NCBI GenBank assembly: GCA_024362935.1
Contig: JANCRA010000114.1
Location: 62,001 to 126,000, forward strand
DNA: 64,000 bases
Direction of reading: 5' to 3'
From: Setophaga petechia
Lineage: Eukaryota > Chordata > Aves > Passeriformes > Parulidae
Shown here: one piece after another, positions 1 through 64,000 of the stretch
Position numbering within the stretch: the first letter of the stretch is position 1
How the letters are laid out: each line of letters begins with the position of its first letter
The notes under the pieces: generated by a model
The model's database searches: none
What the model was told of the DNA's origin: nothing
The model's input: the letters and a program-made list of their open reading frames with translations, nothing else
Position numbers and translations under genes: made by a program

Positions 1-3000
1 CCAGGAGCAGCAGCAGCGCCGGCCCCTTCCCGCCTGCTCCTGCCTCGGCTCCCAAGGGCTTTTTCCAGCTCAGTTCTGGACTAGAGCAGCAATCACCCAC
101 ACACAGCCCTGACTCCTCAGGGCCCGCCTGTGCTGCCCTGAATCGGCCCTCAGAGAAAGAAAGGATCGGGTTCCAGTGCTGTTTTCAGCTCTGTTTGACT
201 CACCCTGAGGTGACAGCAGGAGGCTGCTGCTGCCTTTGCCTTGAGAATTGGAGATCACAGCTGCTCTTGGCCCTCTTCTACTTGCCACCTGAATTTTATC
301 CATAAAACTGCCTCTTTCAGTTGGTGCTGTCCACGGTACTTTCATGACAGTGAAGTCAGTGTTTTTTTCACAGGAACAAAGATCAGCAGATACTGGAATG
401 CCCACCAGCCCCTAAGGCAAGGGGAATTAAAGTCACACAGGCCACATTTGCAGGGTTCAAACACAGTCCTGTAGCTGACACTGTTGAAATAGAATAAACT
501 GACGGAGGCCAGCACAGAAATTGCCTCCACAGTGTGGAATTAAATTTAAAAATCCACCGGGAGAAAGAGAAACCAGAACTTCTCGACTCCCTTCATTTCT
601 CCTTCCCAGCAGCAGGAAACGTAGGTGCCCAGAGGTGTTTTGCACTGCTGCTGCCCCCAGTTTGAGCCCAGGCTCTGCCCAGTCCCAGCGGAAACCTGAG
701 CCCAGCCCAGGGAGCACAGCGCACGCAGGGCCAGGCCCAGAGCCCCAGGCACGGCCGCCCGTTGCGGGGCAGTGGCGCAGACGGAATGTCCTGCGGCCCA
801 AACCTCCTGCTCCTGCCACACAGCGCCAGGGCTCACCCCCTCCTCCTCCTCTCCCAGCACCGCACAAATTCCAGCTCGGAGGAGGCTTCCCCAGAGAGGG
901 CTCCGGCTCCTGTTCCAGCCTGAGTGTCCCTGCAGAGGAACAGGGCATCTTTCAGGCACTTCCACAAGCTCAGGGCTCTCACTTCATGGGGAATGTGGGA
1001 TGCAAATGGCCTTTTTCAGAAAGCCAAAAGCCAAGGGAATGGAGTGGATATTACTAGAAACAACTAGTAATATCCACTTCTTTTACAGAAAAAGTTCACC
1101 AAGTCATTCCCTGAATTTCTCCTTTCCAGATTCTTTCTGTCACCTAATCTTAGAGGTCCAGCTTGTTCTGGTGCTTATCATGAACTCATTGTACTCTTGA
1201 TTCATACCAGTGCATAAGATGTAGAATCCTTTAAACTGAACACAGAAACAAACTTGCTCTGGCAGCCCATTTTCATGTTCTAGATCACTTTCAAGATGTC
1301 CCCTGAGAGGTTTGAGTGATTATCGCACAACTTCTGGCTGCAGGCTCTGGGGATTCTTTCTCTGAATTCAGTCAGGCTTGTATTCCCTAACAATTCCTGG
1401 TACCACCTCCTGTTTCCTTAGCCTGGAACAGTAACAATGAAAACCTTACCTCCAATGATACAACTCCCCAGTCCACCAGGAAAAGAAAGGACATGTTGTC
1501 AAGTTCTCCAAACCTTTATCCTGCTTTGCTGCAGGAGTCATGCTGCACACACAGAGTGGAAATCCAAGAGAAGCTGCAGGTGGTGGCACATCTTGTGACA
1601 GGAGCTTGACCTCATTCTCCAGGAAATGTTCTTGAAAAGAGCAAACAGGATTACAGAAAAGATTCCTGGAAATCTGAAACAAGTTTCCAGAAGTGAAATG
1701 AAAATGGAAAGACATCATGTGAAATGTTTTCCTCCATTTATTTCTATGCTCCCCTTTTCTATCTTGCACTACTTCTCCATGCCATGAATTCCAAATGCAT
1801 CTCACCTCTAAGATCAATGACTTACCGAGTTTTAGACACTCTAAAATACCATGAGCTGCACACAGTTTGCCTTCCCCTGTTTTTGCTGGAAAGCAATGCT
1901 GGAGCAATCAGTGCAATGCTTGGGTCGGGCCTGAATCCTGCAGGCAGGGAATGTGCCCCGGCAGTGTGTGACCCTCAGCAGGGACAATGCTCAGCAGCGT
2001 TGCTGGGCTCGGTCTCCATGGAACCATGCCAGGAGCAGCTGCTGAGCTCAGGAGCCATCGCAGTCCCCGCCCTGCTCCAGAGCCCCTTGGCAGGGTGGGC
2101 TCCTGCCCTGGCTCTGTGTGCCAGGAGCCGGCAGCGCTGGGTGCAGGGAGCCCAGGGAGGGCACAGAAACGCTGGGTGAGAAATGCTGGGCACAGCGAGA
2201 TGGGCGAGTGCAGCCGGCCAGGGCAGAGGAGCGGCAGGCACAGGGGGCAGGGCCTGCAGGACACATGGCCAAGGGGAGAAACCAACAAACTTCTCAGGAG
2301 GGTGGAGAACAAACCCTTAGTTGCAAACTTCAGAGAATGAGGTACTTGGGAAATTGGAATAAACATGGAATTACAGTAAATCACTTCATAAAGCACTGAC
2401 TGAGCAAACTCTAACCTGTCCAACTTCAACTTATCCAGATTTTGAGAAGAGGAAGTCAGGAGAAGACAAAGAGGGAGACAGACATCCACAGTCAGTCTTG
2501 GATCTCAGCTGCATTGAGCTCTGGAGCTGTTGGGACATGCCAGTGTCACACCCATGTCACAGCCTGACCTGCTCTGGTCCCTCTCTCAGGTGGGGTTTTG
2601 GGGTGCCAGGGGCTTGGCAGCCACTTTGGGGCTGGGCCAGAGGCTGCAGTGGCTGGAGTGGGGCAGTGACCACCCCACCTATGCAGAACTCTCCCTGCCC
2701 CCAAGCACACACTGGAGATGTCTGGGGCCGTTCATCATTTCTCTGCTCTCCAGCACCGAGGCAATGAACTCTAGCTACAGCCCTGAGCTCATGCCCAAGG
2801 CAACCACCCCTGGCAATGGGGGTCCATGGAGCTGGTCTCAGGAAATCCCCAAGAGCTGGGTAGTGCCCCAAAACTGGCTCAGAAACGTGAGATACCTCAA
2901 AATCTCTTCAGGAATGTCAATTATTCAAAAACTCACTCAGTAACAGGCTTCCCTTCCTTTCATTACCCCCAAACTTTGGCTGTCTCATTCCAGACTCCAG

Positions 3001-3230
3001 CCCACCTCCTCAATCCCAACCCCAACCCTTCCCACCACTCCTGGACATCAAGACCCCCTTCCCAAGCCATATTTCCCCCATTTCCCACCTCCCAAACCCC
3101 ATCCCACTAATCCTGCCCCACCCAATGCCCATATCACCCCTCCTGACTTGCATCCCACTTTGCCCAATCCCCTTCCAACCCCATTTCACCCTGAGCGGCT
3201 GTGGAATCAAAGAATTTTGGGGTGGGATTG
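1..3230. other. No recognisable gene
   Basis: I see no protein family, RNA gene or complete mobile element here. Open frames of 60-190 codons occur on both strands around 0.5-1.2, 1.4-2.5 and 2.5-3.2 kb, but they overlap one another in several frames, have the composition of GC-rich non-coding DNA and show no motif. The stretch at about 2,980-3,190 is C-rich with short repeated CCCAACCC-like words. The only clear structure is a perfect hairpin at 1,043-1,078, listed separately. Confidence 0.6.
1043..1078. repeat. Perfect 15-bp inverted repeat (hairpin)
   Basis: Bases 1,043-1,057 and 1,064-1,078 are exact reverse complements separated by a 6-base A/C loop. The stem contains CTAG and ATATT and is AT-rich compared with the surroundings. 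It lies outside any gene. It could be a cruciform-prone site or the trace of a small hairpin insertion; no function is visible. Confidence 0.85.
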
Positions 3231-3633
3231 AGTAGTTTTCAGTAGCATTGAGCAGTTTTGAGCTGACAGATCAATCCCTCTCATCTTTTGGAGTGCCAAG
3301 AAATACAGACAACCAAATACATCACAACTGCCCCATATCCTCCCAGATATCTTCCAGAATCCAAGATTCCCCCAAAACACAAGTGAAATGTGAGGTTTTA
3401 GATGCCTTTGATGAATTTGTTGATTTTTACCCCAGTTTTCTGTGTTTTGAAGGGAGTGAGATAAATCAAAAGATAATTAGAGGCAAAATAAAAGGAACAC
3501 CAGCCACTTCCCACTGTGTTTTAAAAGGAATGTGGATCACCAGGGCTCTGACCAATGTGGGTCCTCCAATGGGGATGGAGTTGGAGCAGTGCACGAAGCT
3601 CTTCCTGCAGTCGGGGCTCTCACAGGGCTTCCC

Positions 3634-4542
3634 TTACTGGTGCTTCCGTTGGTGTCGGGTAAAGAACGAGCGGTCTGAGAAGCTCTTCCCACACTGGGGA
3701 CACTCGTAGGGCCTCTCCCCAGTGTGGATGCGCCGGTGGGTGACGAGGGTGGAGTTGTGCCTGAAGCCCATCCCGCAGTCGGGGCATTGGAAGGGCCTCT
3801 CCTCGGTGTGAATTCGTTTATGTACAAAGAGATGGGAGCTGGTGTGAAACCTCTTCTGACACTCAGGACACTCGTAGGGCCTCTCCCCGGTGTGGAACCT
3901 CTGGTGGACAACCAGGTCAGACCTGTGGCTGAAGCTCATCCCACATTCCAAGCACTCATAGGGCCGTTCCCCAGTGTGGATCCTCTGGTGGCAGATCAGG
4001 TTGAATCTCTTCCTGAAGCTCTTCCCACACTCCAAGCACTCATAAGGCTTCTCCTCATCATGAACCTGCCCGTGGACCACCAGCTCTGAGCTCTGGCTGA
4101 AGCTCTGTCCACCTTCCTGGCTCAGGGTGGGTCTTTCCTCCTCAGAGCACCCTGGGCTGGGTTTGGAGCCCCTGCTCCTGTGGGATCTCCAGGGATTTTC
4201 CTCCCTGTTGGATTCCTGTGCCATGGAGCTGCTCAAAATGGCCTCTTCCATGAGGTTCTGCTGTGGGGATTTGTCCTCCCTGGTCTCCATCCTCAGCTCC
4301 TTGTCTGGGGGACGAAGGACAAGGAGAGGATGGGATTTCCCTCGGTGCCAGAGGGAAGGGGAAGGAGATCCCCCCAGTGCATCCCCAGCAGGATGGGGTT
4401 GGCAGCAGGGTTGTCCTGCAGCCAGGGGCCGTGCTGGGCTGGGAGATGGAGCAGGAGAGAGGGGGAAAGGGGCACTGACTTCCTCCTCACCTGCCTGGAT
4501 GTCCTGGGACATCTTCCTCTTCCTTGCAGCCTCCTCCTTCAT
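3634..4542 (-). CDS. C2H2 zinc-finger protein, bird-type, five fingers
   Basis: Likely a nuclear DNA-binding protein. The open frame of 302 codons starts with a basic stretch ([11 protein letters not shown]) and ends in five tandem classical C2H2 fingers (residues about 167-301), joined by TGERP-type linkers (the third linker is TEERP). It probably contains a 186-base intron at 4,305-4,490: the donor reads GCAG/GTGAGG and the acceptor CCCCCAG/AC on the minus strand, and the middle part (residues about 18-79, Pro/Ser-rich) has no counterpart in family members as I recall them. Splicing would give about 240 residues. The intron length is a multiple of three without a stop, so an intron-retained form would also be open. 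After the stop, a sixth degenerate finger is still readable towards about 3,550. A pyrimidine-rich AG acceptor lies just upstream of the ATG, so a 5' exon is expected, perhaps in the CpG island near 6.35 kb. No KRAB or SCAN domain is visible. Family known, targets unknown. Confidence 0.85.
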
Positions 4543-4890
4543 TCAGCCAAGGTTTGGGAATGGGAAATCCTGGTTTGGGGAAAAACAAGGTGTGAATGCC
4601 TTGGGTTGGGGATTCCTCCCGCCCAAGTCCATCTCTAGAAGTCATCTGGTGTCCATAAAAGCCTCCAAAAATCACGAGTGAATCAAAAAAAACCACCAGG
4701 AGCATCCCATTTCCAGTCTCATCCCCCTGGGGTTCTGCTGGTCCCCCGTCTCAGGTCTGCTGAGGATCCCATGGGTCCTGGGGACCGCCCTCTCCAGGGT
4801 CCTGCTTAGGGATACTGGGGGATTTTAGGTCCCCCTGTCCAGCCTCCCTCCAATCCAGCCATTTGGGGCTCCCCCATCTTCCCACTGCCC

Positions 4891-5830
4891 TGTCCTGGTT
4901 TAGGGCAAATTTGGGAGAAACCTCCAAAGGGGTTTCCTCTAAAAAGCAGATTCAAGCAGCCCTTATGCCTAACCATATCAGGAAAAGATTTCCATGGAGA
5001 AAAGTGGAAAAAGCCTGTTTATTTAACAGGCAAAGTATTCACCAGCACAAAAAAATGAACAATATTAAACAATAAAACCTCTTGCCACTACAAAAGAGAT
5101 GTTGAACTCAGAAAGTCCCTCCTTGGGCTGTAGCTTGGCTCACTCAGTCTCTTATCAGTCCCTCCAGCACTGGAAATGCCACGGCCCAGGCTCGGCCAGG
5201 TGGGCCACACATGTGCGAGGTGCCAGTGGTGCTCTGGGTGTTCAATCCAGAGCAGGTTTAAACAGCTCGAAAGAAAAAGAAAAATCACAGTCCAGAGAAC
5301 TTCTCTGTCTCAGCAAGCTAAAAACGAACTGAAAGCAAAACAGAGCTCTGTCCTGCTGTCTGTCTGACTACAGACAACTGATACCTTAGGTTTTTAGTTT
5401 TTCTGTTCTGTTTTGGTGTGCAGATTTTAGCTTTATATTAAGTGTTACTGGGATCTTCTCAGAGGGTGGTGAAGACAAAACAGTCCTGTTCCAGTTGGAG
5501 CTTCAAGGACAATCTCTTCAAACTTCAGCCCCAAAGCATAAACAACATGAAAAGAGGAGAGCAGGCAAGCAAGCGAAGAGGATGAAACTTCATAATTTGA
5601 AGCTATTAATTGGACAGTTAACTTCTATATGAAAATAGACTAAAACCTTATAAAAATGTGAGATCTTACGACTCTCTTTAGCTCCTGTCCTGGAGACGTC
5701 GAGGCAGAGCCACAACTCTGGCTTTGGTACTGCCAGGGTGTGGCCTTTGAAGACACTTAAATAAAAATTCACTTCATTCCTCTTAGCTTTGTCTGGCCTC
5801 TGTTCCAGCTCCTTAAGACATTGCAACAGT
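4891..5830 (-). mobile_element. Probable LTR-type element fragment
   Basis: The segment starts with TGTCCTGGTTTAGGG, which I recall as a word common in passerine LTR-type repeats, and has an AATAAA signal on the minus strand (TTTATT near 5,020). It is A/T-richer than its flanks and has no coding potential. The far end is uncertain; no target-site duplication was established. It sits between the zinc-finger gene and the CpG island, so it would lie inside the presumed first intron of that gene. Confidence 0.45.
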
Positions 5831-5959
5831 CCACGAGCAGGAATGTGGAGGCATGAATGCAGTTTCTGAAAACAAACCGCAGCTTCTTCCTACTCCCCTT
5901 CGCTCTCAGAACCAGCCTTAAAGGTGCAGAACTCATTTCTGGGCTAAACAGACCGATGG

Positions 5960-6760
5960 GGTACGAGCATCATGAAGTCACCCCAGGACACGCCCCTGTC
6001 AGGGTCAGGGGGTCCCGTCCCCGCCTCATCTCCGGGCTGCTGGGGGTCCCCCAGCTCCGGTATCGCCCCTTCCCCTCTCCCCGCCCCGGGGGTCCCCCGT
6101 TCCACAGCCCCGGCTCTCACGGGGATCCCCAAAACCAATGTCCCGCCCCGTCGGTACCGGGCCATCCCCACGTGGACCCCCTGGGACCCTCCGGAGGGGC
6201 GATCGCGGCTCCTCTCCCCCCGAAAAAGCTTCTCTAAGGGAGCCCGGAGATATCCGGGGCTCGAGTCCGGGATCTGCCGGCTCCGAACACTCTCCAAAAA
6301 ATCCTCCCGGAGAGCCCTGGCTGGAGCCGGGGCGAGCTCGGCCTCCGCCCTCACCTGCGGCTCGGGGCTGGGGGCGATGCTCCCGGGCAGGGGGGGCTGC
6401 AGGCTCAGCGTGCGGGCGCTGCGAGCGCCGGGATTCTCTCGCTCTGCTCCTGCTCCTCCTCTTCTCCCTCCTCTTCCTGCCGCATTTCCTCCGCTCCCAG
6501 CCCGGACCCCCCTTTCTCACCCCTCTGCCCCGCGGCCGCCGCAGCACCGGCTGCTGGGTGGGGGAGCCCCCGATCGGCCCCAGGGGTGGGCAGGGGGCTC
6601 GGGGATCCCCCCGGGGCGGATCCGTCCCCCGGCCCGAGCCCCAAATTCCGCTCCGGGGCCGCCGGGCTCTGCGGGCCCGCCTGGCAACCGGTGAGTCATC
6701 GGCGACAAAAGCTCTGGTTGGCTAGAAATTGTTTAGCGCCTCCTCTGATTGGCTGGAATT
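5960..6760. promoter_or_regulatory. CpG island, candidate promoter
   Basis: About 800 bases of very GC-rich, CpG-dense sequence, unlike the neighbouring DNA. Within it are a reverse CCAAT box (ATTGG, 6,748-6,752), an AP-1-type TGAGTCA (6,692-6,698) and strong splice-donor matches on both strands: CCGCAG/GTGAGG on the minus strand at about 6,355 and CAACCG/GTGAGT on the plus strand at 6,690. This fits a promoter with short first exons, possibly bidirectional, serving the minus-strand zinc-finger gene and perhaps formerly the plus-strand copy. The link to either gene is inference. Long frames here are composition artefacts. Confidence 0.6.
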
Positions 6761-6814
6761 GTGAAAAGCGCTACACCCTGAGCGGGTCCCTGGGTGCTGC
6801 GGAGTCCGGGCCGG

Positions 6815-6950
6815 AGACTTTTCCTATTTCTTTTGTTCTTTGAAACCTTTTCCCGATTTCTTTCTCTCCCTCTGAGAACTTTTTCCTATTTCTTTCTCTC
6901 CCTCTGAGACCTCTTTCCGATTTCTTTCTCTCCCTCTCTCCTTCCCGTGT
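6815..6950. repeat. Pyrimidine-rich tandem repeat, unit about 35 bp
   Basis: Three to four units built from CCTATTTCTTTCTCTCCCT with a GAGA-type joiner, varying at a few positions. It lies immediately beside the CpG island, on the side away from the zinc-finger gene. Confidence 0.7.
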
Positions 6951-7189
6951 CTTTTTGAGTTCAATCCAAGTTCAATCAAATCCGCAGGTTGCAGTCCCAC
7001 GCTCTCATTTGCTCCTTCACTGGGGCAGAGGCGTCTCTCCCTCGCCAACTCGTAACCCATGGGCCGGGTCCCTTCCCACCCCAATTGTTCCAGGATTCTG
7101 TCGGGGACTCGCTTCCATTTCCTCTCTCTCTCTGCTTCCACCTGGGAAGGTGCTGGAAAATGCCCGTCAAAGCCACCTTTGCTGTGTGC

Positions 7190-7900
7190 TCTGGGGCCCA
7201 CAGAGCTGCTGGACCTTGTCCCCTGGCCCTGCACAGCTCCTTGGGAGGCACGGCAGGAGCAGCACCCTGGGAGCCTCGGGAATGCCCCTCTGGGATCCAT
7301 GGCACACACTCCCAGGGGCTGGAATTGCAGTTCCCAACAAGGAAAATATGTTTGCCTGGAAGGCAAAGCTCTTAGGAAGGAGCCAAAAGCCAAGTGGAGC
7401 AAGATCCTACAGTGACATTTCACTGCCAGCCTTCATAACTTCACCCATGGTTTTTGTAGCTCTTGGATTGGGAATTAAATCAAGGCAGGGTCTTTGGTGG
7501 CAGCTGCCCTGGCTCAAGGGAGACACTGAGAGAGAAACAGAGCAGGCAAAGAGAGGAAGGGGAGAAAGGAGAACACAAACACAATCAGCTGAGAAGGTGG
7601 CACTCTGAAAAGCAAACTGAAACTGACTGAAAATGAATGGGAAAGAAAGAAATAATTTTCTAGCTTGATTTCCTATCAAGTTAGAAACACATTTCCTCTG
7701 TTTCTCACAAACCTCTTGCCAGTGTCATTCAGCACGGCTGTCAATAAGTTTTTCATTCTGGGTGGCTGTTCCAGGCTGCAACCACGAGGAAACAGGGAAT
7801 GGGGGTTTTCCTGCTCCTGGGGAGCTTGACATCCTCAGCTGAGGAGAGGAGGAGGCACCAGAAGGAAAGGGCAGCTGGGCTTCACTGTTCTGCAGGAAAT
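7190..7900 (+). repeat. Third copy of the palindrome's outer-end block
   Basis: This stretch matches about 54,650-55,350 in the same orientation and, in part, 12,000-12,310 in inverted orientation. Shared landmarks are the GCTGGACCTTGTCCCCTGG segment, the ACACAAACACAATCAGCTGAG segment and the GACATCCTCAGCTGAGGAG segment. No coding family is recognised, although several frames are open. It shows that the outermost part of the palindrome arms belongs to a locally dispersed low-copy repeat. Confidence 0.7.
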
Positions 7901-8209
7901 GGGCGGGGGGTGGGGGGGTGTGGTAATCTCTTGTCCTATCTTCAGGTGCTCTCACAGGGATGTGAGGGCTGATCCCAGAGCCCCAGGGGTCACAGTCAGG
8001 GCTGCCCTCAGGGAATGCTCACCTGGTGTTGAGGGGCAGCGTGGGAGCACCTGGATCTTGGAGCACGCAGCTGCCGCCGATGTTTGGAGGTGCCTCAGAA
8101 GGGCTGGGACGATGCCAGGGACATCCTGCAGTGACATCCCCCCTGTCCTGCTCTGGGTGAGCTCAGTCCCAAACCTGACCCTGATCCTGGTCTCAATCTC
8201 ACTCCATGT

Positions 8210-8420
8210 TCAGACACACTCACAGTTCTGTATTTAATCTCATCCCAGTCCAAGGCTTGTCTAGACCCAGATCCAATCCCAGCCCCAGCCCTAAAGCCAA
8301 TCCCATGCCTAGCATTAATCCCAATCCCAGCTCTAATCCAAATCTCAACCCCAACTCCAAACCCAGCCCCAATTCCTGCCTCTTCCTAAATCCTCAGCCC
8401 CAAACCACATCCCAGGTTCA
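8210..8420. repeat. Degenerate CCCARYCC-type repeat
   Basis: A run of short C-rich words (CCCAATCCCAGC, CCCCAACTCC, CCCAGCCCC) spaced by 6 or 12 bases, with no open frame of interest. It is too degenerate to define a unit exactly. Confidence 0.5.
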
Positions 8421-8639
8421 GCCCCTCTGGGGCTTTGGGGGTGTCTCTGTCCCTGTGAGCCCGATGATGTTTGGGTGGGGTCACAGCAGGGCTGAGAGGG
8501 ACAGAGACCCCCCCGGCCTCCCCAGGGGTGAGAAGGTCAGAGAGCCCCCCCAGCCCCGAGCAGCCTCAGCGGTGAGAGGGACACAGAGCCCCTGGTCCCC
8601 AGCCCTGCACAGGCATTGCCTGAGGCCAGAGGGATGGAG

Positions 8640-9105
8640 ACCCCCCGAGCATCCCCCAGGGTGAGGGGACAGACACCCCCGAGCATCCCCTGGGCTGAGA
8701 GGGACAGAGACTGCCCCGAGCACCCCCTGGCACAGGGGTGAGAGGGAGGGAGACCCCCCAGGCATTCCCTGGGGTGAGAATGATGGAGACCCCCTGGGGA
8801 ATGGCCTGGGGTGAGAGGGACAGGGACACCCCTGGGGAATGGCCTGGGGGGACAGGGACAGGGACACCCCCTGGGGAATGGCCTGGGGTGACAGGGACAG
8901 GGACACCCCCTGGGGAATGGCCTGGGGTGACAGGGACAGGGACACCCCCTGGGGAATGGCCTGGGGTGACAGAGACAGGGACACCCCCTGGGGAATGGCC
9001 TGGGGTGACAGGGACAGGGACACCCCCTGGGGAATGGCCTGGGGTGACAGGGACAGGAACACCCCTGGGGAATGGCCTGGGGGGACAGGGACACCCCCCA
9101 CAGCC
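8640..9105. repeat. Minisatellite, 39-bp unit
   Basis: Clean tandem copies of a 39-base unit containing GGGACAGGGACACCCC and TGGGGAATGGCCTGGGG run from about 8,800 to 9,095. More diverged copies reach back to about 8,500. Because 39 is a multiple of three and the unit lacks stops, five long frames stay open here on both strands with a 13-residue period. These are not genes. Confidence 0.9.
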
Positions 9106-10130
9106 CCTCCCAAGCATCTTCCAGAGCAAGAGGCACAGAGACCCCTCCAGCATTCACTGGGCACTCGAGAAAATAAACTTGGCAGAACTCAACTCAGCAT
9201 AAAATACTTCGATGAATATTTGATTTTCCCACAAGTCACATGTGATGAAAGTGCAAACAAATCCCAAATATTAACAAACCAACAATAGAAGCAATTATGA
9301 TGGCAATTCCAGGTTTCATCGGTTCCTGCACAGCTCCAGATCAGCTGCTGGAAGGTTCTGATAAAAGAAAAGAGGAAATTTGGCCCAACACAGATTATTA
9401 AAAAAGAAGGGGAAGCTCTCTGTAGCTGTCACAAAGGTGACAAGGATGAAGAGAAAAATGATTCTCACATTTGGTAAAGTACCCAAGTCTAGGAATTCAG
9501 GAGTTATTTGGGAATTTAGCTACTTGAGCTAAGCTTCTTGTAGAACTTTTAGCAGCCTTGTGTTCCTCATGGTGGGGTAAATGAACCTTGTCAGTCTCGC
9601 TGGTAACATTTCCTCCCTTTCCTCCAGTGATTTTAACAAACTTTTCAAGGAAGGACAACACAATATTTTCTTTACACTGGCCACCCACAACAGCGATTTT
9701 CCTCATCAATTCTCCTGTGAGTCGTGCAGAGGAAGCTGCATCCAAGTTTCCACGGGGTTCCTCCAGAAAGAACAACAACCGCATCAGAGGAGGGATCCAT
9801 GCTGTTGTCAAAGGCATTTGGGGTCAGAGAACAGTGCCCTGAACTCACTGTGCCAAAATAATGTCAAAATCTGGTTAAGAAAATTGTTAGAGGGATTCCT
9901 GTGCCCCAATTAAGGTGCTAACGAGACCAAATCCGAAGTGGGTTTTATTGCACAGTAAATGTGAGGTAGAGAGAGAGAGAGGTGGAAAGAAGGAGAAAAG
10001 GAGGGAGAGCAAGGGAGTGACAGGGACAGAGACCTCCCCTGGAGCAGGGCAAGTGTGACATTGTCCCCTGTGTGTGTGGCCTTCCCGGGGTGGCAGTTTT
10101 ACACCTGAGCCAGTTTGGGTAAGGGGGGTG
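9106..10130. other. No recognisable gene
   Basis: Mixed-composition DNA. A 106-codon minus-strand frame (9,497-9,817) reads like an ordinary protein (sequence around EEPRGNLDAASSARL) but I do not recognise it, and it has no splice or family support; it could be a decayed retroviral fragment. A short GA-rich run is present near 9,970-10,010. Otherwise I see nothing. Confidence 0.5.
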
Positions 10131-10690
10131 GTGTTCAGCCCCTGAGCAGGGATTACCCCACTGTTTCAGGCTGCAATGGAAGATGGAACCAAATGCATGT
10201 TTTCAATCCCCATCTTCATCAACTGCTATCAACAGGTGGGGCAGTGTTCTTTATCTCTTGCCTGACTCAGCCCTGATAACGCCCTCCAGGGGAGATATCT
10301 TCTGTGAATGGGCCATTGAGTGTCACTGCAGGACTGATCAAATTCCATCATCCCATTGTGGGATGCTCCGCCCAGGGGGAGGATCCAAGCATTCCTACCT
10401 GGATATAAGCTGAGGCTTTCAACACCAGGAGCACCTTGCCAACTGGATTCCCAGAGGAGAAGAGCTCCAGAACCACCACTGGACCTTCAGAGGAAGACCA
10501 GACACTTCTACAGGATCACTGCTTTGATAGAATCACATTGATCACTCCAACAGGACTGCAGCCACCATTTAATGGGACTGCTGCCACCAGCCTGACCAAC
10601 AGGGTGTCAGGTTATATCCTGACTCTGTCAGTTGAAGGCAGTGTTTCTGTATCATTGCCTTGATTGAAATTTTCTTATTAAATTGCAATT
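10130..10690 (+). mobile_element. Probable solo LTR, ERVL-like
   Basis: The segment includes a TATA-like GGATATAAGC at about 10,402 followed by AACACCAGGAGCACCTTGCC, then a block containing CTGACCAACAGGGTGTCAGG and a late ATTAAA near 10,677. This layout (TATA, transcribed R-like part, polyadenylation signal) and wording match a common passerine LTR type as I recall it. Borders and target duplication are not fixed. It lies directly upstream of the plus-strand zinc-finger copy and could act as its promoter, which is only a possibility. Confidence 0.5.
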
Positions 10691-10799
10691 CAGGCTTAGA
10701 CCCTCCCCCAGGTCTGCCTTCAAACCAGTACAAAGCTCAGTGTACTCATCCCTTGTTTTCCTCCCAAAACAGAATATCTCATTCCTAAAACTTGGCCAG

Positions 10800-11282
10800 A
10801 TGGAGGGAGAGATTTCGAGGAAGAGGAAGATGGCCCAGGAGCCCCAGGCAGGTGAGGAGGAAGTCAGTGCCCCTTTCCCCCTTTCTCCTGCTCCATCTCC
10901 CAGCCCAGCATGGTCCCTGGCTGCAGGACAACTGCTGTTCCAAACCCGTCCTGCTGGGGATGCACTGGGGGGATCTCCTTCCCCTTCCATGTGGCACGGA
11001 GGCAAATCTCATCCTCTCCTTGTCCTTCCTCTCCCAGGCAAGGAGCTGAGGATGGAGACCAGGGAGGACAAATGCGCAGGGCAGAGCCTCATCACCCACC
11101 AGCGGATTCACAATGAGAAGAGGCCCTTCCGCTGCCCCGATTGCAGGAAGGGCTTCAAGGACAACTCCAACCTCATCAGGCACCAGTGCATCCACACTGG
11201 GGAGAGGCCCTGCCAGTGTCCCCAGTGTGGGAAGAGCTTCACCCAGAGCTCTCACTTGACCAAACACAAACAGAGGCTCTGA
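10800..11282 (+). pseudogene. Truncated C2H2 zinc-finger paralogue
   Basis: A paralogue of the minus-strand gene at 3,634-4,542. It has the same 5' end ([11 protein letters not shown]), the same 186-base intron (10,852-11,037, donor GCAG/GTGAGG, acceptor CCCAG/GC), and the same [11 protein letters not shown] start of exon 2. After that start, sequence jumps to the tail of a finger (SLITHQRIH), so most of the spacer and first fingers are deleted. Only two complete fingers follow before a TGA, and the second lacks its last His. A degenerate further finger reads on to about 11,430, with a 20-base tandem duplication at about 11,340-11,380. The homology to the other gene continues into both flanks, so the pair is an inverted segmental duplication and not a processed copy. 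Probably not functional, but the short frame is intact. Confidence 0.75.
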
Positions 11283-12299
11283 TAAGGGAAGCCCTGCAAA
11301 TGCCCTGACTCCAGGAACAGCTTCATGCACCGCTCCAGCTTCATCCTCCTTGGAAGGATCTCATCCTCCTTGGAAGGATCCACGTTGATCAGAGCCCTGG
11401 TGACCCATATTCCCAGTGATCTGTGCTGGTAGGACACCTGGCTGGTTGTCCTTTTGGTTTGGCCTAGAGTTCATCTTGATTCATTTTATCACTTAAAAAC
11501 ACATGAAATAGGACTAAAAAGAAAGTAATTGATCAAGGATGTCAAAAGTCTCACAATTTCACAGCTATTTCAGGCGGAATTTATGGTTTGGGGCCATGTT
11601 CTGGAGGATTTGTGGGTTCTTGGGGGATTTCAGGCAGTGTTCTCAATATCTTTGCACTCCAAAAGTCAAGGTGGATTGATCTGTCACCTCAAAATGACTC
11701 AGTCCCACCGAAAACAACTCAATCCTACCCCAAAGGGCTCAACACACCCTCAATTTGGCTTATTCCCACCTAAAAAAAAAACTCAGTCCCATGTCAAAAT
11801 TAGTCATATCCACAACCTCCAGGGTGAGATGGGATTGGAAGGAGATTTGGAGAAGTGGGATCAAAATTTGAGGGTGTTGGACCAGGATTATGTGGGGCTG
11901 GGTGTGTGGGATCTATTTTGATAGTAAATAACATTTCCAGAATTATTGATTTCTGCCCCAATCATTTTCCATCACTTCCAGGTTTTTTTTTCAGCCTGCA
12001 ACCTTCTCAGCTGATTGTGTTTGTGTCGTCCTTTCTTTCCTGCCTTTCTTTGCCTGCTCTGTTTCTCTCTCAGTGTCACTGTCGGATCTTGCTCCACTTG
12101 GCTTTTGGCTCCTTCTTAAGATCTTTGCCTCACAGGGCAGGAGCATCTTTTCCTGTCTGGGAACTGCAATTCCAGCCCCTGGGAGTGTGTGCCATGGATC
12201 CCAGAGGGGCATTCCCGAGGCTCCCAGGGTGCTGCTCCTGCCGTGCCTCCCAAGGAGCTGTGCAGGGCCAGGGGACAAGGTCCAGCAGCTCTGTTGGTT

Positions 12300-12680
12300 C
12301 TGCAGTGCCACAAGGGCCCCTGGTTCCATGAGTTTCCCTACTGCCAACAGCGGTTCCTTGGTTCCCATGATGCCCTGCTGCTGTGTCACCATGGATATTT
12401 GGTGCCATGAAGTTCTTCAGTGTCACAATGGCCTCCCTCGCTCCATGAGCTTCCACAGTGTCACAATGGACTCCTTGGATGGGCAGTGTCACCATGGACC
12501 ATTGGCTCCATGCAGCCATGCTGGGTCACCATGGACTCCTTGGTTCCATGAGGTTCTGGGAGTGTCTCCATGGTCTCCTTGGATCCACAGTGTCACAATG
12601 GACCACTGGATCCACGTGGCCCTGCTGTGTCACCATGGCCCCTTGGTTCCATGGGACCTCCTCAATGCCTAAATGGCCCC
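12300..12680 (+). repeat. 38-bp minisatellite array (left outer)
   Basis: About ten units of a 37-38-base repeat whose core words are TGTCACAATGG, CCTTGGTTCCATG and CCCCACAG. Orientation is forward. It is the mirror partner of the reverse array at 54,230-54,660. Confidence 0.85.
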
Positions 12681-12689
12681 TTCATTCCA

Positions 12690-14040
12690 AAAGGAACACA
12701 TAAGTTTTAAAGAAACATTGAGCAAATCCTGCTCAACACACGTGGGAACATGTGTTTGCATTCCAAAGAGAGGTTAAAGGTGAGGATGGCACCAGCAGCT
12801 TCCATCTGCAACAGAGATCCAGGGAAAGGACAGGGACAGAGAATTCAGCTGCAAGACTCAGAGAATTCTGCTCCCAGAGATCATTTCTGCTCACACTGTC
12901 CCTTGTAGAAAGGTGACACCATTCCAGGCAGCCTGCACTGAGCAGGTGGCTCCTGAGTGGGGTTTGTTGCTCAGGAAACCTGCTCTGGCTTTTCCATTTT
13001 CTCCTTCCCAACAGGAAAACTTCTCCTGGGCCTGTGTGCAGGCAGAGCCCTGAGGAGAGCAGGTGGGACACGGTGCAATGGGCTGGGACATGGAGCTGCA
13101 GAGCTCAGGGGACAAGGTTCTGCTGCAGGGCACAGGGATGTCAGTCCCAGGTGGGCCATGTCAGACATGGTGAGGCTGGGGGTGAGGAGCAGCTTGTCCA
13201 AACAGGATCAGCCCTCAAGGGGCTCATTCTTCTCCATGCCCAGACCTCCTAAGGAGACATTCAGCATCAAGATCATCTAGGGAATGCTTCTATTTGCTCT
13301 TCTCTGAACTGGAAAATAAAAAAAGACTCATTTAATAAACAAAAAAAGTCATGAGGTGCACTTGGAAGTCTTCCTCCTTAATAGAACTCCAAACTAACTG
13401 CAATCAGCTGTTCAAGCACTGCAGACTTCAAGACCATTGAAGGAAGACAAAGAGCCACCAAGGTCTTGCTGTGTTTTATTGAGCCCCATGGTAGATTTGG
13501 GGCTGAGTCCAAGACCCTCAGGCACTGAGAGGAAGTTGAGGAAGCTGCTCAACTAAATCAGAAGCAAAACTCCAAGTCCCCTGGAGCATCACTGGGCCCC
13601 ACTGAGGGCAGGGAGTGCCAAAGGCTCCCCAGGGACTGCTGAGAGCAGATCCTTGAGGCCAGGATTGCAGGGAGCCCAAGGCTCTGAGCAGGGAACTGCA
13701 ATGCTGAGCAAGGCCTGGGCTGGCTGGGGGAAGCAGAAAGGCCAAGCCCTGAGCCCAGCCTGGGACAGCAGGGCCTGTCCCTCACGGGTGGCTCGGGGCT
13801 GTTTGTGGGGCAGTGGGATGTGAAGGGCAGCAAGGACAAACGTCATAAACCTGTGTGACACTCCAGATCTTTGTGGAACCAAGGAGCAGTGAGATACTGT
13901 GGGGCCTCATGGAAACAAGAGGCCATTGTGAGCCTGCAGGGCTGGAACACCCCAGAACTCTGAAATGCTGGGGGTAACCAAAGGTTCCTTTCCTTGAGTT
14001 TGGTGCACAGGAGAAACACCAACCCGATATTCTCAATATG
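12690..14040. other. Arm segment without recognised gene
   Basis: Mirror partner of about 53,120-54,200. The part at 13,500-13,880 is well conserved between arms and gives overlapping open frames in three registers in both copies, which points to GC-rich non-coding DNA. A short piece of the 38-bp minisatellite is present near 13,860-13,930. Confidence 0.6.
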
Positions 14041-14045
14041 GGCAG

Positions 14046-14183
14046 ATGCAAAGAATATTATTGGTAGGAAGGTTCCCACAAGGATCATCAAGCCCAGCTC
14101 TTAAGTGAATGGCCCACACAGGGATTGAACCCACAGCCTCGGTGATACCAGCACCATGCTCTGAGCAACTGAGCTAAGAGGTC
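14046..14183 (-). mobile_element. tRNA-derived SINE with CR1-like tail (TguSINE1 type)
   Basis: Read on the minus strand, the element starts with a tRNA-like head with polymerase III box A (TTAGCTCAGTTGG) and box B (GGTTCAATCCC, plus coordinates about 14,121-14,131). The head resembles tRNA-Ile. It is followed by a tail with GATTTGATGATCCTTGTGGG and GAATATT that looks like a CR1 3' end. This is the organisation of the passerine SINE mobilised by CR1. The anticodon arm is degenerate, so it is not a working tRNA gene. The same insertion sits at the mirror position in the right arm, so it predates the palindrome. Confidence 0.85.
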
Positions 14184-14819
14184 AAAATGACACCAAATTT
14201 TACTGGCAAAATAGAGACAATCAAGGAACTTGGGCAAAGCATATAATACAACACCCACTTCAACATAAAACTCTTATCAAAGCATTAAGTTCATTAACTT
14301 AGCCCATTTAACCTAAAAACCGTTTACCCTTAAGATGTTAAGTTACCCAAAAATGTTCCAGGCAAGTAGGATTAGAAGGAGAAGAAATAGAGAACATCAG
14401 AAAGACAGAAGATCTATAGAACGACACATACAGAGGTACCAACTGCTCGGGTTGCACCATCACAAACAGACAAAGCCCAGCAAAAGGCAGGATCCAGACC
14501 ATGGGCTGGCCTCGTGCTCCGGCTTTTAACCCCCTGGGCCTTCATGGGCCCGCCCCTGGGGTGGGACTGCCAGTTGCTTGTCCAATCAGAGTCAGGGTAG
14601 GCAACAGCTGTGCCTGTTGTATTATTGATTGGCAGCTCTGCCAGTCAGCAGAAAGTCAGCACTGCCCCTGCTGTGTGATTGACAGCTCTGCCAGGCCAGG
14701 GCTGGGGGCGGGGCTCTGTCCCACCACAAACCAAGGCCTGACCCGGCCCTGGCCCCACACGGGCATTCCGAGCATCCCAAGGTGTCTCGGGACATCGATC
14801 TCATCCAGCCTCTGACAGT

Positions 14820-16840
14820 GACCACGATGACACTGCAGAACCTCATGGAACCATGGGTCAGTTGTGACAATGCTGGTCCAAGGAAACCGTGGTGACGCTA
14901 CGGAACCTCATGAAATCAAGGACACCATTGTGCAGCTCAGGGGATCTATGGATGCAAGGGTCAGTAATCAAACCTTGGGGCCCAGAGAAACAAGGAACCA
15001 TGGCAACACAGCGGGGCCACATGGAGCCAAGGGAACCTTGTGACTCTGTTGGGTCTCATGAAACCAAGAAGCCATTGTGACATGGCAAGACCTCATGGAA
15101 TCAAGGAGAACACTGTAATAGTGTGGGGACTCATGAAGTCAATGGAACATGGAACAGGTCTGCCTGGTTTGGCCTCCTGGGGGCTGTCTGACAGGTCCCA
15201 CTGAATTTGACATGTCAAGGGCCACTTCCCATCTGACCGTGAAGCACTGGTGCTCTGTGCTTTTATTCCTATGGGAAAGAACTGTCTTTCTTGTCTAGGC
15301 ACCCATGGCCAAAATTGGGATTCTGCATCTAAAATTCCCTATATCCAAGAGTTACTCCCAGACAAAAATCTGCCCGTACAGTCAAGTCTGGCTAGACTTG
15401 GCCTCTGGTGACTGCCTCTCATCTGCCCCTGCACCACTGGGGCTTACTTGTTTCCTTCCTATGGAGACCATTGTGACACTGTGGAGCATTGTGGAGCCAA
15501 TGGGCCATGGTGACACTGCAGGCTCTTGTGGAACCTGTTACACTGTAGGAACTTGTGGAACCAAGGGGAACATTGTGACCCTGCAGGGTACCATGGGTCC
15601 AATGGGCCACTTTGACACTGTGGGGCCTCGTGGAACCAAGGACATCACTGTGGCTCTGTTGGGCTGCAGGGTCCCAAGGGCCCAGTGTGAAGCAGCAGGG
15701 CTTTGTGGAACCAAGAGGCCATTGCTGCATTTCAGGGCCTTGTGGAGCCAAAGGGCCATTGTGATCCTGCAGGACACCGTGGATCCATGGAGAGCATTGT
15801 GGCATTGCAAGGCCCCATGGAATCCTGGAGACCATTGTGACACTGTGGGGCCCCATGGAACCAAAGGAACATTGTGACCCTGCAGGGCCTCATGGAAGGA
15901 AGGGGCCATTGTGACACTGTGGGAACTTGTGGAACCAAGGGAATCATTGCGGCACCACTGGAGCCCATGGAACCAAGGGGCCATTGGACACAGCGAGGCT
16001 TCATGAAACCAATAGATCATTATGAAACATGGGGCCTTGTGGAACCATGGAGACCATGAAGATCCTTAAGGACTTGTGTAACCAAAGGGGCCATTATGAC
16101 ACCTGAGGACATCATGGAAGCCAGGGACCATTGGGACATTGCAAGGAGCCATTGTGACACTGCAGGGCTGCTGTGGAACCAAGGGAACATGAAATAGGTG
16201 TGGCTGCCTTGACCTCCCAGGGGTCACCTGACAGGTCTGGCTGACCTTGGAATGTGGAAGGCCACTCCCATCTGCCCCTGAAACACTGGGACTCTGAGCT
16301 TTTCTTTTTATGGAAAAGAACTGTCCATTTTTTCCAGGCATCCATGGCCAAAATTAGGATTCCACCTCCAAATTTATGTCTATCCAAGTATTGCTGCCAG
16401 ACAAAAGTTGCCAGGACAGACAAGTCTGGCTGGTCTTTGACTCCTGAGGGGCAGCATTCACCTGTTTTCCAAACACTGGAAAGGCCTCTATGCTTTTCTT
16501 TCTATGGAAAAAAAACCCATCTCTCTTCTCCAGGCACAAATGTTTTAAATTAGGATTCTGCATACATAATTTCAAATATCCAAGGGTTGCAAACCTGCCA
16601 GGACAGACAGGTCAGGCTTGCCTTGACCTCTGGTGGTTTCTGTTCATCAACCCCTGAAGTATGAGGGCTCCGTGGTTTCCTTCCTATGGAGACCAATGTG
16701 ACATTGGGAGCCTTGTGAAATGAAGGGACCATTGTGACACTGCAGAGCACCATGGATCCAAGGGACCATTGTGACACTGTGGAGCCTTGTGGAACCAAGG
16801 ACATCATTGTGGCTCTGTTGGGCGACACGGTCCCAAGGGA
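14820..16840 (-). repeat. Composite satellite cluster: 38-bp arrays and 190-bp units
   Basis: Two to three alternations of reverse-oriented 38-bp minisatellite (14,820-15,130; 15,460-16,190; 16,680-16,830; words CCATTGTGACACTG and CATGGAACCAAGG) with units of about 190 bases (15,130-15,460; 16,190-16,680). The 190-base unit carries TTTCCTTCCTATGGA, GGCCAAAATTGGGATTC and CCAGACAAAA; its TTCCTATGGA word recurs at about 15,263, 15,455, 16,305, 16,493 and 16,677. Long open frames inside are repeat artefacts. Confidence 0.85.
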
Positions 16841-16859
16841 CCAGAGTAAAGCAGCAATG

Positions 16860-17300
16860 TGGGTGTTAGCCTGCCTGTAACTCAAGAGTCGGCCAGATTT
16901 TGCCCCGGAAGAACAGGGCACGAGTTTCAAGCCCTGGGAATCGCTTGTTTAACTTAGGGTGAGTTTGAGAGTTCCCCCATAAGCCTTTAGTGTTGTTATC
17001 CTATCTTGTCCAAGTTCTCCTCCCCTAGTGGTTACTGGTTTCCCTATAGGGTTATTGTTCTAGAGTGTTCTACCCTCAAGTGTATATTTTGTTGGTCCCC
17101 TTTTCCTCAGGTCTTTGAATCCCACCCCTCATACTGTTCTCGACTTCTCCATGTTTATTGTTTTTCACCCTGTTACTAAGTTCTTCTTGGGCAACTCCAT
17201 TGATCCTGCTTGTAGGAGCATGGGGGGGTATGACGATTGGTACGGATAGAGACGAGAGATCTCTGAAGCCAGGTCTTGGAACTTGTGGTTCAGTCATGTC
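16860..17300. mobile_element. ERV LTR remnants
   Basis: The part at 16,860-17,170 has LTR-like features (two stretches rich in short pyrimidine runs, a TATA-poor promoter-like segment and TGTTTATTG). The part at 17,220-17,290 contains GAGATCTCTGAAGCCAGGTC, the same word found in the complete LTR at 34,479-35,162. It lies just upstream of the gag remnant and may be the damaged 5' end of that provirus. Borders are not resolved. Confidence 0.5.
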
Positions 17301-17699
17301 ACCTGGGGTTAGCTGATGGATAGGCCAGCGCTCCCTGGGATTTTGGATTGTCCTGTGCTGGCAGATTCATGATTGCTTTGAGGGACCTTGGCCAGGATCC
17401 ACAGGGACAAAATGGTTTCACCTGTGTAGGATTGCAGGTGGGTTTGGGGAAATGCAGGACAATTATTGCCCATTTTGCCACTGTGTTTTTTCAAAACACA
17501 TCCACATCCCATAACTGATTTGAGGTGTTCCAGCGGCTGTTCCACCTAAGGCGGAGAAAGAGAAAAATGGGCAGCTGGGTGACCAAAGTAGAAAGGTGCA
17601 TATATGGATGCTTTAAGTTAATTCTCACTGATCATGACCAAATATCTTCAAAGAACAAATTAAAATGAATCATGAAGTGGATCATTAAAATTTTCCAGA

Positions 17700-18611
17700 T
17701 TTTCCTGAGCCTGACCGTCCTCCCTCCATCTTGGTTCCTTCACTTCCTGCTACCTCAACCTTCTCTTCCACCCTGAACGAACCTCCAGACTCCACCCCCA
17801 CGACTGCGGGTCACTCCCTCACTGTAAATCATTCCACCTACACCTTGGGACATGCCTCCAGAAGGCCTGCCTGGAGGTCCGCCATCCTCGATCAAGGCCC
17901 TTCCTCCCCCACACCTGACAAAATGGCAGTGCCCTTTGCCTCACCCTCCAGCAACAATATAACCTCCATGGTCAAAGATACTAAGCCCAACTGTCACACT
18001 ATTTCTAATCTGAATGTTTCTGCTCCAAGTTATTCTTCCTCCCCAGAAGACAGTTAGGACTGCTTAGAGCCACCTCACCCCTCAATCCCAGAAGATCCCT
18101 GGGAAAGGAAGAAGACTGGCAAATAGTCTTGAAATTCCTCATTGCACCGGCATGTTATGAAAGAAAGGGGCAGAATCCCTGGTGTCAACCATTGGTTTAC
18201 AGCAAAATCAAGGATCTGTGTAGCGCAGCTAAAGACCAGAGGAAGGACTTAACTTGTTTTAATGGCCTAGTGAGGGTCATGTTTACAGCACATGTCTTAA
18301 CCCTCTATGATTTAAAATATATTATGACCATGTTGTTGTCACCTACAGAATACACCCTGTGGAAAGGGGAATGGAAGGGTTTACTTAATCAATTAATACC
18401 AGACTATGCTAATAATGAAGCAAGGGTGAAATTGACAATCAACCATCTAGCTGGAGAAGGACAACACAGCCTTCCAGATGATCAAGCAGCAGGAATCCCC
18501 AGAGAAGTATTGGATGATATCAAAGAGATGGCTTTGAAAGCTTTAATCCAGGTATTGGATGGTAGCACCCCCAATTTGGACTACCTTGGGTGGCTGCAGC
18601 TAAAGCTTTAG
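17700..18611 (+). pseudogene. ERV gag remnant, betaretrovirus-like capsid
   Basis: The frame at 18,129-18,611 (160 codons) is a retroviral capsid (class II/beta- or alpharetrovirus-like): an N-terminal-domain part with the YSKIKDLCSAAKD and LTLYDLKYIMTMLLSPTEY regions, followed by the LAGEGQH and DDQAAGIPREVLDDIKEMA regions. Upstream, 17,731-18,057 is a Ser/Thr/Pro-rich frame, likely the linker between matrix and capsid, broken from the capsid by a stop and frame change at about 18,056. The capsid C-terminal domain with the major homology region, the nucleocapsid and all of pol are missing. It is followed directly by envelope transmembrane sequence. Decayed and non-functional. Confidence 0.8.
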
Positions 18612-18674
18612 GACAATGAGACCATCCTGGGTGCCTGTTAAGGAAGCAAACCAATGCTGCCTCCCTCACACTGA

Positions 18675-18935
18675 GTGGCCTGCTCTCAGACACAGAGACC
18701 ATCAGACATGCCACCTTGCAGAACAGCCATAGAGTTTTTACTCTGGGCACATGGGCATGGCTGTGTAGCCTCTGAGGGCATGTGTTGCATGAACCTCTCC
18801 AGCCACAGTGAGTCAATCCAAAAGAGCATTCAGGTACTGAAGGAAGGGTTCAATAAGTTTAAAGTGGAAAACAAAGACTGGTTCACTAAAGTTTTCCAAT
18901 CCAAGGGACGAAATGGTTGGATGATGTCTAGGTAA
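18675..18935 (+). pseudogene. ERV env remnant, transmembrane subunit ectodomain
   Basis: The 86-codon frame holds the disulfide-loop region of a retroviral transmembrane subunit: a C-x6-CC motif (C VASEGM CC), preceded by a heptad-type stretch ending in RTAIEFLLWAHGHG and followed by the NLSSHSESIQKSI helix and a Trp-containing stretch. The fusion peptide and most of the surface subunit are absent; the downstream frame breaks near 18,935. A covalent C-x6-CC loop is typical of gamma/alpha-type envelopes, whereas the adjacent capsid is beta-like, so the source provirus was probably a mixed-class avian ERV. Non-functional. Confidence 0.75.
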
Positions 18936-19169
18936 AACAGGACTACTAATTTTCTTAGTGATTGTTGTTGCATTGTTACTTGTCCCATGTTTGTTTGCAT
19001 GCTTTTAGAAAGTTTTACAAAATTCTTTCAGTCCTATCTTTGTTGTAACAGAAAGGGGGAAGATACCCAAAACAGGCTCCTCATGGAATCATTGAAGGAC
19101 AGAACTAAAGGCCAGGATGGCACAAAAACCTGTCACAGACTCAGTGTGGGAAGTAAAATCCTTAAAAGT

Positions 19170-19480
19170 ACCTAAAAGTATTCTTAAATCCATAAAGTAC
19201 CTTAAAAACCTTGAGTATCTCAAAGCATTAATGAGCCCCACAGAGTGTCAGTACAAAGCTCTCAAGGGACTCAATAAAGCAGATAATTGGGGCCATGATT
19301 GCACAAACCTCTCACAGAGTCTGTCTGAAAATGGAAACACCAAGTACCTTAAAATAACTGAAGTACCCTGAAGTATTAATGAGCCCCACTGAGTGCTTTT
19401 ACTGACAAAGCCTCTCCAGGGACTAATTACAGCAGATAATTGGAGGCCATGATTGCACAAACCTCTCAGAGACTCCAAGG
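19170..19480. repeat. Tandem repeat, unit about 135 bp
   Basis: Two and a half units, each with a TTAATGAGCCCCAC word, a CAGATAATTGG word and an ATGATTGCACAAACCTCTC word. The mirror array is at 49,060-49,400. Confidence 0.75.
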
Positions 19481-21210
19481 CAAAAGCCAAAGCCAAAGTC
19501 CTTTGAAAAACCTGCAGTCCCCGCAGGGAGAATTCAGGAGCCCCCAGGGCCATTGCTGAGCAAGGCTCCCCAGGGACTCCTTGCAGCAGATCCTTGAGGC
19601 CACTGGGATGTGGGCTAGGGGGGGATGCTGAGGGCAGGACAAGGGGCTGACAGTGCCCAGCCTGGCTGGGGCTGTGCCAGGAGGCCCCAGGGCCTCAGGA
19701 CAAGGTGTCTCCTCCCAGCCCTTGGTGGCACAGACCCTGCTGTGGCCCAGGGCACCAAGACTTGGCTTCTCTTTGTCCCCACCTGTCATCACTGCCTGCA
19801 GTTCTCTGCTCTGCCTGGGGCCTGGGGACACTTTCTCAGTCGTGTCCCTCACTGGGACCCATTAAAAGTCCAAGAAAGTTTGGAGTTGGATTCTGCCTTG
19901 GAGTTCTGCAGAGGTTTCTTCAGCTCCCTCTGAGGGACTGATGTTCAGGGCCTGAGCACAAAGCCCCAGAGGCTCATTCAAGTCCTGGTGCTGTGTCTGT
20001 GCTGCTGAGCTGGGCTGGGCTCCTGGCACACAGGCAGCTCCTGGTAAGCAAGCAGAGCTTCAAAAGCACATTTCTCTTGATGAGCAGCTCTTCTGGCAGC
20101 CCAGCAGGGCTGGGGCACTGCCTGCAGCCAGCCCGGGCACAGCACAGAGGCACAGAGAGCTTCAATCAGTCAGGGCTGGGAAGGTGCTGAGAAGTGCCTG
20201 GGGCACAATCACTGCCAGCCCTTGGCACAGGAACCTCTGGCTGCAGGACAATGCAGCTGCAGCTCCTGCAGTGATCTCCTAAAGCTGGAACATGCCAATG
20301 CCTGCAGAGCCTGTGAGTACATTCTCTGATTGTCTCTTGTGCAGAGCAGCCAGGGGTGCCCAGGGCTGTCGTGCAGAGCAGGGTCCTGCAGCCCAGGGCG
20401 CTGTGCTGGGGCAGGGACTCTGCTGCCTGCCAGGGACAGCTCTCAGCCAGCCCTGGCAGCTGCTCCAGCACTGGGGGACAAGATCTGGGTGGGAGGAGAC
20501 AGCTGGTCAGGCTTGGAAGTGTTCTCCTTGTGTGGGGAGGGTGCTGCATTATTCAGGACTGCTCCCGGCATGGCATTTACCTCCAGAATATTTCCAAGTA
20601 GATTATACAGGGAGCACAGCAAGGCAGGGGCTGTATAAAATGGAAATATCTGCTTTTAAAATCTACTGCTCTGGGTTGCCTGGGTGGGAAATTGCAAATA
20701 GATATTCATGTCTCGGTTCAGGTTGAGAAAATTAAAAAATTCTCTGCGATGTTACTAAACCACGCAGAGACAGAAATTATCACAGGACTCCTTAGAGGAA
20801 GCATCAGTGTTGCTTTTCCAGCCTCCTCAGGGTTGAACTGATGTTGCCATCAGAGCCTGCAGAGCCAGAGCTGCCCCTGGGCAGTGCCCGAGCTGGGAGG
20901 GGTCTGCAAGGCAGAGCTGAGCCCCCAGGGCTGGGCTGGGCTCTGGCAGCACTGGCAGGGCCCAGCCCTGGGCACAGGGAAGCAGCTGCTGGCAGGGACA
21001 GCTCCAGGCAGCAGAGCCCTGGGCAGGCAGTGGGGGGAAAGTGCCCCCAGGCTGCGCTGGGATATTTCAAGTCCTCCCCAAACCCAACTATTCCATGATT
21101 ACTTTTTTACAGATCCCCATGCCAAGGCCCAGCAAATGTCTTTGGTTTTGGTTACAGGTATCTCTTCTAAGGCTTCACTGTCCTTTTCTCTATGAACAGG
21201 ATCCCATGTG
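19480..21210. other. Upstream block of the olfactory receptor
   Basis: Conserved in mirror image at 47,420-49,060. Sub-blocks at about 19,770-20,170 recur a third time at 35,650-36,470 without a receptor gene. The left copy has about 100 extra bases just before the receptor ATG (21,130-21,222), including ATGAACAG/GATCCC, which looks like a splice acceptor; avian receptor genes often have a non-coding upstream exon. No other coding sequence is credible. Confidence 0.55.
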
Positions 21211-21222
21211 CAGCCCCAGCCA

Positions 21223-22155
21223 ATGTCCAACAGCAGCTCCATCAGGCACTTCCTCCTGCTGGCATTGGCAGACACGCGGCAGCTGCAGCTCCTGCACTTC
21301 TGCCTCTTGCTGGGCATCTCCCTGGCTGCCCTCCTGGGCAACGGCCTCATCATCAGCGCCGTAGCCTGCGGCCACCACCTGCACACGCCCATGTTCTTCT
21401 TCCTGCTCAACCTGGCCCTCAGCGACCTGGGCTCCATCTGCACCACTGTCCCCAAAACCATGCACAATTCCCTCTGGGACACCAGGAACATCTCCTACAC
21501 TGGATGTGCTGCTCAGCTCTTTTTTTTTACCTTTTTCATGTCAGCAGAGCTTGCCCTCCTGACCATCATGTGCTACGACCGCTACATGTCCATCTGCAAA
21601 GCCCTGCACTACAGGACCCTCCTGGGCAGCAGAGCTTGTGCCCACATGGCAGCAGCTGCCTGGGCCAGTGCCTTTCTCAATGCTCTCATGCACACGGCCA
21701 ATACATTTTCCCTGCCCCTGTGCCATGGCAATGCCCTGGGGCAGTTCTTCTGTGAAATCCCACAGATCCTCAAGCTCTCTTGTGCCAAATCCTATCTCAG
21801 GGAAGTTTGGCTTCTTGCTGTTAGTGCCTGTTTATTTTCTGGATGTTTTGCATTCATTGTTTTCTCCTATGTGCAGATCTTCTGGGCCGTTCTGAGGATC
21901 TCCTCTGAGCAGGGACGACACAAAGCCTTTTCCACCTGCCTCCCTCACCTGGCCGTGGTCTCTTTGTTCCTCAGCACCGGTACATTTTCCTACCTGAAGC
22001 CCCCCTCCATGTCCTCCCCATCCCTTGATCTGGCCCTGTCAGTTCTGTACTCAGTGGTGCCTCCAGCCCTGAACCCCCTCATCTACAGCCTGAGGAACCA
22101 GGAGCTCAAGTCTGCAGTGAGGAGACTGATGACTGGATGCTTTCAAAAACATTAA
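21223..22155 (+). CDS. Olfactory receptor, OR14-like (left-arm copy)
   Basis: Intact intronless seven-transmembrane odorant receptor of 310 residues, expected in the plasma membrane and cilia of olfactory neurons, coupling to the olfactory G protein. Hallmarks: N-glycosylation site NSS at residues 3-5, GN (39-40) in TM1, PMFFFLLNLALSD (56-68) in TM2, Cys95, MCYDRY (116-121) at the end of TM3, KAFSTCLPHL (234-243) in TM6 and NPLIYSLRNQELK (284-296) in TM7. I chose the ATG at 21,223 because the right-arm paralogue starts there and gives the usual length; an in-frame ATG 15 bases upstream is specific to this copy. An AATAAA follows at 22,268. The paralogue at 46,477-47,409 differs at about 38 residues, nearly all after residue 100, with the strongest clustering from about 185 to 260. 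Wording matches the bird-expanded OR14-like receptors. Ligand unknown. Confidence 0.93.
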   Translation: MSNSSSIRHFLLLALADTRQLQLLHFCLLLGISLAALLGNGLIISAVACGHHLHTPMFFFLLNLALSDLGSICTTVPKTMHNSLWDTRNISYTGCAAQLFFFTFFMSAELALLTIMCYDRYMSICKALHYRTLLGSRACAHMAAAAWASAFLNALMHTANTFSLPLCHGNALGQFFCEIPQILKLSCAKSYLREVWLLAVSACLFSGCFAFIVFSYVQIFWAVLRISSEQGRHKAFSTCLPHLAVVSLFLSTGTFSYLKPPSMSSPSLDLALSVLYSVVPPALNPLIYSLRNQELKSAVRRLMTGCFQKH

Positions 22156-22279
22156 ACTTCAGTCCAGTGTCTGAAAATCACTTGTAATAAGGTCGGGTTT
22201 TATACTGTCTGTTGGTTTGCTTATGGGATATTTTGTTTCCATGTTTTAGTTTTTAATATTTTCTACAAATAAATGTCAT

Positions 22280-23320
22280 TGTGCCATTACTGATTTTGTT
22301 TCTCTCCACTTTCCTTGTGGCCATAGACTGTGTCAATGAGGGGCTGTGCTCTCGATGGCTTTAAAGGAACTAAAGGATCTCCCAGCAGAGTTTTCTGCAG
22401 AGATGCCCTTTTGTTGCCTTCTCTGGAGCTGCAGCAGCAATGTCTGTGTGCAGAGCTGGGGCAGATCAGTGCTGGCCCAGTAGCTGTGCCCAGCAGCAGC
22501 AGCACTTGGTGTTGCCAGTGCTGCTGCCGTGGCCCTGCCCCGCTGCCCTGGTGGCCCTGGTGTTGCTGCAGGGCCTGAGTGCTCTCGGGGCCGGGCACAG
22601 CCCTGGGGGTGGCAGTGCCGGGGCTGCAGCAGGGACAGGCCATGGGCACTGCTGGGGCAGCGCTGACGCCTCAGGCCAGGCCCTGGGGGCTCCAGGCTCC
22701 TTGCCCAGGCTCTCTCAAGAACACGGCCAGGCCAATGCTCAGCACAGAAAAGCCCCGTCAGCAGCCCCAGGCTGGCCGTGGGCAGGCTGGGGGCAAACAG
22801 CATGGCTGGGGCTCTGCAAGGGCCCTGGGGCAGACGGGAAGGAGCAGCAGAGCAGGGGCTGATCCATCCCCAGTGCGCTGCACAGCCCAGGGCAGCGTCC
22901 CAGAGCGTCCTGATGGAGCTGCCAACAACATCCCCCCTCTGCAGCCCTGGCCTCCACCCCAGCTCACACAGGTGCCCCATCCTTGCAGGCACAGACACGG
23001 CAGCACTGGCTCAGCAGCCCCTGTTTGCATTGCACACAGCAGGCGGGAGCACCCCCATGCTGGTGCTGTGGGGACATGAACCTGAGGCAGCACAAATGCC
23101 ATCAGCCCCTGGGGCCAGCAAGGGCTGGGGGACACCAGGGAAAGCACTCAGCTTTGTCCTGGCCTCTGCACTCAGCCAGAAAGTTTGTTCCCATCAGCTG
23201 GGAGTTTCCTGTTCCACTGCAGACGCTGTTGCTCAGAGCCAGGGCTGCCTGGCACCCACCCCGAAACTGCCCTCAGAATTTCCCTTGCTTCTCCTTTTCT
23301 TTCTTTACTCTTCCTGCTAC
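22280..23320. other. Arm segment downstream of receptor, no gene
   Basis: GC-rich sequence with overlapping frames on both strands. The part at 22,320-22,640 mirrors about 45,980-46,330; most of the rest (22,640-23,320) is poorly matched or absent in the right arm. No protein family recognised. Confidence 0.55.
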
Positions 23321-23324
23321 AAAT

Positions 23325-23745
23325 TTATTCCTGGTGCCCACCCCAGATGGCTCTAAAATGGACGTAGCACTTGGGGCGCTGGTTGGGAAGAATCACTTCC
23401 CTGGAAGCACAGGGAAGGATCACTGCCCTGCTCCTGCTGGCCACACCATTCCTGATCCAGGCCAGGAGCCATTTGCCTTCTTGCCCACCTGGGCACACTG
23501 CTGCCTCATGTCCAGCCTGCTGTCCATCAGTCCCTGCAGGTCCCTTGCTGCCTGGCTGCTCTCCAGCCACTCTGTCCCCAGCCTGTAGTGCTGCAGGGGT
23601 TGTTGTGGCCAAAGTGCAGACCCGGCACATGGATTTGTTAAACCTCACCTTGGATTTTGGCCTTGGATCCAGCCTGTCCAGGTTCCTTGTGCACACCCCT
23701 CCTATTCTCCCTCAGATCAACACTCCCAGCCAACTTGGTGTCATC
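23325..23745 (-). mobile_element. CR1 LINE fragment (reverse transcriptase C-terminal part)
   Basis: On the minus strand the sequence reads as decayed CR1 ORF2 downstream of the reverse-transcriptase core (regions resembling [22 protein letters not shown]). It stops abruptly at the 38-bp minisatellite at about 23,750. Mirror partner 45,360-45,750. Frames are broken. Confidence 0.7.
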
Positions 23746-23759
23746 TGCAAAGATGTCCT

Positions 23760-24325
23760 TGGTTCCATGGGGCCCCTCAGTGTCACAATGGTCCTTTGGT
23801 CACACCAGGCCCTGCGCTGTCACACTGGTCTCCTTGGTTCCATGGGTCCCAAAACGTGGCAATGGTCTCTTTGGTTCAATGGGGCTTCACAGTGTCACAA
23901 TGTTCTCGTTGGTGCTGCAGTTTCACAGTGGCCCCTAGGTTCCATTGGGCCCCCGGGTGTCACAATGGCCCCATGGTTACATGAGGTCCCACAGTGTCAC
24001 AATGATCTCTGTGGTTCCACAAGTCCCCTCAGTGTCACAATGGACTCCTTGTTTCCACAAAGCCACACAGCGTCACAATAATCTTCCATATTCCTGGAGG
24101 CCCCATCATGTTACAGTGGCCCCTTGGTTACACGAGGCCCTGCAGTGTCACAATGGCCTCTGTGGTTCCACGAGGACCCAGAGTGTCACAGGGCACTCCC
24201 TGGTTCCATTTGGCCCCACAGCACCACAATGGACCCCTGGTTCTGTGGGGCTGCACTGTGTCACCATGGTTCCCTTAGTTCCACAAGGCCCTGCAGTGTC
24301 ACAATGGCCCCAGAGTGTCCCAATC
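23760..24325 (+). repeat. 38-bp minisatellite array
   Basis: About fifteen units of the 37-38-base repeat in forward orientation (for example two successive units of 37 and 38 bases at about 23,960-24,035). It lies between two CR1 fragments. The mirror partner is 44,650-45,360. Confidence 0.85.
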
Positions 24326-26305
24326 ATCACAGAATGACAGAATCAAATAGGCTGGAAAAGACCTTTGGGATCATCAAGTCCAACCAATGCCCTAATACTG
24401 CCTTGTCACCCAGACCATGCCACCAAGTGCCACTGGAGAGGGACACTGACTCTGCCACCTCCCCCCTGGCCAGCCCATTCCAGTTCCCACTCACCCTTTC
24501 TGTGAAGAACTTCGTCCTATTGTCCAGCCTGAACCTCCCCTGGTGCAGCTTAAGGCTGTGTCTTCTTGTCCTGCCCTCCAGCAGATCCGCACTCACCCCC
24601 AGCTTTGTGCCATCTGCAATTTGTGAATGGGGGACTCGATCCCCTCACCCAGATCATCAGTGAAGATATTAAACAGGACTGGGCCCAGCACAGATCCCTG
24701 GGGACAGCACCAGGGCCTGGACACCAGCTGGGTGCAGCACCATCCCCACCACTCTCTGGGCCAGCCTCCAGCCAGCTCTTCAATCTCCCAGCCAGGAGGG
24801 AACCTGCCCAAGCCGTGGGCTGCAGCTTTTCCAGGGAATGCTGTCAGAGACAGTGTCAAAGGCTCTGCTGAATCCAGGCACACAACATCCACAGCCTTTC
24901 CCACATCCACAGGTGGGTCACCTGGTCATAAAAGGAGACCAGGTTGGTCAGGCAGGACCTGCCACCCCTAAATCCACGCTGGCTGGCTCTGACCCCTCGG
25001 CCATCCTGTGGGTGCCCTGTGATGGCACTCAAGGTGATCTGTTCCATAACCTTGCCAGGCACCCAGGTCAGGCTGACAGGCCTGGAGTTCCCCAGATCCT
25101 CCTGCCAGCCCTTCTTGGGGATGGGCTCACACTGGCACCTCCAGTGCTCTGGGACCTCCCTGGGGAGCCAGGACTGATGGTAAATGATGGAGAGCAGCTT
25201 GGGGAGCTCATCCACCAGCTCCCGGATCCCATCTGATCCCATACACCTCTAAGCATCTGAGTGGCTCAGCAGGTCACCAACTGCTTCCTCCTGGATTCCA
25301 GGGGGCTGTTCTGCTGCCTGTGCCCATCTGCCAGCTCAGGAGAACACTTGTCCTGAGGACGGCCTGTCCTAATATTGAAAATTGAGACAAACAAGGGGTT
25401 AAGTAGCTCAGATTTTTCTTTATCTTTAGTTACTATATTCTCCACTGCAATCAATAAAGAGTAGAGGTTCTCCTTCTCCCTCCTTTTGATATAAATTTTT
25501 TTATAAAAATATTTTATTTTTTTACAGAGGCTGATAGTTTCAGCTCTAATTGAGCTTTCACCTCTCAACTTCTCTTTCTGCTTAACCTAACGACACCCTT
25601 AAACACTTCCTGCATTGCTGGTCCTTTTTCCTCTTTAGTTCCCACAAAAGCTCCATGGGCAGCCAGGCCAGACATTTTCCTCACCAGCTCAATATTTGCC
25701 TGCTGCACTGAGACAGGCTGCTCTTTCCCCCTTAAGATTAATTTCTTGAAATGTCTGCATCCTTCCCGGACCCCATTTTTTTTTAAGGGCTGTTTCCCTT
25801 AAAAGAATCAGGACCTGATTTGGTACTCTGTTGTAGGTGTTCACAGGGGTTTGTTAGAGGATGGATGAGACAGGATCTTGATTCCATGATCAGAAGGCTA
25901 GATTTATTATATTGTGATATATATACAGCATTATAACTATGCTACCTAGAGATAGAAAAGCAAGAGGCTTCTTCAGAAGCTGCTATGCTAAGAAAAGAGA
26001 TAGCAAGGAATGAAAAACAAGGCTCTGTGTCTCGGCGGAGACGACAGCAAGTCCATTGTGAGTGGTCAGTAGGTCCAAACATCTACAGGGGACCAATCAC
26101 GGGTGGAACTGTTGCATTCCACAGCAGCAGATAATAATTGTTTACATTGCTGCTAAAACCTTTCAGCTCCAGCAAGGAAAAATCCTAAGAAAGGATTTTT
26201 CAAGAAGAATGTCTGTGACAGTACTCCCCAAATCAGCATCCTAAACAGGCCAAAGTCTGCCCTTCCTAATTCCAGTGTAGAAGTTTTGTTGCTGCTCCTC
26301 CTTCT
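24325..26305 (-). mobile_element. CR1 LINE, 5'-truncated, interrupted by an LTR
   Basis: On the minus strand this is a non-LTR retrotransposon of the avian CR1 family. The 3' end shows the typical GTTGGACTTGATGATCCC word followed by TGATTCTGTC-like sequence. Upstream lies ORF2 reverse-transcriptase sequence, including WRCQCEPIPKKGWQEDL, RPVSLTWVPGKVMEQI, RASQRGFRGGRSCLTNL and PQGSVLGPVLFNIFTDDL. Further upstream is a piece of the linker before the reverse transcriptase (VTKDKEKSELLNPLF). The catalytic YADD-type segment is lost in an internal deletion. Several frameshifts and stops make it inactive. A solo LTR (25,829-26,220) splits its 5' part. The orthologous insertion lies at 43,060-44,650 in the right arm. 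Confidence 0.88.
25829..26220 (-). mobile_element. Solo LTR, 392 bp, with perfect 6-bp target duplication
   Basis: The element begins TGTTGTAGG and ends CTGTGACA on the plus strand (TG...CA) and is flanked by GTACTC at 25,823-25,828 and again at 26,221-26,226. The mirror position in the right arm (about 43,133-43,138, GAGTAC) has one copy of the target and no insertion. On the minus strand it starts TGTCACAGACATTC, wording I recall from an abundant passerine LTR family; TTTATT near 25,912 gives the minus-strand AATAAA. It inserted into the CR1 after the arms were formed. Confidence 0.9.
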
Positions 26306-26900
26306 TCCACAGAACATTGAAAACTTGATTATTTCATGGTCACTGTGCCCCAGGCAGCCTCTGAGCCCCACATCTGCCCCCAGCCCTTCTCTGGTTTTGA
26401 ACAGCAGCAGACAGAGCTTTCCTTGGCAGTGAGAGTGTTACCAAAAATTCAGTAAAAAAGAAAACTCCTTAACACCAATGTAGCATTAAGAAGCAGCATT
26501 CTTTATTCAGCTGGATGTACGGGGGATAGCTCCTCCCAAAGCCATGCAGGCTGAGAACAGGAAAGTTTCTGTTTATTTTCTGCATTTTGCACACATATTC
26601 ATTGATTGTACCAGACTAGACATACATATGATAATCATTTCCCCAAAATTATTAACATATTTCCCCTCCCCTTTCCCAGGCATTCTTCTGTCCTGGGGGT
26701 CTCTCTGGTGGTCCCTGGTGGTCGTGGACCCCAATGTTCCAGTGGGCCTGGCTGAGCTGGCAGGACACTGAGGCTGCTGAACTTCCAGTTCCCCTTCTCA
26801 GACAATGGACATTGTGTGGTTTCCATGGGCCTGGGGTTTTGGAGAACAAGCTCCAGGTGTGAGCTCGCCTGGTGGAGACAATTTATCATCTGGTAACATG
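26305..26900. mobile_element. Probable LTR-type insertion specific to the left arm
   Basis: About 600 bases absent from the right arm at the corresponding point (about 43,045). The stretch around 26,455-26,540 (TAGCATTAAGAAGCAGCATTC, TTTATTCAGCTGGATG) resembles avian ERV LTR sequence with a minus-strand AATAAA. Clean borders and target duplication were not found, so a right-arm deletion remains possible. Confidence 0.4.
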
Positions 26901-27640
26901 AGGTGACAGAGTGGGCTATGACATCACAGAGTGGGGTATGTGAGGTCATTGAGCAGCTATGACATCATAGCCTCTGTGACATCACAGAGCAGGCCGTGAC
27001 ATCAGAGGTCAAAGGTCAGGCATCACAGAGCAGACTATGACATCACGGAGTTGGCTGTGACATCAGAGACCATCTGTGTGACATTAGAGAATGGGCTGTG
27101 ACATCACAGAGCAGGCTGTGACATCCCAGAGGGGCTGTGTGACATCCCAGCAGGGCTGTGTCAGGTCACTGGGTTGGTCACTCTGCCCCAGCTCCCCCTC
27201 ACAGTTTCTCCCAACAAGTCCAATGCTGTCCATGCCCAGCAGGGTCCCTGTCCCCCGGGATCCCCCCAGCCCACCTGGAGCCACAGCCTCCAGCAAAGGA
27301 TGTTCCACAGGATCCACCCCAGAGCCTGACATGGGGACAAGGGGCCAGGGCTGTGTGACCAGGATATCAAGTACAGGGATTATCCAGGTCACTGTGGCCT
27401 GGTTTGGGTTGCTCAGGGCAGGAAAGATGTCTGGCAGCTGGAGCAGGGTCTGGGAAGGGCCTCCAAGGTGGGGCTGGAGCCCTTGGGCTGTGAGCAGAGG
27501 CTGAGGGAGCTGGGCTTGTCCAGCCCCGAGCAGGGAAGGCTGAGGGGCTCCTCATCCCAGCCTGGCAGTGCCAGCCAGGAGGGGATGGAGAACACAGAGC
27601 CAGGCTCTTCACCGGGGGCCTGGTGGGAGACAAAAGCCAA
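26880..27640 (+). repeat. TGACATCA array plus GC-rich module plus CR1-like piece
   Basis: 26,880-27,150 contains about ten copies of a 20-30-base repeat with GTGACATCACAGA. It is followed by a GC-rich module (27,150-27,390) shared with 33,780-34,110, 37,150-37,400 and 42,590-42,790. Then 27,400-27,560 has the words GCTGAGGGAGCTGGGCTTG and AGGGAAGGCTGAGGGG, resembling the RLRELGLFS region of CR1 ORF2. No gene. Confidence 0.75.
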
Positions 27641-27649
27641 TGGGTGGAA

Positions 27650-29205
27650 GGGGAAAGAGGGGAGATCAGCCAGGACAGGAGGAGATGAAATGAGTCAGGC
27701 TGGTTTCAGCATTTCCTCAATACCAAGAGCAGTCTGACCTCCCTTCTCCTTCCACCACTGACAGCTTTGCAAATCAGGAATTGTTGGAGCTGTTTTTCCC
27801 CCACTCCAGGGCGAGCATTCTGAAACAACAACTTAAATGTGTTTATATCTATCACAGAACCACGTTTGTCTGAAATGAATTTTAGTATGGAAATCACTTG
27901 TGGATGTGGACTCATCAGACGCTGCTGGCATGTTGCACATAGCTCAGGGAGGAGTGTGATTGTTATTAAATTGTGTCCTGTTCAACCCTGGTCTGTTGGC
28001 ATGAATAGAAACTTTCTGAGCCTCTGAGTCTCAGCAGTGCCTTTTCCCTCAAATAACACAAACCTGATGAGCTGTGGTTCCCACTCCAGGGGCTGCACTT
28101 GGACCTCCCTCCATAGCCAGAGCAGAGCTCCCTTGTCCCAGGGAGTCCCTGGCAATGCAGGGATGAAGGAAGGAGGACAGACTGTGGGGATCAGGGGCAG
28201 GGCAGAGCCAGGGAGAAGAATGACTTTTGCATGTGATGGAGCTGTGCCTTCCCTTGGCTTTGTTGGCTGACAACAAAGTGTTGTGTCTCGGGCAGCTCCT
28301 TCTCCAAGGAAAGCAGGTGGGAGTTGGAGCCAAGGAGCTGAAAGCTGCAGGTGCAGCCTGAGCTGGAGGGAGCTCAGATTTGTACAAGGCTGCTCTGAGT
28401 GCCAGGGCTTGGATGGGGGAAATGGTGGGGTGGGGATAGGGACAGATTCTGATTGATTGTCAGCCATGAAGGGTATTGATTGTCATATCTATTCAAACTG
28501 CATGGGGAGGTACTTGGATTCAGTGTCAATTGGAGATTGCACCTATCAATAAATTAACAAAAAAAAAAAAAAAAACAAAAAACCTAAACAGGACCTAAAA
28601 AATATTTTCTCACTGTCTTTTTAAATATCATGTATTCACTTTCAATACACTACTGAGATCTACTTAACTACAAAAGATGTGGAAACTGAAATCAAATTAT
28701 TCCCTGAGGCTTGGCTTGTGAAGGTGTTCTGAATGTTAATGAGCCCTGGGACACTGAATTCCTGCACTGAAGAGCTGAAGGCTGAAGAAGCCTCTGCAGC
28801 AGGAAAATTCAGCAGCAGCCTCCAAGGTGCTGAGGATGTCAGCAGCCCCCACTGAGGCCATCCCTGCCCAGAGAGCGTGGGGCAATGGGCAGACAAGGAG
28901 AGCGTCCCTGGGGCTGGGGCAGCACAACTCAGAGGCACCAGCGGCTCCAGCTGGGCAATGGAGTGTGGGATGTGGCTGGGAAAGCCCTGCCTGGGCTGGG
29001 CCAAGCAGGACACACAAGCCCTGACTGCCATCCCCCAAACCACTCTCTCATGGAGACATTTAAAAGGAATTACAATTGTTTGTTTCCTCTGCTTTGGACT
29101 CCTTGGAGAAATATCAACAAGAGATTCTGAGGAGCTCAAAACAAGAAAACAGCCTTTACTGGGAACTTTAGAAAATCATAGAAACTTTGGCAAAAGGTTT
29201 ATTAT
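27650..29205. other. Conserved arm segment, no recognised gene
   Basis: Mirror partner of about 40,780-42,300, well conserved in parts (for example 28,740-29,030). Open frames up to 161 codons occur in several registers in both arms but none shows a family motif. A homopolymer A run lies at about 28,559-28,575; the right arm has only a shorter run of T there (about 41,383-41,394). Confidence 0.6.
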
Positions 29206-29210
29206 GACAT

Positions 29211-30788
29211 TGTAGTGATTATGGTTTGTTAATTAAAGATTTTTCTAATCTTGAGATTTTTTAATTAATTGATTGATGAGTGTGGTGGCTTTTAGTGTCA
29301 GTTAATTATGTATGTATTTATTTTGTTGTGAGATAGGATTGCGAGAAAGGTAAAGTAGGCTTTACATTTTTAGAGGGTATGAAGAAAATTTTATTAAAAG
29401 TAAATAAAAGAAAAAAGGTAGTAAGAATTAAAATAAACACTTTAGAACACTTTTTTTTCTTTACAACTTCTTTTTACTGAAAATGTAAAGAAACGAAGCT
29501 TAAAAGTTCTAGTTGGTTTACTATTTCTAGAATAGGCTTTTTTTTTTTTTTGTTTAGTTTGGGAAAGAAGTTTTTCTTGTTAAGGTTATGGAGATTTTTT
29601 TACAAGAAAAAAATACAGGTTTCTTTGAGTTTCTTGGTTTTTTCTGGGATAACAATTGTCTGGGGAACTTTATTATTTTTGTTAGTTATTGCAGAGCTGT
29701 TTTTATTCCTACAAGTTTTTTAAAGTTTGTTTATGGGCCATGTCAACTTATGGGGTATTTTTTTAAAGTGAATTCTTTAAAGGTGTAAGTGTTTATTATT
29801 TACTTTAAAATCTTTTTTTATCTCTGCGAATAGAGATCTCTCAAGGCTTTTGGATTACTTTATTTTCTTTTTTTTTCTGCTTAAACTTTTTATGAAATTA
29901 CAGTTATTTTTATATTTGTTATTTTAGTATGTAAGTTTTTGTTTGATAATTATTTTGAATATTTTTATTTTTTATAGATTTGTGTATTATAAAGGATTTT
30001 TTCTTTATAGTTAAGAGGATTGTAGTGTTATGATTAAAGTATTTTTTTCTTCTTTTTAATGTGGGATTTAATTTCTTCTTTACTGACTTTGATGATTTTA
30101 TGTAGATTTTTTGTATGCATGCATTTTGGTTTTTTCTTTTACTTGAGGGAGCATTGAAGTATTGAAAGGGTTAACACTTGACATGCCGGCATCTTGTGGT
30201 GGAAGTTGTGGTTGGATTGTGTTAGGATTGTTTTTTAAGGTTGGTTTTTGGGATTTTTTGTGTTTAATTTTAGTTGTAGGCTTATTTTGTATGGGTTCTC
30301 AGTTGTAGGTTGTAGGGGTTTTTGGTTTGAGTTGTGTTGGGGGGAGGGGACTTGATGGTAAGATTTAACAGCAGTGGCTGGCTTTGTTCTGGTTGGGGTT
30401 TTGTAGCCTCTTTTGTTTCCCTGTTTGGCAGTTGTTGGGGTTTGGTTTGGTCAGAATGGGGCCGATGGGGAGGGGCAGCCTGGGAAGGGGGAAGGAGCTC
30501 GACCCACGGCAGGGTTGCTTGGTTTGGTTTGGTTTGGTTTGGTTTGGTTTGGTTTGGTTTGGTTTGGGTTTGGTTTGGTTTGGTTTGGTTTGGTTTGGTT
30601 CAGATGGGGGCTGGGGCCCGCTGCTTCTTTGTTGACTGGAAAAGAAAGAGGAGGTTCCTGGGCTTTTTCATCTTTAACATTTGTGTTTCACAGAGGCGTG
30701 TTCAGTATCTCAGTGGTTTAACAGATTGTCAGTTACACAAAACGTTTTGTATTACTTTTTAAAATTCTTCTTATGTCAAGCTACGACA
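29211..30788 (-). mobile_element. Solo LTR, 1,578 bp, C-depleted, with 5-bp target duplication
   Basis: The element starts TGTAGTGATTATGG and ends CTACGACA and is flanked by GACAT at 29,206-29,210 and 30,789-30,793. The right arm shows the empty site (ATGTC, 40,754-40,758). The polyadenylation signal reads on the minus strand (TTTTATTAAAAG region near 29,390), so the coding strand is probably minus. A second copy of the same family is at 49,660 to about 50,940. Compared with that copy, this one has T where the other has C at very many sites, and across 29,215-30,330 C is clearly rarer than G on the plus strand. It contains a GGTTT pentanucleotide run at 30,515-30,600. No coding capacity. Confidence 0.85.
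30515..30600 (+). repeat. (GGTTT)n pentanucleotide microsatellite
   Basis: About seventeen near-perfect GGTTT copies with one extra G in the middle. It lies inside the solo LTR and is absent from the sister LTR copy. Frames crossing it encode a WFGLV repeat, which is an artefact. Confidence 0.95.
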
Positions 30789-30799
30789 GACATTCAATC

Positions 30800-31330
30800 A
30801 ACAATAAACACTTCTCAAAGAATTGACTTGGCCCATTGAACTTCACAAACTCTAAACCTGTTCGAATTAATGTATATCAAAATTTGCATGATCATAATAA
30901 CAGAAGAAGATGACCCAGAAAGAGAGAAGGACAAAAAAGATAGAGACAGGAGCAGCACACAGCTACCAACTCCTGGATTCCAGCACTGTTCAGATGGAAA
31001 TTCCAAGATGATCCAGGGTCAAGATGTGTGCTTGCCTTGTGGTCAGCCTTCAATACCCCTTGGTCTTGCTGGGCCCTTCCCCCAGGTGGGGCTTGGGCTC
31101 ATTTGGTCCCTCAGGAGCTGGGCTGGGGGCTGCAGAGGTGGCTGTGGAGCATTGCCTGTGCTGTGCCAGGGACTGGCAGCCACTGCTGGGGTGGGATAGA
31201 GGCTCTGGGGGGATTGGGGTTCCAGGGCAGGGCAGGGCTGGGGTTCCAGGGCAGGGCAAGGCTGGACCTGCCCTTTCATCTCCCATACATGAAATGTTTC
31301 AAGCCAACAATCTCTTCCAGTCTGTCACAC
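30800..31330. other. Conserved arm segment, no gene
   Basis: Mirror partner of 40,240-40,775. It includes a duplicated GGGGTTCCAGGGCAGGGC word (31,215-31,260), also duplicated in the right arm. No coding family recognised. Confidence 0.6.
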
Positions 31331-32660
31331 AGGGAATGTTGGAGGTGGAACCCACATTTGGCCATAGGCACCTGGACTAGAAGGACAGTTCTTTTCCATT
31401 GGAAGGAAAGCACGGAGCCCTAGTGTTTGGAAGGCAGGTGAGAGCCTCACTAGGCCAAGGTCAGCCAGACTTGTCAGGAATGGCAGATTTTGTCTGGAAG
31501 CAGGCTTTGGATTTAAGGAATTTTGGACATGGAACCCCAATCTCACCCATGGGTACCTGGAGAAGCAGGATGGTTCTTTTTCATAAGAAGGAAAGCATTG
31601 AGCCTTCCCCAGTGTTTTTGGGACAGATAGGAAGTGACCCTTGTAAACCATTTCCAGCCAGGCTTCTCCTGGCAATATTCCTGTGGGAACAATCTCTAGA
31701 TATGAGGAAATTTGGAGGAGAAATCCCAATTCTGGCCTAGCGTGCCTGGAGGAGAAGGACAGACCTTTTCCATAGGAAAGAAAGTACAGAAGACCAGTGT
31801 TTCAATAGCAGATAAGAAGAGACCCTCAGCATGCCAAGGTTAAATGGACCAGTCAGGCAGTCCATGGGAGGTCAAACCAACAGGACCTTTTCTGTGTTCC
31901 CTTGGTTTTATGGGGCCCCATAGTGTCACAATGGCGCCTTGATTACAAAAAGATCTGTAGTGTCACAATGATCCCAACGATTCCATAAGGCCTTGTGGTG
32001 TCTCAATGGTCTCCATGGTTCCCCAGGCCCCACAATGTCACGTGACTCCTCTGTTCCATGAGCCCTGCAATGTCACAATGGACCTTTGGACCATGGGGGT
32101 TTGCAGTGCCACAATGGTGTCCTTTGTTTCCACAGTGTCACAATGGACCTTTGATGACAGGAGGCCCTTCTGCGTCACCCTGGAGCTTTGGTTCCATGCA
32201 GCCCTGCAGTGTCACAAAGGCCTCTTGGTTTCACCAGGCCCCACAGTATCACAATGGTCGTCTTGGTTCTGTGGGGACCCCCAGGGTCACAATGGTCTCA
32301 CTGGTTCCATGAGGTCTCACAGTGTCACAATGCTTTGCTTATTCCTTGGGGCCTCATAGTGTCACAATAGTCTCTATGATTCCATGAGTCCCCTCAGTGT
32401 CACAATGGCCCCTTGGTTCCATGACACCCTAAAGTGTAACAATGGCCTCCATTGTTCCATGGGGCCCTGTGGTGTCACAATGGACCCTTGGTTTGATGGG
32501 GCCTCTCTGTGGCACAATGATCTCTACATTCCATGGAGCCACACAGCATCAGTCCCGCCCCCTTGGTTCCATGAGGCCACACAGTGTCACAATGGTCCCT
32601 TGGTCTCACAGGACCCCACAGTGTCACAATGCTCCCTTGGTTCCATGGCCCTGTGCTGCT
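31330..32660 (+). repeat. Composite satellite: 190-bp units followed by 38-bp array
   Basis: 31,330-31,890 holds about three forward units of the 190-base repeat (CTTTTCCATTGGAAGGAAAGC, GCCAGACTTGTC, GGATTTAAGGAATTTTGG words). 31,890-32,660 is a forward 38-base array of about twenty units. The order, 190 then 38, is the same polarity as at 51,120-52,380 and the exact reverse of the minus-oriented clusters. Mirror partner 38,620-40,240. Confidence 0.85.
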
Positions 32661-34120
32661 GCATTCCCCCCTCCCCTTCTCAGCCCGCCCTGCCAGCTGA
32701 GAAATGCTCCTTGGGGCTCGGCCTTGGCCAACAACCCCTGGGCTCAGCTCCTCTGCAGCTCATCACAAACACTGTCTGCTCCAGCCACTGCTGCTGCCCA
32801 ACCAGCTCCTGCTTTCTGCAGGAGCAGCCCTGGGAACTGCTTTTGTTCCCTCCGAGGCACAACATCCCTGTTCTCACACTGCCAAAGAAAGCTGTTGGTG
32901 CCCAGTGCGGCCAGGATGAACCATTGCTGGGACTGCAGCCCCTCTCTTGGGGCCCTGCACACAGCGCTCCAAAAGGAGCCCTTGGAGCTCTCCTGGGCCA
33001 GCCACTCCCTCTGAGTGGGGCCTCTCCCAGCCGGGAACTCTCCCGTTTGCTGCACTCGGGGATCCCCAACAACCACGGAGCCTGGGCCGATCCCCCCACT
33101 CCTCCAGGCTCAACCCTTCACCCACTGCTGGGGAGATGCCAAAGGATCCACAGGGAGCATTTCCTGCCCTCAGGGGAATTTCTCACAGGTGCCTTGCACT
33201 GACTCTTTGTGTCTGTGTGCACACAGGAGTGCCTGTGCTGGGGAAATGTGGCAGAAATGCTGCTCTCTGAGGGGTTTGAGTGCCTTGGATAGCTGAGTCA
33301 GTCAGATAGCCAGATATCAGTAAGTAAGGGTAAGTCATAAGGTCTAAGCAAAGTTAAATGATACTAAGAGTTGTTCTTTTGCTAGGTTGTAAATTTTAAT
33401 TTGAGTATTTAGCTAAATTAAATATTGTAAAGTGTTATTCTTCTGTTAAATTACTAAGTCATAGGTTTTAATTTAGGTTAAACAGTGTTAAGTGCTGTTC
33501 TTTTGCTAAATTGTGAAGTTTAAGGTACCAGTTAAGGTCTCAGTTAACTCCTGTTAGGTTTGACCTCTGTAAACTGTTGGGCCATATTCCTTTTATCCTT
33601 GCTCTCAGTGTCCTTTTGTAACACACATACAGGGATAGCTCTCGGTTCATTTCTGGTTTGATTGCCTGGATTTTGTTTGGTTTTGTTGTTGCTTTGTTTC
33701 CTTGGTGTGCCTGAAGTGTCCACTCAGGAGCAGAGTGACTCTGGCCAAGGAATTTTGTGCTGCTGTCCCTTGATATTCAATCTGTTTTTTGCTGATCCCT
33801 TGCTGGGGATTTTTTCAGCGCTCTCAAGGCCTCGTTGGTAACAGGGTGAAGGAGCCCTGGCCCAGGCTCTGGCCCTGGGGGACACGGGGACGCTGCCGGG
33901 GGGTCCCTGTCCCCCTGTGCCACCCCCAGGGCCCTGGCCCCCCGTCCCCGTGTCAGGCTCTGGGGTCGATCTGGTGGAACATCCTCTGGGGGAGGCTGCG
34001 GGGCCGGGGGCGGGGGGACCCAGGGGGACAGGGGACCCCGCTGTGCACGAGCAGGGTTGGACTGCTCTGGGGGGAGCTGTGAGGGGGGCCGGGGCAGAGT
34101 GACCTCCCCAGTAACCTCAC
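32660..34120. other. Inner arm segment; conserved GC-rich module at its end
   Basis: 32,680-33,290 mirrors 38,000-38,590 with few differences and keeps frames open in several registers on both strands. 33,300-33,780 is AT-rich and less well conserved. 33,777-34,139 mirrors 37,133-37,504 almost perfectly: the 120- and 123-codon frames they encode differ at four residues and one short indel. No family is recognised, and the codon pattern (Pro/Gly/Arg-rich) is what GC-rich non-coding DNA gives. Confidence 0.55.
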
Positions 34121-34478
34121 ACGGCCCCTGTGATGTCACACAGCTCCTGTGATGTCACACAGCATCCTGTGATGTCACGCTGCCCTTGTGATGTCACACA
34201 GCCCCTGTGATGTCACAACGCCTTCTCTGTGATGTCATACAACAACCTGTGATGCCACATAGTCACCCTGTGAGTACTTACAGCCTCCTGTAGACACACA
34301 CAGCCCCTTGTGATGTCACAGCCCATATTATGATGTCACAATTAAGTAAAAAATTAATGTTGTGATCTAACACAGCATTTCTGTGATGTCACAGACAACT
34401 CTGTGATGTCACAACCCCCTCTGTGATGTCACAAAACCCTCTCTGTGATGTCATACTGCCACTCTGTAATGGCACAGC
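34120..34478 (-). repeat. TGATGTCA tandem array (inner left)
   Basis: About a dozen copies of a 20-27-base unit with GTGATGTCAC and a C/T-rich spacer. It follows the GC-rich module and abuts the solo LTR, which inserted within the array: CACAGC is present on both sides and TGATGTCA-type sequence resumes at about 35,195. Confidence 0.85.
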
Positions 34479-35162
34479 TGTCGGAGAGGGTGTGGAGGTT
34501 GCATGGTCGGAATGAACGGAGACAAGAGATCTCTGAAGCCAGGTCGTGGAACTTGGGGTTTATTGCAAAGGGCCTGGGTGCAGGACCCTGCTGGGAGCTG
34601 CCAGCCACAGCTCGGAGCAGGCCCGAGAGAAGAGAAGGGTAGAATGTAAGAGAGTAAAAGGGGTGAGAACTAAGAGTGTAGGAAGTAAAGTAAGAAGAAG
34701 TAGAAGATGCAGTGGAAAGAGCAAAGAGAAGAGAAGGGAAGGGAAGAAAAAAGGTTGAAGTTCCCGTTACAATACAATAAATCATCTTCTGTGTTGAATA
34801 TTCTGATTCTCACTAACCAATCTAGTACAATAAACAAATCCTATAGCATTTCCATACAACCTATAAGAATCACTACATACCATACTGTGTTACATTTTAA
34901 ACCCTAAAAACTTCTCTTTGGACCTCTTCTGCTAAGCTGGCAGGGTCTGCTCTGACCCTTGGACCTGTCTGCAAGCAGAGGGTCTTGTTCCATCAAAAGG
35001 GGATTACCTTTAGCCAGCCACACCATTGTTTTCCAGTTGTTCAGTAACTAAGGGATCTCAAAGCTTGCTTTCATTTCAATCTCGCTTACAGTTTCTGTAT
35101 TCTCAAAATCTTTTGCCAGGCAATCATATTTATAAGGCTTTCTTGTTTCATCCACCCCAACA
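34479..35162 (-). mobile_element. Complete solo LTR in palindrome spacer, 684 bp, 6-bp target duplication
   Basis: The LTR starts TGTTGGGG and ends CCGACA on the minus strand, and is flanked by CACAGC at 34,473-34,478 and 35,163-35,168. A TATA-like CTTATAAATATG lies near 35,125-35,137 and an AATAAA at 34,559-34,564 (both minus strand). The GAGATCTCTGAAGCCAGGTC word near the 3' end is shared with 17,250. The 6-base duplication and wording suggest a class II (K-type) avian ERV. It lies in the spacer, so it has no mirror copy. Confidence 0.9.
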
Positions 35163-35650
35163 CACAGCGAACTCTTTCACCTTACAGCCTGCTCTATGAT
35201 GACATACAGCCATGCCATGATGTCACAGCCTGCTCTGTGATGTCACACAGTCCCCTCTATGATTGTGTAGCTGCTCAATGACCTCATACAACAAACTCTG
35301 CGATGTCATAGCCCAAACTGTGACCTCAAAGAACCCACTCTGAGCTGCCTTGGCCTCCTTGGGGCTGCCTCTAATCACCCTTTGAAGCACTGGGGCTCCA
35401 CCCTTTCCTTCCTATGGAGAACTGTCATTCCAGTCCAGGAACCCATGGCTGAAATGGAATTCCACCCCCAAAATTCCCCAAATATCCAAAGTCTGCTTTC
35501 AGACAAAAGCTGCAAGGACAGACAGGTCTGGCTGGCCTTGGCCTCTGGTGACTGCTTCTCATCTGCCTTCAAACCCTGGGGTGCTGTGATTTCCTTCCTA
35601 TAGAAAAGAACTGTCCCTCTTGTCCACATGCTCCTGGCCTCAGGCACTTG
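35163..35650. repeat. TGATGTCA array remainder and 190-bp units
   Basis: 35,195-35,345 continues the TGATGTCA/TGACCTCA array interrupted by the LTR. 35,345-35,650 holds about one and a half units of the 190-base repeat in reverse orientation (TTCCTTCCTATGGA words at about 35,405 and 35,593). Confidence 0.75.
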
Positions 35651-36470
35651 ACCACTCTACAGGGACACAGGAGCTCCGTGCTCAGTGGACTGGAGAGTGA
35701 GGACAGCAGAGGAGACCTGGGAGGGATTGAAGGGTGGTTCCAGAGATGGTGGATCCTTTTGACATAGTAGAGAAGAGCCAGAAAGAGAAAGAATTACTGC
35801 CAAGGGCAGCTGGGGAGGCCCAGGCTGGACACCAGGAGAAAAGAATTTCCCTGCCAGGGCAGGGCTGTGGTGCAGCACATCCCCCAGCAGGAGCCTGGAG
35901 CAGCCCAAGGCTTTGTGTGGGCAGGCAGAGGCAGGCAGGAGGCAGAGCTGTCAGCAAAGGAAGGGCCCAGCCAGGTGGGACAGCCGGGGGATGCCAACAG
36001 CCTGCAGGGACAGAGGCACAGGTTTGCTCAGCACCAGAGACACCTTTGCCTTGCTTGTCCCCACCTGTCGTCACTGCCACCAATGTTCTACTCTAACAGG
36101 AACCTGGGGGCACTTTGTCACTCCTGTCCCTCAGAAGGATCTATTTAAAGTATGAGAAACTTCAGTGTTTTACTCTCTTTTTGAGTTCTTGAGAGGTTCT
36201 TTGAGCACACTCTGAGGGACAGAGTCTGATGCAAAGAGCACCAAAGCCCCAGAGGGTCATTACAGTCCTTGTGCTGTGTCTGTGCTGCTGAGCTGGGCCG
36301 GGCTCCTGGCCCAGAGGCAGCTCCTGGCAAGGGCAGCGCTGCAGAGAGACAGCTCTGGCCAGGAGCAGCTCCTGTGCACAGCCCAGCAGGGCTGGGCCAC
36401 TGCCAGGGCCCCTCAGGGACACCAGCAGGGCACAGACAGAGCTCACAGGGGCTCAGCACTGGCAGGGGCT
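35650..36470 (+). repeat. Third copy of the receptor-upstream block, in the spacer
   Basis: Matches 19,480-20,170 in the same orientation and 48,360-49,060 in inverse, with words GTCCCCACCTGTC, TGCTGTGTCTGTGCTGCTGAG and GAGGCAGCTCCTGG. No olfactory receptor follows; instead the TGACATCA array begins at about 36,480. This suggests loss of a third receptor unit or dispersal of the block alone. Confidence 0.65.
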
Positions 36471-36479
36471 GTGGCATGG

Positions 36480-37150
36480 CCCAGAGGGGGCTGTGTCACA
36501 GCAGCACCTCTGTGGCTGTGTCATAGAGGCCCAGAGCAGCTGTGATGGCAGCAAGGGGCTGTGTGACAGCACAGAGTGGGCTGTGTGAGGTCACAGATTG
36601 GGCTATGACACCACAGAGTTTGTTGTGTGAGGTCATTGAGCAGCCATGGCATCATAGAATGAAATCTGTGACATCACAGAGCAGTCTGTGACATCATGGC
36701 ATGGCTGTATGACATCAGAGAGCAGGTTGTGAGGTCGTAGTATGTGCTGTGTCCTTACAGAGTGTCAGTATGACAACACAGAGAGGGTTTTGTGGCATCA
36801 CTGAGAAGGTTGTGACATCACAGACCTGTCAGTGACATCACAGAGTAGGGTGTGAGGCCATAGACCAGATCCTGCCATCATAGTGGGTGGCTAAGTGACA
36901 TCAGAGAATGAGTTGTGACATCACTGGGTGGCTGTGTAACATCATAGAGCAGATGGTGACATCACAGAAAAGACTGTGACATCACAGTGCAGCTGCATGA
37001 CATTCCAGGGTGACATCCCAGAGTTGGTTCTGTGACATCACAAGGGAGCTCTGTGACATCTCAGAGTGGGTTGTGTGAAATTACAAGGGCTGTGTGACAT
37101 CACAGGATGCTGTGTGACATCCCAGGGGCTGTGTGACATCCCAGGGGCTG
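36480..37150 (+). repeat. TGACATCA tandem array (inner right)
   Basis: About twenty-five copies of a 20-30-base repeat with GTGACATCACAGA, the longest of the arrays. It leads straight into the GC-rich module at 37,150. Confidence 0.85.
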
Positions 37151-38600
37151 TGTGAGGTCACTGGGGAGGTCACTCTGCCCCGGCCCCCCTCACAGCTCCC
37201 CCCAGAGCAGTCCAACCCTGCTCGTGCACAGCGGGGTCCCCTGTCCCCCCGGGTCCCCCCGCCCCCGGCCCCGCAGCCTCCCCCAGAGGATGTTCCACCA
37301 GATCGACCCCAGAGCCTGACACGGGGACGGGGGGGACGGGGGGCCGGGGCCCTGGGGGTGGCACAGGGGGACAGGGACCCCCCGGCAGCGTCCCCGTGTC
37401 CCCCAGGGCCAGAGCCTGGGCCAGGGCTCCTTCACCCTGTTACCAACGAGGCCTTGAGAGCGCTGAAAAAATCCCCAGCAAGGGATCAGCAAAAACCAGA
37501 TTGAATATTAAGGGACAGCAGCACAAAGTTCCTTGGCAAGAGTCACTCTGCTCCTGACTGGATATTTCAGGCACAAACAAAGCAACAGCAAAACCAAACC
37601 AAATCCAGGCAGTCAAACCAGAAATGAATGGAGAACTGTCCCTGTGTGTGTGTATGACACAAAGACAATGAGGGCAAGGATAAAAGAAATATGGCCCAAA
37701 AGCTTATAAAGCACAAACTTAACAGGACTTAACTTTATCTTAACCTTAACTGATATCTTCAACTTCACAATTTAGCACAAGAACAGCACGTAACACTATT
37801 CAATCTAACCTATAACCTATGACTTTAAATTTAAAAGAGGATAACCATTTAAAAATATTTAACTTAGCTAATAACTTATATTAAACATAGCAACTTAGCA
37901 AAAAGAACAAATCTTGGCAGCATTTATCTTAGCTTAGACCTCATGAACTAACATCACTTACAGGCCTGACTGACTCAGCTATCCAAGGCACTCAAACCTC
38001 TCAGAGAGCAGCATTTCTGCCACATTTCCCCAGCAAAGGCACTCCTGTGTGCACACAGACACAAAGAGTCAGTGCAAGGCACCTGTGAGAAATTCCCCTG
38101 AGGGCAAGAAATGCTCCCTGTGCATCCTTTGGCATCTCCCCAGCGGTGTGAACGGCCGAGCCTGGAGGAGTGGGGGGATGGGCCCAGGCTCCGTGGTTGT
38201 TGGGGATCCCCGAGTGCAGCAAACGGGAGAGTTCCCGGCTGGGAGAGGCCCCACTCAGAGGGAGTGGCTGGCCCAGGAGAGCTCCAAGGGCTCCTTTTGG
38301 AGCGCTGTGTGCAGGGCCCCAAGAGAGGGGCTGCAGTCCCAGCCATGGTTCATCCTGGCCACACTTGGCACCAACAGCTTTCTTTGGCAGTGTGAGAACA
38401 GGGATGTTGTGCCACGGAGGGAACAAAAGCAGTTCCCAGGGCTGCTCCTGCAGAAAGCAGGAGCTGGTTGGGCAGCAGCAGTGGCTGGAGCAGACAGTGT
38501 TTGTGATGAGCTGCAGAGGAGCTGAGCCCAGGGGCTGCTGGCCAAGGCCGAGCCCCAAGGAGCATTTCTCAGCTGGCAGGGCGGCCTGAGAAGGGGAGGG
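37150..38600. other. Inner arm module and conserved segment, no recognised gene
   Basis: Mirror of 32,660-34,130. The GC-rich module at 37,150-37,500 is nearly identical to its partner. 37,660-37,980 is AT-rich. 38,000-38,590 is open in several frames in both arms. No motif is recognised. Confidence 0.55.
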
Positions 38601-38619
38601 GGGAATGCAGCAGCACAGG

Positions 38620-40240
38620 GCCATGGAACCAAGGGACAATTGTGACACTGTGGGGCCCTGTGAGACCAAGGGACCATTGTGACATGGTGGGGACTCATTG
38701 TATCATGGAGAGCACTGTGACATTGCTGGGCCTCATGAAAGCCAGAGGACTGTACTGACGCTGTGTGGCACCATGGAATGTAGGGATCATTGTGACACTG
38801 AGAGGCCCCATCAAACCAAAGGGCAATTTTGGCATCAAGCGGCCTCATGGAACCATTGTGACATTTTTGAGGTGTCATGGAACCAAGGGCCATTGTGACA
38901 CTGCAAGACTCAATGGAGCCAAAGGTCTATTGTGACATTGCAAGGCCTCATGGAACCATAGGGAGACCATTAGGACGCTTCACAGACTCATGGAACCAAG
39001 GGGCCATTGTGACAATGTGGGGACTCAGGGAATCATGAAGAACTCTGTGACACTATGAGGCCCAATGGAATAAGCAAAGCATTGTGACACTGTGAGACCT
39101 CATGGAACCAGTGAGACCATTGTGACGCTGGGGGTCCCCACAGAACCAAGAGGACCATTGTGATCCTGTGGAGCCTCGTGAAACCAAGAGGCCTTTGTGA
39201 CACTGCAGGGCTGCTTGGAACCAAAGGTCCATTGTGACATTACTGGGCCTGATGTCACCAGTGGTTGATTGTGACACTAGGCAGTCAAAGGAGACCATTG
39301 TGACACTGCAGGGCTGCATGGAACCAAAGCTCCAGGGTGACACAGAGGGGTCCCAGTCATCCATTGTGACACTGGGAAACCAAAGGAGACCATTGTGACA
39401 CTGCAAACCCCCAGGGTCCAAAGGTCCATTGTGACATTGCAGGGCTCATGGAACAGAGGAGTCACGTCACATTGTGGGGCCTGGGGAACCACGGAGACCG
39501 TTGTGACACTGCAAGGCCTCATGGAATTGTTGGGACCATTGTGACACTGCAGGGCCTTCTGGAACCTAGGAGCCACTGTGACACTGTGGGAGCCCATTGA
39601 ACCTAGGGGCCAGTGTGACACTGCTGGACCCCATGGAATCAACACACTACTGTGTGCCCCACAAAACCAAGGGGACACAGAACAGGTTTGGCTGGTTTGG
39701 CCTCCCAATGACTACCCGACTGGTCCAGTTGACCTTGACAGGTTGAGGGTCACTTCTTTGCTGCTGAAACACTGGGGGTCCATGCTATCTTTCATACGGA
39801 AAAGAACTCTCATTCTCCTCCAGGTAGCCATGGCCAGAATTGGGATTTCAACTCCAAATTTCCTTATATCCAGGGATTGTTCCCATAGGAATATTGCCGG
39901 GACAAGTCTGGCTGGCAATGGGTTCATGGGGGTCACCTCCCATCTGTCCCCAAAACATTGGGCAAGGCTTTGTGCTTTCCTTCCCATGGGAAAGAACTGT
40001 CCTGCTTCTCCAGGCACCCATGGATGAGATTGGGGTTCCACCTCCAAAATTCCCAAACTCCACATACTGCTCCCAGACAAAATCTGCCATTCCTGACAAA
40101 TCTGGCTGGCCTTGGGCTGTTGAGGCTGTCCAAACACTGGGGCTCTGTACTTTCCTTCCTATGGAAAAGAATTGTCCATCTAGTCCAGGGGCCCATGGCA
40201 AAATTAGGGATTTCACCTCCAACATTGCCTTACTTTGAGA
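38620..40240 (-). repeat. Composite satellite: 38-bp array and 190-bp units, reverse
   Basis: 38,620-39,670 is a reverse 38-base array of roughly 27 units. 39,680-40,240 has about three reverse 190-base units (TTCCTTCC..TGG words near 39,795, 39,975 and 40,155). It mirrors 31,330-32,660. Confidence 0.85.
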
Positions 40241-42590
40241 GACTGGAGGAGATTGTTGGCTCGAAAAATTTCATGTATGGCGGATGAAAGGTCAGGTCCA
40301 GCCTTGCCCTGCCCTGGAACCCCAGCCCTGCCCTGCCCTGGAACCCCAATATCCCCAGAGCCTCTATCCCAGCCCAGCAGTGGCTGCCAGTCCCTGGCAC
40401 AGCACAGGCAATGCTCCACAGCCACCTCTGCAGCCCCCAGCCCAGCTCCTGAGGGACCAAATGAGCCCAAGTCCCACCTGGGGAAAGGGCCCAGCAAGAC
40501 CAAGGGGTATTGAAGGCTGACCACAAGGCAAGCACACATCTTGACCCTGAATCATTTTGTAATTTCCATCTGAACACCTCTGGAATGCAGGAGTTGGTAG
40601 CAGTGTGTGCGCTCCTCTGTATCTTTTTTCATTTCTTTCTGGGTCTTTTTCTAATTCCCTCCTCTTGCAAATTATGAGTAACTTAAAACTGAATCACCTA
40701 AGAAATTGAATTGGTCAAGTCAATGCTTTGAGAAGTGTTTATTTGTTGATTGAATGTCATAATAAACCATTTGCCAAGTTTCTCTAATTTTCTAAAAGTG
40801 CCAGTAAAGGCTGTTTTGTTGCTTTGACCTCTTGAGGATTTCTTGTCAGTATTTCTCTAGCACATCCAAATCAGGGTACACAAAGAACTGTAATTCCTTT
40901 TGAATGTCTCCTTGAGAGAGTTTTTTAGTGGATGGGAGTCAGGGCTTGTGTGTCCTGCTTGGCCCAGCCCAGGCAGGGCTTTCCCAGCCACATCCCACAC
41001 TCCATTGCCCAGCTGGAGCCGCTGGTGCCTCTGAGTTGTGCTGCCCCAGCCCCAGGGACGCTCTCCTTGTCTGCCCATTGCCCCACGCTCTCTGGGCAGG
41101 GATGGCCTCAGTGGGGGCTGCTGACATCCTCAGCACCTTGGAGGCTGCTGCTGAATTTTCCTGCTGCAGAGGCTTGTTCAGCCTTCAGATCTTGAGTGCA
41201 GGAATTCAGTGTCCCAGGGCTCATTACCATTCAGAACACCTTAACAACCCAAGCCTCTGGGAATAATTCGATTTAAGTGGCCAAATCCTTTATGGTTGAT
41301 TAGACATATTTCAGAAGTGTATTCAAAGTGAAGGTATTCTGTTTAAAAAGACAGTGAAAACAGATTTTTTTACGTCCTGTAATTTTTTTTTTACTGGTAA
41401 TTCATTGATATTTGCAATCTCCAATTGACACTGAATCCCAGTACCTCCTCATGCAGTTGGAATACATATGAAAATCAAGACCCTTCATGGCTGACAATCA
41501 ATCAGACTCTGTCCCTACCCCCACCCCACCATTTCCCCTATCCAAGCCCTGACACTCAGAGCAGCCTTGTGCAAATCTGAGCTCCCTCCAGCCCAGGCTG
41601 CACCTGCAGCTTTCAGCTCCTTGGCTCCAACTCCCACCTGCTCTCCTTGGAGAAGGAGCTGCCTGGGACACAGAGGGATGTTCATTTCTTGTCAGCCAAC
41701 AAAGCCAAGGGAAGGCACAGCTCCATCAAATGCAGAAGTCATCCTTCTCCCTGGCTCTGCCTTGCACCTGATCCCCACAGCCTGTCCTGTTTCTTTCATC
41801 CCTCCTTTGCCAGGGACTTTCTGGGACAAGGGAGCTCTGCTCTGGGCATGGAGGGAGGTCCAAGTGCAGCCCCTGGACTGGGAACCACAACTCATCAGGT
41901 TTGTGTCCTTTGGGGGTCAGGAACTGGTGAGACTCAGAGGCGCAGAAAGTTTCTCTTCATGGCAAACAGACCACAGCTGAACAGGACACAATTTAATAAC
42001 AATCACGCTCTTCCCTGAGCTGTGTGCAATGTCCCAGCAGCATCTGATGAGTCCACCATCCACAAGTGATTTCCATACTAAAATTTATTTCGGACAAACA
42101 TGGTTCTGTGATAGATATAAACACAATTGAATTCTTGTATCAGGATGCTCGTCCTGGAGTGGGGGCAAAACAGCTCAAACATTTCCTGATTTGCAAAGCT
42201 GTCAGTGGTGGATGGAGAAGGGAGGTCAGGCTGCTCTTGGTGTTGAGGAAATGCTGAAACCAGCCTGACTCATTTCATCTCCTCCTGTCCTGGCTGATCT
42301 CCCCTCTTTCCCCTCCCACCCATTGGCTTTTGTCTCCCACCAGGCCCCCTGGTGAAGAGCCTGGCTCTGTGTTCTCCATCCCCTCCTGGCTGGCACTGCC
42401 AGGCTGGGATGAGGAGCCCCTCAGCCTTCCCTGCTCCGGGCTGGACAAGCCCAGCTCCCTCAGCCTCTGCTCACAGCCCAAGGGCTCCAGCCCCACCTTG
42501 GAGGCCCTTCCCAGACCCTGCTCCAGCTGCCAGACATCTTTCCTGCCCTGGCCAACCCAAACCAGGCCCCAGGGACCTGGATAATCCCAG
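40240..42590. other. Conserved arm segment, no recognised gene
   Basis: Mirror of 27,390-31,330 without the 1.58-kb solo LTR; the empty target ATGTC is at 40,754-40,758. Contains the CR1-like RLRELGL-type piece at about 42,400-42,560. Frames up to 137 codons are open in several registers without family support. Confidence 0.55.
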
Positions 42591-43045
42591 TCCTTGATGT
42601 CCTGGTCACACAGCCCTGGTCCCTTGTCCCCATGCCAGGCTCTGGGGTGGATCCTGTGGAACATCCTTTGGTGGAGGCTGTGGCTCCAGGTGGGCTGAGG
42701 GGATCCCAGGGGACAGGGACCCTGCTGGGCATGGACAGCATTGGACTTGTTGGGAGAAACTGTGAGGGGGAGCTGGGGCAGAATGACCAACCCAGTGACC
42801 TGACACAGCCCTGCTGGGATGTCACACAGCCCCTCTGGGATGTCACAGCCTGCTCTGTGATGTCACAGCCCATTCTCCAATGTCACACAGATGTCTCTGA
42901 TGTCACAGCCCACTCTGTGATGTCAGACCTCTGCCCTGTGATGTCACAGCTAGCTCTGTGATATCACAGAGGCAGTCTATGATGTCATAGATGCTCGATG
43001 ACCTCATATACCCCATTCTGTGATGTCATAGCCCACTCTGTGATC
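42590..43045 (-). repeat. GC-rich module and TGATGTCA array
   Basis: 42,590-42,790 is the GC-rich module in reverse. 42,800-43,045 is a reverse array of about ten TGATGTCA/TGACCTCA-type units. It mirrors 26,880-27,390. Confidence 0.75.
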
Positions 43046-43059
43046 TTCTGTGAAATAAG

Positions 43060-44650
43060 GAGGGGCAGCAACAAAACTTCTGCACTGGAATTAAGAAGGG
43101 CAGACTTTGGCCTATTTAGGATGCAGATTTGGAGAGTACCAAATCACATCCTGATTGTTTTAAGGGAAGTAGCCTTTAAAAACAAAGGGGTTCAGGAAGC
43201 ATGGACACATTTCAAGATAATCTTAAGGGGGATTTGTCCCCCACTTTGTCCCAGTGTGCCAGAAGATGAGCCAGTGAGGAAAATGACTGGCCTGACTCCA
43301 CATGGTGCTTTTGTGGGAAGACAGAAATAAAAAGGAATGGCAACTCAGGAAGTATTTAAAGTTGATGTTAGGTTATAAAGAAAGAAAATTAGAGAGGTGA
43401 AAGCTCAATTAGAACTTAACCTTGTGACTTCTGTAAAAAAAAAGAAAAAGTTTTCATAGAAAAATTACAGCAAAAGGAGAGAGAAGGAAAACCTTTACTC
43501 TTTATGAAGTACAGTGGAGAATACAATAACTAAAGATAAGGAAAAGGCTGAGCTACTTAACATATTGTTTGTCTCAATTTTCAATATTAGGGCAGGCTGT
43601 CCTCCGAACAAGAGTTCTCCTAAGATGGTAGATGGGCACAGGGAGCAGAACAGCCCCCTGGAATCCAGGAGGAAGCAGTTGGTGACCTGCTGAGCCACTC
43701 AGATGCTCACAGGTGTGTGGGATCAGATGGGATCCATCCTAGGAGGATGAGGGAGCTGGTGGATGAGCTCCCCAAGCTGCTCTCCATCATTTACCATCAG
43801 TCCTGGCTCAGCAGGGAGGTCCCAGAGGACTGGAGGTGCCAGTGTGAGCCCATCCCCAAGAAGGGCTGGCAGGAGGATCTGGGGAACTCCAGGCCTGTCA
43901 GCCTGACCTGGGTGCCCGGCAAGGTTATGGAACAGATCACCTTGAGTGCCATCACAGGGCACCCACAGGATGGCCCAGGGATCAGAGCCAGCCAGCGTGG
44001 ATTTAGGGGTGGCAGGTCCTGCCTGGCCAACCTGGTCTCCTTTTATGACCAGGTGACCCACCTGTGGATGTGGGAAAGGCTGTGGATGTTGTGTGCCTGG
44101 ACTCCAGCAAAGCCTTTGACACTGTCTCTGACAGCATTCCCTGGAAAAGCTGCAGCCCACGGCTTGGGCAGGTTCCCTCCTGGCTGGGAGATTGAAGAGC
44201 TGGCTGGAGGCTGGGCCCAGAGAGTGGTGGGGATGGTGCTGCACCCAGCTGGTGTCCAGGCACTGGTGCTGTCCCCAGGGATCTGTGCTGGGCCCAGTCC
44301 TGTTTAATATCTTCACTGATGATCGGGGTGAGGGGATCGAGTCCCCCATTCACAAATTGCAGATGGCACCAAGCTGGGTGTGAGTGTGGATCTGCTGCAG
44401 GGCAGGACAAGAAGACACAGCCTTAAGCTGCACCAGGGGAGGCTCAGGCTGGACAATAGGAAGAAGTTCTTGACAGAAAGGGTGAGTGGGAACTGGAATG
44501 GGCTGGCCAGGGGGAAGGTGGCAGAGTCACTGTCCCTCTCCAGTGGCACTTAGTGGCATGGTCTGGGTGACAAGGCAGTATTAGGGCATTGGTTGGACTT
44601 GATGATCCCAAAGGTCTTTTCCAGCCTGTTTGACTCTGTCATTCTGTGAT
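43060..44650 (+). mobile_element. CR1 LINE, right-arm copy
   Basis: Same 5'-truncated insertion as in the left arm, here uninterrupted. A 196-codon frame (43,717-44,307) spans reverse-transcriptase regions including RCQCEPIPKKGWQEDL, RPVSLTWVPGKVMEQI and RASQRGFRGGRSCLANL. The 3' part (RRKKFL-type region, GTTGGACTTGATGATCCC word) ends at about 44,650 beside the 38-bp array. The catalytic core segment is missing as in the left copy, and frames are broken, so it is inactive. Confidence 0.88.
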
Positions 44651-45360
44651 GATTGGGACACTCTGGGGCCATTGTGACACTGCAGGGCCTGGTGGAACCA
44701 AGAGGATCATGGTGACACCATGCAGCCCCACATAACCAGGGGTCCATTGTGGTGCTGTGGGGCCAAATGGAACCAGGGAGTGCCCCGTGACACTCTGGGT
44801 CCTCGTGGAACCACAGAGGCCATTGTGACACCACAGGGCATCGTGTAACCAAGGGGTTTCACCATTTTGACACTGCAAAACCAAGGAGACCATTGGGAGA
44901 CTCCAGGGCCCAGTGGAACCAAGGGGCCGTTCTGACACTGCGGGGCCTCATGGAACCAAGGGGACATTGTGACACTGCAGGATGCTGTGTACCCAAGGGA
45001 CCACTGTGACACGATGGGGCCTCAAGGGATCTGGAAGACGATTGTGAAATTGTGTGGCCTTTTGGAAACAAGGAGTCCATTGTGACTTTGAGGGGACTTG
45101 TGGAACCACGGAGACAATGGTGACAGTGCGGGACCTCATGTGACCATGGAGCTATTGTGACACCCTGGGGCCCCATGGAACCAAGGGGCCACTGTGAAAC
45201 TGCAGCACCAGTGACACTGTGAAGCCCCATGGAACCAAGGAGTCCATTGTCACATTTTTGGACCCTATGGAACCAAGGAGACCAGTGTGACAGTGCAGAG
45301 CCTGGTGTAACCAAGAGGCCATTGTGACACTGAGAGGCCCCACGGAACCAAGGACATTAT
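44650..45360 (-). repeat. 38-bp minisatellite array
   Basis: About eighteen reverse units; mirror of 23,760-24,325 but longer. Confidence 0.85.
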
Positions 45361-45750
45361 TGCAGATGACACCAAGCTGGGTGTGAGTGTTGATCTGTGG
45401 GAGCATAGGAGGGCTCTGCAGAGAGACCTGAACAGGTTGGATCCAGGGGCTGAACCGCACAATTTGAGGTTTAACAAATCCAAGTACCAGGCCCTGCAAT
45501 TTGGCCCCAGTGCTACAGGATGGGGAAAGAGTGACTGGAGAGCAGCCAGGCAGAAAGGGACCTGCAGGGACTGATGGACAGCAGGCTGGACATTAGCCAG
45601 CAGTGTGCCTAGGTGGCCAAGAAGGCCAATGGCTCCTGGTCTGGACCAGGAACAGTGTGGCCAGCAGGAGCAGAGCTGCTGTGCTAGCACTGATCTGTCC
45701 CCAGATATGCACAACAGACATTGCTGCTGCAGCACCAGAGAAGGAAACAC
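45360..45750 (+). mobile_element. CR1 LINE fragment
   Basis: Sequence downstream of the reverse-transcriptase core ([12 protein letters not shown], [20 protein letters not shown] regions), with frameshifts near 45,580. Because a CR1 3' end already lies at 44,650, this is a separate CR1 copy or a rearranged piece. Mirror of 23,325-23,745. Confidence 0.7.
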
Positions 45751-45759
45751 AACGGGATC

Positions 45760-46470
45760 TTTGGAAAAAAACTTTGCTGGAAGATCCTTTAGGTCCCTTA
45801 AAGGCACCAAGAGCAAAGTCCCTCACCAACATGGTCTGTGGCCACTGGGAAGGTGAAAAGAAACAAAAAAAGAAATGGCAAAACCAATGGCTTTACTTTG
45901 TGGACAATATTAAAAAACTGAAACACAGGGAAAAAAAAGAACAAGCCCACAACCAAACTCAAAAGAAATATCAATGGTGATTTATATTGCATGTCCCTGC
46001 TGCAGCCCCGGCACTGCCACCCCCAGGGCTGTGCCCGGCCCCGAGAGCACTCAGGCCCTGCAGCAACACCAGGGCCACCAGGGCAGCGGGGCAGGGCCAC
46101 GGCAGCAGCACTGGCAACACCAAGTGCTGCTGCTGCTGCTGGGCACAGCTGCTGGGCCAGCACTGATCTGCCCCCAGCTCTGCACACAGACATTGCTGCT
46201 GCAGCTCCAGAGAAGGCAACAAAAGGGCATCTCTGCAGAGAACTCTGCTGGGAGATCCTTTATTTCCTTTAAAGCCACCGAGAGTGCAGACCCTCATAGA
46301 CTCAGTCTGTGGCCACAGGATAGGTGGAGAGAAACATAATGAGAAATGGCACAAACAGTGATATTTCTTGTAGATAATATGAAAAACTAAATCAAGGGGG
46401 AAAAGACCACATGACCAAATCAACAAGTATCAAAGATGATTTTTATTACACATGATTTGCTAACACTGGC
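45760..46470. other. Segment downstream of right receptor, no gene
   Basis: 45,980-46,330 mirrors 22,320-22,640. Two partial copies of a short block (AGAAGGCAACA...GGGATCTTTG / GGGCATCTCTG) occur at about 45,735 and 46,210. No coding family. Confidence 0.5.
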
Positions 46471-46476
46471 CACAGT

Positions 46477-47409
46477 TTAATGTTTCTGAAACCATCCAGT
46501 CATCAGTCTCCACACTGCAGCCTTGAGCTCCTGGTTCCTCAGGCTGTAGATGAGGGGGTTCAGGGCTGGAGGCACCACGGAGTACGAAAATGACAGGGCC
46601 AGATCCAGGGATGGGGAGGACATGGAGGAAGGCTTCAGGTGAGCAATTGCTGCAGTGGTGAAGAACAGGGACAGCACAGCCAGGTGAGGGAGGCAGGTGG
46701 AAAAGGCTTTGTGCCGTCCCTGCCCAGAGGGGATCCTCAGCACAGCCCTGAAGATCTGCACATAGGAGAAAATAATGAACACAAAACAGCCAAATGATAA
46801 ACAGGCGCTAACAACAATGAGCTCAAATTCCCTGAGATAGGGTTTTGAGCAGAAGAGCTTAAGAATCTGGGGGATTTCACAGAAGAACTGGCCCAGGGCA
46901 TTGTCATGGCACAGGGGCAGGGAAAATGTATTGGCTGTGTGCATGAGAGCATTGAGAAAGGCACTGGCCCAGGCAGCTGCTGCCATGTGGGCACAAGCTC
47001 TGCTGCCCAGGAGGGTCCCGTAGTGCAGGGGTTTGCAGATGGACACGTAGCGGTCGTAGCACATGATGGTCAGGAGGGAAAACTCTGCTGAGATGAAGAA
47101 CAGAAAGAAAAAGAGCTGAGCAGCACATCCAGTGTAGGAGATGTTCCTGGTGTCCCAGAGGGAATTGTGCATGGCTTTGGGGACAGTGGTGCAGATGGAG
47201 CCCAGGTCGCTGAGGGCCAGGTTGAGCAGGAAGAAGAACATGGGCGTGTGCAGGTGGTGGCCGCAGGCTACGGCGCTGATGATGAGGCCGTTGCCCAGGA
47301 GGGCAGCCAGGGAGATGCCCAGCAAGAGGCAGAAGTGCAGGAGCTGCAGCTGCCACGTGTCTGCCAATGCCAGCAGGAGGAAGTGCCTGATGGAGCTGCT
47401 GTTGGACAT
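46477..47409 (-). CDS. Olfactory receptor, OR14-like (right-arm copy)
   Basis: Intact 310-residue, intronless odorant receptor, paralogue of the gene at 21,223-22,155 in inverted orientation. Hallmarks are intact: PMFFFLLNLALSD, MCYDRY, KAFSTCLPHL, NPLIYSLRNQELK. Compared with the left copy only two residues differ in the first 100 (R19W, T79A). About 36 differ in the remaining 210, many in TM5 and in TM6 and the third extracellular loop (left 251-257 STGTFSY against TTAAIAH), which are regions likely to affect ligand binding. This start ATG is the only plausible one; upstream sequence diverges from the left copy by an indel of about 100 bases. Both frames being intact suggests both were kept under constraint for some time. 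Confidence 0.93.
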   Translation of the reverse strand: MSNSSSIRHFLLLALADTWQLQLLHFCLLLGISLAALLGNGLIISAVACGHHLHTPMFFFLLNLALSDLGSICTTVPKAMHNSLWDTRNISYTGCAAQLFFFLFFISAEFSLLTIMCYDRYVSICKPLHYGTLLGSRACAHMAAAAWASAFLNALMHTANTFSLPLCHDNALGQFFCEIPQILKLFCSKPYLREFELIVVSACLSFGCFVFIIFSYVQIFRAVLRIPSGQGRHKAFSTCLPHLAVLSLFFTTAAIAHLKPSSMSSPSLDLALSFSYSVVPPALNPLIYSLRNQELKAAVWRLMTGWFQKH

Positions 47410-47419
47410 TTGTTCTGTC

Positions 47420-49060
47420 TTGGCATGGGGATCTGTAAAAAAAAGTAATCATGGAATAGTTGGGTTGGGAGAGGACTTTAAATATCCCAGCACAGCCTGA
47501 GGGCACTTTCCCCCCACTGCCTGCCCAGGGCTCTGCTGCCTGGAGCTGTCCCTGCCAGCAGCTGCTTCCCTGTGCCCAGGGCTGGGCCCTGCCAGTGCTG
47601 CCAGAGCCCAGTCCAGCCCTGGGGGCTCAGCTCTGCCCTGCAGACCCCTCCCAGCTCAGGCACTGCCCAGGGGCAGCTCTGGCTCTGCAGGCTCTGATGG
47701 CAACGTCAGTTCAACCCTGAGGAGGCTGGAAAAGCAACACTGATGGTGCCACTGAGGGACCAGGTGCTGATCTCTGTCACTGCCTGGTTTATTCAGATCT
47801 CAGAGAAATTTTTTTATTTCTCTCAATGTGAACTGAGAGATGAATATCTGTGTGCAATTTCCCATCATGGCAACCTAGAGCAGTAGATTAAAAAAGCAAG
47901 ATTTTCCCTTTCATGCAGCCCCTGCCTTGCTGTGCTCCCTGTATAACCTACTTGGAAATGTTCTACAGTTAAATGCCATGCTAGGAGCAGTCCTGAACAA
48001 TGCAGCATCCTCCCCACACATGGAGAACACTTTTGAGCCTTTCCAGCTGTCTCCTCCCACCCAGACCAATGCTGGGAGCAGCTGCCAGGGCTGGCTGAGA
48101 GCTGTCCCTGGCAGGCAGCAGAGTCCCTGCCCCAGCACAGCGCCCTGGGCTGCAGGACCCTGCTCTGCACGACAGCCCTGGGCACCCCTGGCTGCTCTGC
48201 ACAAGAGACAATCAGAGAATGTACTCACAGGCTCTGCAGGCATTGGCATGTTCCAGCTTTAGGAGATGGCTCCAGGAGCTGCAGCTGCATTGTCCTGCAG
48301 CCAGAGGTTCCTCTGCCAAGGGCTGGCAGTGATTGTGCCCCAGGCACTTCTCAGCACCTTCCCAGCCCTGACTGATTGAAGCTCTCTGTGCCTCTGTGCT
48401 GTGCCCGGGCTGGCTGCAGGCAGTGCCCCAGCCCTGCTGGGCTGGCAGAAGAGCTGCTCATCAAGAGAAATGTGCTTTTGAAGCTCTGCTTGGTTACCAG
48501 GAGCTGCCTCTGTTCCAGGAGCCCAGCCCAGCTCAGCAGCACAGACACAGCACAAGGACTTTAATGAGCCTCTGGGGCTTTGTGCTCAGGCCCTGAACAT
48601 CAGTCCCTCAGAGGGAGATGAAGAAACCTCTCCAGAACTCCCAGGCAGAATCCAACTCCAAAGTTTCTTGGACTTTTAATGGGTCCCACTGAGGAACACG
48701 ACTGAGAAAGTGTCCCCAGGCCCCAGGCAGAGCAGAGAACTGCAGGCAGTGATGACAGGTGGGGACAAAGAGAAGCCAAGTCTTGGTGCCCTGGGCCACA
48801 GCAAGGTCTGTGCCACCAAGGGCTGGGAGGAGACACCTTGTGCTGAGGCCCTGGGGCCTCCTGGCACAGCCCCAGCCAGGCTGGGCACTGTCAGCCCCTT
48901 GTCCTGCCCTCAGCATCCCCCCCTAGCCCACATCCCAGTGGCCTCAAGGATCTGCTGGAAGGAGTCCCTGGGGAGCCTTGCTCAGCAATGGCCCTGGGGG
49001 CTCCTGAATGCTCCTTGCAGGGACTGCAAGTTTTTCAAATGACTTTGGCTTTGGCTTTTG
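47420..49060. other. Upstream block of right receptor
   Basis: Mirror of 19,480-21,200, well conserved, without the extra 100 bases before the ATG. Open frames in many registers, no recognised family. Confidence 0.55.
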
Positions 49061-49400
49061 CCTTGGAGTCTGTGAGAGGTTTGTGCAATCATGGCCTCCA
49101 ATTATCTGCTGTAATTAGTCCCTGGAGAGGCTTTGTCAGTAACAACACTCAGTGGGCTCATTAATACTTCAGGGTACTTCAGTTATTTTAAGGTACTTGG
49201 TGTTTCCATTTTGATAGAGACTCTGTGAGAGGTTTGTGCAATCATGGCCCCAATTATCTGCTTTAATGAGTCCCCTGAGAGCTTTGTACTGACACTCAGT
49301 GGGGCTCATTAATACTTTGAGATACTGAAGGTGTTTAAGATACTTTGGATTTTCCTTTCCACACTGAGTCTCTCAGAAGTTTTTCTGCCCTCCTGGCCTC
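49060..49400. repeat. Tandem repeat, unit about 135 bp
   Basis: Nearly three reverse units of the repeat seen at 19,170-19,480 (words CATTAATACTT, CCAATTATCTGCT, GAGAGGTTTGTGCAATCATGG). Confidence 0.75.
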
Positions 49401-49659
49401 AAATTCTCTCCTCCGTGGAGTCCATGAGGTGCCTGTGTTGGGGATGGATCTTAGTGGGAGCCATTCATGCTTTGAGACACTTTGGGCTTTTCCTCTGACT
49501 GTCTCCTGGAAAGGTTTGTGCAATCTCCTCTCAGGCCCTGAGTTTCCAGGGCTCGGCTCCAAATGCACCAAAGGACACATTAGGATGCAGCAAGTCCTGA
49601 CAAACCATGGCTCTGCCTTGATTTCCCTCTGCTCTGGTGCATTTCATCAGAATAGTTTC

Positions 49660-50940
49660 TGTAGTGGTTTTGATTTGCCAATTTGACATTTCTTGGAGAA
49701 TGCAGCAGTTCTTGTGGTGTGCTCAGAGTTGGCTAATTACCAGTGCACTCACTTGAATATCCTTACTTGTTTCCTGCTGTGATGATAGGATTAGGAGAAA
49801 GGCACTGTAGGCTCAAAACTTCAAAAGGGTATAAAGAAAAGTTTATTAATAGAAACGAAAAGAAAGAGTAATAAGAATCAGATCAAAACTTTCAGAACAC
49901 TTCTCTCACTACAACCTTTTCTTTCTTACTGACTGTGTAAAGAGACAAAACCGTAAATTTTCAGTCAGTTTACCACATCTAGAATAGTCTTTCTTCAGTT
50001 CACATAGGGAGAGGAGTCTCTCTTTCATGGTATGGTGACTTCTCCGTAAGAAAACAGTTTACTCATGGCTCTCAATTCCCACAAATCACAATCTGCAATC
50101 ATGAAATCCCTCCCATTTTTTCACAGCTTTTCCCACTGCTCTGTTTATGGGCCATGTCAACTTATGGGGTATTAGTTTGAAGATGAGCTGTTTAAGAGCA
50201 AAATTCTCTTCATCTATCTCTGAAATCATCTTCATCTCTAGGAACAGAGATCTTCCTCTTCTCTCTGTGAGGGCACAGGGTCTCATCTCTCTCTTTCAAT
50301 GTTCAAATTTCTCATGGGATCACAGCTACTTCAACATTTGCTTCCTTTACCATGGAGGCCTTTGCTGAACAAGTCATCTCCACATATTTTCCATGCATTA
50401 CTGGGAAAAAGAGAGCCTGTTGTATCAATTACATCCTTCTCCATTGCTTTACAAGAGGATTTCAGCCCCAAGATCAAGGCATCTCCTCATCCCTCCCACC
50501 TGGGACTCAACTTCCCCTTCACTGACCTTGGTGTCTTCATGTTGCTCCTCTGTGTGCCTGCGCTTTGTCCTTTCCTCTCACTCGAGGGAGGATGGAAGCA
50601 CTGACAGAGTTCATATCTCTCCCGGGGCCTGCAGATGGTTCCGTGACCCCGGCCGGGCTCGGTGCTTGCGGCCGGAGCTGTTTTACGATGGAGGTTTCTG
50701 CAGCGGCTGCGCTGGGGCTGTGTCAGGATGGGCCGCGCTGGGGCAGGGCCAGGATCTCAGCAGCCAGGCCAGAGCACAGCAGCAGCACGGCCGGGGGCCG
50801 ATGGCTTCTCCTCCCCCTGCCCGGGGCTTGCGGCTGAACCCCAAGGGTTTTTGATCTTTCACATGTCTTCACAGAGGCATGTACAGTTTCCTTAGTGGGT
50901 TAACAGATTGTCAATTCTCAAAGCTAATTACTGATTGGTT
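49660..50940 (-). mobile_element. LTR, sister copy of the 29.2-kb solo LTR
   Basis: The start TGTAGTGGTTTTGATTTG and the following about 1.2 kb align with 29,211-30,780. Shared landmarks are GATAGGATT..GAGAAAGG, TTTAGAACAC/TTCAGAACAC and TTAACAGATTGTCA near the end. It keeps cytosines that are T in the other copy. AATAAA reads on the minus strand (near 49,841). The 3' border is unclear because the 190-base satellite follows. It is absent from the corresponding place in the left arm. Confidence 0.75.
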
Positions 50941-51119
50941 ATTTTGTCAGACATGGAGGAAACTGCTAGCAGCTTGTCTCAGAACATCACATCCGTGATG
51001 CAAAACCACCACCACAGCAGAGAGCACAGAGCTCCTTTGTCCATATGTAGTGCTCATGTGCCCGAGGCCTCAAAATCCGTACTTGGGAGATCTCTGGGCC
51101 CTTTCCAGGGTTTTTGCAA

Positions 51120-52380
51120 TTGAAAACATTCAGCTCAGAGTCTATGAAAATCACCAGAGGACAGGGCCAGCCTGACCTGTCTGTCCTGGCTACTTTTGTC
51201 TGGGGGTAATATTTGGATATACAGATTTTGGAATGCCAAATTTTTATTTTGGCCACGGTCCCTTGACATGAAAGCCAGTTCTTTTCCATAGGAAGGAAGG
51301 AACAGAGCCTCCCTCATCTTCTGGGGCTGATGAGAGGTGGCCACCAGAGGTGAAGGCCAGCCAGAGGCCAAGGCTGTGTTTCGTTTAGAGAGATACCCTT
51401 GTATATGGGACATTTTTAGGGAGAGTACCAATTTTGACAAGGGGCATCAGAGAAGAGAAGATAGATAGTTCTTTTCCATACCAAGGACAACACGGAGCCC
51501 CAGTGATCCAGGAACTCATGAGAAGCAGCCTTCTACATGCCAAGGTCAGTTTTTGGAAAGCAGGGGAGAAGCAGCCCCTAAGAGGCCAATGGCAGCCAGG
51601 CCTGTCTGTTCTGGCAGCCTTCTCTTGGGAACAATCCTGGATGTATGGAGTTTTGGAGGTAGAATCCCAGTTTTGGCCATGGTCAACTGGTCCTATAGGA
51701 AAGAAAAGCATGAAGTCCAAGTGTTTTGGAAGCAGATGAGAGGTGGCCAGCCTCGGGCCAAGCCAGCCAGACCTCTCTCTCCTGGCACCTTTTCTCTAGG
51801 GGCTATCCTTGGACATGGGGCATTTTGGAGGTGGAATCTTAATTTTGGCAATGGACACCTGGACAGGAAGAAGAGTTCTTTTCATTAGGAAGGAAAGCAC
51901 AGAGCCCCAGTGTTTCAGGGGCAGATGAGTGCCAGGCTTCAGGAAGCCAAGGCCAGCAAGACTTGTCAGTCTTTCCCCTCTTGAACCTGTCATTTTAACC
52001 CAAAGTTCATTAACTCAAGCTCATGCAGACCCACTTGCCTGTTTCAGGAGCCAAGCTGTCCAGGCTCTGTAATAAACCTGTTGCTTGAAGTCAGTAGAGA
52101 CATTAAGACCCAATTCAAGGATGTTAACACCCCTACATTCACCCATCAAATTTCCTGTAAAGACATCTTGCCTATCAGTCACAATGGACTCCTCAGTTCC
52201 GTGGGGCTCCACAGTGTCACCATGGTGCCGTTGGCTCCATGAGGTTCTGTAGTGTCACTGTGGTGTCCCTGGACCTGCATTGTCACAATTGAGCCATGGT
52301 TCCTTGAGGTTCCATAGTGTCACCATGGGGTCCTTGGGCCTGCATTCTCACAGCTGACCATGGTTCCATGAGAAGTTGGT
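51120..52380 (+). repeat. Composite satellite: 190-bp units followed by 38-bp units
   Basis: 51,120-51,990 contains four to five diverged forward 190-base units (TTTTCCATAGGAAGGAA-type words at about 51,285, 51,472, 51,695 and 51,880). 52,180-52,380 contains five forward 38-base units. It mirrors 14,820-16,840 and keeps the 190-then-38 polarity. Confidence 0.8.
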
Positions 52381-52389
52381 ACATATGTG

Positions 52390-52975
52390 TGTGTCTTTCT
52401 ATAGATTGTCTGTCTTGTGATTGTGGTGCAGAGTGGGTTGGGGACAAAGACAACGACTCACCCAATGTCCATGTGGCAACACAGAGCGATTATTCCTCCA
52501 ACTCCTCTTTATAAAGAGGGGCATGAAAAACCTGGTCTGGATAGCCCATTGGTCTGATCTTTCACACAGCCCAGATCCTGGACCAGTGAGATGTCTGCAG
52601 CTTGGGATGCAATGTAATTGGTTGAGGTTCTGTAATTAGCTGAGGTTGACTGGCCCCTGTCAGCCAACACAGAGGTTGGTTTTATGGAGCCGGCTGGGTT
52701 TCTTATTTATAGACGAATTAATTGCGCAGTACAAACCAGCTTGTACTGTGACATAATGTGACAACACGGTCTTTCTGTTGTTCTCTATTTCTTCTCCTTC
52801 TAATCCTACTAACCTGGAACATTTTTGGGTAACCTCTTAAAGGGCTAAAGGTTTTTAGGTTAAATAGGCTAAGTTAATGGTACAATAAGAGTTTCATGTT
52901 GAAGTGGATGTTGTATTAAACCCTTTGCCCACGTTCCTTGACTGTCTGTATTTTGCCAGTAAAATTTGGTGTAAT
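52390..52975. other. No recognised gene
   Basis: Mirror of about 14,190-14,620 in its distal part (52,780-52,975). AT-rich, no coding potential and no complete element identified. Confidence 0.5.
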
Positions 52976-52978
52976 TTT

Positions 52979-53118
52979 GACCTCTTAGCTCAGTTGGTTA
53001 AAGCATGGTGCTGGTATCACTGAGGCTGTGGGTTCAATCCCTGTGTGGGCCATTCACTTAAGAGCTGGATTTGATGATCCTTGTGGGTCCCTTCCTACCA
53101 AGAATATTCTTTGCATCT
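52979..53118 (+). mobile_element. tRNA-derived SINE with CR1-like tail (right-arm copy)
   Basis: Box A TTAGCTCAGTTGG at about 52,985 and box B GGTTCAATCCC at 53,031-53,041, then the CR1-like tail with TTTGATGATCC and GAATATTC. It is the same insertion as at 14,046-14,183, in mirror orientation. Confidence 0.85.
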
Positions 53119-53119
53119 G

Positions 53120-54230
53120 TCGATGTTGAGAATATCTGGTTGGTGTTTCTAGGTGCACGAACTCAAGTCAAGGAACCTTTGGTTACCCCCAGCATTTCAG
53201 TATTCTGGGGTGTTCCAGCCCTGCAGGCTCACAATGGCCTCTGGTTTCCATGAGGCCCCACAGTGTCACACAGGGCCCTTGGTTCCATGGGCCCCAACAG
53301 TGCCACCGCGATCCCCTTGGTTCCACAACTTCCTACAGTGTCCCACTGGCTCCTTGGTTCCATGAGGATCTGGAGTGTCACACAGGTTTATGACATTTGT
53401 CCTTGCTGCCCCTCACATCCCACTGCCCCACAAACAGCCCCGAGCCACCCGTGAGGGACAGGCCCTGCTGTCCCAGGCTGGGCTCAGGGCTTGGCCTTTC
53501 TGCTTCCCCCAGCCAGCCCAGGCCTTGCTCAGCATTGCAGTTCCCTGCTCAGAGCCTTGGGCTCCCTGCAATCCTGGCCTCAAGGATCTGCTCTCAGCAG
53601 TCCCTGGGGAGCCTTTGGCACTCCCTGCCCTCAGTGGGGCCCAGTGATGCTCCAAGGGACTTGGAGTTTTGCTTCTGATTCCTTGAGCAGCTTCTTCAGC
53701 CTTCTCTCAGTGCCTGAGGGTCCTGGACCCAGCCCCAAATCCACCTTGGGGCTCAATAAAACACAGCAAGACCTCAGTGGCGCATTGTCTTCCTTCATTG
53801 GTCTTGCATTCTCCAGTGCCAGTGCCTGAACAGCTGATCAGATTCAGACTGGAGTTCTGTTAAGGATGAAGACTTCCAAGTGGACATCATGAGGGTTTTT
53901 TGTTTATTAAATGAGCCTCTTTTTATTTTCCAGTTCAGAGAAGAGCTGATAGAAGCATTCCCGAGGTGATCATGATGCTGAATGTCTCCTTAGGAGGTCT
54001 GGGCACAGAGAAGAATGAGCCCCTTAAGGGCTGACCCTGTTTGGACAAGCTGCTCCTCACCCCCAGCCTCGCCATGTCTGACATGGCCAACTTGGGATCT
54101 CTGTTGCAGATGGAAGTTGCTGGTGGCATCCTCACCTTTAACCTCTCTCTTGAATGCAAACAGATGTTCCCAGGTGTGTTAAGCGGGATTTGATCAATGT
54201 TTCTACAAAACCTTTGTCTTCCTCATGGAA
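53120..54230. other. Arm segment without recognised gene
   Basis: Mirror of 12,690-14,040. A short forward 38-bp array lies at 53,220-53,390. The part at 53,400-53,760 is well conserved between arms with open frames in three registers. Confidence 0.55.
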
Positions 54231-54660
54231 CGAAAGGGCCATTTTGGCACTGAGGGGGCGACGTGGAAGCAAGGAGTCAATTGTGACCTTGGGGTGCCAT
54301 GGAACCAAGGGGCCATGGTGACACAGCAGGGCCACGTGGATCCAGTGGTCCATTGTGACACTGTGGATCCAAGGAGACCATGGAGGCACCCCCAGAACCT
54401 CATGGAACCAAGGAGTCCATGGTGACCCAGCGGGGCTGCATGGAGCCAATGGTCCATGGTGACACTGCCTATCCAAGGAGGCCATTGTGACACTGTGGAA
54501 GCTCATGGAGTGAGGGAGGCCATTGTGACACTGAAGAACTTCATGGCACCAAATATCCATGGTGACACAGCAGCAGGGCATCATGGGAACCAAGGAACTG
54601 CTGTTGGCAGTAGGGAAACTCATGGAACCAGGGGCCCTTGTGGCACTGCAGAGCCAACAG
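54230..54660 (-). repeat. 38-bp minisatellite array (right outer)
   Basis: About eleven reverse units; mirror of 12,300-12,680. The outer-end block of the palindrome follows to about 55,350. Confidence 0.85.
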
Positions 54661-55379
54661 AGCTGCTGGACCTTGTCCCCTGGCCCTGCTCAGCTCCTTG
54701 GGAGGCACGGCAGGAGCAGCACCCTGGGAGCCTTGGGAATGCCCCTCTGGGATCCATGGCACACACTGCCAGGGGCTGGAATTCCAGTTCCCAGACAGGA
54801 AAATATGTTCCTGCCCTGGAAGGCAAAGCTCTTTAGAAGGAGCCAAAGGCCGAGTGGAGCAAGATCCTACAGTGACATTTCACTGCCAGCCTTCATAACT
54901 CCATCCATGGTTGCTGTAGCTCCTGGATTGGGAATTAAATCAGGGCAGGGTCTTTGGTGGGAGCTGCCCTGGGTCAAGGGAGACACTGAGAGAGAAACAG
55001 AGCAGGCAAAGAGAGGCAGGAGAGAAAGGAGGACACAAACACAATCAGCTGAGAAGGTGGCACTCTGAAACAGAACTGGAACTGACTGAAAATGAACGGG
55101 ACAGAAAGAAAGAATTTTGTAACTCTATTTCCTATCAAAACACATTTTCCTCCCTTTCTCACAAACCTCTTGCCAGTGTCATTCAGCAGGGCTGTCAGAA
55201 AGGTTTTGTTCTGAGTGAGTGTTCCAGGCTGCAGCCACAAGCAAACAGGGAATGGGGATTTTCCTGCTCCTCTGGAGTTTGACATCCTCAGCTGAGGAGA
55301 GGAGGAGGCACCAGAAGAAAAGGGCAGCTGGGCTTCATCCTTCCACAGAAAGAAGGGAGGGGAAATTCTCCTGTCATGT

Positions 55380-58035
55380 TAATGAGGGGGACGAAGATGA
55401 GGAGCATGAGAAGGATGAGGAGAAGAAGGATGAGGAGGAGGACGAGTAGGAGGATGAGAAGGAGGAGTCTGGGGATGATGAGGAGGAGAAGGACGACGAA
55501 GTCAAGGAAGAGGAGGAGGAGGGACACGAAGAGGAGGAGGAGGACAAGGATGAGGAAGATGAGGAGGAGGACGAGGTGGACGAGAAGGAGGGGGAGGATG
55601 AGGAGGACAAGAATGTAGATGAGGTGGCGGAGGAGGAGGACAAGGAGAAAGAGGAGGAGGAGGTGAACGAGGAAGAGGAGGAAGACGAGGACATGGAGGA
55701 AGAGGATTATGATGACAACCAGGAGGACGAGGAGGAGGAGGAGGTGGATGAGGAGAAAGAGGATGCAGAGGAGGAGGACCAGGAGGTGGAGGAGAAGGAG
55801 GAGGGGGACAATGACAACGAGCAGGATGAGGAGGAGGAGGACGTGGAGGAGGTGAAGGAGGATGCGAAGGAGGAGGATCAAGAGGTGGAGGACAAGGTCA
55901 TGGAGGAGGACAAGGGGGAGGAAGAGGATGAGGAGGCAGAGGAGGAGGAGAATGAGGAGGAGGAGAAGGACGAGGATGTGGAGGAGGAGGAGGGGGATGA
56001 CGACAATGACCAGGAAGACGAAGATGAGGAGGACGAGGAGGTGGAGGAGGAAGCAGGTGAGGAAAACGAGGACACGGACGAATAGGAGGATGCAGAGGAG
56101 GAGGACGAGGAGGTGGAGGACATGGAGGAGGATGAGGAGGACGTGAAGGAGGAAATCGTGGAGGAGGCGGAGGAGGACGAGGAAGTGGAGGAGGAGGATG
56201 AGGAGGAGGAGGAGGAGATGAACGAGGAGGAGGACAAGAAGGTGGAGGACAAGGAGGTAGACGAGGAAGAGGAGGAGAAGGAGGATGTGGACGTGGAGGA
56301 GGAGGAGAACAAGGAGGAGGAGGGTGAGAACAAGGAGGAAGGCGAGGAGGAGGTGGTCGACATGGACGAGGAGAAGGAGGAGAAGGAGGAGGACGAGGAG
56401 GATGAGGAGGACATGGAGGAGGAGGAGGCCAAGGAGGAGATCCTGGAGGAGGACGAGGAGGAGGATGTGCACGAGGAGAAGGTGGATGAGGAGGAGGAGG
56501 ATGATGACGTGAAGGAAGAGGATGAGGAGGACATGGAGGTAGACGAGGAGGTGGAGGAGGAGGACAAGGATGAGGATGTGGAAGAGGAGGAAGAGGACAA
56601 GGACTTGGAGGAGGGGGAGGAGCAGGAGGATGAGGATAAGGAGGACATGGAGGAGGAGGATGAGGATATGGAGGACGAGGAGGAGGATGGGGAGGATGAG
56701 GAGGAGGAAGAGAAGGAGGTGGATGACGACAAGCATGATGAGGTGATAGACGAGGAAGAGGAGGAGAAGGACGAGGATAAGGAAGAGGGCGAGGATGAGG
56801 AGGAAGACAAGGAGAACAAGGAGGAGGGAGAGGAGGAAGAGGAGGTCAACAAGGACAAGGAGAAGGAGAAGGAGGAGGATGAGGACATGGAGGAGGTGGA
56901 GGAGGATGAAGAGGAGGAGGTGGAGAAGGATGAATAGGAGGAGGCAGAGAAGGATGAGGAGGAGGATATGCATGAGGAGGAGGTGGAGGAGGAGCACAAG
57001 GAGGAAGTGGAGGAGGAGCACGAGGAGGCAGAGGAGGAGGAGGATGAGATCCTGGAGGAGAAAGAAAATGAGGAGGAGGGCAAGGATGAGGAGGAAGATG
57101 AGGTGGAGGATGACGAGAAGGAGGATGATGAAGAGGAGGAGAAGGAAGAGAGCGAGGACATGGAGATGGAGGATGAGGAGGAGGTGGAGGTGAAGGAAGA
57201 GGGTGATGACGTGGAGGAGGAGGAGGAGGAGGAGGCAAATGAGGAAGAGGAGGAGGTGGATGAGGAGGAGGTGGACAAGGAGGACGATGCAGAGGAAGAG
57301 GATGAGATGGAGGACAAGGAGGAGGAGGAGGACATGGAGGAGGAGAAGGAGGAGATTGTGGAGGAGGAGGATGAGGAGGAGGACATGCACAAGGAGGAGG
57401 GGGAGGAGGAGCATGAGGAGGTGGAGGAGGACGAGGAAGAGGGAGAGGAGGAAGAGGACATTCACAAGGATGAGGAGGAGGAGGAAGATGAGGACATGGA
57501 GGTTGAGGACGAGTGGGACGAGGAGGAGGCTGAGGTGGAGGACATGGAGGAGGGGGAGGGGGAGCTGGACGAGGATGAGGTGGATGAGGAGGACAAAGAG
57601 CAGGAGGAGGTCGACAAGGACGAGGAGGAGAAGGAGAGGGAGGAGGACAAGAACATGGAGGGGGTGGAAGTGGATGAGGAGGAGGTCAATGATGAGTAGG
57701 AGGAGGCAGAGAATGACGAGGAAGAGGAGAACAAGGAGGAGGATGAGGAGGACAAGGAGGTGAATGAGGAGGAGGAGAAGAAGGAGGAGGCAGAGGAGAA
57801 GGAAGAGGAGGAGGACACGGAGGAGGAGGATGAGGAGATGCAGGACAAGGAGGAGGATGAGGAGGACATGGAGGAGGAGGTGGAGGAGAAGGAGGACATG
57901 GAGGAAGAGAATGTGGATGAGGAGGAGGACAAGGAGGTGGAGGACAATGAGGAGGATGAGGAGGAGGAGGTGGATGATTAGGATGTGGAGCAGGCAAAGG
58001 AAGAGGGCGAGGGTGATGAGGAGGAGGAGAAGGAT
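55380..58035 (+). repeat. 2.65-kb purine tract, GAG/GAT/GAC triplet repeat
   Basis: The plus strand consists almost only of GAG, GAC, GAT and AAG-type triplets with scattered GTG, GCA and ATG, so it is near-continuous purine with an approximate 3-base period. It encodes Glu/Asp-rich frames on the plus strand, cut by occasional TAG, and a 924-codon Leu/Ile/Val-rich frame on the minus strand, plus Ser- and Pro-rich frames in other registers. The frames have no domain, no complex sequence and no splice support; the lack of minus-strand stops follows from composition. It lies between the outer end of the right palindrome arm and the ERV. Long purine mirror tracts can form triplex DNA. Confidence 0.92.
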
Positions 58036-58078
58036 TGATAGTGGAACCCTGGAAAATGTCAAAGATAGAACTCTAAGA

Positions 58079-58420
58079 TGTTAGGCTCTGTACCTTTCTC
58101 AGAACACTAGATGTTAGGCTCTGTACTTTTCTCAGAACACTGCACCGGCGTAAGCAGTATGATAAATGATATAATTGTTAGATGTGATGATTGTTTAGTA
58201 ATTAAGTATAATTATTATACCGTAAGAATATACGTATACAATAGAACAATGTAAGTTTAATAATTAACATGAAAGTTATGTAACGATAGAGTATAAAACA
58301 CGTTCACCTCGAATGTATGGTCGGAATCAGATTTGGGTTGCAATACCCCGATTCCCAGAGCTCTTAATAAAAAGCACCGCATATAATCGCTCCGTGATTA
58401 TGTGTTTTTGAACGCTAACA
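58079..58420 (+). mobile_element. 5' LTR of gammaretrovirus-like ERV
   Basis: The LTR ends CTAACA at 58,420, the inverse of TGTTAG found at 58,079 and again at 58,112. These two candidate starts belong to a 33-base tandem duplication (TGTTAGGCTCTGTAC..TTTCTCAGAACACT), so the LTR is 309 or 342 bases. TATAAAA at 58,292-58,298 and AATAAA at 58,366-58,371 define the U3-R-U5 layout. It follows the purine tract directly. The 3' LTR lies beyond the window, so integration age cannot be estimated. Confidence 0.85.
58292..58371 (+). promoter_or_regulatory. LTR TATA box and polyadenylation signal
   Basis: TATAAAA at 58,292-58,298 and AATAAA at 58,366-58,371 are 74 bases apart, which is normal for a compact retroviral R region. 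Confidence 0.8.
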
Positions 58421-58423
58421 TTT

Positions 58424-58441
58424 TGGCGACCCAGATGGGAC
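58424..58441 (+). other. Primer-binding site of ERV
   Basis: TGGCGACCCAGATGGGAC begins three bases after the LTR end and starts with TGG, the complement of the CCA tail of tRNAs. I cannot name the tRNA with certainty; a tRNA 3'-end search would settle it. Confidence 0.7.
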
Positions 58442-58720
58442 CCTGTGAGTGCTGCTGAGCGAGTTTGCGACTCGATCACGCTCCAGCCGGCACCGAGGGA
58501 TTCTCGGGGAGCCCATCGGCCGTGACCGCTTCCGCCGCTCACAACGTCCCCTGGAGAAAGGTAAGGTGCTTTTTATCCTGGTCCGGGTGCCTGCCAATAA
58601 GACGCGGCGAAAGCTACGCTTGGTTGGGCTAAAGGAATTCCTGGTGGTACAAGCCTAGGTGCCGTTCCATAAGACAATCGCGAAAGCGTTGCAGGTTCGG
58701 CAATCTGTGGTATATCTGGA

Positions 58721-60475
58721 ATGGAGAAACTTAAAGGGATTTTGGGCACTAACACCCCTATCCTGCAAACTTCTCCTTTGGGGTGCTTATTAGCACATTG
58801 GAAACAGGGTAATTTTGGGAACGAATTACGTAATACTAAGTTGATTGATTATTGTAATTCATGGTGGCCAGAATATGCCCTGGAAAACGGAAAAAAAAAA
58901 AAACAAAATGAAAAAAAAAAACACGTTACTCTGCAATATAACACTATTTCACAGTTAATGTTGTTTTGTAAGCAAGAAGGAAAATGGGATGAAATTCTGT
59001 ATGTTGATTTGTTTTTCTATTTGCGGGGAAAGCCAGAATGGCAGGATGAATGTGGATTATTGGTGGTTAAAACATCTGCAAATAATAAGTGTGGTGTTTG
59101 TGAAGAACGCTGTTTAGAACACTTGGTGTTGAAAGAAAGCCTGAGTAGGGAAGATTGTACAGATATTGATTTACAGGTAGCTCCAATAGGAACAAGAGCA
59201 CCTAACCCTATCCCACCTGTTTCATCTGCCCCTATCCCACTGCCTGCTCCTAACCCACCTAGCCCTGAACCTGTCTCATCAAGTACACCCTTCCCTCTTT
59301 ATCCTCCTCTCCCATCATCACCTGATCCCTCTTCCTCAGAAGATGAGCAAAATGTAACTGTGGTAGAAAGGGGAGAGAGAGAGTCAACGACCCCGGTAGC
59401 CCACAGAACCAGGAGTCGATCTACCCTTGCCCCAGTAATGGATAGAAAAGACATGGGCAGACAAAAACAGACTGTAATTGCCCCCTTACGGCAAGGTGTA
59501 GGAATAGAAGGGCCAGTATTTGTAAAAGTGCCTTTTACTCTGGCAGATTTAGTTATTTAGAAACAAACAGCCGTAACTTATAGAGAAAATCCTGATAAAA
59601 TGGCACGAGTAGTAAAAATGGTTATAAAAACTCAAAATCCTGACTGGGATGACATACAAGTAATATTAGATACTCTGATGGATTCAACTGAGAAAGAGAT
59701 GGTACTTAAGGCAGCCAAAGAGAGGGCAAAAGAAGGTATCAGAAATGGGCTAGTAACAGGGAATTTAGATGTGAATTTCCCAACTGAGGATCCAAATTGG
59801 GACCCTAGTTTATTTGATATAAATCAATACATTTTATTTTTATTTATTTATTATTTATTTATTTATGAATTTTATTTATTTATTTATTTGTTATTTATTT
59901 ATGAGGAGACTATGGAAATATCAAGAGTGGATCCAAATAGGAGTTCAGAAGGCTGTACCCAAAACTATAAACTGGTCTAAAATGTATGAGGTTCAGCAGG
60001 AAAAGAAAAATCTCCCATTGCGTTTTTGGAAAGGCTTAAGGAGGTAGCAAGAAAATATACAGATTTCTAAATGGACACAGAACAAGCAAAGGTTCAGCTT
60101 GCTCTCATATTCTTGGGTCAGTCACAAGATAACATTCGGAAAAAATTGCAAAATTAGAAGGAGAGGAGTTAAGGAATTTAGATAAGCTACTTGAAGTTGC
60201 TTGGAAGGTATATAACAATTGCGAAAGAGAAGCTAGTAAAAAGCAGCACCAGAACCTTTGGGCAGTGGTACAAGGAAAAAGGAACCCAAAATTTCAGGGG
60301 TCATAAAAGGAATATTCAAGGTAGGAGACCCGTTACACAGGGGTTAACCCTAAATCAATGTGCATATTGCAAGGGGGGGGAGCCATTGGAAGCGAGATTG
60401 TCCAGAGTTGCTTCACCAGGACAATCAGTTCCAGCAGGGAAACGCTGCCAAAGCCATGGTGTTAGGCGAATATAA
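58721..60475 (+). pseudogene. ERV gag, gammaretrovirus-like, broken
   Basis: The first frame (58,721-59,560, 279 codons) covers matrix (WWPEYALENG and ILYVDLFFYLRGKPEW regions) and a Pro-rich linker with FPLYPPLP, then the start of capsid (GPVFVKVPFTLADL). It is cut by TAG at 59,558 where the family has Trp. Capsid continues to about 59,825, is disrupted by a TTTA microsatellite (59,829-59,903), then resumes in another frame (PKTINWSKMYEVQQEK; LALIFLGQSQD). Nucleocapsid with a CAYC zinc-knuckle start lies at about 60,355, shifted by a G-run at 60,373-60,380. Frameshifts at about 59,900, 60,030 and 60,150 and stops at 60,068 and 60,156 add to the damage. Non-functional; described only as a fossil. 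Confidence 0.85.
59829..59903 (+). repeat. (TTTA)n microsatellite inside gag
   Basis: About sixteen TTTA-like units with single-base interruptions sit within the capsid region and shift its frame. The neighbouring capsid sequence is otherwise continuous on both sides, so expansion occurred after integration. Confidence 0.9.
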
Positions 60476-60529
60476 CTAGCTGAACCTGTAGAACAGGTTC
60501 AAGAACTTGTCACAAATATACAATAGAAT

Positions 60530-63389
60530 TTAATCCCCAATATTTCCAGTAAAGAAACCAAATAGGTGAATATAAGTTAGTGCAGAGCAATAAATAAAAA
60601 GGACATTTATCCAGTGGTAACAAATTCTCACACATTGTTAACATCCGTAAAGGAGATATATGAGTGGTTTACTGTAATTGATTTAAAAGATGTCTTTTTC
60701 TGCATCCCCCTTGACAAAGAAAGTAGGAAACTGTTTGCCTTTGAGTGGGAAAACCCAGGGAATGGAAGAAAGACCCAGCTCACCTGGACACGACAAGAAT
60801 TCGCCGACCCTATTTGGAAACTGACTGACAAAGGAACTGGAGATTTGGATGGAAAATGGGCAAGTACCAAGAGACCAGTACTTATTGTTGCAGTATGCTG
60901 ATGATATACTAAGAGCTACAGAAGAAAAGGCAACCTGTATAAAGGTAACCATTGAGATTTTAAATTCACTGGGAATGGGAGGTTACAAAGTATCCAGAGG
61001 AAAGGCACAAATTGCTCAACAGACTGTGATTTACCTGGGATGTGAAATTTCACAAGGACAACGAAAACTAGGTACTAATCGTATCCAAGCTATTTGTGCT
61101 ATTCCAGAGCCCCAGAATTTACATGAGCTGCGAGTCTTCCTCGGGATGGCAGGATGGTGTCGCCTGTGGATCATGGACTATGGACTGATTGCAAAACCCC
61201 TGTACCAAGCCCAGAAGACGCAGCCATTCACCTGGAGCAAGCCACAAAAAGAAGCCTTCCTAAAATTAAAAGAAGCACTGACAACTGCTCCAGCATTAGG
61301 GTTACCTGATCTATCTAAAGATTTTCAGCTGTTTGTACATGAAAGGCTGCGCCTAGCACTAGGAGTCCTCACCCAACGTCTGGGAAGCTGGAAAAGGCCG
61401 GTGGGCTATTTTTCCAAACAACTTGACAACATAAGTGCCGAGTAGCCTTCATGTCTACGGGCAGTCGCAGCTACTGTGATACTGATACAAGAAGCCAGGA
61501 AGCTTACTATGGGAAGGCACATTGATGTCTATGTACCACACATGGTAACCACTGTCTTAGAGCAGAAGAGAAGCTATTGGCTATCTCCCAGAAGGATGAT
61601 GAAATTCCAGGTAGTCCTGACTGAGCAAAATGATGTCACATTAAAAACAACTAACCTCTTGAATCCAGCTTTGTTCCTAAGCACCGCAGCTGAAGAAAGC
61701 CCATTAGAGCACGACTGTGTAGAGGTAATAGAGTACACCTATTCAGCAAGAGAAGACCTGAAAGATGTCCCACTAGAGCAGCCAGAGTAAGAACTGTTTA
61801 CAGATGAGAGCAGCTTCATAGACAACGGAACCAGATACGCTGGATATGCAGTAACAACAGTCAATACAGTAGTGGAGGCAAAAGCATTACCACCAAATAC
61901 ATCTGCCCAGAAGGCAGAACTAGTTGCTTTAACCAGAGCACTAAAATTAAGTGAAAAGAAGAAAGTAAATATCTAGACTGACTCAAAATATGCTTTTAGA
62001 GTAGTGCATGTACATAGAGCACTGTAGAAAGAAAGGGGACTACTGTCTTCTCAAGGTACACACATTAAACATCAAGATGCAGTCCTGCAATTGATAAAGG
62101 CAGTACAAAAACCTGAACAAGTAGCAATCATACACTGCAAAGCACACCAATCAAGAAACTCCAAAATCTGTGAGGGAAATCAAAAAGCAGACTGGGCAGG
62201 CCGACAGGTTGCTCGAAAGGTGCAAACAACAATGGCACTGATACCTTTAAAGCTTAATGTGTCCCAATTCAATTTACCTCCAAACCCAAAATATTCAGTA
62301 GAAGGTGAGAGACTGGCATGTTTGCTAAATGCACAAAAGAATTCAGAAAAATAGTATGTGACTGCACAAGGACAAATAGTGGTACCCCCCTTGATAATGA
62401 GAGAAGTTCTACAGATTAAACATAACGAATGTCACTGGAGAGCAGAAGCATTAGTAAAATTGCTAAAGCAGAGTTTAATTTCAGTACGGATGTTAACAAT
62501 GGCAAAATCAGTAATGTCAAAATGTGATATCTGCTTGAAAAACAACCCAGTGGCTAGGCGACAGGCACAGCTAGGAAGAATTCGGATAGGAATAGAGCCA
62601 AGAGACTATTAGCAGGTAGATTTTGTAGAACTACCAAGGACCCGAAGATACAAATACCTGTTAGCGAGAGTTGACACCTTCTCTGGGTGGCCAGAAGCCC
62701 TTCCCTGTCGCACGAACCAAGCAAAAGAAACAGTTAAGTGGTTACTACAGGAGATTATTCCCAGATTTGAGGTACCTCTAAGAGTATCATCAGATAAGGG
62801 GCCCCATTTCATAGCTACAGTAGTAAGAGAGGTAAGTAGATTGCTGAAGATAACTTAGGACCTCCACACACCGTGGAGACCCCAGTCAAGTGGACAGGTA
62901 GAGAAGATGAATCAGACACTAAAAAGGCAAATCAGTAAGATATGCCAAGAAGCCAAATTGCAGTAGCCCCAGGCCTTGCCAATAGCATTGTTGAAGATTC
63001 AGATAAAGCCTAGGAGTGGGATGTCAGTCAGTCCTTATGAGATATTGTATGGGAAACCATATGAATCTCCTGAGCCTAACCCTAATGTACACGTCACAGG
63101 AAAACAGGAAGTGTATAATTATGTTCTGTCTCTCGGGAAAACTTTAGCTGGGCTCCGGAGCATCCTCGTGTGGAACAGACCACTGACTCTCGAGAATCCG
63201 GTTAATAACATACATCCAGGAGACGAGGTGTACATCAAAAACTGGAATGAAGAACAGCTGAAAAAAAAGTGGAGTGGACCCCATCAAGTACTACTGACCA
63301 CCTTCACAGCAGTCAAAGTAGCCGGCGTGGACCCCTGGATTCACTATACCCGGGTGAAGAAAGTCCATCCTGGATCACGGATTGTGTAA
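60530..63389 (+). pseudogene. ERV pol, gammaretrovirus-like, protease deleted, eight in-frame stops
   Basis: Fossil reverse transcriptase, RNase H and integrase. Protease and the first part of reverse transcriptase are missing: nucleocapsid ends near 60,475 and polymerase sequence starts at about 60,530. Visible parts: the WFTVIDLKDVFFCIPL region (60,670-60,717), a frame change near 60,845, a YADD motif instead of the family's usual YVDD (about 60,895), connection domain, RNase H (FTDESS near 61,797, DSKYAF near 61,980), an integrase zinc-binding region (about 62,380-62,560), catalytic Asp residues near 62,618 and 62,795, and the SSGQVEKMN region with the catalytic Glu (62,886-62,912). From 60,849 to the natural end at 63,387 one frame runs without indels but has stops at 61,443, 61,788, 61,974, 62,025, 62,352, 62,610, 62,856 and 62,964: seven TAG, one TAA, no TGA, several clearly at conserved Trp positions. 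Confidence 0.9.
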
Positions 63390-63466
63390 ACTGTGGAACT
63401 GACAAGGCTACAGATAAGATGTGTTTAATTACTTTAAGAATGCTTGTGTTAATATTATAGTCATTA

Positions 63467-64000
63467 ATGCCTTTGAGATGTAGAATGCAAAATGATCAAC
63501 AAACTACTCTTCATTCTAAAATGAAGAGAGAAGTACAAACAAAAACACAAGTGATACATGTTCCTAATGCAGTTCAGGCTGAGAATATAATGATTAGATT
63601 AGTCAAAGATTTTGCCAAAATGCAAAACACCAGTAAAATAACTGCCTGTCTGCCAATACCAAAAACAGCAAGAGATCCAGTAAATTAGAAAATCATAACA
63701 TCAAAATTACCTGAAATACAAGAGTACAAAACAATTACATGTAAACAAGTCATAAAAAATGTTACAAGAATCACTCTAGTGTAAAAGGGTGAAGCCAAAG
63801 ATCAGAAAAATCAGATAGAGCCTTAAGAGAGTGCATAGTCTGTGAGTATTCTTCAAGGATTCCAATATATAGCAAACATCTCTTAGTGTATTAAGTGAAA
63901 AAACCCCGAGAATGAAACAGATCCAGCAATAACAAACACTGCCACTAGTAGCAGAACGAAAACAGACAAAGTAAGTTAATGAGCATACAATAAAACTTAT
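63467..64000 (+). pseudogene. ERV env 5' part, cut by window end
   Basis: A 73-codon frame (63,467-63,688) starts after pol and contains ENIMIRLVKDFAKMQNTSK followed by CLPIP, with an N-glycosylation-type NTS, compatible with the N-terminal region of an avian class I envelope surface subunit. Stops at 63,686 and beyond break it. The rest is A-rich and lies partly outside the window. The assignment rests on position and limited wording, so it is moderate. Confidence 0.5.

Follow-up and report, generated by a model that had tools for sequence, protein, structure and literature searches.

Background

The closest described systems are the gamma-c (OR14) olfactory receptor (OR) genes of birds, of which 365 in chicken and 502 in zebra finch lie on unplaced contigs (PMC2758906; statements on published systems, here and below, follow the portions of the cited papers available to us). 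These genes cluster by species, and concerted evolution or gene conversion has been proposed for them (PMC2758906, PMC6969042). The available portions of this literature give gene trees and counts, and a mirrored pair of receptor units with GC-linked mosaic flanks is not described there. In Phylloscopus warblers a MARB-type region has been reported that is rich in ORs and repeats, has a GC content just above 50% and is marked by diagnostic transposable elements (PMC13347281, PMC9883250); the OR-rich contigs of these birds were plotted apart from the Z-linked contigs and from the autosomes. Human OR clusters are listed at the junctions of inverted duplications (table in PMC10766186) and ORs have been named as a gene-conversion hotspot (PMC3790853), which makes the human OR-bearing segmental and inverted duplications akin to the pair analysed here. 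Mammalian arrayed gene clusters are AT-biased and have low recombination (PMC10463633), in contrast to the ~51% GC of the present region.

Another point of comparison is formed by the palindromes of sex chromosomes (human Y, primate X, duck W and pig Y), which likewise are large inverted repeats and in several cases bear genes. A published study reportedly deals with a palindrome on the W of New World sparrows. The duck W has 38 palindromes of 15.2-345.5 kb, built of repeats (PMC7787181), and in the human Y and mammalian X palindromes the arms are more than 99% alike via gene conversion (PMC3723533, PMC8981503), as compared to ~91% here.

Structure of the inverted duplication

The window, that is the whole 64-kb stretch of DNA that was analysed, has no N among its 64,000 bases. 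When the left arm was chained to the reversed right half, 15 collinear inverted blocks coupled 11916-35347 to 36567-55140 (13,377 aligned columns, identity 87.1% with gaps counted). The chain scored 16,187, against 899 for a control in which the same left arm was chained to the unreversed right half. An earlier note on this DNA had described a ~43-kb imperfect palindrome with landmarks in mirror order and an OR unit in each arm, and this description was borne out: the anti-diagonal is continuous though gapped, and each arm carries one intact OR gene. The proposed dimensions needed revision, as the arms grew from ~22 and 18 kb to 23.4 and 18.6 kb, the centre moved from 35.6 to 35.96 kb, and the spacer of 2.8 kb did not stand. 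With large inverted repeats and a short spacer (1.2 kb) the locus has the general layout of a sex-chromosome palindrome. Its main features are the following.

7196-7908, + strand: third copy of the outer end of the arm, outside the palindrome (90.0% to 54653-55362)
11916-35347, + strand: left arm of the inverted duplication (23.4 kb; 15-block chain to the reverse complement of 36567-55140)
14109-14184, - strand: tRNA-Thr(ggt)-like element, left arm (ARAGORN; Rfam tRNA, 33.4 bits)
18009-18608, + strand: retroviral gag p24 fragment (PF00607, E 1.1e-20)
21223-22155, + strand: left OR14 gene, intact, 310 aa, directed at the centre (PF13853, E 1.3e-46; ATG and frame checked)
24859-25248, - strand: degenerate LINE reverse-transcriptase fragment, left arm (PF00078, E 1.3e-4, under the gathering score)
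29211-30788, no strand: LTR-like insertion, left arm only (TG...CA ends, 5-bp target duplication GACAT, empty site in the right arm)
34129-35247, no strand: minisatellite left of the spacer with a self-complementary ~20-bp core, TGTGAYRTCACA, split by the LTR insertion 34479-35162
34479-35162, no strand: LTR-like insertion, left arm only (TG...CA ends, 6-bp target duplication CACAGC, empty site in the right arm)
35348-36566, no strand: spacer (1.2 kb; palindrome centre near 35.96 kb)
36562-37143, no strand: mirror array of the TGTGAYRTCACA minisatellite, right of the spacer (core matches)
36567-55140, - strand: right arm of the inverted duplication (18.6 kb; 15-block chain to the left arm)
43624-44304, + strand: mirror partner of the LINE fragment, right arm (PF00078, E 3e-4, under the gathering score)
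46477-47409, - strand: right OR14 gene, intact, 310 aa, directed at the centre (PF13853, E 1.3e-47)
52978-53053, + strand: mirror partner of the tRNA-Thr(ggt)-like element, right arm (ARAGORN; Rfam tRNA, 30.3 bits)

The earlier note had explained the length steps between the arms by insertions. This holds for the two LTR-like elements, both of which have TG...CA ends, a target-site duplication and an empty site opposite, and the first of which contains a TTGGT pentamer array. It probably also holds for 16691-19062, the stretch around the gag p24 fragment that falls in a gap of the chain and has no right-arm block. In the other length differences, among them 12821-13144, 25830-26220, 26318-26905 and a 108-bp piece exclusive to the right arm, no insertion was recognised. 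The retroviral (ERV) pieces and minisatellites that had been pointed out are indeed present; the TGTGAYRTCACA core has 43 matches in the window where 0.40 are expected. The LINE remnants of both arms, which we take to be CR1, lie in stretches with 7-10 (left) and 7-13 (right) stops per frame in the three frames of each.

Related sequence is also found beyond the arm pairing. The spacer fragment 36055-36404 is 22-23% diverged from the segments upstream of the ORs (19773-20122 and 48419-48768) and is an older third copy of them. In a three-way comparison over 376 columns the third copy of the outer end differed from the arms by 7.7% and 10.9%, and the arms differed from each other by 9.3%.

The arms are collinear and inverted and carry intact but distinct ORs; LTR elements entered one arm once the duplication had taken place, and the divergence forms a GC-correlated mosaic. 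The most fitting explanation, and in our view a likely one, is that a ~20-kb OR14 unit was long ago duplicated in inverted orientation, as a segmental duplication, within a part of a songbird genome rich in ORs and repeats.

The receptor genes and their genomic setting

Both genes have an intact, intronless seven-transmembrane OR frame of ~310 aa. They match the OR Pfam family, and the best 120 listed matches of each are all avian by name and mostly OR14-type, which ties them to the avian gamma-c/OR14 genes. A few of the listed relatives are named just 'olfactory receptor', 'hypothetical' or 'unnamed'. The surmise that the DNA came from a songbird agrees with these names, by which songbird proteins make up 118 (left gene) and 115 (right gene) of the 120 relatives listed for each. 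Among the matches listed, the closest full-length relative of the left OR is from Agelaius phoeniceus (93%) and that of the right OR from Passerculus sandwichensis (92%). In viral and prokaryote collections, queried with a single protein and for close relatives only, the 13 and 62 pattern matches, respectively, yielded no confirmed OR relative.

The two window proteins are 87.7% identical. Of 3000 random pairs, drawn among near relatives since the relatives are the best matches listed, 69.9% were more alike. At the 38 differing residues one relative (P0118) agrees with the left OR at 24 and with the right at 11, and another (P0007) with the right at 24 and with the left at 11. For the tree 190 of the 198 relatives were kept (300-330 aa only) and 75 of these were placed; both here and in the relative search the left OR was used as 309 aa, without its first methionine. 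In the free tree the window genes fall apart, the left one grouping with P0118 of Agelaius (SH-aLRT 93) and the right one with P0011 of Geothlypis (86), with no starred branch next to either gene. A clade of both window ORs was not rejected (AU p 0.463). They could therefore still be sisters, given this AU value and the lack of starred branches.

The tree placement and the comparison with random pairs show ORs that act as independent family members, as expected if no special event took place and the two genes are simply facing neighbours in a large OR14 array, their units being older than the arrangement. The number of OR14 copies is in line with this: one 90% cluster (P0121) represents 416 sequences, and hundreds are known in chicken and zebra finch (PMC2758906). 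Against it stand the ~20 kb of common landmarks, including the tRNA-like element, the LINE remnant and the minisatellites, as well as the unrejected sisterhood and the absence of a third OR from the 64-kb window. We regard such neighbours as a distinct possibility, one that overlaps with the old inverted duplication and does not exclude it.

The setting of that duplication, in an OR-rich compartment or as member of an array, is suggested by the proteins and by the literature. The closest setting in the available literature is the Phylloscopus region, which the window (50.8% GC) resembles in its GC content just above 50%, its OR genes and its heavy repeat load. Lack of single-copy genes is a trait of the MARB-type region; of 10 hand-picked window frames, 9 match families of ORs, zinc fingers or retroelements and 1 matches nothing. 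Zinc-finger genes go unmentioned in the available descriptions of that region. Relatives of the OR14 and C2H2 zinc-finger genes lie, as compared by eye, on contigs of equal length, 5,134,823 bp in Zonotrichia and 17,439,200 bp in Haemorhous.

A GC-linked mosaic of divergence

The substitution divergence between the arms is 8.8% (1,136 of 12,912 sites) and very unevenly spread, with 1 to 69 differences in each of 60 windows of 200 bp (dispersion 11). A fit with two states, made like the GC correlations on five non-satellite blocks of the arms, yielded states of 2.5% and 18.1% in 50 tracts, with twice the log-likelihood gain at 465 versus at most 4.55 in 20 shuffles (60 fitting rounds for the data, 25 for the shuffles). 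The highest window, at 34184 (69 of 200), is minisatellite and was omitted from these analyses. Stretches without any difference reach 242 bp and exceed the 95% shuffle limits of 74-112 bp in five of six blocks; in the first block none does so. Misaligned tandem repeats were rejected as the source of the high-divergence tracts, three of which were read base by base and show scattered substitutions beside near-identical sequence.

Divergence follows local GC closely (Spearman -0.80, 94 windows), from 22% below 35% GC to 0.9% from 65% GC, the means of the lowest and highest GC class differing ~24-fold. The correlation is -0.82 in 84 non-coding windows and -0.72 to -0.88 in each of the five blocks; none of 5000 circular shifts was as extreme, although the null itself reached -0.73. 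Tract GC was taken from the left arm only, on 19 of the 26 low and 15 of the 24 high tracts, shorter ones being omitted by hand. CpG count, the expected target of recombination, correlates only weakly with divergence (-0.27). Decay from C to T was discarded as the cause of the AT-rich divergence: transitions make up about half of the differences (365 of 733), hence there is no C-to-T excess. In duplicates outside the main arm pairing divergence depends less on GC (rho -0.45, p 0.054 over 19 windows), so that the GC effect may be regional and not due to exchange between the arms.

Within the receptor, codons 1-100 have no synonymous difference between the arms over 75 sites, and codons 185-215 have a dS of 0.49. 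Codons 240-270 reach 0.46 despite a GC of 0.58, which argues against a GC-linked conversion. Purifying selection or differences in mutation rate might also have produced the mosaic, though not the duplication. The 5' part of the receptor and the sequence upstream of it are among the GC-rich parts, and the weak trend in other duplicates would fit as well. Nevertheless, we find this rather unlikely in view of the size of the divergence range, the equal strength in non-coding windows, the silent identity of codons 1-100, and a degenerate LINE stretch where constraint is not expected and where just 27 of 987 sites changed. Moreover, where CpG decay dominates GC-rich DNA should diverge faster, the opposite of what is seen. 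We infer that the mosaic reflects a patchwork of GC-linked gene conversion.

Origin of the inverted pair

A palindrome of the W chromosome, maintained by arm-to-arm gene conversion as in the Y, X and W cases, is improbable. The duck W does have inverted repeats of similar size (PMC7787181), and the long identical runs between the arms would fit as well. However, homogenised arms were rejected on the arm identity and on the comparison of the receptor proteins; the outside third copy differs from the arms about as much as these do from one another, and some OR relatives occur on contigs as long as 114 Mb. Songbird W chromosomes are not known to reach this size. Of the earlier suggestion of arm gene conversion the signs of conversion survive, and the assignment to the sex-chromosome class is not supported. 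Very improbable indeed is an assembly artefact by a fold-back read or mirror-image misjoin. Palindromic chimeras are a known artefact of long-read data, but a fold-back would have near-identical arms and was rejected on the divergence and the arm-specific LTR insertions with target duplications, in sequence free of N. Two genuine units might conceivably have been misjoined inside the spacer.

Since the two copies are old and differ in patches, mostly in AT-rich parts, the locus probably belongs to a receptor-rich repeat region, as opposed to a sex-chromosome palindrome that copies itself. Inversion or a template switch could have produced the inverted segmental duplication, at the self-complementary minisatellite arrays that flank the centre or close to them. 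Paralogous copies, including the arms and probably further ones, would then exchange short conversion tracts that keep the GC-rich parts alike while the AT-rich parts drift apart; within the receptor, the 5' part would stay near-identical while the TM5 part is free to differ. The inverted pair itself would have no function past carrying two receptor genes. To our knowledge, songbirds lack PRDM9. We tentatively suggest, as a rather doubtful extension, that ectopic conversion among songbird OR14 genes goes by base composition first: GC-rich patches would be recopied between units and their GC pushed up, AT-rich patches would escape and diverge, and the receptor itself would be split, its GC-rich 5' part being homogenised and its AT-rich TM5 segment escaping the copying.

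Implications

The resolved pair shows how avian gamma-c ORs may be packaged, with common flanks, minisatellites and retroelements, and it allows the age of a duplication to be told apart from exchange that came afterwards. Concerted evolution has long been suggested for avian ORs, and it would become directly measurable if further OR14 pairs were to show the same near-monotonic relation of divergence to GC. If general, this relation would contrast with the AT-biased and recombination-poor arrayed families of mammals (PMC10463633). Should conversion indeed go by base composition first, GC would be a dial for where receptor diversity accumulates, and the palindrome a natural pair for reading that dial.

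The inverted arms and their contents

Comparison of the window with itself revealed a clear inverted repeat. Chained self-matches pair a left arm (11916-35347) with the reverse complement of a right arm (36567-55140) in 15 collinear blocks. Their alignment has 13,377 columns and an identity of 87.1% with gaps counted, and the inverted chain scores 16,187, versus 899 for the control, in which the left arm was set against the unreversed right half. This chain bears out the outline of the imperfect palindrome of about 43 kb proposed in an earlier note, whereas the spacer of 2.8 kb given there was too long; it measures 1.2 kb (35348-36566). The main features of the arms are as follows.

21223-22155, + strand: intact olfactory-receptor (OR14) gene of the left arm, oriented to the palindrome centre
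46477-47409, - strand: intact olfactory-receptor (OR14) gene of the right arm, oriented to the palindrome centre
29211-30788: insert in the left arm only; TG...CA ends, 5-bp target duplication, empty site in the right arm
34479-35162: insert in the left arm only; TG...CA ends, 6-bp target duplication, empty site in the right arm
14109-14184 and 52978-53053: mirrored tRNA-Thr-like element, anticodon GGT (Rfam 33.4 and 30.3 bits)

The TG...CA ends, the target duplications and the empty right-arm sites identify both inserts as LTR insertions that postdate the duplication. The left-arm stretch 16691-19062, which contains a gag fragment, forms no chain block with 49446-51284, and further length steps between the arms include 12821-13144, 25830-26220 and 26318-26905. 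The arm ends are mirrored too, as are a degenerate reverse-transcriptase fragment, presumably of CR1, and minisatellites with repeat units of roughly 20 and 37 bp. Both tRNA-like elements lie narrowly above the Rfam gathering score of 29, and such low scores suggest a pseudogene or a tRNA-derived repeat; tRNA-Thr with anticodon GGT is not known from vertebrate nuclear sets.

Outside the palindrome, C2H2 zinc-finger genes at 3216-4590 (-) and 10751-11734 (+) form a second inverted pair centred at about 7.67 kb, 71-87% alike in the window self-comparison, with five passing PF00096 stretches in the left gene and two in the right. A 39-bp minisatellite at 8785-9093 (eight copies, 95% match) is evener than most arrays of the window. 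About 240 bp beyond the end of the right arm begins a polypurine array of 2.65 kb (55384-58034), rich in GAG/GAT/GAA and with strong strand skew, and 58673-63389 holds retroviral pieces, namely one that is RT and RNase H-like and one from an MLV-type integrase C-terminus (PF00078, PF17919, PF18697); a Pfam search with the frame 58673-59557 gave no match.

Divergence between the arms

The arms differ at 8.8% of 12,912 aligned sites. This divergence, and receptors unlike each other, make an actively homogenised palindrome, the gene-converting sex-chromosome type that had been suggested earlier, unlikely. The same reading is opposed by a third copy of the outer end of the arm, outside the palindrome (7196-7685), which is 7.7% from the right arm and 10.9% from the left over 376 columns, versus 9.3% between the arms themselves. 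At the zebra finch rate of 5.0e-9 mutations per base and generation, with 2-3 years per generation (PMC12047795), 8.8% corresponds by our own arithmetic very roughly to 18-26 million years, a lower bound because of exchange between the copies.

The differences form a mosaic: 60 windows of 200 bp hold from 1 to 69 each (variance/mean 11). A two-state fit to the five non-satellite blocks (9,647 sites) gave classes of 2.5% and 18.1% divergence in 50 tracts, with mean lengths of 233 and 118 bp, and twice the log-likelihood gain was 465 versus at most 4.55 in 20 shuffles. Identical runs exceed the shuffle limit in five of six blocks (longest 242 bp), and in three strongly diverged tracts read base by base the substitutions are scattered and end within tens of bases.

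Divergence follows GC content closely (Spearman -0.80, 94 windows of 100 bp). Its mean is 22.2% where GC is below 0.35 (6 windows), 13.7% and 9.4% in the next two rising classes (19 and 20 windows), 3.9% at 0.55-0.65 (36 windows) and 0.9% at 0.65 or more (13 windows). The correlation is -0.82 in non-coding windows alone (n=84), -0.72 to -0.88 in each of the five blocks, and still -0.80 with GC computed from identical columns only; none of 5000 circular shifts was as extreme, the shift null reaching -0.73. A simple arm-specific story is spoken against by the weaker trend in four other duplicate pairs of the window (-0.45, p 0.054, 19 windows), by the correlation of just -0.27 between CpG count and arm divergence, and by receptor codons 240-270, diverged despite a GC of 0.58. 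The nearby zinc-finger pair shows 11-24% divergence in its six windows with GC of at least 0.55, versus the arms' 3.9% at 0.55-0.65.

The receptor genes

Left and right receptor have different residues at 38 of their 310 positions, and a search of the window for a third OR gene found none. Among the matches listed, songbirds, assigned by names, account for 118 of 120 for the left receptor and 115 of 120 for the right, and the top full-length relatives are from Agelaius (left, 93%) and Passerculus (right, 92%). When alignment scores are compared for 190 relatives among these matches, 95 come nearer to the left receptor than its partner in the right arm does, and 160 come nearer to the right receptor than its left-arm partner does; 69.9% of 3000 random pairs of such relatives exceed the left-right similarity. 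A free tree of 77 rows joins the left receptor to an Agelaius gene (SH-aLRT 93, unstarred) and the right to a Geothlypis gene (SH-aLRT 86, unstarred). The separateness of the receptors is a matter of distances, since the AU test fails to reject a tree forced to unite them (p-AU 0.463).

Codons 1-100 contain no synonymous difference over 75 sites, and dS is 0.49 in codons 185-215. Codons 100-130, 185-215 and 240-270, which we take to be TM3, TM5 and TM6 of the odorant pocket, hold 26 of the 38 amino-acid differences; synonymous divergence is raised too in the latter two.

Genomic setting and proposed origin

The GC content of the window (50.8%) is like that of OR-rich regions described in two warblers, namely unplaced willow warbler scaffolds whose GC is 50-51%, whose repeat content is 87-95% and whose genes are mostly ORs (PMC9883250), and homologous, OR-enriched chiffchaff contigs with GC just above 50% (PMC13347281). 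Among the matches listed, relatives of the zinc-finger gene and of the OR genes of the window lie on equal-sized contigs in Zonotrichia albicollis (P0240, P0062; 5,134,823 bp) and Haemorhous mexicanus (P0218, P0172; 17,439,200 bp), a match judged by eye in which equal size is assumed to mean the same contig. Among the papers listed in literature searches, judged by titles and abstract openings, none concerned a bird OR palindrome.

Arrays with the self-complementary core TGTGAYRTCACA, matched 43 times in the window versus 0.40 expected, lie on both sides of the spacer. According to published work, inverted duplications can arise when the template is switched at short inverted repeats (PMC10766186), and we infer that the duplication may have originated in this way at these arrays. 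As to later exchange, birds lack PRDM9 (PMC10781513), recombination in the zebra finch overlaps CpG islands above chance and its gene conversion favours GC at 59% (PMC12047795), and conversion raises GC in primate X palindromes (PMC8981503). We take the palindrome to be an old inverted duplication that would have arisen inside an OR14-rich repeat region, and whose arms would later have been patched by short gene-conversion events with a preference for GC-rich DNA.
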